A DNA stretch of 64,000 bases from an uncultured Oscillospiraceae bacterium (GTDB lineage: Bacteria; Bacillota; Clostridia; Oscillospirales; Oscillospiraceae). The DNA lies in contig CAMVRT010000006.1 in assembly GCA_947169975.1 (NCBI GenBank), positions 1 through 64,000 of the forward strand. Reading direction: 5' to 3'. The position numbers and the translations under genes are program-made. Shown piece by piece: positions 1 through 64,000 of this stretch (the stretch's first letter is position 1; each line of letters begins with the position of its first letter). A model generated the notes under the pieces. That model searched no databases and was not told the DNA's origin. It saw only the letters and a list, made by a program, of their open reading frames with translations.

Positions 1-30
1 CTTTTTCTGCTTGACTGGTGCTCTTTTTTA

Positions 31-253
31 CGCGTTATTTTGCAACGCGCCCTTTCAGCTTGTCAAAAAAGCCTCGCAGAGTTCGCGCCGCGCACGGCGC
101 GAAGACAATTAATCGTATTTTGCCGCGGCGTGTACGTGGCAAAATACACCTCTCAGACTACGAAGTGTGCGAATTGTCCGCCATTGGCGGACAATGAGTG
201 CGCGCAGTAGGCTGCAAGCCTTTTGTCAAAAAATGGCATTGCCGTTTTTTGAC
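31..253. other. gene-free spacer packed with inverted repeats
   Basis: No convincing gene lies before 476. The spacer holds consecutive inverted repeats: 31-36/44-49 (6 bp), 82-90/95-103 (9 bp, 4-nt loop), 115-124/138-147 (10 bp), 173-182/186-195 (10 bp, 3-nt loop) and 223-236/240-253 (14 bp with one G-T pair). Some arms have alternative partners: 104-110 also pairs with 172-178, and the arm GTCAAAAAA at 62-70 also matches 245-253. It could be a structured RNA, the 3' region of an upstream gene, or a dispersed repeat. The sequence alone does not decide. Confidence 0.55.
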
Positions 254-263
254 AGTCTCAAAG

Positions 264-297
264 AGGATCAGATGCCGAAGGCATCTGATCCTTTTTG
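264..297 (+). terminator. intrinsic terminator
   Basis: A perfect 13-bp stem (264-276 with 280-292) closes a 3-nt loop and runs straight into a T tract at 292-296. It ends the hairpin-rich spacer and would stop transcription entering from left of the window. Confidence 0.85.
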
Positions 298-475
298 TGT
301 GCAATCTGCCTAAACAGTAATCCTGATAGTAGAATTCCGCTTGTGAAAAATCACTTGATATCCATGATTTATTTCACTGTTTGATATGGACATCAGCACG
401 ATAATGTGGTAAAACTAAATTGTGCTGCTGAGCAGCTCAAATAAAGTGATTCCGGAATCAGGAAAGGAGATCTCC

Positions 476-3400
476 ATGAAAGCATTGAAGCCTGTCCTAT
501 CTGTATTGCTTGTGCTCTGTCTCATCTTCCCGATGGTACCTGCGTATGCCGCTCCGGCTTCGCAGGAGACGGAGAATGCTCGAGGCATCCACAACAGCAT
601 CATTATTGATGATAACGCTACCGGCGGCTACGAAGGCGATTACGTTGTGATCTACAATCCCTCCACATCCGCCTCCACATCTTACTCCACCGGCAACATG
701 AGCGGCCTGATTGAGACCAGCGTCAACGCCAACGTCGTCATGGATCCGGCTGCTCACCGTGCTCCGAACACAGATATGCCGATCTACAAGATCGACATCG
801 ATCCTCAGCTGAGAGAGCTGGCGGAGACGGCGGAGCCCGAACCCGAGCCGATCCCCACCAGAGCCTCCTACAAGGTCGGAGACACCAAGACCTTCCGGAT
901 TTTGGCGCAGTATTCTCCCACCGGCAGCTCCAGTGTACAGTTTAAGTGCCTCTACGTGGGCGACCACTGCTACATCTGGACGCCCACTTCCTCCTCCAAC
1001 AACACCTATCCGCTGGATACGATCGACACCTCCTTTGCCCAGATGGCCGCCTCGGAGTTCGACTCCAAGTTCGACCTGATGCAGTCCTCCTTCGGCAACC
1101 ACACCAACGGCTCCTCCGGTGATGGCAAGCTCCACATGCTGTATTACAACATCAACGAGGGTTGGAACGGCTCCGGCGGATACGTGGCGGGCTTTTTCTA
1201 CCAGGTCGATATTTCCAACAACGGCCTGCCCATCCTGAACATCGACACCTACCCCGGTGTCTATTACAAGAACCCCAACAGCGGCAACGAATACAAGCGG
1301 ATGGATGATACCTACGGCACCATGGTCCATGAGTATCAGCATCTGATCAACTACTCCAACACCAGCAGCATGTCCACCTGGCTCAACGAGTGCTTCTCGG
1401 CGGCTGCGGAGGAGATCTGCTACCCCGGCAGTTCTGTTGTGGGCCGCATCCAGTCCTGGGAGAACTATTATTACTCCGACAACAACGACTGGCTGAATCC
1501 TCCTGCGGAGTTTGCGTATCAGTCCGACTTCAACCTCCACAACGGCTTTTCCATGTACAACTGGGATAACAACATTGACGATATCCTTGCCCTGTACTCC
1601 CAGGTTTCCTTCTTTGCTCAGTATCTGTACACCAGATTCGGCAACACCATCTACCGGCAGATCTCCAACAAGTATTCCTCCAGCGAGACCTCGGCCATTA
1701 CCAGCGCTACCGGCGTCAGCTGTGCGGATCTGGTCAGAGATTTCCGTGTGGCTGTGACTGCCAACGCCACCCAGGATCAGTACGGCGGCATTTACGGCTT
1801 CAAGGCCCAGGATGGTTATGATCCCTCCAAATACAACAACGTCCAGAACCCCTGGGATCTGTTGTCTCCCGTCATCTTTACCGGCACCAGCTGCTCCATC
1901 AAGGGCGGCGGCGCCATCACCGTCAAGCCGGTGAACGGCGTCTATAATCCCCCCTCCGGCGCCAGCGCCAATCTGAAGTACATCGGCATCAAGCTGGCCT
2001 CCCCCTATACCGTTACGGCTATCTCCAACAACGAAGCCTGGGGCACCGTGTCGGTCAGCGGCACCCGGATCACTGCCACTCCCGCTGACGGGTACTACGT
2101 CTCCGGCTATGAGGTGACCGAGGGCACTGCCACAGCCGTGATCGACGGCAATCTCATCACCGTCACACCGGAGACCGACTGTACCATCCGCGTCATCTTC
2201 GCCCCCAAGCCCACCTACACGGTGAACTTCATGGTCTGCGGCAGCGCCGAGGGCAGCCAGACCGCCCTGGTGAACGACGTCATCACGCTTCCTTCCGCCG
2301 TCAGCATCAATCCCGACGGCTGGACCTTCACCGGCTGGACCGACACCGAAGTGCCGGAGGAGACCGCTGACAAGCCCGCATTCTACGCTCCCGGTGCCGC
2401 ATACACGGTCACCGGCAACGCCACCCTGTACGCGGTTTATTCCCGTGTGGAAGAGGGGACCGGCGCACCCACCTATGAGCTGATCTCCGCCGCCCCCGCC
2501 GACTGGGCCGGCAACTACGTGATCACCTATGGCACCAACACCAGCATGTACGTGATGAAGGGCGTGACGCCCGGCTCCAATGGGGCGCAGATCGAAAACG
2601 CCAATAACGCCGCGTCCTATGCCGCCGCCGGCGTCACCCTGACGGGTACCACGCTGACAGGCGTCACAGACAATTACCTGTTTACGCTGGCGCCCCATAG
2701 CAGCTACTATTCCATCCAGAACGTCTCCACCGGCACCTATCTCGGCATGGATTCCTCTTCCTATCTGTCGGGCTACACCACCTATACCTCCGGCAACTGC
2801 GACTGGACGCCCGGCTCCAAGACCAATGCCAGTACCGCCACCAACGCCAAAAACGGCAGCTATCCGCTGATCAGCTTCAATATCAGCAACAATTACTTCT
2901 GGTCCGGCAACCCCAATAACACGGCGGCGCTGGACGTCCGCTTCTGGAAAGAGAATCCCGGCTCCACCACATACTATACCACCAATCCCATAGAACCTCA
3001 TCAGCACACCATGACTCACGTGGCCGCCGTGGCTCCCACCTGCGAGGCCGCCGGCAACATGGAGTACTGGTATTGCACCGACTGCGGCCTGTACTTCTCC
3101 GACGCCGAGGGCAACAATGAGATCACTCTGGCCGAGACAGTCATCCCCGCTATCGGTCACGCCTATGGTGAACCCACCTATGTTTGGGCCGAGGACAACA
3201 GCACCGTGACCGCCACCATGGTTTGCGCCAACGACGAGAGCCACGTGATCACCGAGACGGTGAACACCACTGTCGAGACCACCGACGCCACCTGTGAGGC
3301 CGCCGGTCAGACCGTGTACACCGCCACCTTCACCAACGAGGCTTTCGAGACCCAGACCAAGACGGTGGAGATCCCTGCCACCGGCCACAACTGGGGCGCT

Positions 3401-4054
3401 GCCGTGTACACCTGGGCAGAGGACAACAGCACCGTGACGGCTGTGATCATCTGCAAGAACGATCCGGATCACACCATTACCGAGACGGTGAACACCACCT
3501 ACGAGGTCGTCACCGAGCCCACCACCGAGGCTCCCGGCCTGGGCCGCTACACCGCCACCTTCGAGAGCGAGATGTTCGAGACCCAGACCAAGGACGTGGA
3601 GATCCCGCAGCTGGAGCCCACCGGCTATCACATCTTCGTGACCGACTACACCAAGGGCGCAGCCACCACCAGCATCGTTGCCGAGCAGCTGTACAGCGGC
3701 GAGGTGACCTTCACCGTGACCTGCAACTTGGCCTGCGTAGTAGCCATCGACAACGGCAATGACAGCTACACGAAGCTGGATTGCACCACCACGGAGAGCG
3801 GCGAGCATCAGTTCACCGTGACGGTGGCAGACGCCGATGTGACGGTTGCCGTCGCGCTGAAGGGCGACGCCACGCTGGACGGCAGGATCAAGTCCAACGA
3901 CGCCGTCAGCGCCAAGCAGGCGGCAGCGGGAACCCAGACCCTGACCGGAATGAAGCTGCTGGTTGTTGATACCAACGGTGACGGCAGGATCCGGATGAAC
4001 GAGGCCACAAAGGTGGTGCAGGTCGCTGCCGGCAACAGCGCCTACGACTGGTAA
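476..4054 (+). CDS. secreted HEXXH zinc metallopeptidase with InlB-like repeat and C-terminal dockerin-like module
   Basis: Predicted 1192-aa exported protease. Residues 1-25 form a signal peptide ending PAYA. The catalytic motif HEYQH is at 285-289, followed by WLNE at 302-305, an arrangement like the M30 (hyicolysin) group of gluzincin-type peptidases. About 500-660 is Ig/InlB_B-like, with the usual FTGWTD signature. About 840-1090 holds repeats of a TCEAAG / YWYCTDCG type often found in secreted clostridial proteins. Residues 1130-1192 carry two calcium loops, D1131-D1142 and D1165-E1176 (DTNGDGRI), like a type I dockerin. The ATG at 476 is preferred over 422 because GGAAAGGAG lies 6 nt upstream. 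No sortase motif is visible. The natural substrate is unknown. Confidence 0.85.
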   Translation: MKALKPVLSVLLVLCLIFPMVPAYAAPASQETENARGIHNSIIIDDNATGGYEGDYVVIYNPSTSASTSYSTGNMSGLIETSVNANVVMDPAAHRAPNTDMPIYKIDIDPQLRELAETAEPEPEPIPTRASYKVGDTKTFRILAQYSPTGSSSVQFKCLYVGDHCYIWTPTSSSNNTYPLDTIDTSFAQMAASEFDSKFDLMQSSFGNHTNGSSGDGKLHMLYYNINEGWNGSGGYVAGFFYQVDISNNGLPILNIDTYPGVYYKNPNSGNEYKRMDDTYGTMVHEYQHLINYSNTSSMSTWLNECFSAAAEEICYPGSSVVGRIQSWENYYYSDNNDWLNPPAEFAYQSDFNLHNGFSMYNWDNNIDDILALYSQVSFFAQYLYTRFGNTIYRQISNKYSSSETSAITSATGVSCADLVRDFRVAVTANATQDQYGGIYGFKAQDGYDPSKYNNVQNPWDLLSPVIFTGTSCSIKGGGAITVKPVNGVYNPPSGASANLKYIGIKLASPYTVTAISNNEAWGTVSVSGTRITATPADGYYVSGYEVTEGTATAVIDGNLITVTPETDCTIRVIFAPKPTYTVNFMVCGSAEGSQTALVNDVITLPSAVSINPDGWTFTGWTDTEVPEETADKPAFYAPGAAYTVTGNATLYAVYSRVEEGTGAPTYELISAAPADWAGNYVITYGTNTSMYVMKGVTPGSNGAQIENANNAASYAAAGVTLTGTTLTGVTDNYLFTLAPHSSYYSIQNVSTGTYLGMDSSSYLSGYTTYTSGNCDWTPGSKTNASTATNAKNGSYPLISFNISNNYFWSGNPNNTAALDVRFWKENPGSTTYYTTNPIEPHQHTMTHVAAVAPTCEAAGNMEYWYCTDCGLYFSDAEGNNEITLAETVIPAIGHAYGEPTYVWAEDNSTVTATMVCANDESHVITETVNTTVETTDATCEAAGQTVYTATFTNEAFETQTKTVEIPATGHNWGAAVYTWAEDNSTVTAVIICKNDPDHTITETVNTTYEVVTEPTTEAPGLGRYTATFESEMFETQTKDVEIPQLEPTGYHIFVTDYTKGAATTSIVAEQLYSGEVTFTVTCNLACVVAIDNGNDSYTKLDCTTTESGEHQFTVTVADADVTVAVALKGDATLDGRIKSNDAVSAKQAAAGTQTLTGMKLLVVDTNGDGRIRMNEATKVVQVAAGNSAYDW

Positions 4055-4090
4055 TATAGCAAATCTTCCTCACAAGATCCACAACCGATA

Positions 4091-4120
4091 ATGACCGCGC
4101 CGAGGTTTCGGCGCGGTCAT
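4091..4120 (+). terminator. possible terminator hairpin after the metallopeptidase
   Basis: A 12-bp GC-rich stem (4091-4102 with 4109-4120) begins 36 nt after the metallopeptidase stop. No T tract follows, so intrinsic termination is doubtful. It may instead be a mRNA-stabilising 3' hairpin. Confidence 0.4.
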
Positions 4121-4171
4121 CTCAAAACCTGCCGACCCTGCGGGAAATCGGCAAACAGCGGAGGTATATAC

Positions 4172-4564
4172 ATGGCATTCGAGCACACCGACAGAAAAGG
4201 CTTTTGGCTCGGATTTATCGATTTCTTCACAGCAGGGCTGTTTTTCCTGCTGTACATGCCCTTGGGCGGCCTGCAGCGGGAGCTGGAGACGGTTTTGGGC
4301 CACAAGGTGCAGCCATACTGGAAAGCGTACCTGCTGGGCATCCCCACACTGTTTATCTACACGCTGGTCTGGATGGCGCGAATCGCCGAAGAGCTGAAGG
4401 AGAAGGCCATTGAGCTGCGGATTGAAGGACCGCACACATCATGGCGCCACATGTTCTGGTGGAACATACTGGGTTGTCCGTGCTGCGGACCCATGATTGC
4501 CACCATGCGCTTTTTTGACACGCTGAACAAGGTGGAGTGCCGACTGAACGAGAGAGGCGCATAG
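4172..4564 (+). CDS. small two-helix membrane protein of unknown function
   Basis: 130-aa protein with two hydrophobic segments (about 12-32 and 50-70) separated by a short basic loop. A C-terminal region is rich in Trp and Cys (WWNILGCPCCGP). It resembles small DUF4234-type membrane proteins, but I cannot name a function. An earlier ATG at 4091 lies inside the preceding hairpin, whereas the ATG at 4172 has GGAGG at 4160-4164, so 4172 is chosen. It stands alone between two hairpins. Confidence 0.7.
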   Translation: MAFEHTDRKGFWLGFIDFFTAGLFFLLYMPLGGLQRELETVLGHKVQPYWKAYLLGIPTLFIYTLVWMARIAEELKEKAIELRIEGPHTSWRHMFWWNILGCPCCGPMIATMRFFDTLNKVECRLNERGA

Positions 4565-4600
4565 ACAGGGAACCGTCTTTCACCGCCCTATAGAGCATAA

Positions 4601-4635
4601 ACGATCCCCCGGAGCGGACTGCTCCGGGGGATCGT
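4601..4635. terminator. bidirectional terminator
   Basis: A perfect 15-bp stem (4601-4615 with 4621-4635) with a 5-nt loop lies between two convergent genes ending at 4564 and 4652. Flanks are only moderately T-rich. Confidence 0.7.
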
Positions 4636-4651
4636 CTGTATTTACATTCGG

Positions 4652-5344
4652 TCAGCTGGCCTTGATCACTCCGTCGGCGGTGACGACGGGCAGGGCCTTG
4701 CCGGAATAGGAGCCCCGGAAGTCCCACGAGGCGCTTACCGTCGCGCCGGCGGCCAGATCTTCCGCAGTGAGCCGGACGGTCGTTTCACCGATCTGGATTT
4801 CGCCCCGTACCGGATCCTCTTTCATCACACTGTCGGTGTGGAAGGAGAAGCTCTGCGTTCCGGAGGACGCTGCCACCAGCAGTGTATTGCTGTCGCGGGC
4901 ATCCACATGGAGTGCGTAGCAGTCCAGATAAAAGCGGAGAGTTACCGTATAGTCCCCGTCGCTGCCGCGGTTGGCAGCCCATCGGACAATCAGCTTCAGG
5001 GGTGTGCCGGTGTCGGAGGCAAACTCGCCTGAATAATCCCCGGTGAGTTCAGCGGGCTCGGGCGCGGGCTCGGGCGCGGGCTCGGGCTCGGGTGTGGGTG
5101 TGGGCTCCGGAGTGGGCGTGGGATCCGGCTCGGGTGTTGGTTCCGGCGTGGGATCCGGCTCGGGAGCAGGCTCGGGATCCGGCTTGGGTATGGGTGTCGG
5201 ATCGGCTGCTGCTTGATCGTCTGTCTGCCGGTTCACGGGTATGGGGGCATTATTGCCGCCCGTGGTGCCGTTTACGGCCAGGAAAATAACCACCACGGCC
5301 GCAAGAAGCAGGGCGATGGGAATGAGAAGAAGGGCTTTTTTCAT
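4652..5344 (-). CDS. membrane-anchored protein with Pro/Glu/Asp spacer and C-terminal globular domain
   Basis: 230-aa protein. Residues 1-22 are one hydrophobic segment after MKK, either a signal anchor or an uncleaved signal. No lipobox Cys follows. About 40-100 is a low-complexity PEP/PDP repeat that probably spans the cell wall. About 100-230 is a compact domain starting LTGDYSGEF, predicted beta-rich; I do not recognise its family. The start at 5344 is chosen for the AAAAGGAG site about 10 nt upstream. The much longer upstream reading frame crosses the promoter at 5418-5446 and has no ribosome site. It is monocistronic and divergent from the exonuclease gene. Confidence 0.75.
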   Translation of the reverse strand: MKKALLLIPIALLLAAVVVIFLAVNGTTGGNNAPIPVNRQTDDQAAADPTPIPKPDPEPAPEPDPTPEPTPEPDPTPTPEPTPTPEPEPAPEPAPEPAELTGDYSGEFASDTGTPLKLIVRWAANRGSDGDYTVTLRFYLDCYALHVDARDSNTLLVAASSGTQSFSFHTDSVMKEDPVRGEIQIGETTVRLTAEDLAAGATVSASWDFRGSYSGKALPVVTADGVIKAS

Positions 5345-5417
5345 CTTTGTTTGATCTCCTTTTCGCTTGCTCATACAGCCAAACGGCTTGCAATGAAAGC
5401 GAACTATTTGTATTCCT

Positions 5418-5446
5418 ATTATATTCCTCCTGCACGGGATAATCAA
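5418..5446 (-). promoter_or_regulatory. sigma-A promoter for the gene at 4652-5344
   Basis: On the minus strand, TTGATT (5441-5446) is separated by exactly 17 nt from TATAAT (5418-5423). It sits about 75 nt upstream of the start at 5344. Confidence 0.75.
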
Positions 5447-5492
5447 GCGTCGGCTTGGCGGTTTTTCCGTAAGGTTCGCAAAAGGAGGCAAC

Positions 5493-5521
5493 TTGACGAC
5501 AGATGGGAGAGCTGATATATT
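5493..5521 (+). promoter_or_regulatory. sigma-A promoter for the exonuclease gene
   Basis: TTGACG (5493-5498), a 17-nt spacer and TATATT (5516-5521) lie about 80 nt before the ATG at 5600. This supports a start downstream of 5534. Confidence 0.65.
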
Positions 5522-5599
5522 GGAGACAGGGTAATGGCACAGGGGACGCGCTTTTCGACGCTCGAGGTGCGCCAGACCGCCATGGAAAGGAGACTGCCT

Positions 5600-6136
5600 A
5601 TGCCGCGATTCGTTGTATTCGACGTTGAAACGCCAAACCGGCTGAACAATCGCATGAGCGCCATCGGCATAACCGTGATTGAGGACGGCGTGATCACCGA
5701 GACCTTTGAATCGATGGTGGATCCGGAGGCGTCCTTTGACTGGTTCAACACGCAGCTCACGGGGATCAGCGAGGAGAGCGTGTGGGACGCGCCTGCTTTT
5801 CCGGAGCTCTGGGCGAAAATTGAACCGCTGATGGGATCGGGCCTTCTTGTAGCCCACAACGCGGTATTCGACCTGGCCGTCCTGAAAAAGTGTTTGCAGT
5901 CATACGGCATTGTCTGGAGACCGTATGCCCGCTATCTCTGCACGGTGCAGATGGGCAGGCATGTTCTCCCGGGGATGGGCCACGGCCTCCAGGAGCTGTG
6001 CGACTACTACGGTATCGGACTGGATCACCACCGGGCCGGAAGTGACAGCCGGGCCTGCGCAGAGATCCTGCTGCGGTATCTGGAGGCCGGCGCGGACGTC
6101 AGGCAATTCATTCGCACCTATTCTTTTGTGAAATAG
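5600..6136 (+). CDS. DEDDh 3'-5' exonuclease (DNA polymerase III epsilon-like)
   Basis: 178-aa nuclease-only protein. The four acidic metal ligands and the catalytic His of the DEDDh family are visible: D8 and E10 in FDVET, D91 in AHNAVFD, and H144/D149 in HHRAGSD (H-x4-D). It would remove nucleotides from DNA or RNA 3' ends. No polymerase, helicase or BRCT domain is attached, so its role (repair, proofreading or RNA trimming) is open. ATG 5600 is favoured over 5534 and 5582 because AAAGGAG ends 6 nt before it. Confidence 0.85.
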   Translation: MPRFVVFDVETPNRLNNRMSAIGITVIEDGVITETFESMVDPEASFDWFNTQLTGISEESVWDAPAFPELWAKIEPLMGSGLLVAHNAVFDLAVLKKCLQSYGIVWRPYARYLCTVQMGRHVLPGMGHGLQELCDYYGIGLDHHRAGSDSRACAEILLRYLEAGADVRQFIRTYSFVK

Positions 6137-6165
6137 AGAAGCTGCGGTGCAGTGACCGCGGCGGT

Positions 6166-6194
6166 TTGACTTGTATCTGTGGGCGTGGTATAAT
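6166..6194 (+). promoter_or_regulatory. consensus sigma-A promoter
   Basis: TTGACT (6166-6171), a 17-nt spacer and a perfect TATAAT (6189-6194) precede the aldo/keto reductase ATG by 59 nt. Confidence 0.85.
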
Positions 6195-6253
6195 CCATAT
6201 AATGAGAGCCGGGCGACCGGCATTTTTTGAACAGGACAAAGTGAGGATAAACC

Positions 6254-7264
6254 ATGAAATATCAGAAGCTTGGCAACACAGACATCGACATCTCCGTGGT
6301 GGCATTGGGCACCTGGGGCCTTGGCGGCGGTAGTGTATGGTCGGATCGCGACTCCACGGCGGAGGAGGCGGCACGGCTGCTGGACGCCTGCCGGGATCAC
6401 GGCATCAACTATATTGACACCGCCCCGGTGTACGGTACCGGCGTCAGCGAGGAGCTGCTGGGCCGCGCCCTGAAGGGACGGCGACAGGACTTCGTCCTCC
6501 AAACAAAATGCTCCCTCAACTGGAGAGGGGAGGGCGGCAACTTCCACTACTCCCGGGACGGCTACACGGTCAACAACGACACCCGTGCTACTGCCGTGAA
6601 GAAGGATGTGGAGGACTCCCTGCGCCGGATGGGCACCGACTATCTGGATGCCGTCATCGTCCACTATGTGTGTAAGAGCTTCCCCGTGGACGAAACGGTG
6701 TCTGCGCTGGAGGATCTGATCCGGGAGGGCAAGATCCGCACCTATGGCCTGTCCAACAGTCAGCCTGCCGATCTGGACGAGTATAAGCAGAGCTCCTCCC
6801 GCGTTTCCGACGGCGTGTCGGTGGTACAGGAGTTTTTCAGTATTCTGTCCCCCTTCCACGGCCGTGACTATTTCAAGACGGCCCGGAAGTACAACACGGT
6901 ATTCCAGACCTATGGCGTGCTGGAGGAGGGCTTCCTGACCTCCCCGGAGTTCATGGAGCGCCGCTTTGCCAAAACGGATATCCGCTCCCGCCTGCCCTGG
7001 CTGGAGGAGGAGCGTCAGGCAGGCCTGCGCCGCGCCTTTGCCATCTGGGAGCCGCTGTGCAAGGCCCATGATTGCAGCTTTGCCAATCTGGTGGAGGCAT
7101 GGGCGCTGACCCAGTACGACCGTATGAGCCTGCTGGTGGGCATGCGCAAGCCGTCCAACGTGGCGGATACCGCCAAATGTCTGGATATCCACCTGAGCCC
7201 GGAGGAGATCCGGCTCATGGAGGAGGCCGTGGCTGCCATTCAGGTGGAAGTGCTTGACAAGTGA
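6254..7264 (+). CDS. aldo/keto reductase family oxidoreductase
   Basis: 336-aa TIM-barrel oxidoreductase using NADPH to reduce aldehydes or ketones. The family tetrad is visible as D55 and Y60 (NYIDTAPVYG), K85 (LQTKCS) and H137 (VIVHYV). The N-terminal GTWGLGG loop is typical of bacterial AKRs annotated as putative general-stress or voltage-gated-channel-beta-like enzymes. It begins a two-gene unit with the small zinc-binding protein 13 nt downstream, driven by the promoter at 6166-6194. Its substrate cannot be deduced. Confidence 0.9.
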   Translation: MKYQKLGNTDIDISVVALGTWGLGGGSVWSDRDSTAEEAARLLDACRDHGINYIDTAPVYGTGVSEELLGRALKGRRQDFVLQTKCSLNWRGEGGNFHYSRDGYTVNNDTRATAVKKDVEDSLRRMGTDYLDAVIVHYVCKSFPVDETVSALEDLIREGKIRTYGLSNSQPADLDEYKQSSSRVSDGVSVVQEFFSILSPFHGRDYFKTARKYNTVFQTYGVLEEGFLTSPEFMERRFAKTDIRSRLPWLEEERQAGLRRAFAIWEPLCKAHDCSFANLVEAWALTQYDRMSLLVGMRKPSNVADTAKCLDIHLSPEEIRLMEEAVAAIQVEVLDK

Positions 7265-7277
7265 GGAGGTTGACATA

Positions 7278-7502
7278 ATGGATATCCACGAGATGATCGA
7301 ACTGCAGGACTGCCCCATCTGCGGCGGTGCGGGACTGCTGGAGGAGGAGAACGGCTGGTGCTGGTACGTCATGTGCATGAGCTGCGGCGGACACACGGCG
7401 GAGTGCGGCTACAAGACGCCGCAGGAGCGGCTGGAGGCTGCCCAGAAGGTAGCCCATCTGTGGAACATCGGCAAGGTGATCCGCAGCGATCCAGGCGAAT
7501 AA
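7278..7502 (+). CDS. Lar-like small zinc-ribbon protein
   Basis: 74-aa protein with two zinc knuckles, C12/C15 (CPICGG) and C33/C36 (CMSCGG), then an E-rich helix ending HLWN. This is the layout of the Lar (restriction alleviation) domain family. Such domains occur widely outside phage anti-restriction and often have no known role. GAGGAGG at 7262-7269 supports ATG 7278. It is probably cotranscribed with the aldo/keto reductase. No restriction system is nearby, so an anti-restriction function is only a family association. Confidence 0.7.
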   Translation: MDIHEMIELQDCPICGGAGLLEEENGWCWYVMCMSCGGHTAECGYKTPQERLEAAQKVAHLWNIGKVIRSDPGE

Positions 7503-7527
7503 GGGCCAAGTCATAACATAGGCGCAG

Positions 7528-7575
7528 AAGCGGGAGGTGATCTGGGATCGGATTCCTCCCGCTTCGCGATTTTCT
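7528..7575 (+). terminator. intrinsic terminator after the Lar-like gene
   Basis: An 11-bp stem (7528-7538 with 7556-7566), a 17-nt loop, then the T-rich run GCGATTTTCT. Confidence 0.65.
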
Positions 7576-7594
7576 GTCCGTTATCGTCTGTTCT

Positions 7595-7623
7595 TGACAG
7601 AATATAACATTTTCCATATAATA
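7595..7623 (+). promoter_or_regulatory. sigma-A promoter
   Basis: Perfect TTGACA (7595-7600), 17-nt spacer, then TATATA (7618-7623). It lies 47 nt before the membrane-protein ATG at 7671. Confidence 0.7.
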
Positions 7624-7670
7624 ACTCCAGAAGACAAGACGGCGGATTGGTGCGTTCAGGAGGCAACGAA

Positions 7671-8156
7671 ATGACGAAATCCACAAGAGCTATCTGTGGC
7701 ATTCTACTGATCATCTGTGGGGTGCTGTGGCTAAAGGCAGCCTTTATTGAATTTGGCGGGTTTTATGAGGATTCAGCCTATGACGTGGTAAAAAATGCCG
7801 TCTATTATTCGGAATTCACCGATGGAGAAGCATGGCCGGTTGTTTTTGCGGCACTCGGGTCCGGGGTTGGAACGTTGATATGTCTGATTACCGTACTGAT
7901 CGGTTCCGTCAAAGGAACACGTATTGCTGCAATCTTGTCAGATGCTTCCCTGGCAATTGCCGTGATTTCTGTTATCAGCGAATTGTCAGGCGACTCTACA
8001 TTCCGTGAAATTCTGAAGCTGTTTGGATTCGGCTTTTGGGGTATTTTTGTTTTGATGATTGTTGTAGGGGTTGACTGCGGGGGAAAAACGATAGACGAAG
8101 CACGTATCGCCCGGGAGAGACAAAAGGCTGATGAGGCTATGCGTCGTCTTAAGTGA
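7671..8156 (+). CDS. small membrane protein of unknown function
   Basis: 161-aa protein with about four hydrophobic segments (roughly 7-25, 58-82, 88-105 and 115-135). Its short basic cytoplasmic tail ends RERQKADEAMRRLK. No family is recognised. AGGAGG at 7658-7663 lies 7 nt before ATG 7671 and sets the start. Base composition is lower in GC than the flanking genes. It is monocistronic, with its own promoter and terminator. Confidence 0.75.
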   Translation: MTKSTRAICGILLIICGVLWLKAAFIEFGGFYEDSAYDVVKNAVYYSEFTDGEAWPVVFAALGSGVGTLICLITVLIGSVKGTRIAAILSDASLAIAVISVISELSGDSTFREILKLFGFGFWGIFVLMIVVGVDCGGKTIDEARIARERQKADEAMRRLK

Positions 8157-8166
8157 ATCAAGTTGA

Positions 8167-8208
8167 AACAGGACCGCTGCAAAACGAGAGTTTTGCAGCG
8201 GTCCTGTT
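8167..8208. terminator. bidirectional terminator
   Basis: A perfect 19-bp stem (8167-8185 with 8190-8208) and a GAGA tetraloop separate convergent genes ending at 8156 and 8211. The plus side continues ATTTATT. Confidence 0.85.
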
Positions 8209-8210
8209 AT

Positions 8211-10451
8211 TTATTCCTGACTGTCAGTTTCACCAATCGCTTCACTCAAAGCGCGGAAGTAATCGACCTCCAGAACGTCTTTGGAGTATTCGAACCGATT
8301 GTCTACCATACGCCGTATGGTGGCAATGTACTCGTCGGTCACCTCTTCCTCGTGTCCCTCGAAGATGGTTACCTCGCCGGAAACGGCGTCATAGAATGCC
8401 TTGTCCGTAAGCCAGGTGTGGTTGGGCCAGATGACCAGCGGAGTGGCGTCAGAGAGGATGTCTCTGCCCACCATCAGGCGGGAGTCGTAGGGCAGTCCCA
8501 TGAGGTTGGACACGGTGGGGATGATATCCAGACTGTAGGTCGGGGCATCCACCACAATGGGGGTGGAGCGCTTCTCCAGACTTCCGCTCCAGATGACGAG
8601 GGCGTTGTGATCACGATCCATGACAGTGCTTACATGGAACCCGTAGAGCTCATCCAGCGCAGACTCCCATTCGCCGGTTGTTTCGGATGTTTCCAGCGTA
8701 TAGGGGTAATGGTCGGCGCCGATGACAATGAGGGTATCATCAGCGATGCCGGCTTCCTCCAGCCGCCCGATGAGATATTCCATGGCGCGATCCAGCTCGA
8801 TGTTGGCCGCCTTGTAGCATTTCACGCCTGTGCCGGCGTCCAGATCTTCCACATACTCCCGGTTCTTGACGGACATGGAGTTGCCCCGCCAGGTGTAGGT
8901 GCCGTGGCCGCTGACGGTCATGTAATAGATGCTAAAGGGCTGCTGGTCGATGTAATCGTCGATCGTGGCCTCCATCATCTCCAGATCACTTTCCGGCCAC
9001 TGATCGGTGATTTTATCCTCCAGGCCGTTGCCCAGAGCAATAAACTGCTCGTATCCCAGATTCTGATGGGTGAGGTTTCGGTCGTAGAAGGTGTATTTAT
9101 GATTGTGGTAGGCACGGCTGAAGTAGCCCTGACGAATCAGCTGGTTGCCCAGCGTCCAGTGCATGTCCTTGTCGATGGTGGCCTGCATGCTGCCGGCGCC
9201 GTGGGTGGGAATCAGGCCCGTCATGTTGGCAAACTCGCCGGAGGTGGTGCTGGCACCCCAGGTGGGCTGATAGTAGTTGCTGACCTGGATGCCCTGCGTT
9301 GCCATGCGGTAGAGTGTAGGCGTCAAAACGGGATCAATGGCCTCCTTGCTGAAGGCCTCCGCCGTAATGAAGATAAGGTTCTTGCCGGCGAACATACCGG
9401 TATATGCGTTCTTCTTGGCCGGGACAAGGGAATCAATATAGTTATGAATACTGGCTACCGTCTCATCGGTGGCGGAATCTGCCAGATCCGCGAAGTTAAT
9501 GCCCAGTGCATTGTACCCGTAGTCCGTGGACGGCTTCGGAGGATCCGTGGGATTCGTGGGATTCGTAGGATTTGTGGGATTCGTGGGATTTGCAGGATCA
9601 TCCGGGGGCGTGGGTTTCACGGGTTTTACGGGATTCGAAGGATACATTTGTCCCCGGGGATGAGTAGATTCGTACTGGTAGCCGGGAGACCTGCGGCCAA
9701 ACACCAGATACTCCAGATCCAGACGGGTGGCGGTACCGAGTCCAAAGGATGAGATGGCGGTATTATACTCGTAATGGACGGTATAACGATCCTGCGCGCT
9801 GGGGTTGAAATAGATGAGCAACCGGGCGAAGCAGAAGAAAAACACGGCGACAGCCACGGAAGTAAGACGGATTTTCCCGGGGAGCGGGCGGAAAGACAGC
9901 AGTTTAAAAATCCGCAGGACAACCAGCAGGAACGGGGGCAGCAAAAGCAGCAGCACCATCCAGAAATTGGCGACCACCATACCGACCACCACATTGATAA
10001 AGTCGCTGATGACGCCTTTCGCGCCGGTAAACAGTGACTCGATGGTCATATAGTTGGTGAAAAATCTCTTGCAGAAGTGCTCAACGCCAAATAGAAGGGC
10101 GGTCAAAAGCATGAGCACCAGCATTGTGATCAAGTTTGCCATTTCCTTCTTCCACAGGGTTGAAAGGAAGGTATACACAGCCGCGACAGATGCGCTGAAC
10201 AGTACAATATAGAGGATCGATGTAGCTGTAAAGGGAATCCGGTGCCACGGGGAAATCAGCAGTTCCCAGTAGACCAGGGACACCCAGACAAACAGGAACA
10301 GCCGCGCTGCGTACTTCCAGGTATTCTTTTCGGCAGCTTCGCGGTTTTCCGGGGCCTTATCTGCAGCTTTCTTTGCAAGTCTCTTCATAGCTTTCTTCTC
10401 GTCTTTTTCCTCGAGGCGTTTTGCTGTTTTCTTTTCCAGTAGAGTTTCCAT
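8211..10451 (-). CDS. LtaS-like membrane sulfatase/phosphoglycerol transferase
   Basis: 746-aa polytopic enzyme. Residues 1-45 are an unusual Lys/Glu/Ala-rich cytoplasmic extension. About 45-210 holds five membrane helices. About 270-305 is a Pro-Asn-Thr repeat linker. The rest is an extracytoplasmic sulfatase-fold domain. Motifs match LtaS: E365 (TAEAF), likely nucleophile T403 (ASTTSGEF), a conserved His in VSGHG, and metal ligands D580/H581 (GADHYPY). The family moves glycerol-phosphate from phosphatidylglycerol onto lipoteichoic acid or other acceptors. Whether this copy makes LTA or decorates another polymer is unknown. GGGAG upstream supports the ATG at 10451. Confidence 0.85.
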   Translation of the reverse strand: METLLEKKTAKRLEEKDEKKAMKRLAKKAADKAPENREAAEKNTWKYAARLFLFVWVSLVYWELLISPWHRIPFTATSILYIVLFSASVAAVYTFLSTLWKKEMANLITMLVLMLLTALLFGVEHFCKRFFTNYMTIESLFTGAKGVISDFINVVVGMVVANFWMVLLLLLPPFLLVVLRIFKLLSFRPLPGKIRLTSVAVAVFFFCFARLLIYFNPSAQDRYTVHYEYNTAISSFGLGTATRLDLEYLVFGRRSPGYQYESTHPRGQMYPSNPVKPVKPTPPDDPANPTNPTNPTNPTNPTDPPKPSTDYGYNALGINFADLADSATDETVASIHNYIDSLVPAKKNAYTGMFAGKNLIFITAEAFSKEAIDPVLTPTLYRMATQGIQVSNYYQPTWGASTTSGEFANMTGLIPTHGAGSMQATIDKDMHWTLGNQLIRQGYFSRAYHNHKYTFYDRNLTHQNLGYEQFIALGNGLEDKITDQWPESDLEMMEATIDDYIDQQPFSIYYMTVSGHGTYTWRGNSMSVKNREYVEDLDAGTGVKCYKAANIELDRAMEYLIGRLEEAGIADDTLIVIGADHYPYTLETSETTGEWESALDELYGFHVSTVMDRDHNALVIWSGSLEKRSTPIVVDAPTYSLDIIPTVSNLMGLPYDSRLMVGRDILSDATPLVIWPNHTWLTDKAFYDAVSGEVTIFEGHEEEVTDEYIATIRRMVDNRFEYSKDVLEVDYFRALSEAIGETDSQE
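9550..9594. repeat. 9-bp tandem repeat encoding Asn-Pro-Thr linker
   Basis: Five consecutive near-identical 9-bp units (GGATTCGTG and variants) encode the NPT repeats in the LtaS-like linker. Similar repeats occur in the two small anchored proteins at 11822-12382 and 21928-22368. Confidence 0.75.
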
Positions 10452-10561
10452 ATGTATCTCCCTTATGCTTGGAATATCTATCTATGCCAGAGTATTCGTC
10501 TCTACAATAATGCTATACTATACCACAAATTGAAGAGAAAAAAAAGAACAAATTTTGAATT

Positions 10562-10613
10562 TTCGCAAAAAATTGCTCCGCGCCTTCTCAAAAAGCCTGA
10601 GTAAGGCGCGGAG
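10562..10613 (-). terminator. terminator of cassette copy 1
   Basis: On the minus strand an 11-bp stem (10603-10613 with 10576-10586) is followed by CAATTTTTTGCG. It lies about 20 nt after the nucleotidyltransferase stop and closes the first six-gene cassette. The rest of 10452-10633 is an AT-rich leader of the LtaS-like gene with no clear-cut promoter. Confidence 0.8.
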
Positions 10614-10633
10614 TTGACATTTATAGAGATAAT

Positions 10634-11818
10634 TCAGTCGATGATGCCGTAGCGTTTGAGCAGCGCAATGCGATCCCGGCCGATGCGCAGAGTTTCTGTG
10701 GGCCTCACCGCCTTGCGACCGGCGAGGTATCCCCAGATCCGCTGGACCCATGCCGTCGGCAGCAGCCATGGCTTCGTGCGCAGGTAGGCGTAGCGGCCGG
10801 ACAAATCCTTTGCCGGCGGGAACACCGAGCGCAGCGCCCCGCCCCGGCGTCTTCCCGTGCGGTCAGCCGCCACGGCGTCCAGCGTCAGCGTACTGCTGTG
10901 GAGCCGGTCGATGTCCTCCGCGCCATATATGCCGCCGGAGAGGATGTCCTCCAGCAGCGGCTCAAGATCCTCGTCACAGCCGGCAAAAGCCGCGGGCGCG
11001 GCAAGCCCCAGATATGTCTCGCCGATGGCGAAGAGAGCCGCGGCAAAGCGGCGGATATGCAGCGTCTCACAGGCAGAGGCGATGTGTTCCCAGTCCAGCT
11101 CGCTGCCGTATCGCGCAGCGAACAATCCCATGTCGCAGATCTGCCGGATGCCGACGCCGCCGTGAAGCAGGTGCTTGTAGGCGTGGCACAGGAGATACAG
11201 CATGTGATCCGTGGGCGACAGTGTGCGAAAGCGCACGCCCTGAATCTCCACCATTATGCTGCGCTCCAATGCATGGATGAAAGGTGCGTTGCAGTCGCCA
11301 TAGGCGTCGGAGCCCTCAGCAAACAGGCGGCGATGCACCTCCAGATAGAGGTGCCGTTCCGGATCTCGGAATGTGATCTCCTCCGCGTCCGGTGCGGGAT
11401 CGCCGTCTATGTGCAGGCTGCAGTCCAGCAGTGCGTCCCGGAGCAGGGGGTAGTCGCTGTCCGACACCAGCAGATCCTCATCCGTGGAGGGACGCTGCTC
11501 CGGCTGGGGATAGAGATCCCGCAGGATGATGCCCTTGATGACCAGCGGCTGCATGCCACGGTTTGTCAGCTCCCGGTACAGCAGCAGGAAATCCGCCGTG
11601 CGCTGGGCCTGCCGGATGGTAAGCTGTCTGGCCAGGTTTTTCATGGGGGCATTCTCGCTGCCGACAGCCTCCGCCACCAGCGGCAGAATGCTGTGGATGT
11701 GGGCCAAACGGGTCAAGCTCCGCTGATCGTCAGAAGATAGGGAATCTCCCCACGAAACCGTTTCTCCGTGAACGGCACAGTGCAGGGCATCAAGCAGCAG
11801 CTCCTCGACTTTGTTCAT
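10634..11818 (-). CDS. nucleotidyltransferase family protein, cassette copy 1
   Basis: 394-aa protein resembling the uncharacterised nucleotidyltransferase family often listed as NTP_transf_5. An all-helical N terminus leads to the motif VIKGIILRDLYP (K95, G96), then STDEDLLV, where D113 and D115 form the D-x-D metal site of the polymerase-beta-like fold. It probably transfers a nucleotide or nucleotidyl sugar to an unknown acceptor. Relatives neighbour HPr-kinase-like and PqqD-like genes in some lasso-peptide and exopolysaccharide loci. Last gene of copy 1, 3 nt after the repeat protein. Its C-terminal two thirds are DNA-identical to copy 2. Confidence 0.8.
   Translation of the reverse strand: MNKVEELLLDALHCAVHGETVSWGDSLSSDDQRSLTRLAHIHSILPLVAEAVGSENAPMKNLARQLTIRQAQRTADFLLLYRELTNRGMQPLVIKGIILRDLYPQPEQRPSTDEDLLVSDSDYPLLRDALLDCSLHIDGDPAPDAEEITFRDPERHLYLEVHRRLFAEGSDAYGDCNAPFIHALERSIMVEIQGVRFRTLSPTDHMLYLLCHAYKHLLHGGVGIRQICDMGLFAARYGSELDWEHIASACETLHIRRFAAALFAIGETYLGLAAPAAFAGCDEDLEPLLEDILSGGIYGAEDIDRLHSSTLTLDAVAADRTGRRRGGALRSVFPPAKDLSGRYAYLRTKPWLLPTAWVQRIWGYLAGRKAVRPTETLRIGRDRIALLKRYGIID
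10640..11317. repeat. 678-bp identical block shared with 20746-21423
   Basis: By eye the DNA matches 20746-21423 base for base (offset 10106). Identity starts within the last codons of the two nucleotidyltransferase genes and stops at 11317/21423, after which the copies differ at many sites. A recent gene-conversion or recombination tract is the simplest reading. Confidence 0.85.
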
Positions 11819-11821
11819 AGC

Positions 11822-12382
11822 TTACAGGCCGCCGGAGCCCTGGTCGCCGGGAACGACAATGACCAGATTGCCGTTCTCGTCCACATAGTACTCCGGCTCG
11901 TCATCTTCGCCGGGTTCGTCACCGGGTTCGTCACCGGGTTCGTCACCGGGTTCCACGGGATCGTCCGGATCGGTGGGATCAACAGGATCCGCGGGATCGG
12001 TGGGATTGTCCGGATCAGTGGGATTCGTGGGATTTGTAGGATCCAGCGGGCCTGGCTCAATGGGGGTGGCGGGATCGGCGGGATTTGCCGGATCAACCGG
12101 CGTCACGGGATCGGTGGGATTTGCCGGATCAACCGGCGTCACGGGATCGGTGGGATTTGCCGGATCAACCGGCGTCACGGGATCGGTGGGATTTGCCGGA
12201 TCTACTGGCGCCACAGGATCGGCTGGATCAGCCGGCTTGCCGGGCTCGTTGGCTTCCGTAGACGGAGTCGCGGGATCGGGTTTTGCGGAAGGTGTTTCAC
12301 CCCCGCAGCCCGTCCAGATCAGCGTGCCGATGATCAGAAAGCACAGGACGACCAAAAGCGTCAGCGTTTTTTTCTTATTCAT
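11822..12382 (-). CDS. membrane-anchored Pro/Asp/Thr-repeat protein with conserved tail, copy 1
   Basis: 186-aa protein. Residues 4-26 are hydrophobic and end WTGCGG, a weak lipobox-like site, so it may be a lipoprotein or a signal anchor. About 30-160 is a PVDPANPTDPVT-type repeat and then GDEP repeats, an extended acidic spacer. The last 24 residues (EYYVDENGNLVIVV...GSGGL) are nearly the same in copy 2, although spacer length differs. That points to a functional tail displayed at the end of a stalk. It overlaps the PqqD-like gene by 8 nt and precedes the nucleotidyltransferase by 3 nt. No known family fits. Confidence 0.75.
   Translation of the reverse strand: MNKKKTLTLLVVLCFLIIGTLIWTGCGGETPSAKPDPATPSTEANEPGKPADPADPVAPVDPANPTDPVTPVDPANPTDPVTPVDPANPTDPVTPVDPANPADPATPIEPGPLDPTNPTNPTDPDNPTDPADPVDPTDPDDPVEPGDEPGDEPGDEPGEDDEPEYYVDENGNLVIVVPGDQGSGGL
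11911..11946. repeat. 12-bp tandem repeat encoding GDEP
   Basis: Three exact copies of CGGGTTCGTCAC encode GDEP-GDEP-GDEP near the C-terminal end of the stalk. Confidence 0.8.
12080..12223. repeat. 36-bp tandem repeat encoding a 12-residue PDT unit
   Basis: Units begin at 12080, 12116, 12152 and 12188. The first three are identical over 36 bp and the fourth is diverged. Being in frame, they change stalk length in 12-residue steps. Copy 2 of this gene lacks this array. Confidence 0.85.
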
Positions 12383-12677
12383 GGGTTCCTCCTTGCTCCT
12401 CGGGGAGCAGATAGTTCAGCTCCAGCATCTGCCGGAGAAAGGCCTCCACCGCCTGCCTCGCGGCAGAGGGATCGGGTATGTCATATTCCGTGTCCAGAGC
12501 GGCCATGAGACCGTCCAGATCGGCGCCATGGGTCAGCTGCCGCCACAGGAAGGCGGAGGTTTCGTTGATCTCTGTCACGTAGGGACACAGATCCCGCAGG
12601 GCCGCTGCTGCTACCAGTATATACTGACCGCAGATGGCGGTCAGCACCACGCCGGGGCGTGTCTTATAGTGTGTCAT
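12375..12677 (-). CDS. PqqD family protein (RRE-like peptide chaperone), copy 1
   Basis: 100-aa PqqD-like protein: an N-terminal beta segment (KTRPGVVLTAICGQYILV), then helices including INETSAFLWRQL and a C-terminal helix ending LELNYLL. PqqD-type domains bind leader peptides of ribosomally made, modified peptides and deliver them to a modifying enzyme. Here it overlaps the HPr-kinase-like gene by 14 nt, indicating tight translational coupling and probably a physical partnership. AAAGGAGG lies just upstream of ATG 12677. No radical-SAM or B2-type peptidase gene accompanies it. Confidence 0.8.
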   Translation of the reverse strand: MTHYKTRPGVVLTAICGQYILVAAAALRDLCPYVTEINETSAFLWRQLTHGADLDGLMAALDTEYDIPDPSAARQAVEAFLRQMLELNYLLPEEQGGTHE

Positions 12678-13395
12678 GGCGGCCTCCTTTCAGTGTCTCG
12701 CGCAACAGGGCAGTAGATGCATCATCGCCCCGGTTTTCAAAGAACCAGACGGGCGCGTATTGCAGGATCTGTTCCACCAGCCGTGACAGCGCCAGGATAT
12801 CCTTCTCGTTCTCCGGCCGCACCATGAACTGCCGGAACAGAACCGGGATGGCGTCGCAGACAGGCAGGGGATAGGTGACGTTCTCATCCTTCTGCTCCAA
12901 CCGGACGATGCCGCCCAGGGGGGCGGAGAGGGAACGGTCGCCCATGTGTTCCTTGCCGTTCCAGGGACTGGGGTGGACCCAAACCGAGCCGTCGTCCCGC
13001 CCCTCCAGCACGGGTATATCGCCGCAGATCATTTGGACCTCGCCGGGGAAGAGGCGCTGCCAGTTGCGGAACTGGGTGGTCTTTCCCACGCCGCTGGGAC
13101 CGGTGACGAGCCAGGCTCGGCCCTGCCACAGGAAGGCGGCTGCGTGGAACAGGCAGCAATCCCAACGCAGCAGGGGATGGCAGGTGAGGCCGATAAGACT
13201 GCGAAACTCTACCGCGTCCGGCGCAGCATTTTCGGGCAGCATTGGCCGGATATAGTCCAGCCAATCGTCCGAGGCGCGGACGTCCCAGTTCTCGCCGGGC
13301 GCTTGCCGCATATATCTTCCGAAATAGAGGCGAGTATCCATCCAGCGCAGCGCGTAACGCACGGTATGGCCGGCGTATTCCACCTGATAGATCAT
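12664..13395 (-). CDS. HPr kinase-like P-loop protein, copy 1
   Basis: 243-aa protein. The Walker A loop GPSGVGKT is at 99-106. H84 (LFHAAAF) precedes it, and D126 (MICGD) follows at the spacing seen for the catalytic Asp of HprK/P. WVHPSPWNGKE is near residue 140. HprK/P itself is longer, with an N-terminal domain, so this is one of the short HprK-related kinases found with PqqD-like proteins in lasso-peptide (PadeC-type) and exopolysaccharide loci. It probably phosphorylates Ser/Thr of a peptide, but the substrate is unproven. An AGGAGGAG site precedes ATG 13395. Transcription must read through the hairpin at 13429-13468. Confidence 0.8.
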   Translation of the reverse strand: MIYQVEYAGHTVRYALRWMDTRLYFGRYMRQAPGENWDVRASDDWLDYIRPMLPENAAPDAVEFRSLIGLTCHPLLRWDCCLFHAAAFLWQGRAWLVTGPSGVGKTTQFRNWQRLFPGEVQMICGDIPVLEGRDDGSVWVHPSPWNGKEHMGDRSLSAPLGGIVRLEQKDENVTYPLPVCDAIPVLFRQFMVRPENEKDILALSRLVEQILQYAPVWFFENRGDDASTALLRETLKGGRHDTL

Positions 13396-13428
13396 GTGCT
13401 GTGTACTCCTCCTGGATAAAGATCGTGG

Positions 13429-13468
13429 GAAAAGAATAGCGTGGAGATGCCCCCACGCTATTCTTTTC
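13429..13468 (-). terminator. terminator-like attenuator between small protein and kinase genes, copy 1
   Basis: A 16-bp stem (13453-13468 with 13429-13444) closes an 8-nt loop and contains a pyrimidine/T-rich 3' arm. It begins 5 nt after the small-protein stop and precedes the kinase gene. The same hairpin is found at 23409-23448. Partial termination would make the upstream two genes more abundant than the downstream four. Confidence 0.7.
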
Positions 13469-13473
13469 AGTTG

Positions 13474-13779
13474 TTAGGGGTTGCAGCCAGGATAGGGCTG
13501 GTTCAGATCAATGCCGGGATTGTACTCGTTCCATGCCTCGGCACTGAGATTGTTATGAAGCCACCACAGACGGTAGTCTTCCCTATCTATGTCACTATCA
13601 TCGTCCATGTGGCAGGCAAACAATTGCAGCCAGCCGGAAAAGTTGCAGGGAGTGGGTACCTCCCCATCTTCTGGTGTGCCCGTGCCGGAGCCGAAGAACG
13701 GATTAACGTCATCACCGGGGTTGTCGTCGTGACCGCGGGTCAACAGAACATAGGGGAATGCGAAGTATTTCTTAGCCAT
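13474..13779 (-). CDS. small protein with conserved N-terminal motif and EF-hand-like loop, copy 1
   Basis: 101-aa protein of no recognised family. Residues 3-16 (KKYFAFPYVLLTRG) match copy 2 except for F8/Y. About 17-44 is a variable Gly/Asp/Pro linker. C45 and C56 flank an aromatic segment. The loop H57-D68 resembles a dockerin or EF-hand calcium loop but has His at position 1 and lacks the Gly. The tail AEAW..YNPGIDLNQP is conserved, with an extra C99. There is no signal peptide. GAGGTGAT precedes ATG 13779. Its place before kinase and PqqD-like genes fits a modified precursor peptide; a calcium-binding partner of the giant protein is the alternative. Confidence 0.7.
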   Translation of the reverse strand: MAKKYFAFPYVLLTRGHDDNPGDDVNPFFGSGTGTPEDGEVPTPCNFSGWLQLFACHMDDDSDIDREDYRLWWLHNNLSAEAWNEYNPGIDLNQPYPGCNP

Positions 13780-13814
13780 TGTAAATCACCTCAATCTTTC
13801 TGTCGTATCGCCGG

Positions 13815-16800
13815 TCAAGGATTCGTAGGGTCTGTGTACGGGGTAATGGTGGATGCGGGTGTCTTGATCGTTCCGATCTTGATGGTATCCGCGCTTTGGA
13901 TACGCACCAGGCCGCGCTGGGCAGTGCCGGTGACCATCATGTTGTCGGGCGTGACCCAGTAGTTCAGGATATCCGTGATACTATCTTGCGTGGGCCACTC
14001 GATGGCGGTGTAGACCAGGTAACCATTTTTAACGCCCTTGCTGCCGAAGATCGAATCAGGGGTCAGCTTGACGCTGGTCACGGGCTCGGTCTTTGTCATG
14101 ATCGTCAGGGACTTGGCAACTTTACCATCGTGCGGCGTGCCATCGTACTTGATGCCGTAGGACTGGTAATTGTTGTCGTCGATGGCGGTAACCATCCACA
14201 GCTTGGTGATCATGTTGTGGATTTCGTTGGTGGTGCCAAACTTGTAGGTGTAGTGGGTGTAATGCTGCAGGTAGCTGGTGGGGACCTCTTTGATGTAGTA
14301 GGTCTGGCCGGCCTCGGGGACGATGGCGTTGCCGGGAGCATCGCCGTCATCGGCCTTGTAAGCGTCGTCCCACTTCCAGGTGACGCCGGGGTTGACCTTG
14401 GCTGCGTCGTATTTCTCGACGGCGTTGGCCTTGGTCACGACGGCGCTTCCGGTGGCGTTCAGCTCGGCGGCGGTAGCAGCCTCCTTAGGCGCGGTCCACA
14501 GGGACTTGCCGTAGGTGGAATCCTTGCCGTCGTAGGCCTTGTAATAGCCGCCGTACAGGAAGCCGTCGGCGTACCTCTGCTCTTCGGTGCCCTTGGGAAC
14601 CAGAGCGGTCAGGTTGAAGGTCTTGGCTGCGCGGTTATCGCCGGTGCCGGTGGTGGCGCTGATGACGCGGCGCTCCACGACGCCGGTGCCGGAGTGGCAG
14701 ACGTAGAAGACCTTGCCCCAGACGGCGTACATGTCGTGGTAGGGACGGTCATTGTCGGCGGCCACCTGGGAATACTTGACGTTGCCGGCGCTGCCGTGGA
14801 GCTTGTAGGTCCCTTCGTTGGGCGTCCCTTCGTTGGGCAGCCACTCCAGGTACAGATCGCTCTCATTCAGTTCGGAGTGATCCGACCAAGGGGCGGCGCC
14901 GGTGGCGTTCGGCACGCGGGCCCAGCCCAGGAACACATGATCCTCATATACAAGGGTCTTAGTTTGACCGTCTCGCGCCGGAACCGTATAGGTAATGGTG
15001 TCGTCGTTGGGCGTGGGGATGTCATAGGCCGTGTTAAGTTTGATGTCGGTCATCTTGTACACGGCTGCGGTTCCGTCGTTGAGGTACCAGTTGATGGAGG
15101 TCTTGCCGTTTTCCTTCCTGCCGTACACGGCGCGGAGGGTGACCACGTACTTCTTGGTGGCCGTCTGCTTGTACACGGCGTTGATGGTCAAGTTGGACGT
15201 GATGTTGGTCAGCTTCTTATCCCAGCTGTTGAAGGTGTAGCCGGTGGGCGGCGTGGGCAGGGTGGGAGCTGTAGCATCCTGACCGTGCTGGACGGTCTGG
15301 GTGGAGGTGACCCACTCGCCGTCACTGTTCATATAGCGGAAAGTGACGGTGTAGGACAGGGTGCTCTTGTTCACGTACTGGGCGGTGACGGTGATGTTCT
15401 CCGTAACGTTGTCGAACGCGGTGTCCCAGCCGGTGAAGATCATGCCCTGAGCGCTGTGGTCGGGCGCATCGGGGGCTGCGGCGGCGGTGCCGTCCTCCAC
15501 CTGCACGTCGGCGATCTTGGTGTTGGTGTAGCCGTCCATGAAGGTGACGGTGTGCATGGTGGGACCGACCTCGATGGTGGTCTTCTTGAAGAGTTGTACC
15601 GTTTTCGCGTAGTCGGTATCATAGTCGACGTCAAAATACGTGGGGACGCCGCTGACATTAAGCATTGAGAGATACAGACGGTAGTAGCTGCTGCTGTAAT
15701 AATGGGAAAGACGGTGCGTGCTGCTGTCCCATACCCAGGTGGCGCCATAGCCGCTGCTATAGGAAGCCGGATACAGATTCAGGTTTGTGGTACTGTCATC
15801 ATCACCGACACGCAGATAATAGTTCGAGTTGTAGCCGGACTGGATGCTGTATTTGCTGTTGGAGGTGGAGTTGAAGATCCACTCCACGTGGGCCAGTGTG
15901 GCGCCGGAGATATTGGAGCTGTCGACGCCGGTCACGTTGCCGTTTTCATCCAGCACGGCGGGGATCGCATAGCTGAGGTGATCTGTTGTGTATCCAGACA
16001 GACTTGCGCTGCCGTAGTAGGTGCCCGTGGAGGGATTGTAGCTCATCAGCAGATAGGTCGTACCGTTGCTGGCCTTAACACCGATCAGGTAGTCCGCGCC
16101 GGTCTCGATGGTGTCCACCGGAGCGTAGACCGTCATGGTCTCGGCCGTCGGGTGTACGATCTCGCCGGGGCGAGACAGCTTCGGCGTTTCCGTGCTGAGG
16201 GCCACAGGGGATGCGGCATTGCTGCCGGCGCCGGAAACAGCCTCCTCCACTGCGTAGCTATAATTCACTCTCCACAGCTGGCCGGGATATGCCTTGTCCA
16301 CGGGATTGCCGTCCCGATCCAGGATCTCCCAGTACAGGAACTGGAGGCCCGTGTTGTCGGGGGTAGAGGCGGGCTGACCGAAGGCCATGGCCTGGTCGGC
16401 GTAGATCTTGGGATCGTTCCAGGTGTGTTCGCTATTCTGGGAGAACGTGCCGTCGTTGCCGTCCTTGTCGTCAGCCAGATACTTCACGTTGATACCGACG
16501 ACGCCGTCGGGATCCTGGCGCCACAGGGCATAGATGGTCAGCTTGCCGCGGACGTTGTCACGGCCCACGTCGGTATAATGCAGGGGGTTGCCGGTCTCCG
16601 AGTTGATGTTCCAGGGGTCATCGCCCTGACGGTCCGTGGCGGAGGCGTTGATGTAATCCATGTCCACATTCTGGGTGGAGGTGGTCACGGGGTTGCTGAA
16701 GTTGTAGGGGATGGTGTGGTTCTTATCCAGATACCAGCCCAGCAGGGTGTAGCCGGTACGCTGGGCATTGTTGATGGAGGAGCCCTCCACCAGTTCGCCG

Positions 16801-19628
16801 TAGTCCACGCGGAAGGTGGTGGCCTGGTTGCCGGGGAAGGTGATGTCGGAGGGGTTCACGCCGCTTTCACCGCCGGTGGGATCCAGCACCACGCGGAAGC
16901 GGATCATGGTCCACTTGGCGTAGATCTGCACGGCGTGGTTGGGCATCTCCTGGCTGAAGTCGAACTCCGTGTCAAAGCCGGGGTCGGCGTACCAGCCGTC
17001 GAAATAGCAGCCCTCAGGGCCGTTGGTGGGCACGTAGCCGGCCAGATCGCTCAGGCTCTTCTCCCAGTAGACGGACTCGGTCTTCACCTGGCTGTTGTTG
17101 GACTCGAAGACGAAGTTCCACTGGTTGCGCTTGAAGTAGAAATAGGCGTGTCCGCTGGAGCCGATATCACTGTAAGAGCAGGAGACCTGGCCTCCGTTCC
17201 ACTGGGTGGCGCTGTTATAGTTGTTTGTGGTCTTGTTGTAGCGGTCCAGCTCGTAGCCGAAATACTCGTCGCCGGCGAAATAGAGCGTTTCGCCGGATTT
17301 CAACGCACCTTCGTCCAGCGTGATCGTAAAGTTGCCGTCCGTGTCCTGTCCCAGGCAGGTGTAGGGACGGGTGGTGCTGGAGACCTCATATTGGTTGAGG
17401 TAGTAGTCGATGGTGGTGGATGTGGTGGCCTCACCGGTCGTGTACTGGAACATCTTGTTCTGGTACCGGCCGGTGGTCGCGTCGTGCCACATCAGGTACT
17501 GGCCGGAGTAGGGCCAGTCGTTTCCGCTGATGGTGGTAGAGGCGCTGGACCAGTCAAAGGAATCCATGGTGCTGCCATACAGGCCCTGGATGCTGCCGAA
17601 CTGGACATCGGCGGAATTGTTGGACAATGTTTCCGTATCAAACGTCAGGTGGTAGACGGTGCCGGTATAACGGGTCGTACATGCAGCATTCGTATACCAG
17701 GTGGGGTTACTGTAGTCACCATCGCTGTAGGTTGATGCGTTGGTATAAATGCGGAAATATGAATAATTTCCAGAACTGCCAGAGCGTCCATAGTGAGGAT
17801 AATAGGAACTGTAATAATTTCCACTATTGAAAGTGGAATACCCGGTGGTCAGATCACCGTAGAAATTGTAGGTGATGACCTTGCGGTCGTAATACACGTT
17901 CAGCGTGGTTGAGCCGTCGCCCTTGACGACCACGGAGGCGGTGTCGGAGTTGGTTCCGTTATAGCTGAAGTAGAAGCCCATCTCGCCGATGTTGCTGGCG
18001 TCGTTGCCGCCCAGGCGGTTATCGGCGGTGGTGCCGCTGGTCGAGGTGTTGATGGTCACGGACTGGCCGGTGGTGGCCGTCCGCACATCGCTCTTGTAGA
18101 ACGAGTAGGTCTTGGCCACCAGATTGTTGGGGTTCGGATCGGGAACCGTGTCCACCGCGTCCACAGAATCGGTGGGGTTCTGCTGCCAGAAGACGACCTG
18201 ATAGGTGGTCTGCTTGGGCTCCCACTTGGCGTAGATGGTGGTGTCCTCACTGATGGGGCTGCCGAAGATGAAGCGGGTGGTAAAGGTGTAGCGTCCATTG
18301 GCGTCCTTCACGGGATTGCCGTCTGCGTCAAGCTGGACGTTCCACCAGCCCTTGAACTCGTAGCCGGTACGGGTGGGCGCAGCGGGGGCGACAGTGTTCG
18401 TACCCTCTTCATAGAACGCCGGGCCGATATAGCTGGTGCTGGTGTCGTCCGCGTCCTGATCCTTATAGGTATCGAAGACCAGCCAGTGACCGGTGTTCAG
18501 ATAGGGGTAGAGCTGAAGGTCGGTGCTCAGATCATAAGTCGTGCCATTCTTGTAAACGTTGCCGCCATCTTCACCGATGTAATGGGTGTTGAGCGTATCC
18601 TTATACAGGGGATAGTCGCCCATGACGTCGACGTAGTTCTCCGTGACCCAACCGGCGAAGTTCTGCTCACCCATGAAGCCCACGTAGCTCCAGTCGATCT
18701 TCACGCTCTCAGTGGTGTTGCCGCTGTGGATGTGGTAGGACTGGGTCGTCAGCACGGCACCGGCCTGGTCGTGGTACACCACGTAGCGCACCTCATACAC
18801 CTTGGCGTAGTAGTTCAGGGTATCGCCGTCGGTGTAGGAGGCGTAGTTGGCCTTGACCTCGGCATTGATCTCATCCACGGACCAGCCCTTGGACTGCTCA
18901 GTGAAGGACCTGGTGTCGGCCCAGCCCTCAAAGCTCTGGGTGCTGGTCAGGTCGGGAACGCCGGGATCGAACACCAGGACCTTGGCCTCCTTGTCCTCGG
19001 CAGACAGGTCGCCGTATCTGGTCAGGTTGATCACCTGCTGGCTGATGGGCTCAGCGTTGGCATCGGTGCTGGTGTAGAACTTGACGTTCAGATACTCGTT
19101 TTCATCGCCGCCGGAGACCGCATACACGGAGAAGTCCTTGGAGCTGAAGCTGGTGCCGGAGCCCATGACCTCCACGGGCACGCTGCCGCTCTCGATCTCC
19201 TCGGCGCTGCAGTCCAGATGCAGCACGGTGGGGTTCAGCGTGTTGGCAATGGCGTCGGACGCCAGGGTGACGGACACGTTCTTCTCAGGCTCGATCTCGC
19301 TGCCCTCGTAATAGAACGTGATATCCTCGGCTGCCACGATGGTGCCGCCGATGCCGTCGGTGTTGTCCACAATGGCCTGCACGGCAGGCAGACTGACGGA
19401 CTTGACATTCAGTGTGGTGCCCTGGGGCAGTGCGCCCTCGGGAGCGTCCACCGTGACGGACACGCCGGTGGCGCGGTCTGTCGCTTTGAGCTGCTGGGCA
19501 GGCATCTCGGGCCCCTGAGATCCACTGCCCCAGCCCCACTGGTTGCCGCCCGCGGCGAATACTTCCATCGGGCAGAGCGAGAACGCCATAACCAGTGCCA
19601 GCACCAGGCTCAACATTCTTTTCTTCAT
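13815..19628 (-). CDS. giant secreted InlB-repeat surface protein, copy 1
   Basis: 1937-aa exported protein. Residues 1-25 are a signal peptide (MKKRML...EVFA). A conserved N-terminal domain (about 26-165) includes APEGALPQGT and YYEGSEIEPEKNVSVTLAS and is almost identical to copy 2. Several Listeria-Bacteroides (InlB_B) repeats follow, recognisable by GYEFKGWW, GYTLLGWY and TIYAKW. They are interspersed with Tyr/Ser/Thr/Gly-rich segments. The last 400 residues are again conserved with copy 2 and end STITPYTDPTNP. I see no LPXTG, SLH or choline-binding anchor. Probably an adhesin or sheath protein. AAGGAGG precedes ATG 19628. First gene of cassette copy 1. Confidence 0.85.
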   Translation of the reverse strand: MKKRMLSLVLALVMAFSLCPMEVFAAGGNQWGWGSGSQGPEMPAQQLKATDRATGVSVTVDAPEGALPQGTTLNVKSVSLPAVQAIVDNTDGIGGTIVAAEDITFYYEGSEIEPEKNVSVTLASDAIANTLNPTVLHLDCSAEEIESGSVPVEVMGSGTSFSSKDFSVYAVSGGDENEYLNVKFYTSTDANAEPISQQVINLTRYGDLSAEDKEAKVLVFDPGVPDLTSTQSFEGWADTRSFTEQSKGWSVDEINAEVKANYASYTDGDTLNYYAKVYEVRYVVYHDQAGAVLTTQSYHIHSGNTTESVKIDWSYVGFMGEQNFAGWVTENYVDVMGDYPLYKDTLNTHYIGEDGGNVYKNGTTYDLSTDLQLYPYLNTGHWLVFDTYKDQDADDTSTSYIGPAFYEEGTNTVAPAAPTRTGYEFKGWWNVQLDADGNPVKDANGRYTFTTRFIFGSPISEDTTIYAKWEPKQTTYQVVFWQQNPTDSVDAVDTVPDPNPNNLVAKTYSFYKSDVRTATTGQSVTINTSTSGTTADNRLGGNDASNIGEMGFYFSYNGTNSDTASVVVKGDGSTTLNVYYDRKVITYNFYGDLTTGYSTFNSGNYYSSYYPHYGRSGSSGNYSYFRIYTNASTYSDGDYSNPTWYTNAACTTRYTGTVYHLTFDTETLSNNSADVQFGSIQGLYGSTMDSFDWSSASTTISGNDWPYSGQYLMWHDATTGRYQNKMFQYTTGEATTSTTIDYYLNQYEVSSTTRPYTCLGQDTDGNFTITLDEGALKSGETLYFAGDEYFGYELDRYNKTTNNYNSATQWNGGQVSCSYSDIGSSGHAYFYFKRNQWNFVFESNNSQVKTESVYWEKSLSDLAGYVPTNGPEGCYFDGWYADPGFDTEFDFSQEMPNHAVQIYAKWTMIRFRVVLDPTGGESGVNPSDITFPGNQATTFRVDYGELVEGSSINNAQRTGYTLLGWYLDKNHTIPYNFSNPVTTSTQNVDMDYINASATDRQGDDPWNINSETGNPLHYTDVGRDNVRGKLTIYALWRQDPDGVVGINVKYLADDKDGNDGTFSQNSEHTWNDPKIYADQAMAFGQPASTPDNTGLQFLYWEILDRDGNPVDKAYPGQLWRVNYSYAVEEAVSGAGSNAASPVALSTETPKLSRPGEIVHPTAETMTVYAPVDTIETGADYLIGVKASNGTTYLLMSYNPSTGTYYGSASLSGYTTDHLSYAIPAVLDENGNVTGVDSSNISGATLAHVEWIFNSTSNSKYSIQSGYNSNYYLRVGDDDSTTNLNLYPASYSSGYGATWVWDSSTHRLSHYYSSSYYRLYLSMLNVSGVPTYFDVDYDTDYAKTVQLFKKTTIEVGPTMHTVTFMDGYTNTKIADVQVEDGTAAAAPDAPDHSAQGMIFTGWDTAFDNVTENITVTAQYVNKSTLSYTVTFRYMNSDGEWVTSTQTVQHGQDATAPTLPTPPTGYTFNSWDKKLTNITSNLTINAVYKQTATKKYVVTLRAVYGRKENGKTSINWYLNDGTAAVYKMTDIKLNTAYDIPTPNDDTITYTVPARDGQTKTLVYEDHVFLGWARVPNATGAAPWSDHSELNESDLYLEWLPNEGTPNEGTYKLHGSAGNVKYSQVAADNDRPYHDMYAVWGKVFYVCHSGTGVVERRVISATTGTGDNRAAKTFNLTALVPKGTEEQRYADGFLYGGYYKAYDGKDSTYGKSLWTAPKEAATAAELNATGSAVVTKANAVEKYDAAKVNPGVTWKWDDAYKADDGDAPGNAIVPEAGQTYYIKEVPTSYLQHYTHYTYKFGTTNEIHNMITKLWMVTAIDDNNYQSYGIKYDGTPHDGKVAKSLTIMTKTEPVTSVKLTPDSIFGSKGVKNGYLVYTAIEWPTQDSITDILNYWVTPDNMMVTGTAQRGLVRIQSADTIKIGTIKTPASTITPYTDPTNP

Positions 19629-19791
19629 CGTTTTCCTCCTTGCTCACTGCCTGCGCCTTGTTTGACACAGACTGGAATTTACCGCTAGATTTGCGCTCTC
19701 CACACGCCGGGCAAATGGCCGGTGTACGGCGGGGGGAGCAGAGCTGCGTTTGCCGCGAAAACGGCGTACTCCCACACTTTTACATAGTAAG

Positions 19792-19820
19792 AGTATATAT
19801 AGTATTGTAGTGATTCACCA
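19792..19820 (-). promoter_or_regulatory. probable activator-dependent promoter of giant gene copy 1
   Basis: On the minus strand TATACT (19792-19797) lies 17 nt from a very poor -35 (TGGTGA, 19815-19820). Phased half-sites start immediately upstream at 19821, the layout of a promoter needing an OmpR-type activator. It leaves a leader of about 160 nt. Confidence 0.5.
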
Positions 19821-19860
19821 TAGGCAAATCTACGACTACAGTGTGGCAATACTGCGGCAA
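19821..19860. promoter_or_regulatory. 11-bp-phased direct repeats (candidate regulator site)
   Basis: GGCAA half-sites start at 19823, 19845 and 19856 on the plus strand, spaced 22 and 11 bp. The last two form TGTGGCAA and TGCGGCAA. OmpR/PhoB-family proteins bind direct repeats about 11 bp apart. The array lies between the divergent promoters of the giant gene and the regulator gene. Confidence 0.6.
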
Positions 19861-19863
19861 GCC

Positions 19864-19892
19864 TTGCATTTTTGAGCCTAATGATTGATAAT
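19864..19892 (+). promoter_or_regulatory. promoter of the orphan regulator gene
   Basis: TTGCAT (19864-19869), a 17-nt spacer and GATAAT (19887-19892) lie 60 nt before the ATG at 19952. The phased repeats end 4 nt upstream of the -35, so autoregulation is plausible. An inverted repeat GCACA/TGTGC follows within the leader. Confidence 0.6.
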
Positions 19893-19951
19893 AAATGTGG
19901 CACAAATATGTGCAAAATTTGAGACACCTTGCGGCGGGGAGGATTGATGAA

Positions 19952-20665
19952 ATGGCGCATCAAATCTTTGTTGCAGACGACAATAAGGAAATGCGTGAGG
20001 TGATCCGTTCCCACCTGGAAAACGATGGTTTTTCCGTGGATTGCTATGGAGACGGCACAGCACTTATCGCTGCGTGCGAGAACAGGGCACCGGATTTGGT
20101 GATCACAAATGTTCTGTTGCCAAAAATGGACGGTTTGAGCATCTGCGCACGGCTGCGACGCACGCTGCCGCAAATCCCGGTTATCCTGCTGTCCGCGAGG
20201 GATGACGCCTTTGAACGAGTGACCGGCTTTACATTCGGCTGTGACGACTATGTGGTCATCCCGTTTCTCCCACTGGAGTTGGTTGCCCGGGTGCGCGCTG
20301 TTTTGCGGCGTTGCGGCGACCCGGGTGCTGCAACGCAGGAGAATCATCGCTTGATCTACGGGCCGCTGACGCTTGATCCAGAGCAGCGAACGGCTTGCAT
20401 TGCGGGTACAGCTCTGGCGTTGACACCGGCGGAGTTCGATTTCCTTGCCTATCTGGCCGAACGCGGCGGGACGGCGGTGAGCCGCAAGGAGCTGTTAAAA
20501 AACCTCTGGAAGTCGGAGTGGCAGGCGGACACCAGGGCGACGGACGATTTGGTCAAACGGCTGCGCCGCAAGCTCCGGGAGATCGACAGCCCCGTCCGCA
20601 TCGAAACCGTGTGGGGCTTCGGTTTCCGGCTCGCCTTGGACGAGGCCATGGACGAGGCGAAATGA
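19952..20665 (+). CDS. OmpR-family response regulator with degenerate receiver domain
   Basis: 237-aa regulator. Receiver domain (1-120): D9-D10 are present, but the phosphoacceptor position in the PDLV...LLP motif is N53 (AAT codon, 20108-20110), and the invariant Lys of the KPF motif is I103 (YVVIPF). Switch residue S81 remains. The winged-helix domain (about 135-232) is intact, with LTPAEFDFLAYL and a terminal VWGFGFRL. No histidine kinase gene adjoins. It probably acts without phosphorylation, by constitutive dimerisation or ligand binding. ATG 19952 is chosen for GGGGAGG 9 nt upstream. Lying between the two cassettes, it is the obvious candidate to control both. Confidence 0.88.
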   Translation: MAHQIFVADDNKEMREVIRSHLENDGFSVDCYGDGTALIAACENRAPDLVITNVLLPKMDGLSICARLRRTLPQIPVILLSARDDAFERVTGFTFGCDDYVVIPFLPLELVARVRAVLRRCGDPGAATQENHRLIYGPLTLDPEQRTACIAGTALALTPAEFDFLAYLAERGGTAVSRKELLKNLWKSEWQADTRATDDLVKRLRRKLREIDSPVRIETVWGFGFRLALDEAMDEAK

Positions 20666-20681
20666 TATATACATAGCAAAA

Positions 20682-20722
20682 GACGCGCTGCTTTCGGAGA
20701 TGAAAGCAGCGCGTCGTATTTT
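20682..20722. terminator. bidirectional terminator
   Basis: A 14-bp stem (20682-20695 with 20702-20715) with a 6-nt loop is followed by GTATTTTGC on the plus side, and has GCAAAA on the other flank so that the minus strand also reads TTTTGC. It separates the convergent regulator and cassette copy 2. Confidence 0.8.
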
Positions 20723-20739
20723 GCTTGAGTTGACAGGGC

Positions 20740-21924
20740 TTATTTAATGATGCCGTAGCGTTTGAGCAGCGCAATGCGATCCCGGCCGATGCGCAGAGTT
20801 TCTGTGGGCCTCACCGCCTTGCGACCGGCGAGGTATCCCCAGATCCGCTGGACCCATGCCGTCGGCAGCAGCCATGGCTTCGTGCGCAGGTAGGCGTAGC
20901 GGCCGGACAAATCCTTTGCCGGCGGGAACACCGAGCGCAGCGCCCCGCCCCGGCGTCTTCCCGTGCGGTCAGCCGCCACGGCGTCCAGCGTCAGCGTACT
21001 GCTGTGGAGCCGGTCGATGTCCTCCGCGCCATATATGCCGCCGGAGAGGATGTCCTCCAGCAGCGGCTCAAGATCCTCGTCACAGCCGGCAAAAGCCGCG
21101 GGCGCGGCAAGCCCCAGATATGTCTCGCCGATGGCGAAGAGAGCCGCGGCAAAGCGGCGGATATGCAGCGTCTCACAGGCAGAGGCGATGTGTTCCCAGT
21201 CCAGCTCGCTGCCGTATCGCGCAGCGAACAATCCCATGTCGCAGATCTGCCGGATGCCGACGCCGCCGTGAAGCAGGTGCTTGTAGGCGTGGCACAGGAG
21301 ATACAGCATGTGATCCGTGGGCGACAGTGTGCGAAAGCGCACGCCCTGAATCTCCACCATTATGCTGCGCTCCAATGCATGGATGAAAGGTGCGTTGCAG
21401 TCGCCATAGGCGTCGGAGCCCTCGGCAAGCAGGCGGCGGTGAACCTCCAGATAGAGATGCCGTCCCTGATCCCGGAACGTGATCTCCTCTGCGTCCGGTG
21501 CGGGATCGCCGTCTATGTGCAGGCCGCAGCCCAGCAGCGCGTCACGGAGCAGGGGATAGTCGTCATCCGACACCAGCAGATCCTCGTCCGTGGATGGCCG
21601 CTGCTCCGGCTGGGGATAGAGATCCCGCAGGATGATGCCCTTAATGACCAGCGGCTGCGCTCCGCGATTCAACAGCTCCCGGTACAGCAGCAGGAAATCC
21701 GCCGTGCGCTGGGCCTGCCGGATGGTAAGCTGTCTGGCCAGGTTTTTCATGGGGGCATTTTCGCTACCGACAGCCTCCGCCACCAGCGGCAGAATGCTGT
21801 GGATGTGGGCCAGCCGTGTCAGATCCCGTTGATCGGCAGAGGAGAGGGAGTCACCCCATGAAAAAGCCTCACCGTGGATGGCGCAGCGCAAAGCCTCCAG
21901 CAGCCGTTCTTCGACCTTTTTCAT
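20740..21924 (-). CDS. nucleotidyltransferase family protein, cassette copy 2
   Basis: 394 aa, the same length as copy 1 (10634-11818), with all motifs conserved: VIKGIILRDLYP, then STDEDLLV carrying the D-x-D metal site. Differences cluster in the first 170 residues (for example MKKVEERLLEALRCAIHGEAFSW). The rest is identical apart from the final residue (K for D). Last gene of cassette copy 2, 3 nt after the repeat protein. The acceptor is unknown. Retention of identical C-terminal halves suggests that both copies use the same partner or acceptor. Confidence 0.8.
   Translation of the reverse strand: MKKVEERLLEALRCAIHGEAFSWGDSLSSADQRDLTRLAHIHSILPLVAEAVGSENAPMKNLARQLTIRQAQRTADFLLLYRELLNRGAQPLVIKGIILRDLYPQPEQRPSTDEDLLVSDDDYPLLRDALLGCGLHIDGDPAPDAEEITFRDQGRHLYLEVHRRLLAEGSDAYGDCNAPFIHALERSIMVEIQGVRFRTLSPTDHMLYLLCHAYKHLLHGGVGIRQICDMGLFAARYGSELDWEHIASACETLHIRRFAAALFAIGETYLGLAAPAAFAGCDEDLEPLLEDILSGGIYGAEDIDRLHSSTLTLDAVAADRTGRRRGGALRSVFPPAKDLSGRYAYLRTKPWLLPTAWVQRIWGYLAGRKAVRPTETLRIGRDRIALLKRYGIIK
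20746..21423. repeat. 678-bp identical block shared with 10640-11317
   Basis: Partner of the block in copy 1. A second shorter shared stretch lies at 21685-21759 (11579-11653 in copy 1), so identity is patchy, as expected for gene conversion. Confidence 0.85.
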
Positions 21925-21927
21925 GTC

Positions 21928-22368
21928 TTACAGACCGCCGGAGCCCTGGCCTTCGGGAACGATAATGACCAGGTTGCCGTTTTCATCGATGTAGTAGTCC
22001 GGCTCACCGTCGCCGTCGGGATCGGTGGGATCGTCCGGATTTGTTGGCTCCACAGGATTGGTGGGGTTATCCGGATCGACGGGCTCCACCGGGTTGGTGG
22101 GATTATCCGGATCCGTGGGCTCCACAGGAATGGTAGGATCCAACGGGCCTACGGGACTGACGGGATCGGTGTTCTCCGGGGGCGCTGCCGGATCCGTGGG
22201 AGCTGCCGGTTCGGAGGGATCGTTTGTCTTGCCGGGATCAGCGGGATCCGCAGTGCTGGCAGACGGCGTCTGCGGTGCGGAGGGAATCTTTCCGCCCTGC
22301 CAGATCAGCACAGCGATGACCAGCAACGTGACAATGGCCAGCACGAGGATCAGTATTTTTCTACTCAT
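21928..22368 (-). CDS. membrane-anchored Pro/Asp/Thr-repeat protein with conserved tail, copy 2
   Basis: 146-aa counterpart of the gene at 11822-12382. Residues 4-24 are a hydrophobic anchor ending LIWQGG, with no Cys, which argues that copy 1 is also a signal anchor and not a lipoprotein. The stalk (about 30-120) is a degenerate DPDNPTNPVEP repeat, shorter than in copy 1. The tail YYIDENGNLVIIV...GQGSGGL is conserved. It overlaps the PqqD-like gene by 8 nt. The function is unknown; a variable stalk with a fixed tip suggests presentation of the tail outside the membrane. Confidence 0.75.
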   Translation of the reverse strand: MSRKILILVLAIVTLLVIAVLIWQGGKIPSAPQTPSASTADPADPGKTNDPSEPAAPTDPAAPPENTDPVSPVGPLDPTIPVEPTDPDNPTNPVEPVDPDNPTNPVEPTNPDDPTDPDGDGEPDYYIDENGNLVIIVPEGQGSGGL

Positions 22369-22663
22369 GTCTTCCTCCTTGCTCCACGGGGAGCAGATAA
22401 TTCAGCTCCAGCATCTGCCGGAGAAAGTCCTCCACGGCCTGCCGCGCAGCAGAGGGATTGGGAATGTCGTATTCATTGTCCAACGCGGCCATGAGGCCGT
22501 CCAGATCCGCACCGGACATCATCTGCCGCCACAGGAAGGCGGAGGTTTCGTTGATCTCCGTCACGTAGGGGCACAGGTCCCGGATGGCTGCTGCGGCCAC
22601 CAGTACGTGTTCGCCGCAGACGGCAGTCAATACCACGCCGGGGCGTGTCTTATAGTGTGTCAT
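22361..22663 (-). CDS. PqqD family protein (RRE-like peptide chaperone), copy 2
   Basis: 100 aa, closely matching the copy 1 protein over its whole length (MTHYKTRPGVVLTAVCGEHVLV at the start). The fold order beta-strands then three helices is as in PqqD. The gene overlaps the kinase gene by 14 nt, with its AAAGGAGG inside the kinase reading frame. The predicted role is to bind a leader-like segment, most plausibly in the adjacent 93-aa protein, and present it to the kinase. That link is inference from order and family. Confidence 0.8.
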   Translation of the reverse strand: MTHYKTRPGVVLTAVCGEHVLVAAAAIRDLCPYVTEINETSAFLWRQMMSGADLDGLMAALDNEYDIPNPSAARQAVEDFLRQMLELNYLLPVEQGGRHE

Positions 22664-23381
22664 GGCGGCCTCCTTTCAGTGTCTGACGCAGCAGGGCGGT
22701 GGATGCGTCGTCACCCCGGTTCTCGAAGAACCACATGGGGGCGCAGCGCAGGATCTTGTCCACCAGCCCGCTCAGCGCCAGGATCTCCTCTTCATCCTCC
22801 GGCCGCACCATGAACTGGCGGAACAGCAGGGGGATGGCGTCGCAGACGGGCAGGGGATAGATAGTGTTCGCCTCTTTCTGCTCCAACCGGACGACGCCGC
22901 CCAGGGGAGCGGAGAGGGACCGGTCGCCCATGTGCTCCTTGCCGTTCCAGGGGCTGGGGTGGACCCAGACAGAGCCGTCGTTGCGGCCCTCCAGCACGGG
23001 CATGTCGCCGCAGATCATTTGGACCTCACCGGGGAAGAGACGCTGCCAGTTGCGGAACTGGGTGGTCTTTCCCACGCCGCTGGGCCCGGCGACCAGCCAG
23101 GCATGGCCCTGCCACAGGAAGGCGGCGGCGTGGAACAGGCAGCAGCCGTAGCGCAGCAGGGGATGGCAGGTAGAGCCGATGAGAGCGCGGTGCTCCAGAT
23201 ACGGCCCGTGGGTTCCCCGCGGCAGCAGAGCGCGTACATAGTCCAGCCACGTATCCGTGACGCAGACGTCTGAGGCGTCGTCGGGTGCTTCATGCATATA
23301 ATCGCCGAAAAAGCGGCGCGTCTCCGGCCAGCGCAGCGCGTAGCGCACGGGGTGACCGGCGTATTCCACCTGATAGATCAT
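22650..23381 (-). CDS. HPr kinase-like P-loop protein, copy 2
   Basis: 243 aa, same length as copy 1. Walker A GPSGVGKT at 99-106, H84 before it and D126 (MICGD) after it are all conserved. The region after the P-loop is nearly identical to copy 1, whereas about 20-70 is diverged. Such a split, with a constant ATP site and a variable N-terminal part, would fit recognition of different substrates. AGGAG precedes ATG 23381. No HPr, PTS or CcpA gene is nearby, so a classical catabolite-repression role is unlikely. Confidence 0.8.
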   Translation of the reverse strand: MIYQVEYAGHPVRYALRWPETRRFFGDYMHEAPDDASDVCVTDTWLDYVRALLPRGTHGPYLEHRALIGSTCHPLLRYGCCLFHAAAFLWQGHAWLVAGPSGVGKTTQFRNWQRLFPGEVQMICGDMPVLEGRNDGSVWVHPSPWNGKEHMGDRSLSAPLGGVVRLEQKEANTIYPLPVCDAIPLLFRQFMVRPEDEEEILALSGLVDKILRCAPMWFFENRGDDASTALLRQTLKGGRHDTL

Positions 23382-23408
23382 GGCTGCTCCTAAAGGGTAA
23401 GATCTTGG

Positions 23409-23448
23409 GAAAAGAATAGCGTGGAGATGCCCCCACGCTATTCTTTTC
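23409..23448 (-). terminator. terminator-like attenuator, copy 2
   Basis: Same 16-bp stem and 8-nt loop as at 13429-13468, again 5 nt after the small-protein stop and upstream of the kinase gene. The flanks differ (for example GATCTTGG against GATCGTGG), so the hairpin itself looks conserved. Confidence 0.7.
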
Positions 23449-23453
23449 AGTTG

Positions 23454-23735
23454 TTAGGGGTTGGGCTGGTTCAGATCAATGCCGGGATTGTAGTCTCCCC
23501 ATGCCTCGGCGCTGAGATGGTTAGAAAGCCACCACCGACGGTAGTCTTCCCTATCCATGTCCCCGTCACCGTCCATGTCGCAGGCAAACGATTGCTGCCA
23601 CGTTGAAAAGTCGCAGGGAGTAGCATCAGGCGTGCCCATGCCGGAGCCGTAGCCCGAATCATCGCCATCACCGGGGGTGTCGCCGGGACCGCGGGTCAAC
23701 AGAACGTAAGGATATGCAAAGTATTTCTTATTCAT
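23454..23735 (-). CDS. small protein with conserved N-terminal motif and EF-hand-like loop, copy 2
   Basis: 93-aa protein. Residues 3-16 (KKYFAYPYVLLTRG) match copy 1. A Gly/Asp/Ser linker (17-40) is variable. C41 and C52 flank FSTWQQSFA. D53-D64 (DMDGDGDMDRED) is a textbook 12-residue calcium loop like one half of a dockerin. RRWWLSNHLS follows, then the tail YNPGIDLNQP. A single dockerin half would be unusual. The N-terminal Tyr/Pro/Leu/Thr/Gly pattern loosely recalls lasso leader peptides recognised by PqqD-like domains. There is no signal peptide, so export would need processing or a dedicated transporter. It is 35 nt after the giant gene. Confidence 0.72.
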   Translation of the reverse strand: MNKKYFAYPYVLLTRGPGDTPGDGDDSGYGSGMGTPDATPCDFSTWQQSFACDMDGDGDMDREDYRRWWLSNHLSAEAWGDYNPGIDLNQPNP

Positions 23736-23770
23736 TGTAAATCACCTCAATCTTTCTGTCGTATCGTCGG

Positions 23771-26700
23771 TCAAGGATTCGTAGGGTCTGTGTACGGGGT
23801 AATGGTGGAGTCGACAGTGGTAAGCGTCTCAATGTGGATGGTATCGGCGCTCTGGATATCCACCAGGCCGCGCTGGGCGGTGCCGGTGACCATCATGTTG
23901 TCGGGCGTGACCCAGAAGTTCAGAATGTTGTCGATCTTATTGCCGTCCACATTGGGCCACTCGATGGCGGTGTAGGCCAGGTAACCCTTCTCAACACCCT
24001 TGCTGCCGAAGATCGAAGTGGGTGTCAGCGTGACGCTGGCCACGGGCTGGGTGGAGGTGCTGATCTTCAGGGACTTGACGACCTTGGCCTCATTGTCCGC
24101 AGTGAGGTACTTGATGCCTACGTGCTGATAGTTGTTGTCGTCCACGTCGGTGACCATCCACAGCTTGGTGATCAGGTTGTTGGTTCCGTTGGTGGTGCCA
24201 AACTTGTAGGTGTAGTGGGTGTAATGCTGCAGGTAGCTGGTGGGGACCTCCTTGATGTAGTAGGTCTGGCCGGCCACGGGGACGATGGCGTCGCCGGGAG
24301 CAGCGCCGTCATCGGCCTTGTAAGCGTTGGCCCACTGCCAGGTGACGCCGGGGTTGACCTTTGCTGCGTCGTATTTCGTGACGGCGTTGTCCATGGTCAC
24401 GACGGCGCTTCCGGTGGCGTTCAGCTCGGCGGCGGAAGCGGGCGTGGTCCACGTCAGGGTCGAACCGAGCTTTTCCGTGTAGGTGCTGTATGCCTTGTAA
24501 TAGCCACCGTAGAGGGTGTTTGCGGTGAGGTTCGCCGTCAGATCGAAGGACTTGTCAACGCGTTTCTCGGTGCCGTTCACGTCCTTCATTTCGGTGGCGC
24601 TCCAGACGTGGCGCTCGATGGTGCCGGTGCCGGAGTGGCAGACGTAGAAGACCTTGGCCCACACAGCGTACATGTCGTGATAGGGGGACATCTCATCGGC
24701 GGCAATCTTGGCGGCACTGACCCAGTTGTCGCCGTTCTTGTACTCATAGCCGGTGCCGGTCCACTTCAGGTACAGGTCGTCCTCACCCAGTTCGGGATGA
24801 GCGGTACCCTTGCCAGCTGTGTCGTTGGGGTCGGCCTCCAAACGGGCCCAGCCCAGGAACACGTGGTCGGCATAGGTCAGACCCAGGTTGGTGGTGGGGT
24901 TCAGGTTGATGTTCTCGTAATGATCCTTGGTGCCGTTGAAGAAGGTGGTGGGCGTGGGGATATCGTAACCGAAGTTGATCGTCAGACCCTTGTCGCGCTC
25001 AACGGAGACGCCGGCGGTCTCACCGGTGGGATCGTTGTTGCCGAACCAGGTGATGTGGGTGCCGGACTTGTTGTACGGCCCATAGACGGCGTGCAGGTAC
25101 ATGGTGTAGGTGTAGACGCCGACCTTGGTGTACTGAGCCCAGTAGTCCGCGTCCGAAGTGGCGGCCACGGGAGCGGCGATCTCGCCGTTCTCGGAGGCAG
25201 CCCAGCCGCTGAACATCCACTCGTCTCCGTTGCCGTCCTCCCAAACGGGGTGGGAGCTGTAGGTGGGGACAGCACCCTCGGCGACTCTGGTGGTCACCGT
25301 GGTCCAGGTGCCGCCGTCGGTCTTGATGTGCCAGGTGATGGTATAGGAGACGTTGGTGTACTGGGCGGTGTAGGTGGCGGGACCGGTGGCTGCCGCAATG
25401 GCGGGAGTCCAGCCGGTGAAGCGGTACTCATCGCCGCCGGAGGTGTAGCTGGCGGGGGTGAAGCCGGGAGCGGGGATGGCGTTGGGCGCAACTTCGGTGG
25501 TGATGCTGGTATTTGCGCCGGTGCTGTCCTTGTAGCTCCAGGTGATGGTGTAGCTCTGTACCTCATACTGGGCGGTGTAGGTCGTCGCCTCGGTGGCGGC
25601 CACGATCGTCTTGTCCCAGCCGGTGAAATGGTAGGTCGTGCCGTTCAGGGTGTAGGTTTCGGGAACAGTGGGTGCGGTGGGGGTGTTGCCCTCCAGCACC
25701 GTGGAGGTGGTGGAGGCGTCAGCACCGCTGGCGTCCTTGTAGTTCCAGGTGATGGTGTAGCTGGGGGTGGAGGGCGTAAAGGTTACATCGTCGATTCTGC
25801 CGCAATCGGGAGAATTGCTCGTGGAACTATCCTTCGTAAATCTCCATGTGAAAGAATATGTTCCGGCGCTCGGCGCGGTAAAGGTGAAAGTTTCAAAACC
25901 TGTTGACTCACAGACCTTGCCGAAATCACTGTTTTCAGTACCGTTAACAAGGAAATTCAGATAGTCATAATACGTCGAATTGTAGGAACTCTTTTCGCCA
26001 TAGCCGAAGTATTTGAAGCTGATCTTATCACCGGCCTGCATTTCCAGAGTCAAGTACAAATCAGATGTACTGCTATTCACACCAGCATTACCGGACTGGG
26101 CGTAGCTTTGGCCGCTGGGTACTGTCCAGGGATGTGTAGTACCCGTGGTAAAATGCAGGTTGCCGCCCTCCACGTTCAGGGCTTCATCGAGATCGGTTGT
26201 CGTCGGCTCTTCGCCGCCGTCTTCAACAAGCTTGTATAAAGTATAGGTGTCGTTGGAGCTACTTGCCAACCGAAGATTGACCGAATAACAATCCAGACTA
26301 TAATTATTGCTATTTGTCAATCTGTACCCGTTCCAAGTCCAAGTCTCAGGCGTTGCGGAATACGTCGTATAGGTTGCGGAAGATCCAGTTGCGAGATAGG
26401 TTCCGTTCTCGTTTTTCCAAGAACTTACATCACCCGTGATCGTGAAGAGATAAGAACTCATGTCCTTGGAGAAGGTGTAATAACTGCCGCTGGCAGTAGG
26501 ATCGTTGCCGCTGCTTGAACACGCAACATAATTATTGCCGTCATACATCTCCGGGGGAGTTACTACACAAACGATGTTGCTGGTGTTTGTGTAAGTCAGC
26601 AGATACTTGCCTGCAGACAAGCCAGTTGTTCCAACAGTAATCTGCTCGTACTTATCCGTCGTGGCCTTCACCGGCGTGGTGTTGCCACGGGTGGCGGAGG

Positions 26701-29700
26701 GGCCGGAGGAGTTCGGCTCTGACTTGACCTCGCCGAAGACCGCACGCTGTACAACTGCCGGAGACTCGGGGGAGACGACTGCCATGGTACCGGAGGAGCC
26801 CGCTCCGCCGGTGCCGCTGTCCGCATTCATGTCCCGCTTCTCCCTGTGCATCACCGTAAAGGCGGTTGCGTAGCTCGTGCTCCACTGGAAGTATCTGGTG
26901 CTGCTGTAAGAGGAGCTGCCGTAGTACATGTAATAGTCATTGCTATTGCCCGGCGTGTAGAAGTAGAAGGTACCACTGGTAGAACCGGCTGCCAGCAGCA
27001 TTCTCCAGTAACTGGTAGTGGACAGCGCAGCATAATCCGTATCGCTTGTGTAATCGTAGATATAGCTTCCAGAATAATTGAGGTTCTCAAAATAGAAGCC
27101 CGTAGAGGAGGAGGCGTGGGCGGTCCACTGGGCGGTTACCGGGATCGGAGACGTGTTGGTTCCGTTCAGACGGCCGGTGGAGGACGTCGCGTTCAGATAG
27201 TAATTGGAGCTGCCGACTGTAAACCGGAACATGTAGACATCGCCGTCGATGAAGGTTCCGGAGGTGTCCTGAACCGCATAGTAGGCATAATAGTGGGCAT
27301 ACAGGTCAAGAACCGTTCCGTCAAATTCGGTCGTGCCCGTCACCTCGGTGCCGCCGGTGGCGGCGGTGAACCAGCCCAGGAAGGTGTAGGAGCTGTGGGT
27401 CGGATCCGTCGTCGGGAAAATGTCTCTGAACAGCGTGCCCTTGGTGACGTTGCTGACCGTGGTGGTATCCGCGCTGCCGATGGTGCCGCCGTTGGCATGG
27501 AAGGTGACGGTAAAGGTCCTGTCGGCCGCGGTATAAGTGGCGGTGTAGGTGGTGTCGCCGGAGACCACGGTGATGGCGGGCGTCCAGCCAGAGAAGGTGT
27601 AGGTGTAATCACTGTCAGCGGGTCTGGTGGGGGTGCCGTTGGGATAGCTGGGGGTCTGACCGGCGGTATAGGTCTGCGTCGCAAGCACCGTGCCGTCCCA
27701 GTTCTTCCAGGTGACGGTGAACTGGTGCTGAGACACCTCCTCAGGCTCGCCATAGACCGCGGTGAAGGTGGTGTTCTCATTCACGGCGGGCAGTTCGACG
27801 TTGGTGCCGGTGTGGTTCTCACCGTCGTAATAATACGTTTCGGTTCCGTCGGTCCAGCCGACGACGGGGTAGTAGGAGCTGCCGCTGACGTAGCCGGAGG
27901 GCTTGGAGTGCTGGGGCTCAGCGCCCTTGGTGACGGTGGTGGTATCGGTCAGATTTTCGTCACCGTCAGCGTCCTTGAAGATCCACTTGACCTTGACGGC
28001 CTCCAACTGCACGGTGTAGTCGTAGTCCACGATAAAGGTCTGGCCGGGATACACCTTGATGGTGGTCTGCTCCAGCTTAGGCTCGCCGTTCTCCATGACG
28101 ACGTTGCCGCTGGCGTCCTTCACCGGCTGCATGACCACCCAGTAGAGGAAGCGGTAGTTGTCCTGATCCTCAGGCGTGGAGGCCACCTGGGTGAAGGCCC
28201 TGGCGTGGTCGGTGTAGACGTTGGGGTCGTCCCGAATGATCACGCGGGGATCAGTCTGGGGGGCAAAGTAGCCGTCGCCCTCGATGGCGTCATAGCGGAC
28301 GCGGACGCCGTCGGAGCCGATGGGATTCTGGCGCCACAGAGCGTAAATGGTGACCTTGCCGACCACGTTAGCGTACTTGGGAGTGCCGTCATCATTCAGC
28401 TGGTCGTCGTTATACGGGTTGCCGGTGACCGCGTCTGTGCCGGTGCGGCCGGTACCGTAGGTATAGGTCAGATCCATGTTGTAGGTCTGATCGGTGATGG
28501 CCTCGGCGAAGTTGAAGGGGTGGTTGCCCTGGGGATCCAGGTACCAGCCCAGCAGGGTGTAGCCCTCGCGGGTGGCGGCAATGATGGCGGTGTCGCGGAC
28601 CTTCTCGCCGTAGTCCACGCGGAAGGTGGAGGCCTGGTTGGCGGGGAATTCCACCTGGGCGTCGCTGTGGCCGCCGGTGTAGTCCAGGGTCACGCGGAAG
28701 CGCATCAGCGTCCACTTGGCGTAGACGGCCACGTTGTTATTGGGCATGTCGTCGGTCCAGTCAAATTCCTCGGTGCAGCCAGGGTCTTTATACCAACCGT
28801 CGAAATAGTAGCCGACGGGTCCGTTGGTGGGATCCTTGGTGGGCTTAAAACCGGAGAGACTCTGGTCAAAGTAGACATGCTCGAGATCCTTGCCAGTGCT
28901 GTAAAGATCCGAAGCGGTCAGAGAGGAGCCGTTGGAGAAGAAGTCGAGCTTCCACTGGTTGCGGCTGTAGAAGAAGTACGCGTGACCGTTGGAGCCAATA
29001 TCATCGTAATCGATGCTCAGTTCGTTACCGTCCCACGGTGTGGCCGTGTTATAATTGTTAGCGGTGAGATTGTAGCGGGACAGCCTATAGCCGTAATACT
29101 CGGTTCCACTGAAGTACACGATTTCGCCGGATTTCAGCGCATCTTCGTCAATCGTTATCGTGTAGTTGCCGCTGGAGTCCTGACCAATGCAGCTGTACGG
29201 GCGGGTAGTGCCGGAAACAGCATACGTGTTGAGGAAATAGTTGACTTCCGTCACGTTGCGGGTTCCCGTCTCAAACTGGAACGCCTTGCTCTGATATCTG
29301 CCGTCATAGCCGTTGTGCCACATCTGACGAGTTCCGGGATAGGGCCACTCTCTGCCGCTGATGGCCTCGCCGGTCCAATTAAAGGATTCCATGGTGTCGA
29401 ACCACAGTCCCTGAATGCTGCCGAAGTAGATCTCTGCAGAACCTGTGGACGTGGACGAGCTATTGTAGGTGCAGTGGTAGATAGTGCCGCTGTATGTGGT
29501 CCTGGTTCCGCTGCTATTGTAATAGTACCAGCTGGGGGTGCCGCTGTAGTCGCCGTTGGTTTTGATACTGGCGTCAGTGTAAAGGAGGACGTAGCTGTAA
29601 TTTCCGGAGCTGCCAATGCGACCGTAATGATTGATATAAGAGCTGTAACTATTAGAAGAGCTGGAAGCGGTCTCACCCGTGGTCAGATCGCCGTAGAAGT

Positions 29701-31369
29701 TGAAGGTGATGACCTTGCGGTCGTAGTACACGTTCACAACGGTGGTTCCGTCGCCCTTGATCTTGACGCCATCGCTGTCAGAACGTGCTTCATTGAAGGT
29801 GTAGTAAAAGCCCAGAATACTGCCGGTGGTACCGCCCAGGGTAGTGTCACCGGTCAGATAATTGGCCAACTCGCCGGTCGTTCCTTTTCTGGTGTCGATG
29901 GAGTCGTAGAAGTCGTACTCGTTGTTCAGATTATCATTGTCGACGACATCATCCGCCCGCTGCGTCCAGATAACGACCGTGTACTTGGTGTCCGTCCGCG
30001 GCGTCCACTTGGCGTAGACGGTGGTGTCCGCGGTCAGCTGTCTGGCGGTGTAGGGCGTGGTAAAGCGCTTATCCGTGTACCAGCCGCCAAAGCTATAGCC
30101 CACGCGGTAAGGTTCGGTATCGTGGTCCACGCCGTCGTTGTTGGCGTCACCGTAATCGGTGGGCAGCGCGGCGCTCTCGTCCTTGCCGTAGTACCTGGGG
30201 GAGGTGAAGGAGGCGGAGGTGGTGTCATCATCCTGCTCGATGTAGTTGTCGAAGATCAGCCAGTAGCCCTCCTTCAGGTAGGGGTACAGGTCGATGCTGG
30301 CGGTCAGGTCGATGGTGTCGCCGTTCTCGTACACCACGGGGCTGTCGGGATAAGTGGGCTCGTCGCCGGTGTTGTTGATCACGGGAGTCCAGCCCACGTG
30401 GGCCCAGCCGCTCTTGAACGGGGTGTAAGACAGGTTGACTTCGTAGTCACCGTGGCCGTTGTCCAGGTGGATGGACTCCAGACGGATAACGACGCCGTCC
30501 TGATCGTGGAAGGTGACGAACACCACGTCATAGACCTTGGCGTAGTACTTCCAGGTGAGGTCAGTGGTGGAGGCGGCGAGGGTGGCCTTCTCAGCTTCGA
30601 TCTTATCGTTGATGTCAGCCACGGACCAGCCGGTGTCCTCCTCGGTGTAGGGGGTCTTGTCAGCCCAGCCCTCGAAGCTCTGGGTGGCAGTGATCTCAGG
30701 CACGCCGGGGTCATGGACAAAGTCCATGTCGTTAGCGATATACTGATCCAACTGGTCCAGACGGATGGACTGGCTGCTGATGATCTCGGAGCCGTCCGCG
30801 TTGTAGAACTCCACGGTCAGCAGGTTGATCGTGTTGGTGTTATCGCCCACCACGTAGACGGAGAAGTCCTTGGAGCTGAAGCTGGTGCCGGAGCCCATGA
30901 CCTCCACGGGCACGCTGCCGCTCTCGATCTCCTCGGCGCTGCAGTCCAGATGCAGCACGGTGGGGTTCAGCGTGTTGGCAATGGCGTCGGACGCCAGGGT
31001 GACGGACACGTTCTTCTCAGGCTCGATCTCGCTGCCCTGATAGTAGAACGTGATGTCCTCGGCTGCCACGACGGTGCAGTTGATGTCTGCGGATTTGTCC
31101 ACGATGGTCTGCACGGCAGGCAGGCTGACGCCCTTCACAGACAGAGTCGTCCCCTGGGGCAGTGCGCCCTCGGGAGCGTTCACCGCGATGGACACGCCGG
31201 TCTGGCTGTCGGTCGCCTTGAGCTGCTGGGCAGGCATCTCGGGTCCCTGAGATCCACTGCCCCAGCCCCACTGGTTGCCGCCCGTGGCGAATGCTTCCAT
31301 GGGAACGAGGGAAAGCATCATCAGGAGCGACAGCACAAGGGAAAGGATCTTAACGCTGCGTTTCTTCAT
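23771..31369 (-). CDS. giant secreted InlB-repeat surface protein, copy 2
   Basis: 2532-aa exported protein. Start ATG 31369 (MKKRSVKIL) follows AAAGGAGG; an upstream in-frame ATG at 31405 lacks such a site. A signal peptide spans about 1-30. The N-terminal domain GGNQWGWGSGSQGPEM through VPVEVMGSGTSF is almost identical to copy 1. InlB_B-type repeats (GYSFGGWY, GYTLLGWY, TYTAQY) are more numerous than in copy 1, and Ser/Thr/Tyr-rich inserts are present near 1450-1700. The C-terminal 400 residues parallel copy 1 and end STITPYTDPTNP. No wall-anchor motif is visible. Probably a long adhesin or matrix protein; size differences reflect repeat gain or loss. Confidence 0.85.
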   Translation of the reverse strand: MKKRSVKILSLVLSLLMMLSLVPMEAFATGGNQWGWGSGSQGPEMPAQQLKATDSQTGVSIAVNAPEGALPQGTTLSVKGVSLPAVQTIVDKSADINCTVVAAEDITFYYQGSEIEPEKNVSVTLASDAIANTLNPTVLHLDCSAEEIESGSVPVEVMGSGTSFSSKDFSVYVVGDNTNTINLLTVEFYNADGSEIISSQSIRLDQLDQYIANDMDFVHDPGVPEITATQSFEGWADKTPYTEEDTGWSVADINDKIEAEKATLAASTTDLTWKYYAKVYDVVFVTFHDQDGVVIRLESIHLDNGHGDYEVNLSYTPFKSGWAHVGWTPVINNTGDEPTYPDSPVVYENGDTIDLTASIDLYPYLKEGYWLIFDNYIEQDDDTTSASFTSPRYYGKDESAALPTDYGDANNDGVDHDTEPYRVGYSFGGWYTDKRFTTPYTARQLTADTTVYAKWTPRTDTKYTVVIWTQRADDVVDNDNLNNEYDFYDSIDTRKGTTGELANYLTGDTTLGGTTGSILGFYYTFNEARSDSDGVKIKGDGTTVVNVYYDRKVITFNFYGDLTTGETASSSSNSYSSYINHYGRIGSSGNYSYVLLYTDASIKTNGDYSGTPSWYYYNSSGTRTTYSGTIYHCTYNSSSTSTGSAEIYFGSIQGLWFDTMESFNWTGEAISGREWPYPGTRQMWHNGYDGRYQSKAFQFETGTRNVTEVNYFLNTYAVSGTTRPYSCIGQDSSGNYTITIDEDALKSGEIVYFSGTEYYGYRLSRYNLTANNYNTATPWDGNELSIDYDDIGSNGHAYFFYSRNQWKLDFFSNGSSLTASDLYSTGKDLEHVYFDQSLSGFKPTKDPTNGPVGYYFDGWYKDPGCTEEFDWTDDMPNNNVAVYAKWTLMRFRVTLDYTGGHSDAQVEFPANQASTFRVDYGEKVRDTAIIAATREGYTLLGWYLDPQGNHPFNFAEAITDQTYNMDLTYTYGTGRTGTDAVTGNPYNDDQLNDDGTPKYANVVGKVTIYALWRQNPIGSDGVRVRYDAIEGDGYFAPQTDPRVIIRDDPNVYTDHARAFTQVASTPEDQDNYRFLYWVVMQPVKDASGNVVMENGEPKLEQTTIKVYPGQTFIVDYDYTVQLEAVKVKWIFKDADGDENLTDTTTVTKGAEPQHSKPSGYVSGSSYYPVVGWTDGTETYYYDGENHTGTNVELPAVNENTTFTAVYGEPEEVSQHQFTVTWKNWDGTVLATQTYTAGQTPSYPNGTPTRPADSDYTYTFSGWTPAITVVSGDTTYTATYTAADRTFTVTFHANGGTIGSADTTTVSNVTKGTLFRDIFPTTDPTHSSYTFLGWFTAATGGTEVTGTTEFDGTVLDLYAHYYAYYAVQDTSGTFIDGDVYMFRFTVGSSNYYLNATSSTGRLNGTNTSPIPVTAQWTAHASSSTGFYFENLNYSGSYIYDYTSDTDYAALSTTSYWRMLLAAGSTSGTFYFYTPGNSNDYYMYYGSSSYSSTRYFQWSTSYATAFTVMHREKRDMNADSGTGGAGSSGTMAVVSPESPAVVQRAVFGEVKSEPNSSGPSATRGNTTPVKATTDKYEQITVGTTGLSAGKYLLTYTNTSNIVCVVTPPEMYDGNNYVACSSSGNDPTASGSYYTFSKDMSSYLFTITGDVSSWKNENGTYLATGSSATYTTYSATPETWTWNGYRLTNSNNYSLDCYSVNLRLASSSNDTYTLYKLVEDGGEEPTTTDLDEALNVEGGNLHFTTGTTHPWTVPSGQSYAQSGNAGVNSSTSDLYLTLEMQAGDKISFKYFGYGEKSSYNSTYYDYLNFLVNGTENSDFGKVCESTGFETFTFTAPSAGTYSFTWRFTKDSSTSNSPDCGRIDDVTFTPSTPSYTITWNYKDASGADASTTSTVLEGNTPTAPTVPETYTLNGTTYHFTGWDKTIVAATEATTYTAQYEVQSYTITWSYKDSTGANTSITTEVAPNAIPAPGFTPASYTSGGDEYRFTGWTPAIAAATGPATYTAQYTNVSYTITWHIKTDGGTWTTVTTRVAEGAVPTYSSHPVWEDGNGDEWMFSGWAASENGEIAAPVAATSDADYWAQYTKVGVYTYTMYLHAVYGPYNKSGTHITWFGNNDPTGETAGVSVERDKGLTINFGYDIPTPTTFFNGTKDHYENINLNPTTNLGLTYADHVFLGWARLEADPNDTAGKGTAHPELGEDDLYLKWTGTGYEYKNGDNWVSAAKIAADEMSPYHDMYAVWAKVFYVCHSGTGTIERHVWSATEMKDVNGTEKRVDKSFDLTANLTANTLYGGYYKAYSTYTEKLGSTLTWTTPASAAELNATGSAVVTMDNAVTKYDAAKVNPGVTWQWANAYKADDGAAPGDAIVPVAGQTYYIKEVPTSYLQHYTHYTYKFGTTNGTNNLITKLWMVTDVDDNNYQHVGIKYLTADNEAKVVKSLKISTSTQPVASVTLTPTSIFGSKGVEKGYLAYTAIEWPNVDGNKIDNILNFWVTPDNMMVTGTAQRGLVDIQSADTIHIETLTTVDSTITPYTDPTNP

Positions 31370-31478
31370 TTGGATTTCCTCCTTTGACTTGCGGTGATTC
31401 AGCAATTGGGATCAATTGTTTTTCATGAGGTAGATCCGTACATCGGAGCATAGTTACCCCTATATACATACATATGTT

Positions 31479-31507
31479 ATGATACTACGGTTTGCCACAA
31501 CTGTCAA
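31479..31507 (-). promoter_or_regulatory. sigma-A promoter of giant gene copy 2
   Basis: On the minus strand, perfect TTGACA (31502-31507), a 17-nt spacer and TATCAT (31479-31484). The leader to ATG 31369 is about 100 nt. One TTTGCCACAA site overlaps the spacer. Confidence 0.7.
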
Positions 31508-31566
31508 CCAAATTTAACATATTTTAATTACAAAATACTTTCATATTTGCCACAATTTTGCCATAA
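31491..31566. promoter_or_regulatory. 11-bp-phased direct repeats upstream of giant gene copy 2
   Basis: TTGCC cores begin at 31492, 31547 and 31558, spaced 55 (5 x 11) and 11 bp. The full matches are TTTGCCACAA (31491-31500), TTTGCCACAA (31546-31555) and TTTGCCATAA (31557-31566). The core is the reverse complement of GGCAA at 19823/19845/19856, so relative to the giant gene the orientation is the same. Confidence 0.6.
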
Positions 31567-31978
31567 ATAGCCGGAGCACCCGCCGACCACCCCAAAGGGA
31601 GCGGCACGGGCGTCCGGATGAGAATATATCTAAATGTGAAAATTTGGGCCTGCAGCCCACCACCCATGGCGGAAAAACGAAATGTTGACAAAATATGCAC
31701 AATTAAAAACGAAAGATCGCGAAACACCCTTGGCCTGGATCAGCCGCGTAGAACGAGACGGACTTTTGCTGATAATGAATGATATAACAATAAAAACAAA
31801 ACAGGAAACGCCACATATCGAACAGACGAATTAAGGGATATAAAAAATATGATGGGCGAGTTGACGCAAATAACGATGCGATAAAACGAGGCGAAATGCC
31901 GCTGCCTGAGTGAGGAGGTTCCCGACTTTTCAACCAGGAACTGCCAGAGACAAGCTGCGGATTTCTACGGATTCCATG
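31567..31978. other. gene-free AT-rich intergenic stretch
   Basis: About 410 bp between the divergent cassette and exopolysaccharide regions. Reading frames here lack ribosome sites and start signals. I see no terminator, RNA gene or repeat. It is lower in GC than its surroundings. Confidence 0.5.
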
Positions 31979-32007
31979 TTGCTTTTCTATATATTGTATA
32001 GTATAAT
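31979..32007 (+). promoter_or_regulatory. sigma-A promoter very close to the ABC exporter start
   Basis: TTGCTT (31979-31984), 17-nt spacer and perfect TATAAT (32002-32007). The ATG of the exporter is at 32016, only 9 nt after the -10 box, implying a leaderless or near-leaderless mRNA. Confidence 0.7.
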
Positions 32008-32015
32008 AACTTACA

Positions 32016-33809
32016 ATGGAAACGAAACAGAACAACAAAAATGACGACAAGGCGTTTTTCCACTCGCTGCACACCCTGCGCCAGAAATGGCGGGACGGCA
32101 GCTTCGGCGAGATTATTGCCGACTGGCGCTGGATATTCACCTATACCAGGCGGCACCGGGCGGCGGTGGTGTTCTACACCGTGCTGGGCATCCTCAGCAC
32201 CACCACCGCTCTGGTAGCCAGCGTGGCGGGGAAATATCTGATCGACATCATAACCGGATATCAGACCGACAAGCTGGGGCTGCTGATTGCAATTATGCTG
32301 GGCAGCGCCGGCTTCAGCCTGCTCTTTTCCAACCTGATCAACCGTCTGTCCACCCGCATCGCCATCCGCATCAACAACGACATCCAGGCGGACATTTTCG
32401 ACCAGATCATCGATGTGGACTGGAAGTCCATCAGCGAATACAGCAGCGGCGATCTGCTCAACCGGTTCAACAACGATGTGCAGACCGTCAGCAAGAACGC
32501 CATCAGCTGGCTGCCGTCCATCATCATCGCGGCCTATAACTTCGTCGTCACCTTTGCCCTGATCTGGCACTACAACAGGATCATGTCTCTGCTGGCCTTT
32601 GCCAGCGCGCCGGTGATGCTGCTGATGAGCAAGTACTTTCTCACCAGACAGCGCCGGTACGCCCGGAAGGTCAAGGAGACCGGCAGCGAGATGATGGGCT
32701 TCGAGGTGGAGACATTCTATAACTTCGACACCATCAAGTCCTTCGGCGTCATGGACAGCTACGGGCGCAAGCTGCGCTCCTGGCAGGAGAAGATGCGTTC
32801 GATCACCCTGGATTACAATCTATTCACCATCAAGACCAATGTGTTCATGTCGGTGCTGGGGCTCATCGTACAGTACGCCGCCTTCGGATACTGCCTGTTC
32901 CTGCTGTGGGGCCACCGGATCACCTACGGCACCATGACGCTGTTTCTCGAGCAGCGGGTGCGGCTGTCCGGCGCCTTTAACAGCGTGGTGGGCATCGTGC
33001 CCGGCTTCCTCACCAGCTCCGTTTCCGCCCACCGCATCCGGGAGCTCATCGACCTGCCCCGGGAGCGGCATATCCCGGAGAGCGAGCAGCTTAAGGCTCT
33101 GGCGGCGGACGGCTTCGAGGTGCGTATGGACGGCGTGGACTTTGCCTATGTGGAGGAAAAGCGGGTCATCACCGGATCCGGCTTCCGGGCGGCGCCCGGT
33201 GAGATCGTGGCGCTGATCGGTCCCTCCGGCGGCGGCAAGACCACCATGATCCGTCTGATGCTGGGCCTTGTCCGGCCGGATGCCGGGCGGGCCTATCTCT
33301 GCGGCAGCGACGGCACCCAGGTGGAGATGAACGCCGACAGCCGCTGTCTCTTCTCCTATGTGCCCCAGGGCAACACCATCCTCTCCGGCACCGTGGCGGA
33401 CAACATGCGCCTGGTGAAGGAGGATGCCACCGACGGGGAGATCATCGAGGCTCTGAAGATCGCCTGCGCCTGGGACTTCATTGAAAAGCTGCCCGACGGC
33501 ATCCACAGCAAGGTGGGCGAGCGGGGCAAGGGCTTCTCCGAGGGGCAGGCCCAGCGTCTGGCCATTGCCCGGGCCGTGCTGCGTGACGCGCCGATCCTGC
33601 TGCTGGACGAGGCCACTTCCGCCCTGGATGTGGCAACGGAGCGGCAGGTGCTGCGCAACATCGTGCGGCAGCGGCCCAACAAGACCTGTATCGTTACCAC
33701 CCACCGGCCTACGGTCATCGGTCTGTGCCAGCGGGTCTACCGGGTGACGGACGGCGCCGTGACGGAGCTGGATGAGGAGACGTCCAGCCGTGCGGCCATG
33801 GAATTCTGA
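32016..33809 (+). CDS. ABC exporter, fused membrane and ATPase domains
   Basis: 597-aa half-transporter that would act as a homodimer. About 50-330 holds six membrane helices of the type I exporter fold. The ATPase domain has Walker A GPSGGGKT (K408), signature FSEGQAQRLA (a variant of LSGGQ), Walker B ILLLDEATSAL and the switch His in TTHRPT. There is no C39 peptidase domain, so it does not itself cleave double-glycine leaders. It begins the exopolysaccharide operon, 12 nt before the CpsB-type gene, but also lies next to the two cassettes. Its cargo could be lipid, peptide or saccharide. Confidence 0.88.
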   Translation: METKQNNKNDDKAFFHSLHTLRQKWRDGSFGEIIADWRWIFTYTRRHRAAVVFYTVLGILSTTTALVASVAGKYLIDIITGYQTDKLGLLIAIMLGSAGFSLLFSNLINRLSTRIAIRINNDIQADIFDQIIDVDWKSISEYSSGDLLNRFNNDVQTVSKNAISWLPSIIIAAYNFVVTFALIWHYNRIMSLLAFASAPVMLLMSKYFLTRQRRYARKVKETGSEMMGFEVETFYNFDTIKSFGVMDSYGRKLRSWQEKMRSITLDYNLFTIKTNVFMSVLGLIVQYAAFGYCLFLLWGHRITYGTMTLFLEQRVRLSGAFNSVVGIVPGFLTSSVSAHRIRELIDLPRERHIPESEQLKALAADGFEVRMDGVDFAYVEEKRVITGSGFRAAPGEIVALIGPSGGGKTTMIRLMLGLVRPDAGRAYLCGSDGTQVEMNADSRCLFSYVPQGNTILSGTVADNMRLVKEDATDGEIIEALKIACAWDFIEKLPDGIHSKVGERGKGFSEGQAQRLAIARAVLRDAPILLLDEATSALDVATERQVLRNIVRQRPNKTCIVTTHRPTVIGLCQRVYRVTDGAVTELDEETSSRAAMEF

Positions 33810-33821
33810 CGGGGGTGTGCC

Positions 33822-34574
33822 ATGATGATCGACATTCACACCCATGTGATCCCCGGGGTGGACGACGGCGCGGAGGATCTGGACGAGGCGCTGACGCTGC
33901 TGGCCATGGCCGCCGACAGCGGTGTGGACACGGTGGTGACCACGCCTCACTGCAACATCCCGGACGAATATAAAAACTATGTGTGCCCGGAGCTGGACGC
34001 CCTGTGGCGTGCCCTGGGCAGAGAGGTGCAGCGTGCCGGCATCCCGGTGCGCCTGTGCCGGGGCATGGAGATTTTTGCCACGGAGGATATGCCCGACCTC
34101 CTGGAGCAGGGCAAAGTCTGGACGCTGAACGGCACGGCATACTTTCTGACAGAGTTTGCCTTCGGCGAGGAGCCGGACTTCTGCTTTGACGTGCTGCGCC
34201 GATGCCGGGAGAAGGACTTTCGCCCGGTGATTGCCCATCCGGAGCGGTATCTGTTTGTGCAGGATGAGCCTGCCATCGCCTACGAGTGGTGCACCATGGG
34301 CTACGGCCTGCAGCTGAACAAGGGCAGTCTGCTGGGCAAGTTCGGACGTCCGGCTCAGCTGACCGCGGAGCTGTTGATGGATCACGGTCTCGCCGCCTGC
34401 GTGGCCAGCGACGCCCACAGCGCGGCACAGCGCACCACCCATATGGGGGAGATCCGCCGCTATCTGGCAGAGCGCTGGGGCGAGGATTACGCCCGATTAC
34501 TTCTGGAGGAGAACCCGTCCCGCATCCTGAAGGGGAGAGAACTGCTGGGCTATGAGCCCATACCCGTTCTCTGA
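33822..34574 (+). CDS. CpsB/CapC-type tyrosine-protein phosphatase (PHP fold)
   Basis: 250-aa manganese-dependent phosphatase of the PHP family. Metal-binding motifs are DIHTHVIPGVDDG at the N terminus, TPHCN, the Glu of EFAFGEEP, IAHPERY and ASDAHSA. Such enzymes dephosphorylate the tyrosine-rich tail of the cognate BY-kinase and so control polymer length and export. The two BY-kinase genes lie just downstream, fitting that role. The start could be either of the adjacent Met codons (33822 or 33825), with GGGGGTG upstream. Confidence 0.9.
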   Translation: MMIDIHTHVIPGVDDGAEDLDEALTLLAMAADSGVDTVVTTPHCNIPDEYKNYVCPELDALWRALGREVQRAGIPVRLCRGMEIFATEDMPDLLEQGKVWTLNGTAYFLTEFAFGEEPDFCFDVLRRCREKDFRPVIAHPERYLFVQDEPAIAYEWCTMGYGLQLNKGSLLGKFGRPAQLTAELLMDHGLAACVASDAHSAAQRTTHMGEIRRYLAERWGEDYARLLLEENPSRILKGRELLGYEPIPVL

Positions 34575-34604
34575 TGGCCCTGCGGGGAATGGAGGAATGA
34601 CGAT

Positions 34605-35465
34605 ATGAACATGAGACACGTGAGGATCGCCCTGCTGATCTTTTTCTGCGTCGTGGCGGTGGTTTATGCTTTTTTCCGCATCCGCGAGCATATAAACGCC
34701 GACAATGTGCCGCCGGTGATCCGCGCCGAGAGCGATACGCTGGAGGTCAGCGTCTCCGCTACCGATGAGGATCTGCTCTCCGGCATGACCGCCCGGGACA
34801 ATCTGGACGGCGACGTGACGGACACGCTGGTGGTGGTGTCAAGAGGCAAGTTCATCTCCAAGGGCACTCTTCGCGTAAGCTATGCCGCCTTTGACAAAAA
34901 CCGCAATGTGGGCACCTATTCCCGCGAGGTCACCTACACTGACTATGTCTCGCCCCGTTTTCAGATGGATGCGCCGCTGCGCTATGCTGAGGGCGGCTCT
35001 GTGCCCGACTATCTGCAGCACATCACCGCCCAGGACTGTCTGGACGGCAACATCACCCAGCAGGTCAAGGTTACCCTGGGCGGCAAGATCGTGGTCAGCG
35101 ACTCCGTTACCCGGCAGAAGATGAACGTGCAGGTGACCAACAGCTGCGGCGACAGTGCCGTGCTGGAGCTGACCGTGAGCATGGAGGACTATTCCACGCT
35201 GAACCGCCCCGCTCCTGCGCTGAAGGACTATATCCTTTATACCAAAGTAGGCAGCGGACTGGACCTGCGGAGCAATATCACCGGCGTCTGGGCCGGCGGC
35301 ACCGTCAGGAGCTTCGCCGAGGCCGGCCTTGACCCGTTCGATGTGTCCATCTCCGACGGCGGCCTGAATTACCGGGTGCCCGGCGTCTACACGGTGACCT
35401 ACCGGCTCAGCCGTGACGGCGTGCCCATGGGCACGGCCGAGCTGATCGTGGTGGTGGAGGAATAA
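34605..35465 (+). CDS. membrane-anchored protein with Ig-like (DUF5011-type) domains
   Basis: 286-aa protein with one membrane segment (about 7-24) and an extracytoplasmic part. The region 35-195 contains two repeats of a DxLDGDVT / DCLDGNIT pattern followed by SYAAFDKNRNVG, typical of DUF5011/HYR-like beta-sandwich domains. A third Ig-like stretch ends PGVYTVTYRLSRDGVP. It sits between the phosphatase and kinase genes, 2 nt before the first kinase, so it probably takes part in polysaccharide assembly or its interaction with the cell surface. No enzymatic motif is visible. Confidence 0.75.
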   Translation: MNMRHVRIALLIFFCVVAVVYAFFRIREHINADNVPPVIRAESDTLEVSVSATDEDLLSGMTARDNLDGDVTDTLVVVSRGKFISKGTLRVSYAAFDKNRNVGTYSREVTYTDYVSPRFQMDAPLRYAEGGSVPDYLQHITAQDCLDGNITQQVKVTLGGKIVVSDSVTRQKMNVQVTNSCGDSAVLELTVSMEDYSTLNRPAPALKDYILYTKVGSGLDLRSNITGVWAGGTVRSFAEAGLDPFDVSISDGGLNYRVPGVYTVTYRLSRDGVPMGTAELIVVVEE

Positions 35466-35467
35466 GC

Positions 35468-36994
35468 ATGGAAAAGAACGAGACCTTCCAGTTGGAACAG
35501 CTGGATCTGTACAGTATCATCCGGGATGTCCTGCGGAACCTGTGGGCCATCGTCCTGGGCGCGGTGGCCGTGGCCATGATCGTCAACCTCTTTGCCCGGG
35601 CCGATTTCCGGGACACCTACTCTACCAGCGCCACCTTTGTGGTCACCTCCCGCACCTCCGGCAACTACGTCTACAACAATCTCCAGGCGGCTACCACCAT
35701 GGCCGAGAGCTATTCCAATATTCTGGAGAGCAATCTGCTGAAAAAGCTGGTTTGCCAGGATCTGGGTGTGGACAGCTTTGACGCCGCCATGTCCGCCGGC
35801 GCCATCAAGGATACGAACCTCATCACCCTGCGTGTCACGGCGGATACGCCCCAGAACGCCTACCGCATCATCCGCTCCGTGATGAAGAATGTGGCAGGAC
35901 TTGCCGGCCACGTTTCCAGCGACATGGTGATGGAGGTGCTGCAGGAGCCCAATGTTCCCACCTCGCCGGACGCCCAGTTTTCCGCCAGAAGCCGGACGAA
36001 GCGGGCCTTTGTGTTTTCCGGTGTGGCGCTGGCGGCGCTGTTTGCCTTCCTCTCCATGAGAAAGGAAACTGTCCGCAGCGAGAAGGAGCTGGAGAACCGA
36101 CTGGATGCCCGTTCTCTCGGCGTCCTGTACCACGACAGCGCGCTTCTCCGTCGGCCCGGCGCACTGCTGCGGCGAAAGAAATACAAGCGACTCATCACAG
36201 AGCTCACCGCCCGGTTTGAGTTTGTGGAGCGGCATAAGAAAATCGCCGCCATGGTCTCCGCCCAGGCGAGGAAGCAGGGGGCAAAGATCATCCTGGTGAC
36301 CAGCGTCCACGAGCACGAGGGTAAATCCACAGTGGCGTCCAACCTGGCCCTGTCCCTGGCCCAGCAGTCCCATCAGGTGCTGCTGATCGACGGCGATCTG
36401 CGCCGGCCCACCCTCCACACCCTCTTCCTGGAGGAAGGAGAAAAGGTGGATATGAGCATGGCCCGGCTGCTGATGGGCAAGACCACCTTGATGAAGGCCA
36501 TGCGCTATGACGAGCGGCGCGGCATCTACCTGCTGCTCACCGACAAAAACTACGCCAACTCCACGGATATCGTGTCGTCGGACAACATGACCCGTCTGCT
36601 GGAGGTGGCCCGCAAGGCCTTCGACTATGTGATCATCGACTCGCCGCCCATGTCCCTGATGGCGGATGCCGAGGTGCTGGCCGACCGGTCGGATATGAGC
36701 ATCCTGGTGGTCAAGTACGACATGGTACCGTCCCCCGATCTCAACGACGCCATCGATGCCCTGCGGGACTGCAAGGCGCAGTTTGCCGGCTGCATCCTCA
36801 ACGATGTGCGGACGCTGCCCGGCGAGCGGCGCACGGTGGTGGGCTACGGCGGCTACGGCCGCTACGGCCATTACGGCAAATACGGGAAATACGGGGCATA
36901 CGGCCGCTACGGCGGTTACGGAGGCTACGGCGGCTACGGACACTATGCCAGAGACGCCAAACCGGAAGCACCTGTGAGTGAGGAAGAGAAATGA
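35468..36994 (+). CDS. BY-type tyrosine kinase fused to Wzz domain, first of two
   Basis: 508-aa fusion of a chain-length-determinant (Wzz) domain, with membrane helices near 26-46 and 180-197, to a cytoplasmic bacterial tyrosine kinase. The kinase has Walker A HEHEGKST (K286), Walker A' VLLIDGDLRRP and Walker B YVIIDSPP. Residues about 458-493 are a Tyr/Gly tail (GYGGYGRYGHYGKYG...) with roughly one Tyr every three residues, the autophosphorylation cluster. In most Firmicutes the two parts are separate proteins. It overlaps the next kinase gene by 4 nt. Confidence 0.88.
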   Translation: MEKNETFQLEQLDLYSIIRDVLRNLWAIVLGAVAVAMIVNLFARADFRDTYSTSATFVVTSRTSGNYVYNNLQAATTMAESYSNILESNLLKKLVCQDLGVDSFDAAMSAGAIKDTNLITLRVTADTPQNAYRIIRSVMKNVAGLAGHVSSDMVMEVLQEPNVPTSPDAQFSARSRTKRAFVFSGVALAALFAFLSMRKETVRSEKELENRLDARSLGVLYHDSALLRRPGALLRRKKYKRLITELTARFEFVERHKKIAAMVSAQARKQGAKIILVTSVHEHEGKSTVASNLALSLAQQSHQVLLIDGDLRRPTLHTLFLEEGEKVDMSMARLLMGKTTLMKAMRYDERRGIYLLLTDKNYANSTDIVSSDNMTRLLEVARKAFDYVIIDSPPMSLMADAEVLADRSDMSILVVKYDMVPSPDLNDAIDALRDCKAQFAGCILNDVRTLPGERRTVVGYGGYGRYGHYGKYGKYGAYGRYGGYGGYGGYGHYARDAKPEAPVSEEEK

Positions 36995-38517
36995 ACGAGA
37001 CGGATTCCAAAAACAAACAGGAAACGCAGCAGATCGACCTCGCCGGTCTTCTGTGGGATTTCCTCCACAGCCTGCGCAGGCTGTGGCCTGTGGTGCTTGT
37101 GCTGACGGCGGCTGCGGGTTTCTTTTTCTATAACCGGGGCAGGCTCCAGTATAACCCCATGTATTCCGTAGAGGCCACTGTGTCGGTGGAGCTGGTCAAC
37201 GGCGGTTCCTATGCCAACCGGAACACCGCCGAGCAGATCGGCCTGACCTTTCCGCAGATCAACCGCAGCGGCGCGCTGCCCGATGTGGTGGCGGCGGATC
37301 TGGGCACCGAGGGCGTGCCCGGCAGCATCAATGTCACCAACATCAAGGGCACCAATCTGGTCACCATCTCCGTCACGGCGTGGGGACCGGAAACGGCAGC
37401 GTCAATCCTGCACTCTGTGCTGCGCAATTACCCCGAGGTGGCCCAGTACGTGGTGGGACAGACGGAGCTGACCGTCATCGATGAGAGCGAGCCGGCGCTG
37501 GTTGCCGACAGAAGCACGGTGGTGCGGGGCTCGGCCAGAAAGGGCGCTCTCATCGGTCTTGCGGCGGGGCTTGCCCTGGTGGTGCTCCGGGCGGCGGTGT
37601 TCCGCACCGTCCGCAGCGAAGAAGAGCTGCGCTCCCTGTTGAACGTGCAGTGCCTGGGCACCCTGCCGGTGTGCCATAAGAAAAAGCGCAGCAGCACCGA
37701 GCGCGATGAGATCAACATTCTCACCGACGTCAACCGGGGCAGCTACGTGGAATCCATGCGGCTGATCCGCACCCGTCTGGAGCGCCAGATGGAGGGTAAA
37801 AAGGTGCTGATGGTCACCAGCTCCGTGGCCGGCGAGGGCAAGTCCACGGTGGCGGCCAATCTGGCCATCTCCATGGCACTGAAGGGCAAACGGGTTATTC
37901 TGGTGGACTGCGACCTCCGCAACCCCTCGGTGGGCCGGATCTTCCGTGTGGAGGAGAAGTGCCCCGGGCTGGTGGCGGTGCTGAACGGCAAGGCCACGCT
38001 GGAGGAGGCTCTGGTGGAGGTCAAGAGCAAGGATGCGCCCACAGGGCTGCGTCTGCTGCCCGGCGCGGACAAGGAATCCCGTCTGGTGGAGATCCTGGGC
38101 AGCCAGGCCATGCGCCAGCTGGTGGACCGGCTGCGTGACGAAGCAGACGCGGTGATTCTGGATACGCCGCCGTCTGCCCTGCTGGTGGACGCCATGATGC
38201 TGGTGCGCCATGTGGACGGCATCGCCTATGTGGTCATGCGGGACTATGCCCGCCGCCGCGTCATCTTCGACGGCGTGGAGGAGCTGTCCGCCGGCGGCGC
38301 ACCGATTTTGGGCTGTATCCTCAACGGCGGACGCACCCGCTCCGGCAAGTATGGCTACTACGGCTATGGCAAATACGGTTACGGCAAATACGGTTACGGC
38401 AAATACGGTTACGGCGGATACGGCTACGGTTACGGGAAGGGAACAAAGCATTCCTCCCGATCCGACTCCCATAAGAGCAAGAGCGCCAAAGAGAAAAGCA
38501 AGACCGAGGAGAAGTGA
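36991..38517 (+). CDS. BY-type tyrosine kinase fused to Wzz domain, second of two
   Basis: 508-aa paralogue of the preceding protein with the same layout. Helices lie near 32-48 and about 180-197. Walker A is GEGKST (K284), Walker A' is VILVDCDLRNP and Walker B is AVILDTPP. A Tyr/Gly/Lys tail spans about 452-482 (YGYGKYGYGKYGYG). The periplasmic loop differs strongly from the first copy, so the two may measure chains of different polymers or form a hetero-oligomer. It starts inside the stop of the first kinase (ATGA overlap), indicating coupled translation. Confidence 0.88.
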   Translation: MNETDSKNKQETQQIDLAGLLWDFLHSLRRLWPVVLVLTAAAGFFFYNRGRLQYNPMYSVEATVSVELVNGGSYANRNTAEQIGLTFPQINRSGALPDVVAADLGTEGVPGSINVTNIKGTNLVTISVTAWGPETAASILHSVLRNYPEVAQYVVGQTELTVIDESEPALVADRSTVVRGSARKGALIGLAAGLALVVLRAAVFRTVRSEEELRSLLNVQCLGTLPVCHKKKRSSTERDEINILTDVNRGSYVESMRLIRTRLERQMEGKKVLMVTSSVAGEGKSTVAANLAISMALKGKRVILVDCDLRNPSVGRIFRVEEKCPGLVAVLNGKATLEEALVEVKSKDAPTGLRLLPGADKESRLVEILGSQAMRQLVDRLRDEADAVILDTPPSALLVDAMMLVRHVDGIAYVVMRDYARRRVIFDGVEELSAGGAPILGCILNGGRTRSGKYGYYGYGKYGYGKYGYGKYGYGGYGYGYGKGTKHSSRSDSHKSKSAKEKSKTEEK

Positions 38518-38519
38518 GG

Positions 38520-39188
38520 ATGACAGCAGAAAAGCAACATAAGTCCGGCTCCCGGCGGTTTTACAATCGGGTGGTCAAGCGGCTTTTTGACATGGTGATC
38601 TCGGCCCTTGCGTTGATCGTCCTGTCGCCGGTGATGCTGGTATCGGCGATCCTCATCCGGCTGACGTCGCCCGGTCCCGCCATTTTCAGGCAGACGCGGA
38701 TCGGCCGCGGAGCAAAGGAGTACACGATCTACAAGTTCCGCACCATGCGCGTGAACAGTGAGCATACCGGTTCCGGCGTCTACAGCGACGACAGCGATCC
38801 CCGTATGACGGGGATCGGCAAGATCCTGCGGAAAACGTCCATCGACGAGCTGCCCCAGCTGGTCAATATTCTGAAGGGCGACATGTCCCTCATCGGACCG
38901 AGACCGCCCCTTACATACCACCCCTGGCCCATCGAGGAGTACACCGAGGAGCAGCTTCGCATGTTCGAGGTGCGCCCCGGCATCACCGGCTGGGCACAGG
39001 TCCACGGGCGCAAGGACGTGGAGTGGCATCAGCGCATCCGGATGAATGTCTGGTACGTGGAGAACGTATCCTTTTTGCTGGACCTGAAGATCTTTCTTGT
39101 GACCATCGGCAAGGTTTTTACCAATGCCGACAACGAGAATAAAGGAGCAACCGTGGCGGAAGAGCGGGACGAAGAGGTGGAGGCTTGA
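38520..39188 (+). CDS. initiating sugar-phosphate transferase (bacterial sugar transferase family)
   Basis: 222-aa membrane enzyme of the WbaP/CpsE/PglC-like family. It moves a hexose-1-phosphate from a UDP-sugar to undecaprenyl phosphate, the first step of repeat-unit assembly. One re-entrant hydrophobic segment (about 20-45) precedes the catalytic domain with KFRTM, DELPQLVNILKGDMSLIGPRPP and VRPGITGWAQVHGR. ATG 38520 is preferred to GTG 38514 because GAGGAG ends 8 nt before it. It follows the second kinase by 2 nt. The sugar used cannot be told. Confidence 0.88.
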   Translation: MTAEKQHKSGSRRFYNRVVKRLFDMVISALALIVLSPVMLVSAILIRLTSPGPAIFRQTRIGRGAKEYTIYKFRTMRVNSEHTGSGVYSDDSDPRMTGIGKILRKTSIDELPQLVNILKGDMSLIGPRPPLTYHPWPIEEYTEEQLRMFEVRPGITGWAQVHGRKDVEWHQRIRMNVWYVENVSFLLDLKIFLVTIGKVFTNADNENKGATVAEERDEEVEA

Positions 39189-39190
39189 CC

Positions 39191-40036
39191 ATGCTGAAGC
39201 TCATGTATATCACCAACCGGCCGGACGTGGCGCGGATCGCGGAGTCCGCCGGCGTGGATCGCATCTTCGTGGATATGGAGTTCATCGGCAAGGATGAGCG
39301 GCAGAAGGGACTGGACACCGTCAAGTCCCACCACACGGTACAGGACGTGGCTGCGATCCGGGCGTCGGTCACGAAGGCGGAGGTGCTGGTGCGGGTCAAT
39401 CCCATCCACGATGCGCTGCCGGACTATATGTCCTCCGGGGACGAGATTGACGCGGTGATCGAGGCGGGTGCAGATATTCTCATGCTGCCCTACTTCAAAA
39501 CGGTGGAGGAGGTACGGACCTTTGTCCACCTGGTGAACGGCAGGGCGAGGACGATGCTGCTGCTGGAGACGCCGGAGGCAGCGAAGCGCGTTGACGAGAT
39601 CCTCACTGTCCCCGGTATCGACGAGATCCATATCGGCTTGAACGATCTGAGCCTGGGCTACGGGCTTCCCTTTATGTTCCAGCTTCTGGAGGACGGAACG
39701 GTGGAGGGGCTGTGCCGCAAGTTCTGTAAAGCGGATATTCTTTACGGCTTTGGCGGCATCGCCGCCCCGGGCGGAGGGGAACTGCCGGCGGAATACATCA
39801 TCCGGGAGCACTACCGGCTGGGCTCCGGCTGTGTGATCCTGTCCCGGAGCTTCTGCGATACGGCAAAGGTGACCGACTTAGATGCGATCCGCGACACTTT
39901 TAATCGCGGCGTGGCGGAAATCCGTGCCGTGGAGCGGGAGTGCGAGGGACAGAGCGAGGATTTCTTTGCCGATAACCGGCGGGAACTCTGCCGCCGCGTA
40001 CAATTGATCAGCGAGCGCATCGCCGCCGGAAAGTAA
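39191..40036 (+). CDS. HpcH/HpaI-type aldolase/citrate lyase family protein
   Basis: 281-aa TIM-barrel protein resembling class II pyruvate aldolases of the HpcH/HpaI family. Visible elements are LVRVNPIHD, the metal-binding Glu in LLLETPEAAK and the Asp in IHIGLNDLS. Members cleave or form 2-keto-3-hydroxy acids with pyruvate. ATG 39191 has GGAGG 8 nt upstream; a TTG at 39185 is less likely. Its place 2 nt after the initiating transferase is unusual. With the next gene it may build or consume a keto- or hydroxy-acid substituent of the polymer. Confidence 0.8.
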   Translation: MLKLMYITNRPDVARIAESAGVDRIFVDMEFIGKDERQKGLDTVKSHHTVQDVAAIRASVTKAEVLVRVNPIHDALPDYMSSGDEIDAVIEAGADILMLPYFKTVEEVRTFVHLVNGRARTMLLLETPEAAKRVDEILTVPGIDEIHIGLNDLSLGYGLPFMFQLLEDGTVEGLCRKFCKADILYGFGGIAAPGGGELPAEYIIREHYRLGSGCVILSRSFCDTAKVTDLDAIRDTFNRGVAEIRAVERECEGQSEDFFADNRRELCRRVQLISERIAAGK

Positions 40037-40050
40037 ACTTCGTTTCTAAG

Positions 40051-40090
40051 TCTGTCACTGCGAGGCGGGCAAAGCCCGCCGTGGCAATCC
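40051..40090. repeat. short palindromic dispersed-type repeat
   Basis: The 40-bp element starts TCTGTCACTGCGAGG and ends GTGGCAATCC around a perfect hairpin GGCGGGC-AAA-GCCCGCC (40064-40080). It resembles the widespread extragenic palindromic elements of the TGTCATTGCGAG...GTGGCAATC type. Only one copy was noticed in the window. Confidence 0.6.
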
Positions 40091-40124
40091 GTTTCCTTTC
40101 GTGTCTTTCCAAAGGAGCCACACC

Positions 40125-41021
40125 ATGAACCTGTTGATCACCGGCGCCTGGCCGGACGCAAAAGTTCATATCCCGGAACTGCAGACCATGGGCCATTCGG
40201 TGGCCTTTTTGCAGCAGGAGAGGGATGAACTGCCCTGTGATCCCCACTGGGTGGAGGGCGTGGTCTGCAACGGACTGTTTCTGTATCATCCGATTGAGAG
40301 TTTCCCCAATCTGCACTTTATCCAGCTGACCAGCGCGGGTTATGACCGGGTGGACATGAACTACGTGTGCGCTCACAACATTGAGATCCACAACGCCAAA
40401 GGCGTTTACAGTATCCCCATGGCGGAATTTGCCGTCTCCGGCGTGCTGCAGCTCTATAAGCAGGCGCGGTATTTCTATGAGAATCAAAAGGCCCACCGGT
40501 GGGAAAAGCACCGCGGTCTGCTGGAACTTTTTGGCAGGACTGTGACCATCGTCGGCTGCGGCAGCGTGGGAACCGAGTGCGCCAAACGGTTCCGCGCCTT
40601 TGGCTGTCAAGTGATCGGGCTTAACAGAAGTGTCAGAAAAAACGAGACCTTTGACGTGATCCTCCCGTTGGACAAGCTGGATGAAGTCCTGCCCAACACC
40701 GACATTCTCATTTTGGCTATTGCGCTGACGCCGGAAACGACGCACCTTCTCGATCGCCGCCGTCTGGGTCTGCTGCCCCACACCGCCGTGGTGGTCAATA
40801 TCTCCCGTGGCGCTATCCTGGACGAAAAGGGCCTGTGTGAAATGCTGACAGGCGGAAGACTTGCCGGCGCTGTCCTGGACGTCTTCGAAAACGAACCCCT
40901 CCCGGCATCCGATCCGCTTTGGGATACGCAGAACGTGATCGTTACCCCCCACAACTCCTTTGTGGGCGATAACAACGGTTGGCGGCTGTGGAGTATTATC
41001 AGAAGAGACCTGGCAGAATAG
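40125..41021 (+). CDS. D-isomer-specific 2-hydroxyacid dehydrogenase
   Basis: 298-aa NAD(P)-dependent dehydrogenase. The Rossmann motif is VGCGSVGTECAKRF. The catalytic triad is visible as Arg in NISRGAILDE, Glu in VFENEPLP and His in VTPHNSF. It interconverts a 2-keto acid and a D-2-hydroxy acid. ATG 40125 is chosen because AAAGGAG lies 7-8 nt upstream. It is the last gene of the first plus-strand operon and may reduce the product of the aldolase before it. A role in making a lactyl- or glyceryl-like substituent is inference. Confidence 0.85.
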   Translation: MNLLITGAWPDAKVHIPELQTMGHSVAFLQQERDELPCDPHWVEGVVCNGLFLYHPIESFPNLHFIQLTSAGYDRVDMNYVCAHNIEIHNAKGVYSIPMAEFAVSGVLQLYKQARYFYENQKAHRWEKHRGLLELFGRTVTIVGCGSVGTECAKRFRAFGCQVIGLNRSVRKNETFDVILPLDKLDEVLPNTDILILAIALTPETTHLLDRRRLGLLPHTAVVVNISRGAILDEKGLCEMLTGGRLAGAVLDVFENEPLPASDPLWDTQNVIVTPHNSFVGDNNGWRLWSIIRRDLAE

Positions 41022-41030
41022 TTCCATCTC

Positions 41031-41082
41031 CACGATATAAAAGCAAGAAGCGCCAAATGGCGCTTCTTGCTTTTATATCGTG
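41031..41082. terminator. long bidirectional terminator
   Basis: A perfect 24-bp stem (41031-41054 with 41059-41082) with loop AAAT. It lies between convergent genes ending at 41021 and 41093. Confidence 0.9.
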
Positions 41083-41092
41083 ATTCTGTTGC

Positions 41093-42238
41093 TTAAAAAG
41101 GCTTTCTCCAGACAAAGCGGTCCACGATCCCGGTGTAGCTCTGGATGAGCTTGACCACTTTGACGCTGACGTTTTCGTCCGTATAATCCCGCACCGGCAG
41201 ACCCAAATCGCCGTTGCGGTTCATGGCCACGGCGGTGTCCACCGCCTGCAAAACCTGTTCTTTGGTGATGCCCGCCAGAATGAAGTTGCCGCGATCCAGC
41301 GCCTCCGGCCGTTCGGTACTGGTGCGGATGCACACCGCGGGGAACGGATGCCCCACGGACAGGAAGAAGCTGCTCTCCTCCGGCAGTGTGCCGGAATCGG
41401 ATACTACGGCAAAGGCGTTCATCTGCAGGCAGTTGTAGTCGTGAAAGCCCAAAGGTTTGTGGGCGATGACCCGCTTGTCAAACTGAAAGCCGCGCTGCTC
41501 AATGAACTTTCGGCTTCGGGGATGACAGGAATAGAGAATGGGCATATCGTACTTCTCCGCCATGGCGTTCACCGCATTCATGAGGGAGAAGAAGTTGACC
41601 TCTGTGTCGATGTTCTCCTCGCGGTGAGCGGAGAGCAGAATATACTTGCCCTTTTCCAGCCCCAGGCGGGAGAGAATGTCCGACGCCTCAATCTGCGTGA
41701 GATTGCTGTGCAGTACCTCCGCCATGGGGGAGCCCACCACGTAGGTGCGCTCCTTGGGCACACCGGCGGCGTTGAGGTAGCGCCGGGCATGCTCGGAGTA
41801 ACACAGGTTCACGTCCGCCGTCACGTCCACAATGCGGCGGTTGGTCTCCTCCGGCAGACACTCGTCAAAGCACCGGTTGCCCGCCTCCATGTGGAAGATG
41901 GGGATGTGCAGCCGCTTGGCGGCGATGACGCTGAGACAGGAGTTGGTGTCGCCCAGCACCAGCACGGCGTCGGGCTTCTGCTGGCGCATCAGCTTGTAGG
42001 AGGCAGCGATGATGTTGCCGATGGTCTCGCCCAGATCCGCCCCCACGGCGTTCAGATAGAAGTCCGGCGCCCGGAGGCCCAGGTCCTCGAAAAAGACCTG
42101 GTTGAGCTCGTAGTCATAGTTCTGCCCCGTGTGGACAAGAATCTGATGGAAGTATTTGTCACAGGCCTTGATGGTAGCGGAGAGCCGGATGATCTCCGGC
42201 CGCGTGCCGACGATGGTCATGAGCTTCAGCTTTGCCAT
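41093..42238 (-). CDS. capG: UDP-GlcNAc 2-epimerase family, CapG-type
   Basis: 381-aa non-hydrolysing UDP-N-acetylhexosamine 2-epimerase. Family motifs are VGTRPEIIRL at the N terminus, HTGQNYDYELN, HMEAGNRC and a C-terminal region with VSDSGTLPEESSF. Next to CapE and CapF it should catalyse the last step to UDP-N-acetyl-L-fucosamine, epimerising UDP-L-PneNAc at C2. A plain WecB-like role (UDP-ManNAc) is the alternative. It is 2 nt after the capF stop, third gene of a minus-strand operon that faces the plus-strand exopolysaccharide genes on both sides. Confidence 0.88.
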   Translation of the reverse strand: MAKLKLMTIVGTRPEIIRLSATIKACDKYFHQILVHTGQNYDYELNQVFFEDLGLRAPDFYLNAVGADLGETIGNIIAASYKLMRQQKPDAVLVLGDTNSCLSVIAAKRLHIPIFHMEAGNRCFDECLPEETNRRIVDVTADVNLCYSEHARRYLNAAGVPKERTYVVGSPMAEVLHSNLTQIEASDILSRLGLEKGKYILLSAHREENIDTEVNFFSLMNAVNAMAEKYDMPILYSCHPRSRKFIEQRGFQFDKRVIAHKPLGFHDYNCLQMNAFAVVSDSGTLPEESSFFLSVGHPFPAVCIRTSTERPEALDRGNFILAGITKEQVLQAVDTAVAMNRNGDLGLPVRDYTDENVSVKVVKLIQSYTGIVDRFVWRKPF

Positions 42239-42240
42239 GT

Positions 42241-43389
42241 TCAGACCTCCTCAAAGAATGTATCGGGGTGGCTGGGGTCAAATGGCTCGTTGGCCCACAT
42301 AAGGGTCACAAGGTTTTCCGTTTCCGAGAGATTGATGATATTGTGGGTGTAGCCCGGCAGCATGTGTACGGCCTCAATCCGTTCACCGCTGACCTCGAAT
42401 TCGATCACCTCATCGGTGCCCAACTTGCGCTCCTGAATAAGGCCATGACCGGAGACAACGATGAAGAACTCCCACTTGGTGTGATGCCAGTGCTGCCCCT
42501 TGGTGATGCCGGGCTTGGAGATGTTCACGGAAAACTGCCCGCAATTTCCTGTTTTCAAAAGCTCTGTAAAGCTTCCACGCTTGTCGGTGTTCATCCTCAG
42601 CGGGAAGGCCACCTTCTCCTTTGGAAGGTAGGAGAGATAGGTGGAGTAGAGCTTCTTTTCGAAGCTGCCCGCCGGAATCTCCGGCATGACGAGGGTTTCC
42701 GGTTGGACGCGGAAGGTTTCGATGAGGTCCGCCAGCTCACCCAGCGTGACGCTGTGGGTGACGGGAACGCAGCAGAATTCGCCGTCAAAGTGCCCCTTTC
42801 CATCCAAGGCGTCCAGCAACTCCGCCACCACGTCGTCGATATAGACCAGGGTGAGCCGGGTATTCCGGTCGTTGATCTGAATCGGCAGATCGTGGGCCCG
42901 GTTGTGGCAGAAGGTGGCCACCACGCTGTTGTAGTTGGGGTGGCACCACTTGCCGAAGATGTTGGGGAAGCGGTAGATGAGGGTTTTGGCCCCGGTGCGC
43001 GCGCCGTAGTCCCGCATCAGCTGCTCGCCCGCCCGCTTGCTCTCGCCGTAGGGGTTGTCCAGCGCCGCCTGGATGGAGGAGGAGATCATGATGGGGCACC
43101 GGTTGCCGGAGCGTTCCAGCAGAGACAGCAGCGTGGCGGTGAAATCCCGGTTGCCCTCCATAAACTCCGACTGCTCCTTTGGGCGGTTGACCCCTGCCAG
43201 ATGAAACACGAAGTCCGCTTCTGCGCAGTAGCGGCCCAACTCGCCTTCTGAGGTGTCCAGGTCACACAAAAAGAGCTTGTCGATCTTCAGATCAGGCCGG
43301 GTGCGATCCTTGCCATCCCGCAGAGCCTCCAGCGCGGCGGTGAGATTTTTCCCCACGAAGCCCTTGGCGCCGGTGATGAGAATGTCCAT
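42241..43389 (-). CDS. capF: CapF-type bifunctional epimerase/reductase with C-terminal cupin
   Basis: 382-aa enzyme. The N-terminal part (about 1-245) is an SDR reductase with GAKGFVGKNL and the Tyr-x3-Lys pair in NPYGESK. The C-terminal part (about 270-370) is a cupin with GQHWHHTKWEFF, whose His residues bind zinc. In Staphylococcus aureus CapF the cupin epimerises C3 and the SDR domain reduces C4 to give UDP-N-acetyl-L-pneumosamine. Length and both active sites agree with that enzyme. It is 3 nt downstream of capE. Confidence 0.92.
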   Translation of the reverse strand: MDILITGAKGFVGKNLTAALEALRDGKDRTRPDLKIDKLFLCDLDTSEGELGRYCAEADFVFHLAGVNRPKEQSEFMEGNRDFTATLLSLLERSGNRCPIMISSSIQAALDNPYGESKRAGEQLMRDYGARTGAKTLIYRFPNIFGKWCHPNYNSVVATFCHNRAHDLPIQINDRNTRLTLVYIDDVVAELLDALDGKGHFDGEFCCVPVTHSVTLGELADLIETFRVQPETLVMPEIPAGSFEKKLYSTYLSYLPKEKVAFPLRMNTDKRGSFTELLKTGNCGQFSVNISKPGITKGQHWHHTKWEFFIVVSGHGLIQERKLGTDEVIEFEVSGERIEAVHMLPGYTHNIINLSETENLVTLMWANEPFDPSHPDTFFEEV

Positions 43390-43392
43390 ATC

Positions 43393-44436
43393 TTACTCCT
43401 TTGCCAGCTCCTCACGGATATACGCCAGGGTCATCAGCTTGTCCTTTACCTCGTCCACAGTCATGAGACGGGTATTGGCACTGGTGAACTCCGTCAAGGT
43501 GTTCCGCTTTACGTCGCCGTCCTTAAAATACTTGTCGTAGTTCAGATCGCGCTGGTCGGCGGGCACGCGGTAGAAGTTGCCCAGATCCAGCGCATGGGCG
43601 CACTCCTCGTTGGTCAGCAGCGTCTCGTACATCTTTTCGCCGTGGCGGATGCCAATGACCTTCACGGAGATCTTATCCTCCGGGTCAAAGAGCGCCTTGG
43701 TGGCCAGAGCCAGCGTTTCGATGGTGCAGGCGGGCGCCTTTTGCACCAGAATGTCGCCGCTCTCGCCGTGTTCAAAGGCGAACAGCACCAGATCCACAGC
43801 CTCCTCCAGGCTCATGACGAACCGTGTCATCTTCGGCTCTGTGATGGTGATGGGCTCACCCTTGTGGATCTGCTCGATCCACAGCGGCACCACACTGCCG
43901 CGGGAGCAGAGGACGTTGCCGTACCGGGTGCAGCAGATTTTGGTCTGCTTCGTGGTCCGCGCCTTGGCAACGGCTACTTTCTCCATCATGGCCTTGCTGG
44001 TACCCATGGCGTTGACGGGGTAGGCGGCCTTGTCGGTGGATAGGCAGATCACACTGCGCACACCCGCCTCGATGGCGGCGGTGAGCATGTTGTCCGTGCC
44101 GAAGACGTTGGTTTTCACGGCCTCCAGCGGGAAGAACTCACAGGAGGGAACCTGCTTCAGCGCCGCCGCGTGGAAAATGTAGTCCACGCCGTACATGGTG
44201 TTTCTGAGGCTCTGCAGATCCCGCACATCGCCGATAAAGAACTTCAGCTTCTGCGACGCCTCGGGGTGGCTTGCCTGATACTGGTGGCGCATGTCGTCCT
44301 GCTTCTTCTCGTCGCGGGAGAAGATGCGGATCTCACCGATGTCGGTGTCCAGAAACCGGTTCAGGACAGCGTTGCCGAATGAACCTGTTCCGCCGGTGAT
44401 AAGAAGCGTCTTGCCGGAAAAAGCACCTGAAAGCAT
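43393..44436 (-). CDS. capE: CapE-type UDP-GlcNAc 4,6-dehydratase/5-epimerase
   Basis: 347-aa SDR enzyme, close to the usual length of CapE. The NAD-binding motif is GGTGSFGNAVL and the catalytic stretch is STDKAAYPVNAMGTSK, typical of inverting dehydratases. It converts UDP-GlcNAc to the 4-keto-6-deoxy-L-arabino intermediate, the first step to UDP-L-FucNAc. The start at 44436 (MLSGAFSG) is preferred: AGAGGA lies 8 nt upstream, whereas it would be only 2 nt from the ATG at 44442. The promoter at 44479-44507 drives the operon. Confidence 0.9.
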   Translation of the reverse strand: MLSGAFSGKTLLITGGTGSFGNAVLNRFLDTDIGEIRIFSRDEKKQDDMRHQYQASHPEASQKLKFFIGDVRDLQSLRNTMYGVDYIFHAAALKQVPSCEFFPLEAVKTNVFGTDNMLTAAIEAGVRSVICLSTDKAAYPVNAMGTSKAMMEKVAVAKARTTKQTKICCTRYGNVLCSRGSVVPLWIEQIHKGEPITITEPKMTRFVMSLEEAVDLVLFAFEHGESGDILVQKAPACTIETLALATKALFDPEDKISVKVIGIRHGEKMYETLLTNEECAHALDLGNFYRVPADQRDLNYDKYFKDGDVKRNTLTEFTSANTRLMTVDEVKDKLMTLAYIREELAKE

Positions 44437-44478
44437 GATCATCGTCCTCTCGAGTAAAAACATAATAACACAATTTGC

Positions 44479-44507
44479 AGTATATCACAATCGGGCAAGT
44501 GGTGCAA
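44479..44507 (-). promoter_or_regulatory. promoter of the capE-capF-capG operon
   Basis: On the minus strand TTGCAC (44502-44507), 17-nt spacer and TATACT (44479-44484), about 45 nt before ATG 44436. The rest of 44437-44746 is AT-rich and has no gene. Confidence 0.65.
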
Positions 44508-44654
44508 TCGGAAATTGCAGGGTAGCGGACATGCTTGACATAGAATAAAAAACGATAGCCGAAATGCGGTCGCGATCACGATGAAGCAATACGAAAACTT
44601 GCAAATCGGGAGAACAATACTTGCCTTTTTGCCAATCTTTTTTTCTCTTACGGA

Positions 44655-44683
44655 TTGAAGAAAGAAAAATTATGATGTATAAT
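44655..44683 (+). promoter_or_regulatory. promoter of the second exopolysaccharide operon
   Basis: TTGAAG (44655-44660), 17-nt spacer and perfect TATAAT (44678-44683). It lies upstream of the GTG start at 44747 and inside the longer reading frame that begins at 44621, which argues for the GTG. Confidence 0.75.
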
Positions 44684-44746
44684 ATTAATTTGAATAGGTG
44701 TGGGGATACACAATTTGGATTTTTACAAAGCAGGGAGAGAGAGCGA

Positions 44747-45853
44747 GTGAAGATTCTATACGTGGCTACGGTCAGATCGCATATCGGTCAATTCCATGTT
44801 CCGGTGATAAACGCATTAAAAGCAGCCGGACATGAGGTTCACGCGGCGTATCACGATAATTCCGCAGATAAGCCCGGACTGGATTTATCCATGTTGGATC
44901 AGGTTTTTGAAGTGCCTTTCGAGCGGAGCCCGTACAGCCCCACAAACGTGAAAGCCTGCAAGCTCTTGAAGAAGATCATCGATGAGGGCGATTATGACAT
45001 CATACACTGCCACACGCCGGTGGGCGGCGTGGTGACACGCATTGCGGCCAGAGACGCCCGAAAACGCGGTACCAAGGTGTTTTACACCGCCCATGGATTC
45101 CACTTTTACAAGGGAGCAAGCAAAAAGTATTGGGCGCTGTTCTATCCGGTGGAAAAGCTGCTGGCCAAGGATACGGACGTGCTCATTACCATCAACCAGG
45201 AGGACTACGAACTGGCGACGAGCCATCATTTCAAGGCGGGCAAGATCGTAAAGATTAACGGTGTCGGAGTCGATCTGTCCAAATTCCATGTGGCTACGGA
45301 TGAGGAAAAACTGGAGACGCGCCGGGAGTATGGCTTTTCCAAAGATCAGTTTGTCATGCTTTATGCCGCTGACCTCTCTGAACGAAAGAATCAACCTATG
45401 ATTTTCCGGGCTCTGGCGAAAATCAAGGACGAGTGTCCGAATGTCCTTGCGCTGATGCCTGGCCAACCCATTCTGCAAAAGGAATATGAGCAGCAGTGCT
45501 GCGAACTGGGGATTTCATCTATGGTGAGGTTTCTCGGCTACCGCAGAGACATAGATAAGCTTTTGGTTGCCTGCGACTGCGTGATTTCATCCAGCCGGCA
45601 GGAGGGCCTTCCCATCAATTTGATTGAAGCCGCCGCCAGCGGCAGATATATCATCGCCACCGACGTCCGCGGCAACGCGGACGTGGTGAAGCAGAGCGGC
45701 TATGGCGCGCTGGTAAAGCTGAACGACGATGAAGCTATGGCTCGGGAAATCAAAAAGGCCATGGGGGTCAGCGGAGGATATGATCTGGGCAGAGTGAGCT
45801 TATTTGATGAGAAAGAGATCGTGCGAACAGTTCTCGACCTGTATCAATGCTGA
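44747..45853 (+). CDS. glycosyltransferase family 4
   Basis: 368-aa GT-B-fold glycosyltransferase. The N-terminal domain starts VKILYVATVRSHIGQFH. The donor domain carries SRQEGLPINLIEAAASG, whose two Glu residues form the E-x7-E signature of family 4. It would add one sugar from a nucleotide-sugar to the lipid-linked repeat unit. It resembles EpsD-like enzymes. GTG 44747 is chosen because AGGGAGAGAG precedes it and the promoter lies upstream. First gene of the second exopolysaccharide operon. Confidence 0.85.
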   Translation: MKILYVATVRSHIGQFHVPVINALKAAGHEVHAAYHDNSADKPGLDLSMLDQVFEVPFERSPYSPTNVKACKLLKKIIDEGDYDIIHCHTPVGGVVTRIAARDARKRGTKVFYTAHGFHFYKGASKKYWALFYPVEKLLAKDTDVLITINQEDYELATSHHFKAGKIVKINGVGVDLSKFHVATDEEKLETRREYGFSKDQFVMLYAADLSERKNQPMIFRALAKIKDECPNVLALMPGQPILQKEYEQQCCELGISSMVRFLGYRRDIDKLLVACDCVISSSRQEGLPINLIEAAASGRYIIATDVRGNADVVKQSGYGALVKLNDDEAMAREIKKAMGVSGGYDLGRVSLFDEKEIVRTVLDLYQC

Positions 45854-45900
45854 GAAAGGACACATACGACCATATTACTATGTGTTAGAGGTTGCTTTCC

Positions 45901-46881
45901 GTGTTTGAATTTATCTATTTGCTTCGAATCCTTGCGGCAATTCTGATTACAAATTCGCATTATGAGGCCGTGTATCCGGTTTCTGTGATAGCAAACGGCG
46001 GACTGCTGGGAGATGTGATTTTCTTTGCGGTTTCCGGCTATTGCCTGTACCCTGTCAACCACACTTTTCCCAAATGGTATGGACGCAGGCTCAAACGGAT
46101 TTACCCCGTTGTGTGGCTGATTACGCTGATCTACTGCCTGATCGGTTTTTACCAGGCGAATTCGGTAAAGGGCTTTGTAAAGCTCTTTCTCTACCCGACG
46201 TACTATCACTTTGTGGCGTCGATTATTCTGCTGTACATTGTTTTCTTCCTGGTGTCGAAGCTGCTGCAGAAGCAGCCGACCTGTTTTGACCGCAATTTCA
46301 CCCTTGTTCTGACGGCCCTTGCGGTTTCCTACGCAATTATCTACGTCACGGTTTACGACCGCTCCTACTACCATATTGACACGGTGCGGGAGCCGATGAT
46401 CGAGTTCCTCTATTTCTTCGCGATGATGATCGGACTGTGGTTCAGGAATTACAAAGATCGTTTTCTGGGGAAGAACAAGGCCTGGCCGTGGGTGGTCGCA
46501 TTGGCGCTGTTCTGCGGTTACTTCGCCTCGAAGATCGCCTTCTCCAGAGGAATGGTCAGCAGCGGACTCCAGTTCGTGAATCAGGTGCTCCTCCTGTTGC
46601 TGCTTGTTTGTCTGTTCCGCGGATTCATCGGACTGGAGGAGAAGCTGGGCAGAATGCCGCAGAAGCTGCATCGTGCCGTGGTATATGTGGCGGGATTCGC
46701 CTTCGAGATTTATTTGGTCCAGTATGCCTTGATCCCGCGGCTGAACATTGGCCCGTTCCCGCTGAATTTCCTGCTGGTCTCCGGAGCGATTCTGGTATCC
46801 GCGTGGCTGCTGCATCTGCTGCATGACTGGATCATGGGGAAAATCGACGGCTTGTTCAAGAAGTCGAAGGGACTGGATTGA
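45901..46881 (+). CDS. acyltransferase family 3 membrane protein
   Basis: 326-aa polytopic protein with about ten membrane helices. The start FEFIYLLRILAAILITNSHYEA contains the conserved His of the acyltransferase_3 family, which O-acetylates or O-succinylates surface sugars at the outer membrane face. GTG 45901 is preferred to TTG 45892 because GAGG (45888-45891) abuts the TTG but is 9 nt from the GTG. It follows the first glycosyltransferase by about 47 nt and probably decorates the same polymer. Confidence 0.82.
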   Translation: MFEFIYLLRILAAILITNSHYEAVYPVSVIANGGLLGDVIFFAVSGYCLYPVNHTFPKWYGRRLKRIYPVVWLITLIYCLIGFYQANSVKGFVKLFLYPTYYHFVASIILLYIVFFLVSKLLQKQPTCFDRNFTLVLTALAVSYAIIYVTVYDRSYYHIDTVREPMIEFLYFFAMMIGLWFRNYKDRFLGKNKAWPWVVALALFCGYFASKIAFSRGMVSSGLQFVNQVLLLLLLVCLFRGFIGLEEKLGRMPQKLHRAVVYVAGFAFEIYLVQYALIPRLNIGPFPLNFLLVSGAILVSAWLLHLLHDWIMGKIDGLFKKSKGLD

Positions 46882-46930
46882 GGACGGGGAAGCATACCCT
46901 TTCCCAGATGAAAGAGAGGATAGAGATAAT

Positions 46931-48034
46931 ATGGGAGATAGCCCCATTCGGGTGCTGCAGGTCGTCACGCAGATGACGCGCGGCGGCTTGGAAACCATGC
47001 TGATGAATTACTACCGGCATATTGACCGGACAAAGGTGCAGTTCGATTTTCTGGAACACAGAAGCTATATGGCGGATTACGATGAGGAGATCCTGACCCT
47101 GGGCGGCAGGATCCACCGCCTTCCCCGGCTGAATCCGCTGAGCAGAGAATATCTCACCGCCTTGGATCGCTTCTTTGCCGACCATCCCGAGTACCGGATT
47201 GTGCATTCTCACCTGGACTGTATGGCTGGGATCCCGCTGAAGGCTGCCCAAAAGCACGGCGTTCCGATGCGGATCGCCCACGCCCACAGCAGTAGCCAGA
47301 ATAAGAACCTCAAATATCCAATCAAACTGATCTGCAGGCAGAGCATTCCTCGGTATGCAACAGACCTCTTTGCCTGTGGACAGGAGGCAGGACGATGGAT
47401 GTTTAGGGGACATGACTTTACGGTTCTCAACAATGCGATCGAGGCGGAGAAATACGTATACGACGAGTCGATTCGAGCGGAGGTCAGACAAGAGTTTGGA
47501 ATCGATCCGCAGGTATTGGTCATGGGACACGTCGGACGGTTCAGCCCGGAGAAGAACCACAAGTTTCTGATTAATGTTTTTTACAGTCTTGCGCAGAAGC
47601 ACACAGACAGCAGATTGCTTTTGGTCGGGTCGGGTCCGTTGGAAACAGAGATCCGGGAGCAGTGCAATAAACTGGGCATTGAGGACCGTGTGATTTTCGC
47701 CGGGATCCGGAGCGATGTGAACCGGATCCTGCAGGCGATGGATGTTTTTGTGTTGCCGTCCCTGTATGAAGGACTGGGAATTGTTGCGGTGGAAGCACAG
47801 GCGGCAGGTCTGCCCTGCATTGCCTCGGACAGAGTGCCGGAGGAATGTGTGCGGACAAACGGACTGGTCCACTTCCTCTCTCTGAAAGAGACCCCGGATC
47901 GCTGGGCGCAGGAAGTTTTGCAGCAGATGCTCTTCAAGCGTACAGACAGAAGCTCTGAGATTCGGCGGAACGAGTATGATATCCGGGAAAACGCCAAATG
48001 GCTTCAGGACTTCTACCTGACCCATTGGAACTGA
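46931..48034 (+). CDS. glycosyltransferase family 4 (EpsF-like)
   Basis: 367-aa GT-B glycosyltransferase. The N terminus has VTQMTRGGLETMLMNYYRHI, and the donor site has YEGLGIVAVEAQAAGLPCI with the E-x7-E pair. It closely resembles EpsF-type enzymes of exopolysaccharide loci. The ATG at 46931 has AGAGAGGA upstream; the longer frame to 46823 overlaps the acyltransferase and lacks a ribosome site. Its donor and acceptor sugars cannot be predicted. Confidence 0.85.
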   Translation: MGDSPIRVLQVVTQMTRGGLETMLMNYYRHIDRTKVQFDFLEHRSYMADYDEEILTLGGRIHRLPRLNPLSREYLTALDRFFADHPEYRIVHSHLDCMAGIPLKAAQKHGVPMRIAHAHSSSQNKNLKYPIKLICRQSIPRYATDLFACGQEAGRWMFRGHDFTVLNNAIEAEKYVYDESIRAEVRQEFGIDPQVLVMGHVGRFSPEKNHKFLINVFYSLAQKHTDSRLLLVGSGPLETEIREQCNKLGIEDRVIFAGIRSDVNRILQAMDVFVLPSLYEGLGIVAVEAQAAGLPCIASDRVPEECVRTNGLVHFLSLKETPDRWAQEVLQQMLFKRTDRSSEIRRNEYDIRENAKWLQDFYLTHWN

Positions 48035-48048
48035 GATAAGGGGAAAAA

Positions 48049-48927
48049 ATGTGTAAGCTCTCAATTGTTACGCCAACATATAACCGCGCCCCATATCTGG
48101 AGCAGTGCTTCCGGTCCCTGGAGGCGCAGACGAACCACGATTTTGAGTGGATCCTTGTAGATGACGGCAGCACCGACAACACGGCGGACATCGTTTCCGC
48201 CTTTCACACAGACCGGTTTCCCATTCGCTTTGTCCGGAAGGCCAACGGCGGGAAGCACACGGCGCTGAACGCGTCACATCCTTACATCCACGGGACATAT
48301 GTACTGATTTTGGACAGCGACGATTATTTAACAGAGACAGCTGTTGAGACTGTCTTGGCCGCATGGGGGCGGTTTGAGCAAAACCCGGAGGTGGGAATCG
48401 TCACGTTCCTGAAAGGAACGGATGTGGACCATCCCGTCTGCGCCGCTGCAGAGTACGATGTTCCTGTAGAGATCATGCGCTACCGCCGGATCCGCTACAC
48501 GAGAACTGACTGCTGCGAAGTGATCCGCGCGGAGCTTTTCAAGAGATACCCGTTCCCGGAATTTGCCGGGGAGCGCTTTTTGGCGGAGTCCGCCCTGTGG
48601 GACAGAGTCAGCTTTACGCACAAATGCGTCTATCAGCCTTCCGTAATCTACATCTGTGAGTATCTGGATGGCGGCCTGACAAAGTCAGGCCGGGCCATGC
48701 GCATCCGGAATCCCCAAGGTGGAATGTATACGGCAAACCTGAGGATGGACCGGCGTAACTTTGCAGCGCAAAGATGGAAGAGCGGGATGCTTTATACCTG
48801 TTATGGGCGCTTTGCGCACAAGAGCATCGCTGAGCAGTTGAAAGAGACAGATCATCCTGGGCTTGCTGCGGCGTGCTATCCGTTTGGATTTGCGTTGTAT
48901 CTGTACTGGAAACACAGATATTATTGA
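48049..48927 (+). CDS. glycosyltransferase family 2
   Basis: 292-aa GT-A-fold inverting glycosyltransferase. The opening LSIVTPTYNRAPYLEQC is followed by VDDGSTDNT (nucleotide binding) and LDSDDYL (the D-x-D metal motif). It is soluble or peripherally membrane-bound, 14 nt after the previous gene. AAGGGGA lies just upstream of the ATG. It would add one residue of the repeat unit; the specificity is unknown. Confidence 0.87.
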   Translation: MCKLSIVTPTYNRAPYLEQCFRSLEAQTNHDFEWILVDDGSTDNTADIVSAFHTDRFPIRFVRKANGGKHTALNASHPYIHGTYVLILDSDDYLTETAVETVLAAWGRFEQNPEVGIVTFLKGTDVDHPVCAAAEYDVPVEIMRYRRIRYTRTDCCEVIRAELFKRYPFPEFAGERFLAESALWDRVSFTHKCVYQPSVIYICEYLDGGLTKSGRAMRIRNPQGGMYTANLRMDRRNFAAQRWKSGMLYTCYGRFAHKSIAEQLKETDHPGLAAACYPFGFALYLYWKHRYY

Positions 48928-48989
48928 TTTGCGATAAAAAGGACAATAACACAGATGGCAATGAAAGTGTGGGATTGATATTGGAATGG

Positions 48990-49517
48990 ATGAAGCAATT
49001 CGCGATGGATTATGCACGCCTTGATGGATGTGGAAAATTTGGGCTGAGATGGATAAACCTATTGTTTAGACACAATATCCGGTTTTTGCTGTGGTATCGC
49101 CTCTGGCAGCGAGGAAGCTTGATTGGCAGAATCGGATGCTTCCGATGCTCAAGAAGATACGGCTTGGAATTTAGCCGCAATGCGACAATTGCTCCGGGGT
49201 TATTTCTAGGACACCCCTATAATATCACGGTGGGGAATGGAGTAGTAATTGGGAAAAATGTGAACCTGAGCAAAGGATGCACCTTGGGTAATATTCGAAC
49301 GGGAAAACGCCAAGGAAGTCCCAGAATCGGAGATTGTGTATTTATCGGTATCAATGCCACGATAGTCGGTGGAATCGGCGTTGGTGATGATGTAGTCATC
49401 GCTCCAAATGCGTTTGTTAATTTTGATGTTCCACCACACTCTGTTGTTATTGGGAATCCGGGAATCATTCACCACAAAGATAATGCAACTGGGGAGATCA
49501 TTCTCAATCGTGTATAG
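48990..49517 (+). CDS. hexapeptide-repeat acyltransferase (serine acetyltransferase-like)
   Basis: About 175 aa. A helical N terminus (MKQFAMDYARLDG) leads into left-handed beta-helix hexapeptide repeats (ITVGNGVVIGKNV, IGINATIVGGIGVGDDVVIAPN), ending NPGIIHH. This layout is typical of CysE-like O-acetyltransferases in polysaccharide clusters, which use acetyl-CoA. The start is uncertain: ATG 48990 or GTG 48969 are both possible, neither with a strong ribosome site. Further upstream codons overlap the preceding glycosyltransferase. GC content is lower than in its neighbours, suggesting separate acquisition. Confidence 0.78.
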   Translation: MKQFAMDYARLDGCGKFGLRWINLLFRHNIRFLLWYRLWQRGSLIGRIGCFRCSRRYGLEFSRNATIAPGLFLGHPYNITVGNGVVIGKNVNLSKGCTLGNIRTGKRQGSPRIGDCVFIGINATIVGGIGVGDDVVIAPNAFVNFDVPPHSVVIGNPGIIHHKDNATGEIILNRV

Positions 49518-49567
49518 TCAAAAGAATAGTCATTGCGAAGATTAATCGATCGAGATAGGTGTAACGA

Positions 49568-50680
49568 ATGTTTGGGATCAAAAAAAAGGTACTGATCGTA
49601 GCTGCAACCTTGCGGATCGGCGGCGCAGAAAAGGTTGCCCGGGATATTGGGCTTTACGCCGATCCGGAGCAATTTGAAGTGCATTATCTTGTTTTCGGTG
49701 ACGAGATCGGGGACTATGAGCAGGAACTTCAGAAGCACGGTTGCAGAATCATCCATATGGAGGCACCCAAAACAGGGTATGTGCGATTTGTAAAAGACTT
49801 GAGGCATCTGATGCGTCAGAACCGATACACAGCTGTGCACGCTCATACGATGTTCAATATCGGCCTCATTATGCTGGCGGCATGGCTGGAAAAGGTCCCG
49901 ATCCGCATCTCCCACGCTCACTCTGCGTTGAATGACGGCGGCGGAATGGTCAAACGGGTTTACGAGATGGCCATGCGTCGGCTGATCCTGTGGTTTGCGA
50001 CGGATTTGATTGCGTGCGGCCTGGCAGCCGGAGATCGGCTTTATGGCAAGAAAGCCTTCTCAAAGAGAGGGCATTTGATCCTGAACGGTATCCGGACAGT
50101 GGACTATCGGTTCAATAGAGAAGCGCGGGACAGAATCAGGGAGACCATACAGATGAAAGATGCGTTTGTATTGGGGCATGTGGGCCACCTGTCAGAGGTA
50201 AAAAACCAAAGCTATTTGATTCGGCTAATGCCTGAAATATTGAAGCGCAGGCCAAGCGCAAAGCTGCTGATGCTCGGAGAGGGCAAAGACCGTTCTATGT
50301 TGGAGGGGCTTGTTCGAGCGCTGAACTTGACAGAGCGTGTTATCATGACCGGCAATGTCCGCAATGTTGCGGACTACCTCAGTGCCATGGACGTGTTTGC
50401 ATTTCCGTCTCTATATGAGGGGATGCCGCTTTCCGTCGTTGAAGTGCAGGCGAACGGCCTGCCCTGTGTCCTATCTACAGGCGTACCGAAGGATGTTTAT
50501 CTGACGGATTTGGTTCGACCTTTGCCGCTGGACAAGCCTGACGAATGGATCGAAGCGATCTGCAGCGCACGGCGAAACAAACCGGAGAGATACGCCGATG
50601 AGCTGAAGGAGAAGGGCTTTGACACGGAGACCGTGATGCAGAAGTTTTTGAAGATCTACGAAAGAGCTGAGATTAATTGA
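49568..50680 (+). CDS. glycosyltransferase family 4
   Basis: 370-aa GT-B enzyme. It begins KKVLIVAATLRIGGAEKVARDIG, the GGAEK motif being typical of family 4. The donor site is YEGMPLSVVEVQANGLPCVLS. It is similar in layout to the enzyme at 46931 but with distinct sequence. ATG 49568 is preceded by AGATAGGTG. The next glycosyltransferase gene starts inside its stop codon. Confidence 0.86.
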   Translation: MFGIKKKVLIVAATLRIGGAEKVARDIGLYADPEQFEVHYLVFGDEIGDYEQELQKHGCRIIHMEAPKTGYVRFVKDLRHLMRQNRYTAVHAHTMFNIGLIMLAAWLEKVPIRISHAHSALNDGGGMVKRVYEMAMRRLILWFATDLIACGLAAGDRLYGKKAFSKRGHLILNGIRTVDYRFNREARDRIRETIQMKDAFVLGHVGHLSEVKNQSYLIRLMPEILKRRPSAKLLMLGEGKDRSMLEGLVRALNLTERVIMTGNVRNVADYLSAMDVFAFPSLYEGMPLSVVEVQANGLPCVLSTGVPKDVYLTDLVRPLPLDKPDEWIEAICSARRNKPERYADELKEKGFDTETVMQKFLKIYERAEIN

Positions 50681-51780
50681 TTCGTATTCTCTTTTTTATT
50701 GAAACGTTGACCGGTGGCGGGGCGGAGAAGGTCCTGCGTGATCTGGTCAACCACATGGATCAGACGAAGTTCGACATCACCGTGCAGACCGTCTGGCCAT
50801 GCGACGCCGCCCATTACTTGGCACCGGGCATCCGCTTTAAGTCGATGTATTCCTCCGAAAGCAAGGCCAACCGCCTTCGTTACCGCGCTGAGGCCGAGAC
50901 GGGTCTGGCGTATCGCATGCACATCAAGGACGAATATGACATCGAGTGCGCCTACCTGGAAATGGGACCGACGAAGGTGCTGTCCGCCTCTACCAACAAG
51001 CGCGCCAAGAAGCTGGCGTGGGTGCACTGCGATCTGACCCGGGCGGTGGCAGACCCGCAAGCGTACGTAGCCAAGACTGCGTCGTGGTACGCAAAGTTCG
51101 ATAAGGCCGTCTGTGTGTCGCAGAGCGTCAAGGGGCGGTTTGACGAGCTGTTCCAAAACCGATTTGATTCTACGGTGCTGTATAACGTGATCGATGATGC
51201 GGCAATCCGGAAAAAGGCGCTGCTGCCGTTGCCGGATGGGATGAATAAGCGCAGGTTTACCGTGCTTTCCGTGGGACGGTTTTCCCCCCCAAAAAAATTC
51301 ATACGTCTTTTGCAAGCACACAAGAGGTTGCTGGATGAGGGAATGACGCATGACCTGTGGATCCTTGGCGACGGCCCGGAGAGACCGATGCTGGAGCAGT
51401 ATGTGGAAGAGAACCATCTGCAGGCTTCTGTCAGCATGCCTGGTTTCGTGGAAAACCCGTACCCGTTTATGCGTGAGGCCGATCTGCTGGCCTGCTCGTC
51501 CATATACGAGGGCTACAGCACATTTATGACGGAGGGTGTCATCCTTGGCAAACCCATTGTAACGACGGATGTATCTGGTATGCGGGAGCTGCTGGGCGAT
51601 TCGGAGTTTGGGCTGATAGTTGAGAACGATGACGAGGCGTTTTATCAGGGGATGAAGCGAATGCGGACAGACACCGCGCTGCGCGAACAGTACGCTGCGA
51701 AAGCGGAAGCGAGAGGACGCGACTTCTCTGCGCAAAGGCTGACAAAAACCGCGGAGAGCTTTTTCGAAGAGCTGATCTGA
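50677..51780 (+). CDS. glycosyltransferase family 4
   Basis: 367-aa GT-B enzyme. The N terminus is IRILFFIETLTGGGAEKVLRDLVNH. The donor region SSIYEGYSTFMTEGVILGKPIVTTD holds the two Glu of family 4. The start is TTG at 50677, overlapping the previous TGA by 3 nt, which indicates translational coupling; no good ATG alternative exists near the conserved N terminus. A poly-C/poly-A stretch at 51286-51297 could be slippage-prone. Confidence 0.84.
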   Translation: MIRILFFIETLTGGGAEKVLRDLVNHMDQTKFDITVQTVWPCDAAHYLAPGIRFKSMYSSESKANRLRYRAEAETGLAYRMHIKDEYDIECAYLEMGPTKVLSASTNKRAKKLAWVHCDLTRAVADPQAYVAKTASWYAKFDKAVCVSQSVKGRFDELFQNRFDSTVLYNVIDDAAIRKKALLPLPDGMNKRRFTVLSVGRFSPPKKFIRLLQAHKRLLDEGMTHDLWILGDGPERPMLEQYVEENHLQASVSMPGFVENPYPFMREADLLACSSIYEGYSTFMTEGVILGKPIVTTDVSGMRELLGDSEFGLIVENDDEAFYQGMKRMRTDTALREQYAAKAEARGRDFSAQRLTKTAESFFEELI

Positions 51781-51841
51781 ATAATGAGCGACGAATTTCA
51801 GCAACTCTTACATAGGTACTATTCGGTTAAGGATTAACTGC

Positions 51842-52924
51842 ATGAATATTTACATGATCATGGCACTCGCCATTATCGTCCTGGCATTATTGATGCGGGG
51901 CAATCTTCCGCAAAACAAGCGATATATAGTATGGGCGTGTATCATCATGTTCGTGGTCTATGGGCTGCGGGATGCTTATTCCATCGGCAACGATTCCAGT
52001 ACGTCGTATCTTCATCAGTTTCAAAGAATGGAGACAACCTCGTGGGAGGAGTTAAGGGAAGGAACAGATCTGAACGAAAACCTGTTTTGGCGGTTTTGCG
52101 TCAAGCTGGGCTACGTTATCCTTGGCGGAGATTATCAGCTTTTTATTATCGTTCTGTCGGCGTTTGTCATGATCGTCTTCGGGCGGTTTATCTTCCGCTA
52201 TTCTGTGAGCCCTGTTCAGAGCTTTGTCTATTATTGGGGCCTGTGGTTCTTTACGTTTAATTTCAGTGCCCTGAAGCAGAGCATCGCTATGTCGCTTCTG
52301 CTGCTTGCGTTCGATGCGATTATGGATCGACGGATATTGAAATATCTGATTTTGGTCGTAATGGCGGCATTGTTCCACTTCCCGGCTTTCATCTTTATAC
52401 CAGCCTACTGGCTTGTAAAACTGAATCCGAGACGCGGATTCCTGGTGATCCTCGCAGCGGCGTTTGGCGCTGTGTATCTTTGGAGAGACGCGATCCTGAA
52501 CTATATGGTGCAGTTCTACTATGAGGATTATGCCTTCGAGGGAGAAGATCGTTTCCTTACCGGAAAGGTGATCGTAATGCTACTGCTGGTGATTGGATCC
52601 TATTTCCTGCGGCGTCCGTCGAGAGATGACAGGGTTTATTCGGCATCGCTACAGTTTGTTGCGATTGCGACGGTGATACAGCTGTTCTCTGTCTATAACA
52701 ACGTGTTTGAGCGACTGGCGGACTATTACTTCCAGTTTGCCGTCATATTTGTCCCCTTTGTTTTTGAAGGCGGGCGTCAGGAAAAGTTGACTTTTAGAGG
52801 AAAGCGTGAGCTATTAACGGCTGCGCCATATGTTTTGGGAATTCTATGTTTGTATAGATTCAATGATATCGTGACGAGACCAACGTCAATGTTGCTTCCG
52901 TTCAAGTTTTGGTTTCAACCTTGA
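51842..52924 (+). CDS. EpsG family polysaccharide polymerase
   Basis: 360-aa integral membrane protein with about ten helices. RYIVWACIIMFVVYGLRDAYSIGNDSSTSY (residues about 27-56, split here as motif GLRD...GND) is the signature region of EpsG/Wzy-like polymerases, and FNFSALKQSIAMSLLLLAFD is equally typical. It would join lipid-linked repeat units outside the membrane. The EpsG family is assigned from these motifs and topology. It follows the glycosyltransferase by about 60 nt. GC content is low compared with the dehydrogenase after it. Confidence 0.8.
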   Translation: MNIYMIMALAIIVLALLMRGNLPQNKRYIVWACIIMFVVYGLRDAYSIGNDSSTSYLHQFQRMETTSWEELREGTDLNENLFWRFCVKLGYVILGGDYQLFIIVLSAFVMIVFGRFIFRYSVSPVQSFVYYWGLWFFTFNFSALKQSIAMSLLLLAFDAIMDRRILKYLILVVMAALFHFPAFIFIPAYWLVKLNPRRGFLVILAAAFGAVYLWRDAILNYMVQFYYEDYAFEGEDRFLTGKVIVMLLLVIGSYFLRRPSRDDRVYSASLQFVAIATVIQLFSVYNNVFERLADYYFQFAVIFVPFVFEGGRQEKLTFRGKRELLTAAPYVLGILCLYRFNDIVTRPTSMLLPFKFWFQP

Positions 52925-52949
52925 ATGATAGAGAAAAGTGGAGGACCAT

Positions 52950-54272
52950 ATGTCACTTTCTGAACAAATCATGAGCCATGACGCCTCGCTTGCCGTTGTG
53001 GGCCTGGGTTATGTCGGTATGCCGCTGGCGGTGGCTTTTGCGAAAAAAGACCTGCGGGTGATCGGCTATGACCTGAACGAGTCCAAGATTCAGGCCTATC
53101 GAAACGGCATTGACCCCACCCGCGAGGTGGGCGATGCAGCCATCCGCAGTACCACGATGGAATTCACCAGCGACGAGACACGCCTGCGTGATGCCCGTTT
53201 CTTTGTCGTTGCCGTCCCGACACCTGTAAACGCGGATCACACCCCCGATTTGACCCCTGTGGAGGGAGCCAGCGAGATCGTGGGCCGCAACCTGAAGAAG
53301 GGATCCATCGTGGTCTTTGAATCCACTGTTTATCCCGGCGTCACGGAGGACGTATGTGTGCCCATTCTGGAGCGGGAGTCGGGGCTGAAGTGCGGCGTGG
53401 ATTTCAAGGTGGGCTACTCCCCTGAGCGGATCAACCCCGGCGACCCGGTGCATCGGCTGGAGAACATCTGCAAGATCGTCTCCGGCATGGACGCAGAGTC
53501 GCTGGCGGAAATCAAGGCTGTCTACGATCTGATCATCGAAGTGGGTACTTATCCCGTATCTACCATCAAGACCGCCGAGGCCATCAAGGTGGTGGAGAAC
53601 AGCCAGCGTGACATCAACATTGCCTTTATGAATGAGCTCGCCATGGTGTTTGACCGCATGGGCATCGACACCCGTGAGGTCATTGACGGCATGAAGACCA
53701 AGTGGAATGCCCTGAATTTCTATCCCGGCCTGGTGGGTGGGCACTGTATCGGCGTGGACCCCTACTACTTCACCTATGAGGCGGAGAAGCTGGGCTATCA
53801 CAGTCAGATCATTCTCTCCGGCCGCAAGGTCAACGACGGCATGGGAGCTTTTGTGGCCGACGCCGCCATCAAACAGATGGTTCTGGCAGGTAAGGTGGTT
53901 CGTGATGCGAAGGTCGTGATTCTGGGCCTGACTTTTAAGGAGGATTGCCCCGACACCCGCAACAGCAAAGTCATCGACATTGTGAAGCGGCTGGAGGAGT
54001 ACGGCATCCGGCCTGTGATCGTGGACCCCCAGGCGGACAAATCCGAGGCACGGCGAGAGTACGGTGTGGAGCTGACTTCGCTGGAGAGCGTAGGCGACGC
54101 AGACTGTGTGATTCTGGCTGTGGCTCACAAAGAGTTCAAAGCGATGACGATCGATCAGCTGGACAAACTGTTTGCCCCGGGGGAGAACGGGCAGAAGATC
54201 GTTATCGACGTCAAGAGCGTTTTGGACAAGCAGACTCTGGAATCCGCCGGCTATCGTTTCTGGCGGCTGTAA
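52950..54272 (+). CDS. nucleotide-sugar dehydrogenase (UDP-hexuronate forming)
   Basis: 440-aa UDP-sugar dehydrogenase that oxidises C6 twice with NAD. Motifs are VVGLGYVGMPLAVAFAK (NAD site), VPTPV, FESTVYPGVTED and the catalytic Cys C266 in GGHCIGVDPYY; the C-terminal domain has LGLTFKEDCPDTRNSK. Sequence style is that of TviB/WbpO-type enzymes acting on UDP-GlcNAc or UDP-GalNAc, not of UDP-glucose dehydrogenase. ATG 52950 is chosen for GTGGAGG upstream. It supplies an acidic sugar for the polymer. Confidence 0.9.
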   Translation: MSLSEQIMSHDASLAVVGLGYVGMPLAVAFAKKDLRVIGYDLNESKIQAYRNGIDPTREVGDAAIRSTTMEFTSDETRLRDARFFVVAVPTPVNADHTPDLTPVEGASEIVGRNLKKGSIVVFESTVYPGVTEDVCVPILERESGLKCGVDFKVGYSPERINPGDPVHRLENICKIVSGMDAESLAEIKAVYDLIIEVGTYPVSTIKTAEAIKVVENSQRDINIAFMNELAMVFDRMGIDTREVIDGMKTKWNALNFYPGLVGGHCIGVDPYYFTYEAEKLGYHSQIILSGRKVNDGMGAFVADAAIKQMVLAGKVVRDAKVVILGLTFKEDCPDTRNSKVIDIVKRLEEYGIRPVIVDPQADKSEARREYGVELTSLESVGDADCVILAVAHKEFKAMTIDQLDKLFAPGENGQKIVIDVKSVLDKQTLESAGYRFWRL

Positions 54273-54287
54273 GTGAATGGTGAGTTT

Positions 54288-55403
54288 ATGAAGGGTTATT
54301 ATCTGTTTGCTCCGGTTGAGCCGGAGTGCGCCGGGCCGGAGTCCGGCGTGGAGTGCAAGGTCCGTGCGCAGCACAGGGCACTGCAGCAGTATCTGGACTG
54401 CGAGCTGGTGATCCTGCCGGCCGTGGAATATACCGGCAGCGTGAAGGAAAAGATCGTTCGTCGTCTGCCCTTTACCGCTGCCTGGCGGAAGTGGGAGTAT
54501 CACGGGGAGTTCAACGACGCGGACTTCCTGTATATCCGGCAGGTCTACCACGATGCCTCCTTTGCGCGGTATCTCCGGGCGATCCGCCGGCAGAATCCCA
54601 AGATCAAGATCATCTATGAGGTGCCGACGTATCCTTATCTGACTGAGCAGAAAACATCTGCAGCCAATGCTGCCTTTCGGAAGAAAGAGGCTCGATGGTG
54701 TCTGCGGGCGGCAAAGTATCTGGACTGTATCGTAACCTTCTACAGGCAGGATGAGATCTGGGGAGTGCCCTGCATCCAACTGATCAACGGCTTTGATTTC
54801 TCCCGGGTGGAGCTGCCGAATCGGCCCGCACCTCATAACGTACAAATCATTTCGGTGGCGGCAACGGCTTTCTGGCATGGCTACGACCGTCTGATTGAGG
54901 GCATTCACCGCTACTATGAAAACGGTGGCACAGAGGAGATCACCTACCACGTGGTCGGCAACATCCTGCCGGAGCTGCAGAAAATGGTACAGGACTACCA
55001 CCTGGAGAAGCATGTATTTTTCCACGGCCGCCAGTCCGGGGAGGCACTGAAAAACCTGTACGCCAAATGCTATCTCGGCGTGGACGTCCTCGGCGGACAC
55101 CGAAAGGACTATCCTGTCAGCAGCTCGTTGAAATCAAGAGAATACTGCGCTTATGGCATCCCGCTCCTTACATCCTCGCCCGTTGACTTCCTGCCGAAGG
55201 ATTCGCCGTATCAGTATCTGGCGCCGTATGACGACAGTCCGGTGGATATGGACGCTGCCGTACGATTCTATCACGGATTGTATGACGGAAAGGACTGCAA
55301 TAAAGTGGCAAGCGAGATACGCGCCTATGCGGAGGCGTGTTGTGACATGAAGACAACCATGAAGCCTGTGGCGGATTGGCTGATGGATTCCATCGATGTG
55401 TAA
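54288..55403 (+). CDS. GT-B-type glycosyltransferase
   Basis: 371-aa protein, probably a family 4-like glycosyltransferase. The N terminus KGYYLFAPVEPECAGPESGVECKVRAQHRAL is an acceptor-domain style start, and KSREYCAYGIPLLTSSPVDF is the donor-binding region. A clear E-x7-E pair is not evident. The start could be GTG 54273 or ATG 54288. It is 15 nt or less after the dehydrogenase. Confidence 0.75.
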   Translation: MKGYYLFAPVEPECAGPESGVECKVRAQHRALQQYLDCELVILPAVEYTGSVKEKIVRRLPFTAAWRKWEYHGEFNDADFLYIRQVYHDASFARYLRAIRRQNPKIKIIYEVPTYPYLTEQKTSAANAAFRKKEARWCLRAAKYLDCIVTFYRQDEIWGVPCIQLINGFDFSRVELPNRPAPHNVQIISVAATAFWHGYDRLIEGIHRYYENGGTEEITYHVVGNILPELQKMVQDYHLEKHVFFHGRQSGEALKNLYAKCYLGVDVLGGHRKDYPVSSSLKSREYCAYGIPLLTSSPVDFLPKDSPYQYLAPYDDSPVDMDAAVRFYHGLYDGKDCNKVASEIRAYAEACCDMKTTMKPVADWLMDSIDV

Positions 55404-55416
55404 GTTTGAATAGATA

Positions 55417-56577
55417 ATGAAACTTCTTATTATGACCGGGCCGCTGTATCCGCAGCCTGGAAACAACGCCAACTTAATAGGAAAGCTGATTCCACGGTTT
55501 CTTGCGGCAGGCCATGAGGTGCATCTGCTTTCTGCTGCAACTGGTGCGGAGGAGAGCAAACTGCCGGCAGAATGTTTTGGCGTTCCGGTGCATTGGGTGA
55601 CGGACCGGAGGCGGGACTGGAGGCGCAGGCTGATCTATCCAGCCATCTCCAAGGTGGCCGATCCCAATGGTTTCTCCGATGCGCTGCAGGCTCAGATCCT
55701 GCTTCGGGAACTGAAAACTGTCCGAAACAGTTTCCTCTTTGATGCGGTGATCTCCACTTCTGAACCATATCCCATGGCAATTGCCGCGTCACAACTGGAT
55801 GGCGGAAGAAAAGCGCTGTACATGATGGACCCGCCAGCCTGTGTCAGCAATGGTACGGAAACGGTATATCGGAACCGGACGCTTCCCCGCATGCTGAAAA
55901 ACCAGACGGCTGTCATCACAACGCCGTTTATCAGTGATGCGTTGATTGTAAACGGTTATCGGTTGCCTGATAAATCGATTCCCGTTGGCTTTCCGATGAT
56001 TACAGATCATATGCCGCCCCGGATGGCACCGGCAGATGATAGAATCCACCTTCTTTATTGCGGTTGGCTCTATTCTGATATCCGCTCCCCCAAGTACTTC
56101 CTGGACATTCTCTCCCGCTTAGACGAGAGGTTTGTTGTCACCTTTATGGGGCGGGAATGTGAGAAACTGACGGATCGCTTCACTATTCATACCAAAGCTG
56201 AAGTCATCGCCCTGCCCAACCAGCCGTATGACGTCGCCCTGCAGGCCATGGCTGACGCCGACATCATGATCAACATCGGCAACAGCGTCCCGGTGCACAT
56301 GCCATCCAAGACGCTGGAGTATATCAACACGGGCAAGCCCATTGTAAACTTCTACAAGATGGATGACTGCCCGACTTTGTACTACACAAACCGATATCCT
56401 CTGTGCCTGAATCTTTCCGAGCAGGATGCCGATGTTGATGCCACAGCGAGGAGGTTCATTGATTTCTGCGTGAAGAACAAGGGGAAAACTGTGGAGCGCA
56501 GCTACATCGAGCGGGAGTTCGAGGATTGCACCCCGCAGTATATTGCGCAGAAGATAATAGATAACCTGGAGAATTGA
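55417..56577 (+). CDS. GT-B-type glycosyltransferase
   Basis: 386-aa predicted glycosyltransferase. MKLLIMTGPLYPQPGNNANLIGKL is a family 4-like N terminus, and SKTLEYINTGKPIVNFY is the donor-site loop. It is 13 nt after the previous gene, and its stop is followed after 1 nt by the ABC permease start, so the three are one transcription unit. The sugar specificity is unknown. Confidence 0.78.
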   Translation: MKLLIMTGPLYPQPGNNANLIGKLIPRFLAAGHEVHLLSAATGAEESKLPAECFGVPVHWVTDRRRDWRRRLIYPAISKVADPNGFSDALQAQILLRELKTVRNSFLFDAVISTSEPYPMAIAASQLDGGRKALYMMDPPACVSNGTETVYRNRTLPRMLKNQTAVITTPFISDALIVNGYRLPDKSIPVGFPMITDHMPPRMAPADDRIHLLYCGWLYSDIRSPKYFLDILSRLDERFVVTFMGRECEKLTDRFTIHTKAEVIALPNQPYDVALQAMADADIMINIGNSVPVHMPSKTLEYINTGKPIVNFYKMDDCPTLYYTNRYPLCLNLSEQDADVDATARRFIDFCVKNKGKTVERSYIEREFEDCTPQYIAQKIIDNLEN

Positions 56578-56578
56578 T

Positions 56579-57439
56579 ATGGACGAAAACAGACCTGTAA
56601 CCGTTATAAAGCCACACACCGGATGGCTGGATCTGCATCTGGGAGAACTGTTACACTACAAGGACCTGATCTTTCTTTTTGTAAAGCGAAACTTTGTCTC
56701 GCTGTATAAGCAGACGGTCCTTGGACCTGCATGGGCGGTGATCCAGCCGCTGCTGACCACTGTGGTGTTTTCCCTGGTCTTCGGCAATATTGCCGGACTT
56801 GCCGCTGACGGTGTGCCCACCTTTATCTTTTATCTGACCGCCAACGTGATGTGGGGATATTTCTCTGGCTGCCTGACCACCACCTCCAGCACGTTTATTG
56901 CCAACAGCGGTATTTTGGGCAAGGTCTATTTCCCACGCCTGGTCATGCCGATCTCCACGGTGCTGTCCAAACTGATTGACTTCGCGATCCAATATGCGTT
57001 TATGATCATCTTTGTGATTTACTTTGCGCTGACAAACAGCGGCGTTCACCCCAACTGGTATATGCTCATGACGCCTGTTTTGCTGCTGCAGCTTGCCATG
57101 CTGAGTTTGGGCGTCGGAATCATCATCTCAGCCGCGACGACAAAGTACCGCGATCTGCGCATGCTGGTCTCCTTCGGCGTGCAGCTCTGGATGTACGCGA
57201 CGCCTGTGGCATACGATATGTTTTCCATCGCGGGCTTTGCTCCCGGAGGAAAGTACTACCACATTTACATGTGCAATCCCGTGACGCCGATCATCAACAT
57301 GTTTCGTTATGCCTATCTCGGCATCGGCGGCGTGGACTGGTTTTATTATGGAATCAGTTGGGTTGTGACCCTCGTTATTCTCTTTATCGGCGTGATCATG
57401 TTTACGCGTGTGGAGAGAACCTTCATGGATACAGTGTGA
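56579..57439 (+). CDS. ABC-2 type polysaccharide export permease (TagG/Wzm-like)
   Basis: 286-aa membrane protein with six helices. The N-terminal amphipathic part (HLGELLHYKDLIFLFVKRNF) and YKQTVLGPAWAVIQPLLTTVVFSLVFG are hallmarks of Wzm/TagG permeases that export undecaprenol-linked glycans. Its ATPase partner is at 60763-62064, separated by three genes. It follows the glycosyltransferase by 1 nt. It works at the cytoplasmic membrane. Confidence 0.9.
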   Translation: MDENRPVTVIKPHTGWLDLHLGELLHYKDLIFLFVKRNFVSLYKQTVLGPAWAVIQPLLTTVVFSLVFGNIAGLAADGVPTFIFYLTANVMWGYFSGCLTTTSSTFIANSGILGKVYFPRLVMPISTVLSKLIDFAIQYAFMIIFVIYFALTNSGVHPNWYMLMTPVLLLQLAMLSLGVGIIISAATTKYRDLRMLVSFGVQLWMYATPVAYDMFSIAGFAPGGKYYHIYMCNPVTPIINMFRYAYLGIGGVDWFYYGISWVVTLVILFIGVIMFTRVERTFMDTV

Positions 57440-57440
57440 T

Positions 57441-58517
57441 ATGGAGAATGTAAAAGTAACGGTTGTCTTAAGCACCTTTAATCAGGCCCCATATATCAGA
57501 CAGGCCATCGACAGCATCTTGATGCAAAAAACGTGCTTTCCGTTTGAAATCCTTGCGGCGGATGACGCTTCTTCAGACGGAACGCAGGAGATCATTTTAG
57601 AGTACGAGAAGCAGTATCCAAACCTGATCAGTCATTATTTCACCCCGGAGAATCTAGGCGACTGCAAAAAATTCACCAACTGCATCGATCTCGGGCTGTT
57701 GCATGGCGAGTATCTGGCGCATCTGGAGGGGGATGACTACTGGCTCCGGGAGGACCGACTGCAGATTCTGGCTGACTTTTTGGACACGCACCCGGAGTAT
57801 TCCCGCGTGAGCCACCGCACGCTGATCGTGGATGAAAACGGCATTGAAAAGGGATATGACATGCCCTTGGAAAAGAGCGACCGCACCTTTACGATTGAGA
57901 ACTTCCTGGCCGGCGAGCAGTACTCAGACGTGGATTCCATGTACCGCAATTACTACCGTCAGGCAGGCACGAAGTATCACGGTATTCTGCTGGCCTCAAA
58001 GAATCTGAGTGATTTTCAGGATATGTTCATCACGCAGGATTTCGGGCCGGTCTACATTCTGCCCGACTGTCTGAGTGCGTATCGCTCCCGCAGCGCACAG
58101 GGGGCGTTCAACTACAATTCCCTTATGAGCGCTGAGCGGCGCAGTGTCGATAAGATCACGGTAGCGAAGGCGGTCGAGGCGTTCTATGAGGGGAAATATG
58201 ACTTGACCCCCCGTATCTACAGAGAACAGAAAAAGCTGATCAGAAATGCTGTGCGGCTCAGGGACCAAGCAGCCCTGCAGCGCGCGCGTGCGTATGTGCC
58301 TGCAAGTGAAATGAAGAGGCTCCTTTCGGAGCTGATGTATCAGATCATCCGGGGGAGAGACCGCGCAGGCCGCGATTTTCTGAAGGAAAACCTGACAGAT
58401 CAGGAGAAACGGGCGCTTTCCATTGGCTTTTTACCATATTGCCTTCGCCGCTGGGCCTCCCGGAACCGGCGGGACGGAGCGGAGGAAACAATCAGAGGTT
58501 ATGTAGTTCAGCTCTGA
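57441..58517 (+). CDS. glycosyltransferase family 2
   Basis: 358-aa GT-A enzyme. KVTVVLSTFNQAPYIRQAIDSIL opens the nucleotide-binding domain. ADDASSDGT and LEGDDYW (D-x-D) follow. The last 130 residues are helical and Arg-rich. Its ATG overlaps the region just after the permease stop (1-nt gap), so translation is probably coupled. It lies between transporter genes. Confidence 0.87.
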   Translation: MENVKVTVVLSTFNQAPYIRQAIDSILMQKTCFPFEILAADDASSDGTQEIILEYEKQYPNLISHYFTPENLGDCKKFTNCIDLGLLHGEYLAHLEGDDYWLREDRLQILADFLDTHPEYSRVSHRTLIVDENGIEKGYDMPLEKSDRTFTIENFLAGEQYSDVDSMYRNYYRQAGTKYHGILLASKNLSDFQDMFITQDFGPVYILPDCLSAYRSRSAQGAFNYNSLMSAERRSVDKITVAKAVEAFYEGKYDLTPRIYREQKKLIRNAVRLRDQAALQRARAYVPASEMKRLLSELMYQIIRGRDRAGRDFLKENLTDQEKRALSIGFLPYCLRRWASRNRRDGAEETIRGYVVQL

Positions 58518-58542
58518 AATCTGGGATGATTGGAGAAACAGC

Positions 58543-59745
58543 ATGAAGAAAAAATTGCTTCTGCTCGGCGGCTCGGTGTATTTGATTCCGGTGATCGAAG
58601 CAGCGCACGCGCTCGACCTGTATGTGATCACCTGCGATTATTTGCCGGACAACGTTGCGCATTCCTATGCGGACGAGTATCACAACGTCAGTATTGTGGA
58701 AAAGGACGCGGTGCTGGAACTCGCAAAATCGCTGCGGGTCGACGGGATCATGTCCTTTGCCACCGATCCAGGCGTGACCACCGCGGCCTATGTCGCGGAA
58801 AAAATGGGGCTGCCGTCCTGTGGCTCCTTTGCATCGGTTTCCATCCTGCAGAACAAGGGGAAATTCCGCGCGTTCCTGCGGGATAACGGCTTCCATACGC
58901 CGCTGGCGCGAAGCTACACGGACGTAAAAGCTGCGCTTTCGGACCTGGATGACTTTCACTGGCCGCTAATCGTAAAACCTACGGACTCTGCAGGCAGTAA
59001 AGGGGTCACCCGCATCGACCGTGCGGAGCAACTGGAAGAAAGCATACGCGATGCGCTGCGGTGCTCCATAAAAAAGGAGTTTATCATCGAGGAGTTTATT
59101 GAAGCGGAGGGGTATTCCTCTGACAGCGATTGCTTTTCCGTGGATGGAGAGCTCCGTTTTGTCTCATTTTCAGATCAGCATTTTGACAGGAACTCCGACA
59201 ATCCCTATACGCCGTGCGGTTATTCGTGGCCGTGCGAAATGGATGGAAAACAGCAGAATGAGCTGCGCACGGAGATACAGCGACTGATCCGGCTTCTCGG
59301 CCTCGGAACATCCCTTTACAATGTGGAGACGAGAGTGGGGAAAGACGGCACGCCGTACATTATGGAGCTGTCCCCCAGAGGGGGCGGCAACTGCATTTCA
59401 GAGTGTCTGCGCTATGCCGCGAAAACAGATCTGATCACGGCCGCTGTTCGCGCTGCAGTCGGCCTTTCGGTGGATGTGGCGCAGAACCCCTATGACGGTT
59501 TCTGGGCTGAGCTGATCCTCCACGCCAATCAGGCCGGCAGATTTGAGAGCGTTGAGATAGCGGATATGCTTAAAGAGAACCTGGTTCGCTTGGATTGCTG
59601 GGAGAAGACCGGAGCGCCTGTTGGCGCTTTTACGGGGGCAAATAAAGCGATCGGCACGGCGCTGTTTCGATTTGAAACGAGAGATAAATTGGATCATCTG
59701 ATGGCAGACCCGGATCGCTATGTCTCGGTTCGTGTCCGCGCCTGA
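58543..59745 (+). CDS. ATP-grasp family ligase
   Basis: 400-aa ATP-grasp protein. The N-terminal preATP-grasp domain starts KKLLLLGGSVYLIPVIEAA. The lid/ATP region includes PLIVKPTDSAGSKGV (the phosphate-binding Lys and Gly loop), EEFIEAEGYSSD and the metal-binding MELSPRGGGN. Such enzymes join a carboxylate to an amine through an acyl phosphate. In a cluster with a UDP-hexuronate dehydrogenase, one possibility is amidation of a uronic acid or attachment of an amino acid. It is followed 17 nt later by a PLP enzyme. Confidence 0.84.
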   Translation: MKKKLLLLGGSVYLIPVIEAAHALDLYVITCDYLPDNVAHSYADEYHNVSIVEKDAVLELAKSLRVDGIMSFATDPGVTTAAYVAEKMGLPSCGSFASVSILQNKGKFRAFLRDNGFHTPLARSYTDVKAALSDLDDFHWPLIVKPTDSAGSKGVTRIDRAEQLEESIRDALRCSIKKEFIIEEFIEAEGYSSDSDCFSVDGELRFVSFSDQHFDRNSDNPYTPCGYSWPCEMDGKQQNELRTEIQRLIRLLGLGTSLYNVETRVGKDGTPYIMELSPRGGGNCISECLRYAAKTDLITAAVRAAVGLSVDVAQNPYDGFWAELILHANQAGRFESVEIADMLKENLVRLDCWEKTGAPVGAFTGANKAIGTALFRFETRDKLDHLMADPDRYVSVRVRA

Positions 59746-59762
59746 CAGTGCAGGAGGAGAGA

Positions 59763-60713
59763 ATGTTGGAAGAAATCGGGGGCTTTTTGGAACTGGAGTC
59801 CTTCTCCGGATCTGCGTACTATCCGGAAGCCGTTGGCCTGAACAACGCACGGAATGCGCTGCTGTATATCCTGAAGGCCCGGAGAATCCATAAAATCTAT
59901 ATTCCGTGTTTTCTCTGTGACGCGGTTTCCCACATGCTGAAGCGGGAGCGCATGGCTTTTGGATTCTATCATGTGGGAGAGAACCTTCTGCCCGATCCGT
60001 CTTTTCGGCCGGAGGCGGGCGCGGCGGTCTATCTCGTCAACTATTACGGGCAGCTTCCCAATGAGAGTATTCTGCGATACCGGGATCTCTTCGGGACGGT
60101 AATTGTCGATAACGTGCAGGCGTTTTTCCAGCCCCCTGCGGACGGTGTGGATACGGTATATTCCTGCCGCAAGTTTTTCGGTGTTCCGGATGGGGGATAC
60201 GCCGCAACATCTGCGAGGATTGAGGAAACGCTGGAAACCCAGTCTGTGATGGATCGGATGCAGCACCTTCTGGGGCGATTTGAGACCGGACGGGCCAGCA
60301 CGTTTTACCCGCTTTTTCAGAAATCTGAGGCAGAGCACGATGAGGCGTCGTTGCGCATGATGTCCCGCATCTCACGCAATCTGCTGTGCGCCGTGGATTA
60401 TGACCGCGTCCGCACACGCAGAGAAGAGAACTACGCAACCCTGGCCATGCGACTCAATGGCGCGAACGGCATTGCGGTTTCAGCCCCGGTCGGCCCCTAT
60501 GCATATCCTTTCTATGTGGAGGAAGGGGATACCATCAGGAAGCGCCTTGCAGGAGAGGGAATTTACATTCCAACCCTGTGGCCGAATGTGGCGGAGACCG
60601 GAAACGAAATCGAGCGGCGTCTGGCGGCCAACATCCTCCCGCTGCCGTGCGATCAGCGCTATGGAGCGGAACAGATGGAATACCTTGCAGACCGCGTCTT
60701 GAGCTGCCTATAA
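59763..60713 (+). CDS. DegT/DnrJ-like PLP-dependent enzyme, short form
   Basis: 316-aa relative of the DegT/DnrJ/EryC1 aminotransferases, shorter than the usual 360-400. The probable PLP Lys is in YSCRKFFGVPDGGY, with the preceding Asp in TVIVDNVQAFF. It may transfer an amino group to a keto-sugar, but the truncated N terminus leaves activity uncertain. ATG 59763 follows AGGAGGAG; GTG 59748 is less likely. It probably works with the adjacent ATP-grasp protein. Confidence 0.75.
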   Translation: MLEEIGGFLELESFSGSAYYPEAVGLNNARNALLYILKARRIHKIYIPCFLCDAVSHMLKRERMAFGFYHVGENLLPDPSFRPEAGAAVYLVNYYGQLPNESILRYRDLFGTVIVDNVQAFFQPPADGVDTVYSCRKFFGVPDGGYAATSARIEETLETQSVMDRMQHLLGRFETGRASTFYPLFQKSEAEHDEASLRMMSRISRNLLCAVDYDRVRTRREENYATLAMRLNGANGIAVSAPVGPYAYPFYVEEGDTIRKRLAGEGIYIPTLWPNVAETGNEIERRLAANILPLPCDQRYGAEQMEYLADRVLSCL

Positions 60714-60762
60714 GGTCTTGCTTTTTACATGATTAGTTTTTGTTATCTATGGGAGTGTCATC

Positions 60763-62064
60763 ATGAGTTTACCTATGATCGAGATCGACAATATATCCAA
60801 GGAGTATCGCCTGGGTGTGATCGGCGGCACAACATTAAATGCCGAGCTTCAGACAAAGATCGCGAAGCTGCGCGGCAAGGAAGATCCGAACAGTAAAATC
60901 GGAGCAAAGCAGCCCACCCATCGGAACGAGCGGTTCCTTGCGCTGGATGGCGTGTCCTTCAACGTCATGCCCGGCGAGGCGGTGGGTATCATCGGCCACA
61001 ACGGCGCAGGAAAATCCACGCTGCTCAAGCTGATATCCCGTGTTACCGCTCCCTCGGCGGGAGAGATCCGTCTGCGCGGCCGCGTGGCCTCCATGCTGGA
61101 GGTGGGCACCGGCTTCCACCCGGAGCTGACCGGGAGGGAGAATGTGTACCTTAACGGCGCCATCCTCGGCATGACAAAGGCAGAGATCGACCGGAAGTTC
61201 GATGAAATAGTCGAGTTTGCGGAGATGGCGCAGTTTATTGATACCCCTGTCAAGCGTTACTCCTCCGGAATGTATGTTAAACTCGCCTTTTCCGTTGCGG
61301 CGCACCTGGACAGCGAGATCATGATCATGGATGAGGTGCTGGCAGTCGGTGACGCCAAATTCCAGAATAAATGTCTCGGAAAAATGGGCGACGAGGCAAG
61401 TTCTAACAATCGAACGATCCTGTATGTCAGCCATAACATGAGTACCATCCAGCGGCTTTGCACACGTGTCATTGTACTGGATCACGGACGGGTTGTATTT
61501 GATGGAGATACGCCGAGCGGCGTGGCGAAATATCTTGCGGTGAATCGTGAGAGTGATACGGTCAATTATCTTGAGAATATAGAAAGAAGCCGATACTGCC
61601 AAAGGGGCATAGTGATGGAGAAGGTTAGTTTTCCGGAGAAGGAAAACAACCTGTTTCTTCAGGGCGGCAAGGTCCATTTTCGCCTGCAGTGGAGAACGAC
61701 TAAGAAACTGTTGAATGTCGTTATGAGAGCCTATGTGAATCATGTCACCGCGACGCCGGTGGGCTTTACATCCATACCGTTTGGTGACTTAGACGCTGGT
61801 CAGCATTTTGAAACCGATGTTGAGATAGATATCGCAGGCCTGATTCCGGGATCGTATTATCTGAGTTGTGAGTTTCATGAGATCGACTCCAGCGGGGCGA
61901 CAACCTGGCAGGATTGTGCTGATAATATGCTGCAGTTCGAAGTGCTGGAAAATCGGGAAATAAAGCTGGAACTGATGGACCACACCAATAAGGTCGCATG
62001 GAATCACAACAATTGGGGCTCTATTCGATTTCAAGTTAGTTCTGACAATCGATTGGTGAAATAG
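60763..62064 (+). CDS. polysaccharide ABC transporter ATPase with C-terminal glycan-binding domain (TagH/Wzt-like)
   Basis: 433-aa ATPase. Walker A is GHNGAGKST, the signature is YSSGMYVKLAFSVA and Walker B is IMIMDEVLAVGD; the long insert before Walker A is typical of TagH/Wzt. About 270-433 is a beta-sandwich Wzt_C-like domain, which in Wzt recognises the modified non-reducing end of the glycan before export. It pairs with the permease at 56579-57439. Wzt_C presence suggests end-group-controlled export. Confidence 0.9.
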   Translation: MSLPMIEIDNISKEYRLGVIGGTTLNAELQTKIAKLRGKEDPNSKIGAKQPTHRNERFLALDGVSFNVMPGEAVGIIGHNGAGKSTLLKLISRVTAPSAGEIRLRGRVASMLEVGTGFHPELTGRENVYLNGAILGMTKAEIDRKFDEIVEFAEMAQFIDTPVKRYSSGMYVKLAFSVAAHLDSEIMIMDEVLAVGDAKFQNKCLGKMGDEASSNNRTILYVSHNMSTIQRLCTRVIVLDHGRVVFDGDTPSGVAKYLAVNRESDTVNYLENIERSRYCQRGIVMEKVSFPEKENNLFLQGGKVHFRLQWRTTKKLLNVVMRAYVNHVTATPVGFTSIPFGDLDAGQHFETDVEIDIAGLIPGSYYLSCEFHEIDSSGATTWQDCADNMLQFEVLENREIKLELMDHTNKVAWNHNNWGSIRFQVSSDNRLVK

Positions 62065-62072
62065 TATTTACG

Positions 62073-63161
62073 ATGAGTGCAAAACGAATTAACATTACCA
62101 AATCCGCCCTTCCTCCGTTTGAGGAGTACTGCGAGGAAATCAGATCCCTGTGGGACAGCCGGTGGCTGACCAATATGGGGCAGAAGCATCAGCAGCTGGA
62201 GGCCGCGCTGCGGGAATACCTGGGCGCGCCCAACGTGACTCTGTTCACCAACGGGCACTTGGCGCTGGAGGGTGCTCTGGCGGCCTTCGGGCTGGCCGGC
62301 GAGGTCATCACCACGCCTTTTACCTTTGCCTCCACCACCAACGCTATTGTGCGCAGCGGCCTCAAGCCGGTATTTTGCGACATCGATCCCGTGACCTACA
62401 CGCTGGACCCGGCGAAAATCGAAGCGCTGATTACGCCGGAGACCTCCGCTATCGTTCCGGTGCTTGTTTACGGGACGCTCTGCGACACGGAGGCCATTGA
62501 TACTATCGCGAAAAAGCACGGCTTGAAGGTCATATACGACGCGGCACACGCCTTCGGCGTGAAGAAGAACGGCGTCAGCGCTGCCAACTTCGGCGACGCG
62601 GCCATGTTCTCGTTCCACGCCACCAAGGTTTTCCATACGGTGGAGGGCGGCTGCGTGGTGTATCAGGATTCAGCCCTGCGGGAAAAGCTGGACGTGGGCA
62701 AGAACTTCGGCGTATGCGGCGAGGACATCCTGGAGGCCGCCCCTAACGGCAAGATGAGTGAGTTCCACGCGGCCATGGGTATCTGCAACCTGCGGCACCT
62801 GGATGCGTGGATAGCGGCCAGAAAGCAGGTCGTGGAGCGCTATCGGGCGAATCTGTCCGGCGTGGCTGGGCTGAAACTTTTGAAAGAACAGGCGGGTGTG
62901 GCGTCCAACTACGCCTACTTCCCGGTGGTGTTCGACGGTGGAAAATACACCCGTGACGAGGCGGCTGCTCAACTGGCGGAACACGGTATTTTCGCCCGGA
63001 AGTATTTCTATCCGCTGACAAACAACTGCACCGCCTACGGGTTCCACGGCGATGAGACGCCCGTTGCCAAGCATGTCTCCGATCACGTCCTGTGCCTGCC
63101 GCTCTATCCGGAGCTGGCTGCGGAGGATGTGGACCGGATCTGTGAGATCATCTGCGAGTAA
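62073..63161 (+). CDS. DegT/DnrJ/EryC1/StrS family sugar aminotransferase
   Basis: 362-aa PLP aminotransferase of full family length. It opens KSALPPFEEYCEEIRSLWDSRWLTNMGQKHQQLE; the cofactor Lys is in FSFHATKVFHTVEGG, with YDAAHAFGV before it. It is similar in style to VioA/FdtB-type enzymes that aminate 4-keto- or 3-keto-6-deoxyhexoses on nucleotide carriers. No dedicated hexose dehydratase except capE is in the window. It starts 9 nt after the ATPase. Confidence 0.88.
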   Translation: MSAKRINITKSALPPFEEYCEEIRSLWDSRWLTNMGQKHQQLEAALREYLGAPNVTLFTNGHLALEGALAAFGLAGEVITTPFTFASTTNAIVRSGLKPVFCDIDPVTYTLDPAKIEALITPETSAIVPVLVYGTLCDTEAIDTIAKKHGLKVIYDAAHAFGVKKNGVSAANFGDAAMFSFHATKVFHTVEGGCVVYQDSALREKLDVGKNFGVCGEDILEAAPNGKMSEFHAAMGICNLRHLDAWIAARKQVVERYRANLSGVAGLKLLKEQAGVASNYAYFPVVFDGGKYTRDEAAAQLAEHGIFARKYFYPLTNNCTAYGFHGDETPVAKHVSDHVLCLPLYPELAAEDVDRICEIICE

Positions 63162-63174
63162 GAGGAGCAATGCG

Positions 63175-64000
63175 ATGAAGATACTGTGGCTCGTGAATAT
63201 CGTGATGCCGGAGCTGGCGGAGCACCTGGGGCGGACGCCCTCGGTTTTCGGCGGCTGGCTCATCGGCGCGCTGAATGCCGTGCGCGGGAGCGGGAATGAG
63301 CTGGTCATCTGCACAACGGAGCGCAGAGCCGACGTCCTGCGGGAGACGGTGAATGGAACGGGCTACTATCTGGTTCCCACCAGGACGGTTCCGGAGATGG
63401 AAACCCATTTTCGGACCATTTTGACCAAAGAGGCCCCGGATGTGGTACATATTTTCGGGACGGAATTTGAACAATGCTGGGCGTTATCCCTGGCGGCGGA
63501 TCCGGAGCGGACCGTCGTTCAGGTGCAGGGGGCCTTGACCTATATCGAAAAGCTGACATATGCGGGCCTGCCGGAGGAGCTCTGCCGGGACCGTCTGGCC
63601 CACAAGGCGCTCCGCCTGCTGAAGCGCGGGGGACAGAGCATTGAGCTGCAGAAGCGGAGCTTTGCCCGCAGAGCGGACCTGGAGCGGAAAACGCTGTGCC
63701 GCGCCAAGTACGTGATCGGCGGCAGCACCTGGGGCAATGCGGCGGCGCGGTCCATCAATCCGGATATCACGACATTTGACGGCGGGCTGATCCTCCGCGA
63801 TTCCTTCTATTCGGAGGAGCGGTGGGATCCCGGCCGCTGCGAGAAACACAGCATCTTTATTCTGTTTTCCTATCCCGTAAAGGGATTTCATCAGTTTCTG
63901 GACGCCATGCCCATGATCCTGCACGAATACCCGGACACGCAGGTTTATGTTGTGGCAAACACGCTGCCGTGGCGTGACTATCACGGATTCAAGGAGAGAA
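63175..64000 (+). CDS. glycosyltransferase family 4, 3' end beyond the window
   Basis: Reading frame open from ATG 63175 (MKILWLVNIVMPELAEHLG) to the window end, at least 275 codons with no stop. AGAGGAG lies just upstream at 63161-63167. FGGWLIGALNAV and VVHIFGTEFEQCWAL are typical of the acceptor domain of GT-B family 4 enzymes; FILFSYPVKGFHQFLDAM begins the donor domain. The out-of-frame ATG at 63170 meets a stop at once. It is 13 nt after the aminotransferase and probably continues the operon. Confidence 0.85.
   Translation, partial: MKILWLVNIVMPELAEHLGRTPSVFGGWLIGALNAVRGSGNELVICTTERRADVLRETVNGTGYYLVPTRTVPEMETHFRTILTKEAPDVVHIFGTEFEQCWALSLAADPERTVVQVQGALTYIEKLTYAGLPEELCRDRLAHKALRLLKRGGQSIELQKRSFARRADLERKTLCRAKYVIGGSTWGNAAARSINPDITTFDGGLILRDSFYSEERWDPGRCEKHSIFILFSYPVKGFHQFLDAMPMILHEYPDTQVYVVANTLPWRDYHGFKER

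Follow-up and report, generated by a model that had tools for sequence, protein, structure and literature searches.

A tandem six-gene cassette from a bacterium related to Oscillospiraceae couples giant surface proteins to a small protein, the candidate substrate of an RRE-guided, LPP-like modification system

When analyzing a stretch of 64,000 nucleotides (the window) from a bacterium related to Oscillospiraceae, we found two tandem copies, A and B, of a six-gene cassette on the minus strand at positions 10634-31369. Each copy encodes a giant InlB-repeat protein, a small protein, an HprK-like kinase, a PqqD-like protein, a stalk protein, and a nucleotidyltransferase (NTase). Our best reading of the cassette is that a phosphorylation (perhaps sugar-phosphate) system like that of the linear polyphosphorylated peptides (LPPs; LppA/B/K/N/S; Popov et al. 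2026, PMC13381572) has been co-opted to supply giant adhesins with an accessory subunit, next to an exopolysaccharide locus. We lean toward its core, in which the small protein would be modified under the guidance of a RiPP recognition element (RRE) and serve as the giant's partner, and are less sure of each of the further parts, namely, export, docking, and the role of the stalk. The complete pathway, which would build a structural subunit bearing phosphate or sugar phosphate, docked on the C-terminal domain (CTD) of giant adhesins and held by the stalk, and not a secreted natural product, is put forward tentatively.

RREs are known from pathways for small natural products. The cassette ties LPP-type enzymes to giant surface proteins via a domain that the giants have in common and a small gene that accompanies them, and it suggests a concrete role for such enzymes, the maturing of a protein subunit of the cell surface. 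If true, this would be a new way to build and anchor the bacterial cell surface. PMC13381572 describes the roles of both LPPs and paeninodins as unknown.

The sequence-only reading of the window had described a duplicated six-gene cassette, and the ORF coordinates of both copies confirm it (Table 1). Gene order and strand are identical in the two copies, as are the 14-nt overlap between the kinase and PqqD-like genes, the 8-nt overlap between the PqqD-like and stalk genes, and the 3-nt gap between the stalk and NTase genes. In Pfam, the NTases match PF14907 (E values of 1e-41 for A and 8e-43 for B), the PqqD-like proteins match PF05402 (2e-10 for A and B), and the giants match PF09479 (8e-22 for A and 6e-24 for B), while in neither copy does any Pfam family exceed the cutoff for the kinase, the small protein, or the stalk protein. 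The window genome has no PF05402 match beyond the two PqqD-like proteins. A response regulator ORF, missing from the gene list of the earlier reading, lies between the copies on the plus strand (19895-20665).

Table 1. Coordinates of cassette features and of the neighboring exporter in the window. The length of giant B is counted from the ATG at 31369; the ORF listing begins at the TTG at 31405.
Feature	Position	Strand	Basis
Nucleotidyltransferase A, PF14907, DED motif present	10634..11818	-	
Stalk protein A, membrane tethered, C-terminal tail NLVIVVPGDQGSGGL	11822..12382	-	
PqqD-like discrete RRE A	12375..12677	-	Pfam, PDB profile search
HprK-like kinase A	12664..13395	-	Profile level
Small protein A, 101 aa, proposed RRE-bound precursor/substrate	13474..13779	-	ORF, leader motif
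Gly-rich segment GSGTGT of small protein A, candidate Ser/Thr acceptor	13675..13692	-	
Leader motif FAFPYV (FxxPxV), residues 6-11 of small protein A	13747..13764	-	Sequence
Giant InlB-repeat surface protein A, 1937 aa	13815..19628	-	ORF, Pfam
CTD of giant A, tracks the kinase across genomes	13830..14588	-	Alignment
Nucleotidyltransferase B	20740..21924	-	
Stalk protein B, TM anchor, tail NLVIIVPEGQGSGGL	21928..22368	-	
PqqD-like RRE B	22361..22663	-	
HprK-like kinase B	22650..23381	-	
Small protein B, 93 aa	23454..23735	-	
EF-hand/dockerin-like loop DMDGDGDMDRED of small protein B	23544..23579	-	Sequence
Gly-rich segment GYGSGMG of small protein B, candidate acceptor	23634..23654	-	
Leader motif FAYPYV, residues 6-11 of small protein B	23703..23720	-	Sequence
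Giant InlB-repeat surface protein B, 2532 aa	23771..31369	-	ORF, Pfam
CTD of giant B	23786..24553	-	Profile
ABC exporter (ABC_membrane + ABC_tran), divergent from the cassettes	32016..33809	+	

In the mechanism we propose, the discrete RRE would grip the N-terminal leader (F-x-x-P-x-[VI]) of the small protein, presenting the protein to the HprK-like kinase, which would phosphorylate a serine or threonine, most likely in the glycine-rich G-x-G-[ST]-G segment. The NTase would then attach a sugar or a nucleotide to the phosphate. The ABC exporter would move the product outside, with no dedicated peptidase removing the leader. There, the EF-hand-like C-terminal half of the small protein would dock on the CTD of the giant, and the membrane-tethered stalk would help to keep the complex on the cell surface, close to the exopolysaccharide. 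The gene identities, the pairing of giant and small genes, the linkage of CTD and kinase, the leader motif, and the homology of the RRE are observed, and from them we infer the binding, the modification and its acceptor site, export, docking, and anchoring.

We compared cassettes across genomes in an anatomy sample of 28 kinase loci from 24 genomes, covered by 26 fetched stretches (window A and B, G025, G019, G001, G035, G029, G425, G172, G261, G191, G391, G283, G241, G445, G1085, G1073, G1079, two in G1108, G1155, G1100, G1111, three in G1098, G1104, and G1135). Small genes were picked by hand from short same-strand ORFs adjoining a giant or a kinase, and other short ORFs were passed over. 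Among 25 small proteins, 12 have the leader motif [FYW]xxPx[LVIAFY] within their first 22 residues, whereas shuffling of the N termini gives 1.75 on average (none of 3000 shuffles reaches 12), and with looser spacing it is present in 20 of 25, compared with 3.55 (again none of 3000). The published [YW]xxP-type motif, which disallows Phe, is found in 2/25 and is not above the shuffles (mean of 0.78; 549 of 3000 reach this count). The loose motif is missing in G029, G241, G1098a, G1098p, and G1108b, as it is in the small proteins of G283 and G323, which were added later. In the 22 leader-bearing small proteins, we found a DY..W/F pattern in 18 (1.5 in shuffles), a G-x-G-[TS]-type segment in 15 (0.97), and a strict EF-hand loop in 6 (0.43), none of these counts being reached in 2000 shuffles. 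The leader with Phe or looser spacing and the Gly-rich and DY..W patterns were defined after the sequences had been seen.

Several small proteins resemble dockerins in having a DVNGDG-type calcium loop followed by DY..W. They differ from dockerins in their single loop, the lack of a Pfam dockerin match, and the N-terminal leader motif. The small protein as an ordinary dockerin was rejected after a search of 10 small proteins gave no Pfam dockerin match (the HMMER filters drop weak ones). The label "EF-hand-like" given by the sequence-only reading holds for copy B (DMDGDGDMDRED); copy A (HMDDDSDIDRED) lacks the first Asp and the Gly of the loop.

When the PDB is searched with the PqqD profile, the four top-ranking structures are TbiB1, LppB (9x8z), TfuB1, and PbaB1 (9x90), with E values of 0.0016 to 0.072, and by this homology the PqqD-like protein groups with the RREs of lasso and LPP systems. 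Both window RREs conserve the LppB residues T30, N33, Y60, F74, and M78, and the other first-pocket residues V35, C39, V63, and V67 are changed. Lasso RREs bind [Y/W]xxPx[L/V/I/A/F/Y] leaders, LPP precursors bear YxxPxV, and Asp70 of LppB bonds the leader Tyr (PMC13381572). Each of the 14 RREs paired with a Phe-leader small protein has A, V, L, or M at the position of Asp70; in five of these small proteins, the Phe stands two, not three, residues ahead of the Pro. The residue is Asp in both RREs paired with YxxPx[VI] close to the start of the small protein (G172 and one G1098 locus), and it is Gly with three other Tyr-P small proteins (G261, G241, and G1098a). Fisher's test for the association between leader and Asp70 gives 0.008 without the three Tyr-P/Gly cases and 0.058 with them, and because the rows are related, the match is no more than suggestive. 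A separate clade, with support of 98/98, unites eight RREs. The small protein is known at five of these loci; four lack the leader motif, and G445 has a loose match (FRPMA, with Met at the Asp70 position). We kept G445 out of the 14 Phe cases and placed it in the no-Pro group of the tree, which also took G391 (no known small protein) and G191 (partial small protein). In the known cases, the RRE subtype appears to follow the small-protein subtype, and Phe versus Tyr leaders would offer a natural series for studying RRE specificity.

A search of the PDB with an 18-row kinase profile found HprK structures (1jb1, 2qmh, and 1ko7; E values of 0.006 to 0.011) over the P-loop region, with Midasin (0.0014) ranking ahead of them. 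At an E value of 0.01, 15 of the 18 kinases match ScmC, 6 match HprK_rel_A, 3 match HprK_rel_B, and 1 matches HPr(Ser) kinase; taken by itself, the window kinase has no match to an HprK-type model at this cutoff. Pfam Hpr_kinase_C is matched by one of the 18. His84, Lys105, and Asp126 are invariant in 18/18 kinases and, read by position, could correspond to three members of the His-Lys-Asp-Asp set described in lasso kinases (PMC9266682). The DED motif of the NTase is kept in six of six. LppK phosphorylates its precursor (PMC13381572), as do PadeK and PsmK (PMC9266682), and PsmN puts hexoses on phosphoserine or acts first as a nucleotidyltransferase (PMC9266682). LppN, the closest NTase, was inactive in a heterologous host, where deletion of lppN was without effect (PMC13381572). 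The cassette also resembles the HPr-rel-A/SynChlorMet families (TIGR04352, TIGR04353, and TIGR04249), with an HprK-like kinase adjoining a PqqD-like protein and weak profile matches, but the window proteins score far under the cutoffs (18.4 versus 35 bits for TIGR04353), and for the window kinase no match to TIGR04352 was listed. The earlier proposal is supported to the extent of a peptide-modifying kinase/RRE/NTase set related to lasso tailoring enzymes, and by analogy the cassette would work like an LPP tailoring set.

The substrate is likely the small protein rather than the giant, because it is the small protein that in most cases has a leader of the RRE type and whose subtype is matched by that of the RRE. 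The sequence-only reading had allowed for the giant itself as the modified product, in which case the kinase and NTase would act on the CTD before secretion and the small protein would be a chaperone bringing the giant to the RRE. The close tracking of the kinase by the CTD, described below, would agree with this. However, the giant starts with a signal-like sequence (judged by eye), and tailoring kinases of the HprK type are not known to act on Sec substrates. Together with the leader and RRE subtype, this makes the giant a distinctly improbable product.

The C-terminal region of the giants, LYGGYY ... YYxKEVP ... YWVTPDGxxVTG, recurs in 11 aligned giants, and no LPXTG-type tail was seen by eye at the C termini in this alignment. 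A ten-row CTD profile found nothing below an E value of 0.3 in the PDB. The giants that went into this profile had been selected for their position next to a kinase, which favors cassette giants. At an E value of 1e-8, the CTD was found in 10/400 family genomes, 8 of them within the 10-genome high-scoring kinase class (hypergeometric probability of 1e-13); G323 and G342 lie outside this class, G191 scores only 36 bits, and G283 scores 70 bits. The window's genus has the CTD in 7/32 genomes, and the five with strong matches (at least 177 bits) are the five cassette genomes; the matches of G013 and G017 are weak (at most 48 bits). In genus g5, the CTD was found in 12/101 genomes, all within the 13 kinase genomes (1e-14), and the contig of G1111, the sole kinase genome there without a CTD match, starts inside the small gene. 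Both probabilities are overstated because the genomes are related.

Wherever a giant with a clear CTD could be assessed (25 of 25), a small gene follows it, immediately in 23 cases and behind a stalk gene in two (G029 and G1108:C79). Outside this count are G1098:C70, whose giant is located where the contig stops, and giants with a weak CTD match in G013, G017, G191:C78, G342, G283, and G323. In two of these, G013:C7 and G342, we saw no small gene of a fitting kind behind the giant. The pairing is kept where the giant is downstream of the enzymes (G1155:C12 and G1073:C45), and the single stretch fetched from G1100 has two giants, each with its own small gene, and one enzyme set. Giant-small pairs are also present on G1155:C24 and G1073:C50, with no enzyme gene within the 7 and 11 kb fetched; these giants were looked up deliberately once the pairing pattern had emerged. 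In G283, a giant-stalk-small trio and the enzymes are on different contigs, so the enzyme set may work in trans. What points to docking is the gene pairing, since the CTD structure predicted from a three-row alignment, with a pLDDT of 31, is worthless as a model. A shared C-terminal "NP" ending of the window giants and small proteins, considered as a pairing code, fails in G019, G001, and others.

The pairing also bears on whether the cassette is an ordinary LPP cluster, with the small protein as the precursor of a linear phosphorylated peptide and the giant merely an operon neighbor. A similar kinase/RRE/NTase/transporter set is described near capsule loci (PMC13381572), and by eye an S24/S26-like peptidase adjoins more distant kinases of the same order. 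However, no SipW-like peptidase (TIGR02228) lies beside any cassette; it scores above the cutoff in 4/25 cassette genomes, on other contigs, and with weaker matches included is present in 12/25, in none next to a cassette. Giant-small pairs on contigs without enzymes and the restriction of CTD giants to kinase genomes in genus g5 likewise argue against an ordinary cluster, which we regard as unlikely.

We investigated the distribution of the kinase at several taxonomic depths. The window kinase as a query matches 26 of 99 relatives at an E value of 0.001, and small protein B matches 4 of 99. A seven-kinase profile matches 68/400 family genomes at 1e-20, of which 10 form the high-scoring class (at least 196 bits), cut after the gap in scores from 196 to 139 bits had been seen. 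With a 15-kinase profile, 20/394 order genomes reach 1e-42, 18 of them with at most 175 bits and just two, the window genome and G261 from the same family, with more than 300, and the phylum sample gives 2/299, the window genome and G077 (151 bits). Genus g5 has matches in 13/101 genomes at 1e-50, with 17 kinases of at least 247 bits. Within the genomes sampled, the kinase class is confined to one family; genomes may have been missed, because only some first-look candidates were scored per genome (6 for the family, 7 for the order, up to 9 for the phylum, and up to 27 for g5). In a contig scan with a single kinase, the sole named record with a cassette kinase was Oscillospiraceae bacterium UBA3851, with one locus.

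Within the anatomy sample, the RRE adjoins the kinase in 27/28 loci (all except G1108:C53), and the NTase is present in 24 (all except G261, G1073, G1108:C53, and G445, which is cut by the contig end). A CTD giant lies within the stretch in 22; of the six loci without one, three are cut by contig ends (G191, G1111, and one in G1098) and three are uncut (G391, G283, and G445). The stalk was found in 20/28, with two likely false detector calls (L038 1482-2168 and L169 9946-10128) left uncounted. G323, whose kinase falls below the class cut, has a giant, stalk, small gene, RRE, kinase, RRE, NTase, and exporter. The sequence-only reading had held that related enzyme sets without the giant or small gene would speak against it. 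Such sets exist at G391 and G283, but G283 has the trio on another contig. G391 is a counterexample, with no adjacent giant or small gene and no CTD match in the genome, and G445 has a small gene, no giant upstream, and a genome without a CTD match.

The stalk protein has an N-terminal membrane anchor or lipobox, then a spacer rich in Pro and acidic residues, and then a conserved C-terminal tail, approximately DLVIxIPDDxESGG[L/F] in many members. From this anatomy, our guess is that it holds the complex at the surface. The NCBIfam model "lipo-invert" matches stalk A weakly (22.3 bits versus a cutoff of 37). Relatives of the exporter lie directly behind the NTase in several other cassettes, and an ABC exporter (more than 370 bits) is present in 14/26 fetched kinase stretches. 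After copy A, there is a gene for an LtaS-like sulfatase-fold protein (8211-10451), which scores far below the LtaS cutoff.

Past the exporter, the window becomes an exopolysaccharide locus, with CpsB/CapC, Wzz with AAA_31, a sugar transferase, and glycosyltransferases among the ten proteins scanned. This run into polysaccharide genes, together with the hexoses that PsmN puts on phosphoserine (PMC9266682), would agree with a small protein whose sugar phosphate serves to prime or anchor the exopolysaccharide, linking the polymer to the giant and the stalk. LPPs are likewise found in capsule loci, however, with no such role shown (PMC13381572), and we consider an anchor of this kind improbable.

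The cassette shares with LPP systems a discrete RRE, an HprK-like kinase (at the profile level), and an NTP transferase, as well as a linear precursor with a conserved N-terminal xxPxV leader, the vicinity of a capsule locus, and the absence of a macrocyclase (PMC13381572). The exporter of LPP systems is MsbA-like, and the ABC exporter seen in 14/26 stretches is a candidate counterpart. It differs from the systems described there in having no SpI-like leader peptidase (LppS) and in its leaders, which mostly have Phe for Tyr, Asp70 being lost in those RREs. Of YxxPxVLxHQxIxFETxxS, the small proteins have only the xxPxV core, without HQxIxFETxxS, and many have an EF-hand-like C-terminal half. 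The partners, a giant surface protein with a shared CTD and a tethered stalk, are a further difference. With the paeninodin and pseudomycoidin clusters (PadeK, PsmK, and PsmN; PMC9266682), the cassette has in common a kinase and a nucleotidyltransferase for the precursor and an RRE in the cluster, but it has no B2 peptidase or lasso cyclase, and both window small proteins have Pro, not Ser, as their last residue. The absence of the B2 peptidase and cyclase had been reported from the sequence alone, and indeed the window cassettes leave no room for them, the largest gap being 78 nt. We class the cassette as neither LPP nor lasso because it lacks the peptidase and full precursor motif of the former and the B2 peptidase and cyclase of the latter. 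In titles and abstract starts of the PMC literature (bioRxiv excluded), we found no description of the combination of giant, small protein, and RRE/kinase/NTase.

Nucleotide identity between copies A and B is a mosaic along the cassette, being 94% for the NTase, 86% for the RRE, 84% for the small gene, 82% for the kinase, 67% for the stalk, and 68% for the giant (aligned part only). Within the NTase gene, it is 74% over the first 100 nt, 89 to 92% up to nt 500, and 99 to 100% in 100-nt windows between nt 500 and 1100. Kinase B is closer to the kinase of G025 (93%) than to kinase A (82%), and the RRE tree groups B with G025, with uneven support (98/26), while by identity to G025, RRE A is slightly closer (89.1%) than RRE B (87.8%). 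For the NTase (94%) and the small gene (84%), A and B are each other's nearest. We read the mosaic as a duplication that probably predates the split from G025, with the copies partly homogenized by gene conversion, but the genes disagree on its age. Giants A and B are 54% identical across 1844 aligned residues, with 77 to 81% in the first 200, 35 to 61% in the middle, and 80, 68, and 84% in the last three stretches. The ends are more alike than the middle, which supports the earlier view of a cassette duplicated and diversified around two surface proteins.

The NTase genes of cassettes A and B share 99 to 100% identity in the windows covering nt 500 to 1100, versus 67 to 86% for the other cassette genes, and on the strength of this difference we read their near-identical segments as the product of a recent gene conversion. 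The NTase of a related genome, G172 (locus L087, 7820-9058), is split over two ORFs. The response regulator ORF and NTase B are convergently oriented, and the space between them is too small for a histidine kinase. In G1098 (contig C45, locus L165), two cassettes are convergent, one per strand. ORFs in the place equivalent to that of the LtaS-like gene are found in G019 (L038, 3516-5627) and G001 (L039, 1433-3712), likened to it by position, size and start only.

Coordinates of the features
Feature	Location	Strand	Remark
Near-identical NTase segments, copies A/B	window 10634-11318 and 20740-21424	-	nucleotide comparison of copies
OmpR-type response regulator ORF	window 19895-20665	+	between cassettes A and B
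LtaS-like membrane protein, sulfatase fold	window 8211-10451	-	adjoins NTase A
Two SipW-like signal peptidase genes	G000:C5 99953-100420 and 102888-103328		window genome, other contig
38-aa ORF, MKLLYKTPEIEIEWEV...	L183 4420-4536 (G013:C21)		minus-strand coordinates; after weak-CTD giant

The two SipW-like genes are separated by about 3 kb, and a comparable pair is present in G019, G025, and G425. The 38-aa ORF has a YxxPxI leader of the linear polyphosphorylated peptide (LPP)/lasso type; no kinase was found within the 9 kb fetched, and the giant that precedes it matches the conserved C-terminal domain (CTD) weakly. By eye, more distant HprK-like kinases adjoin an S24/S26-like peptidase at L042, L043, L045, L053, L054, and L055, several of which also have a PqqD-like ORF or ABC exporter; these loci are perhaps LPP-type clusters.
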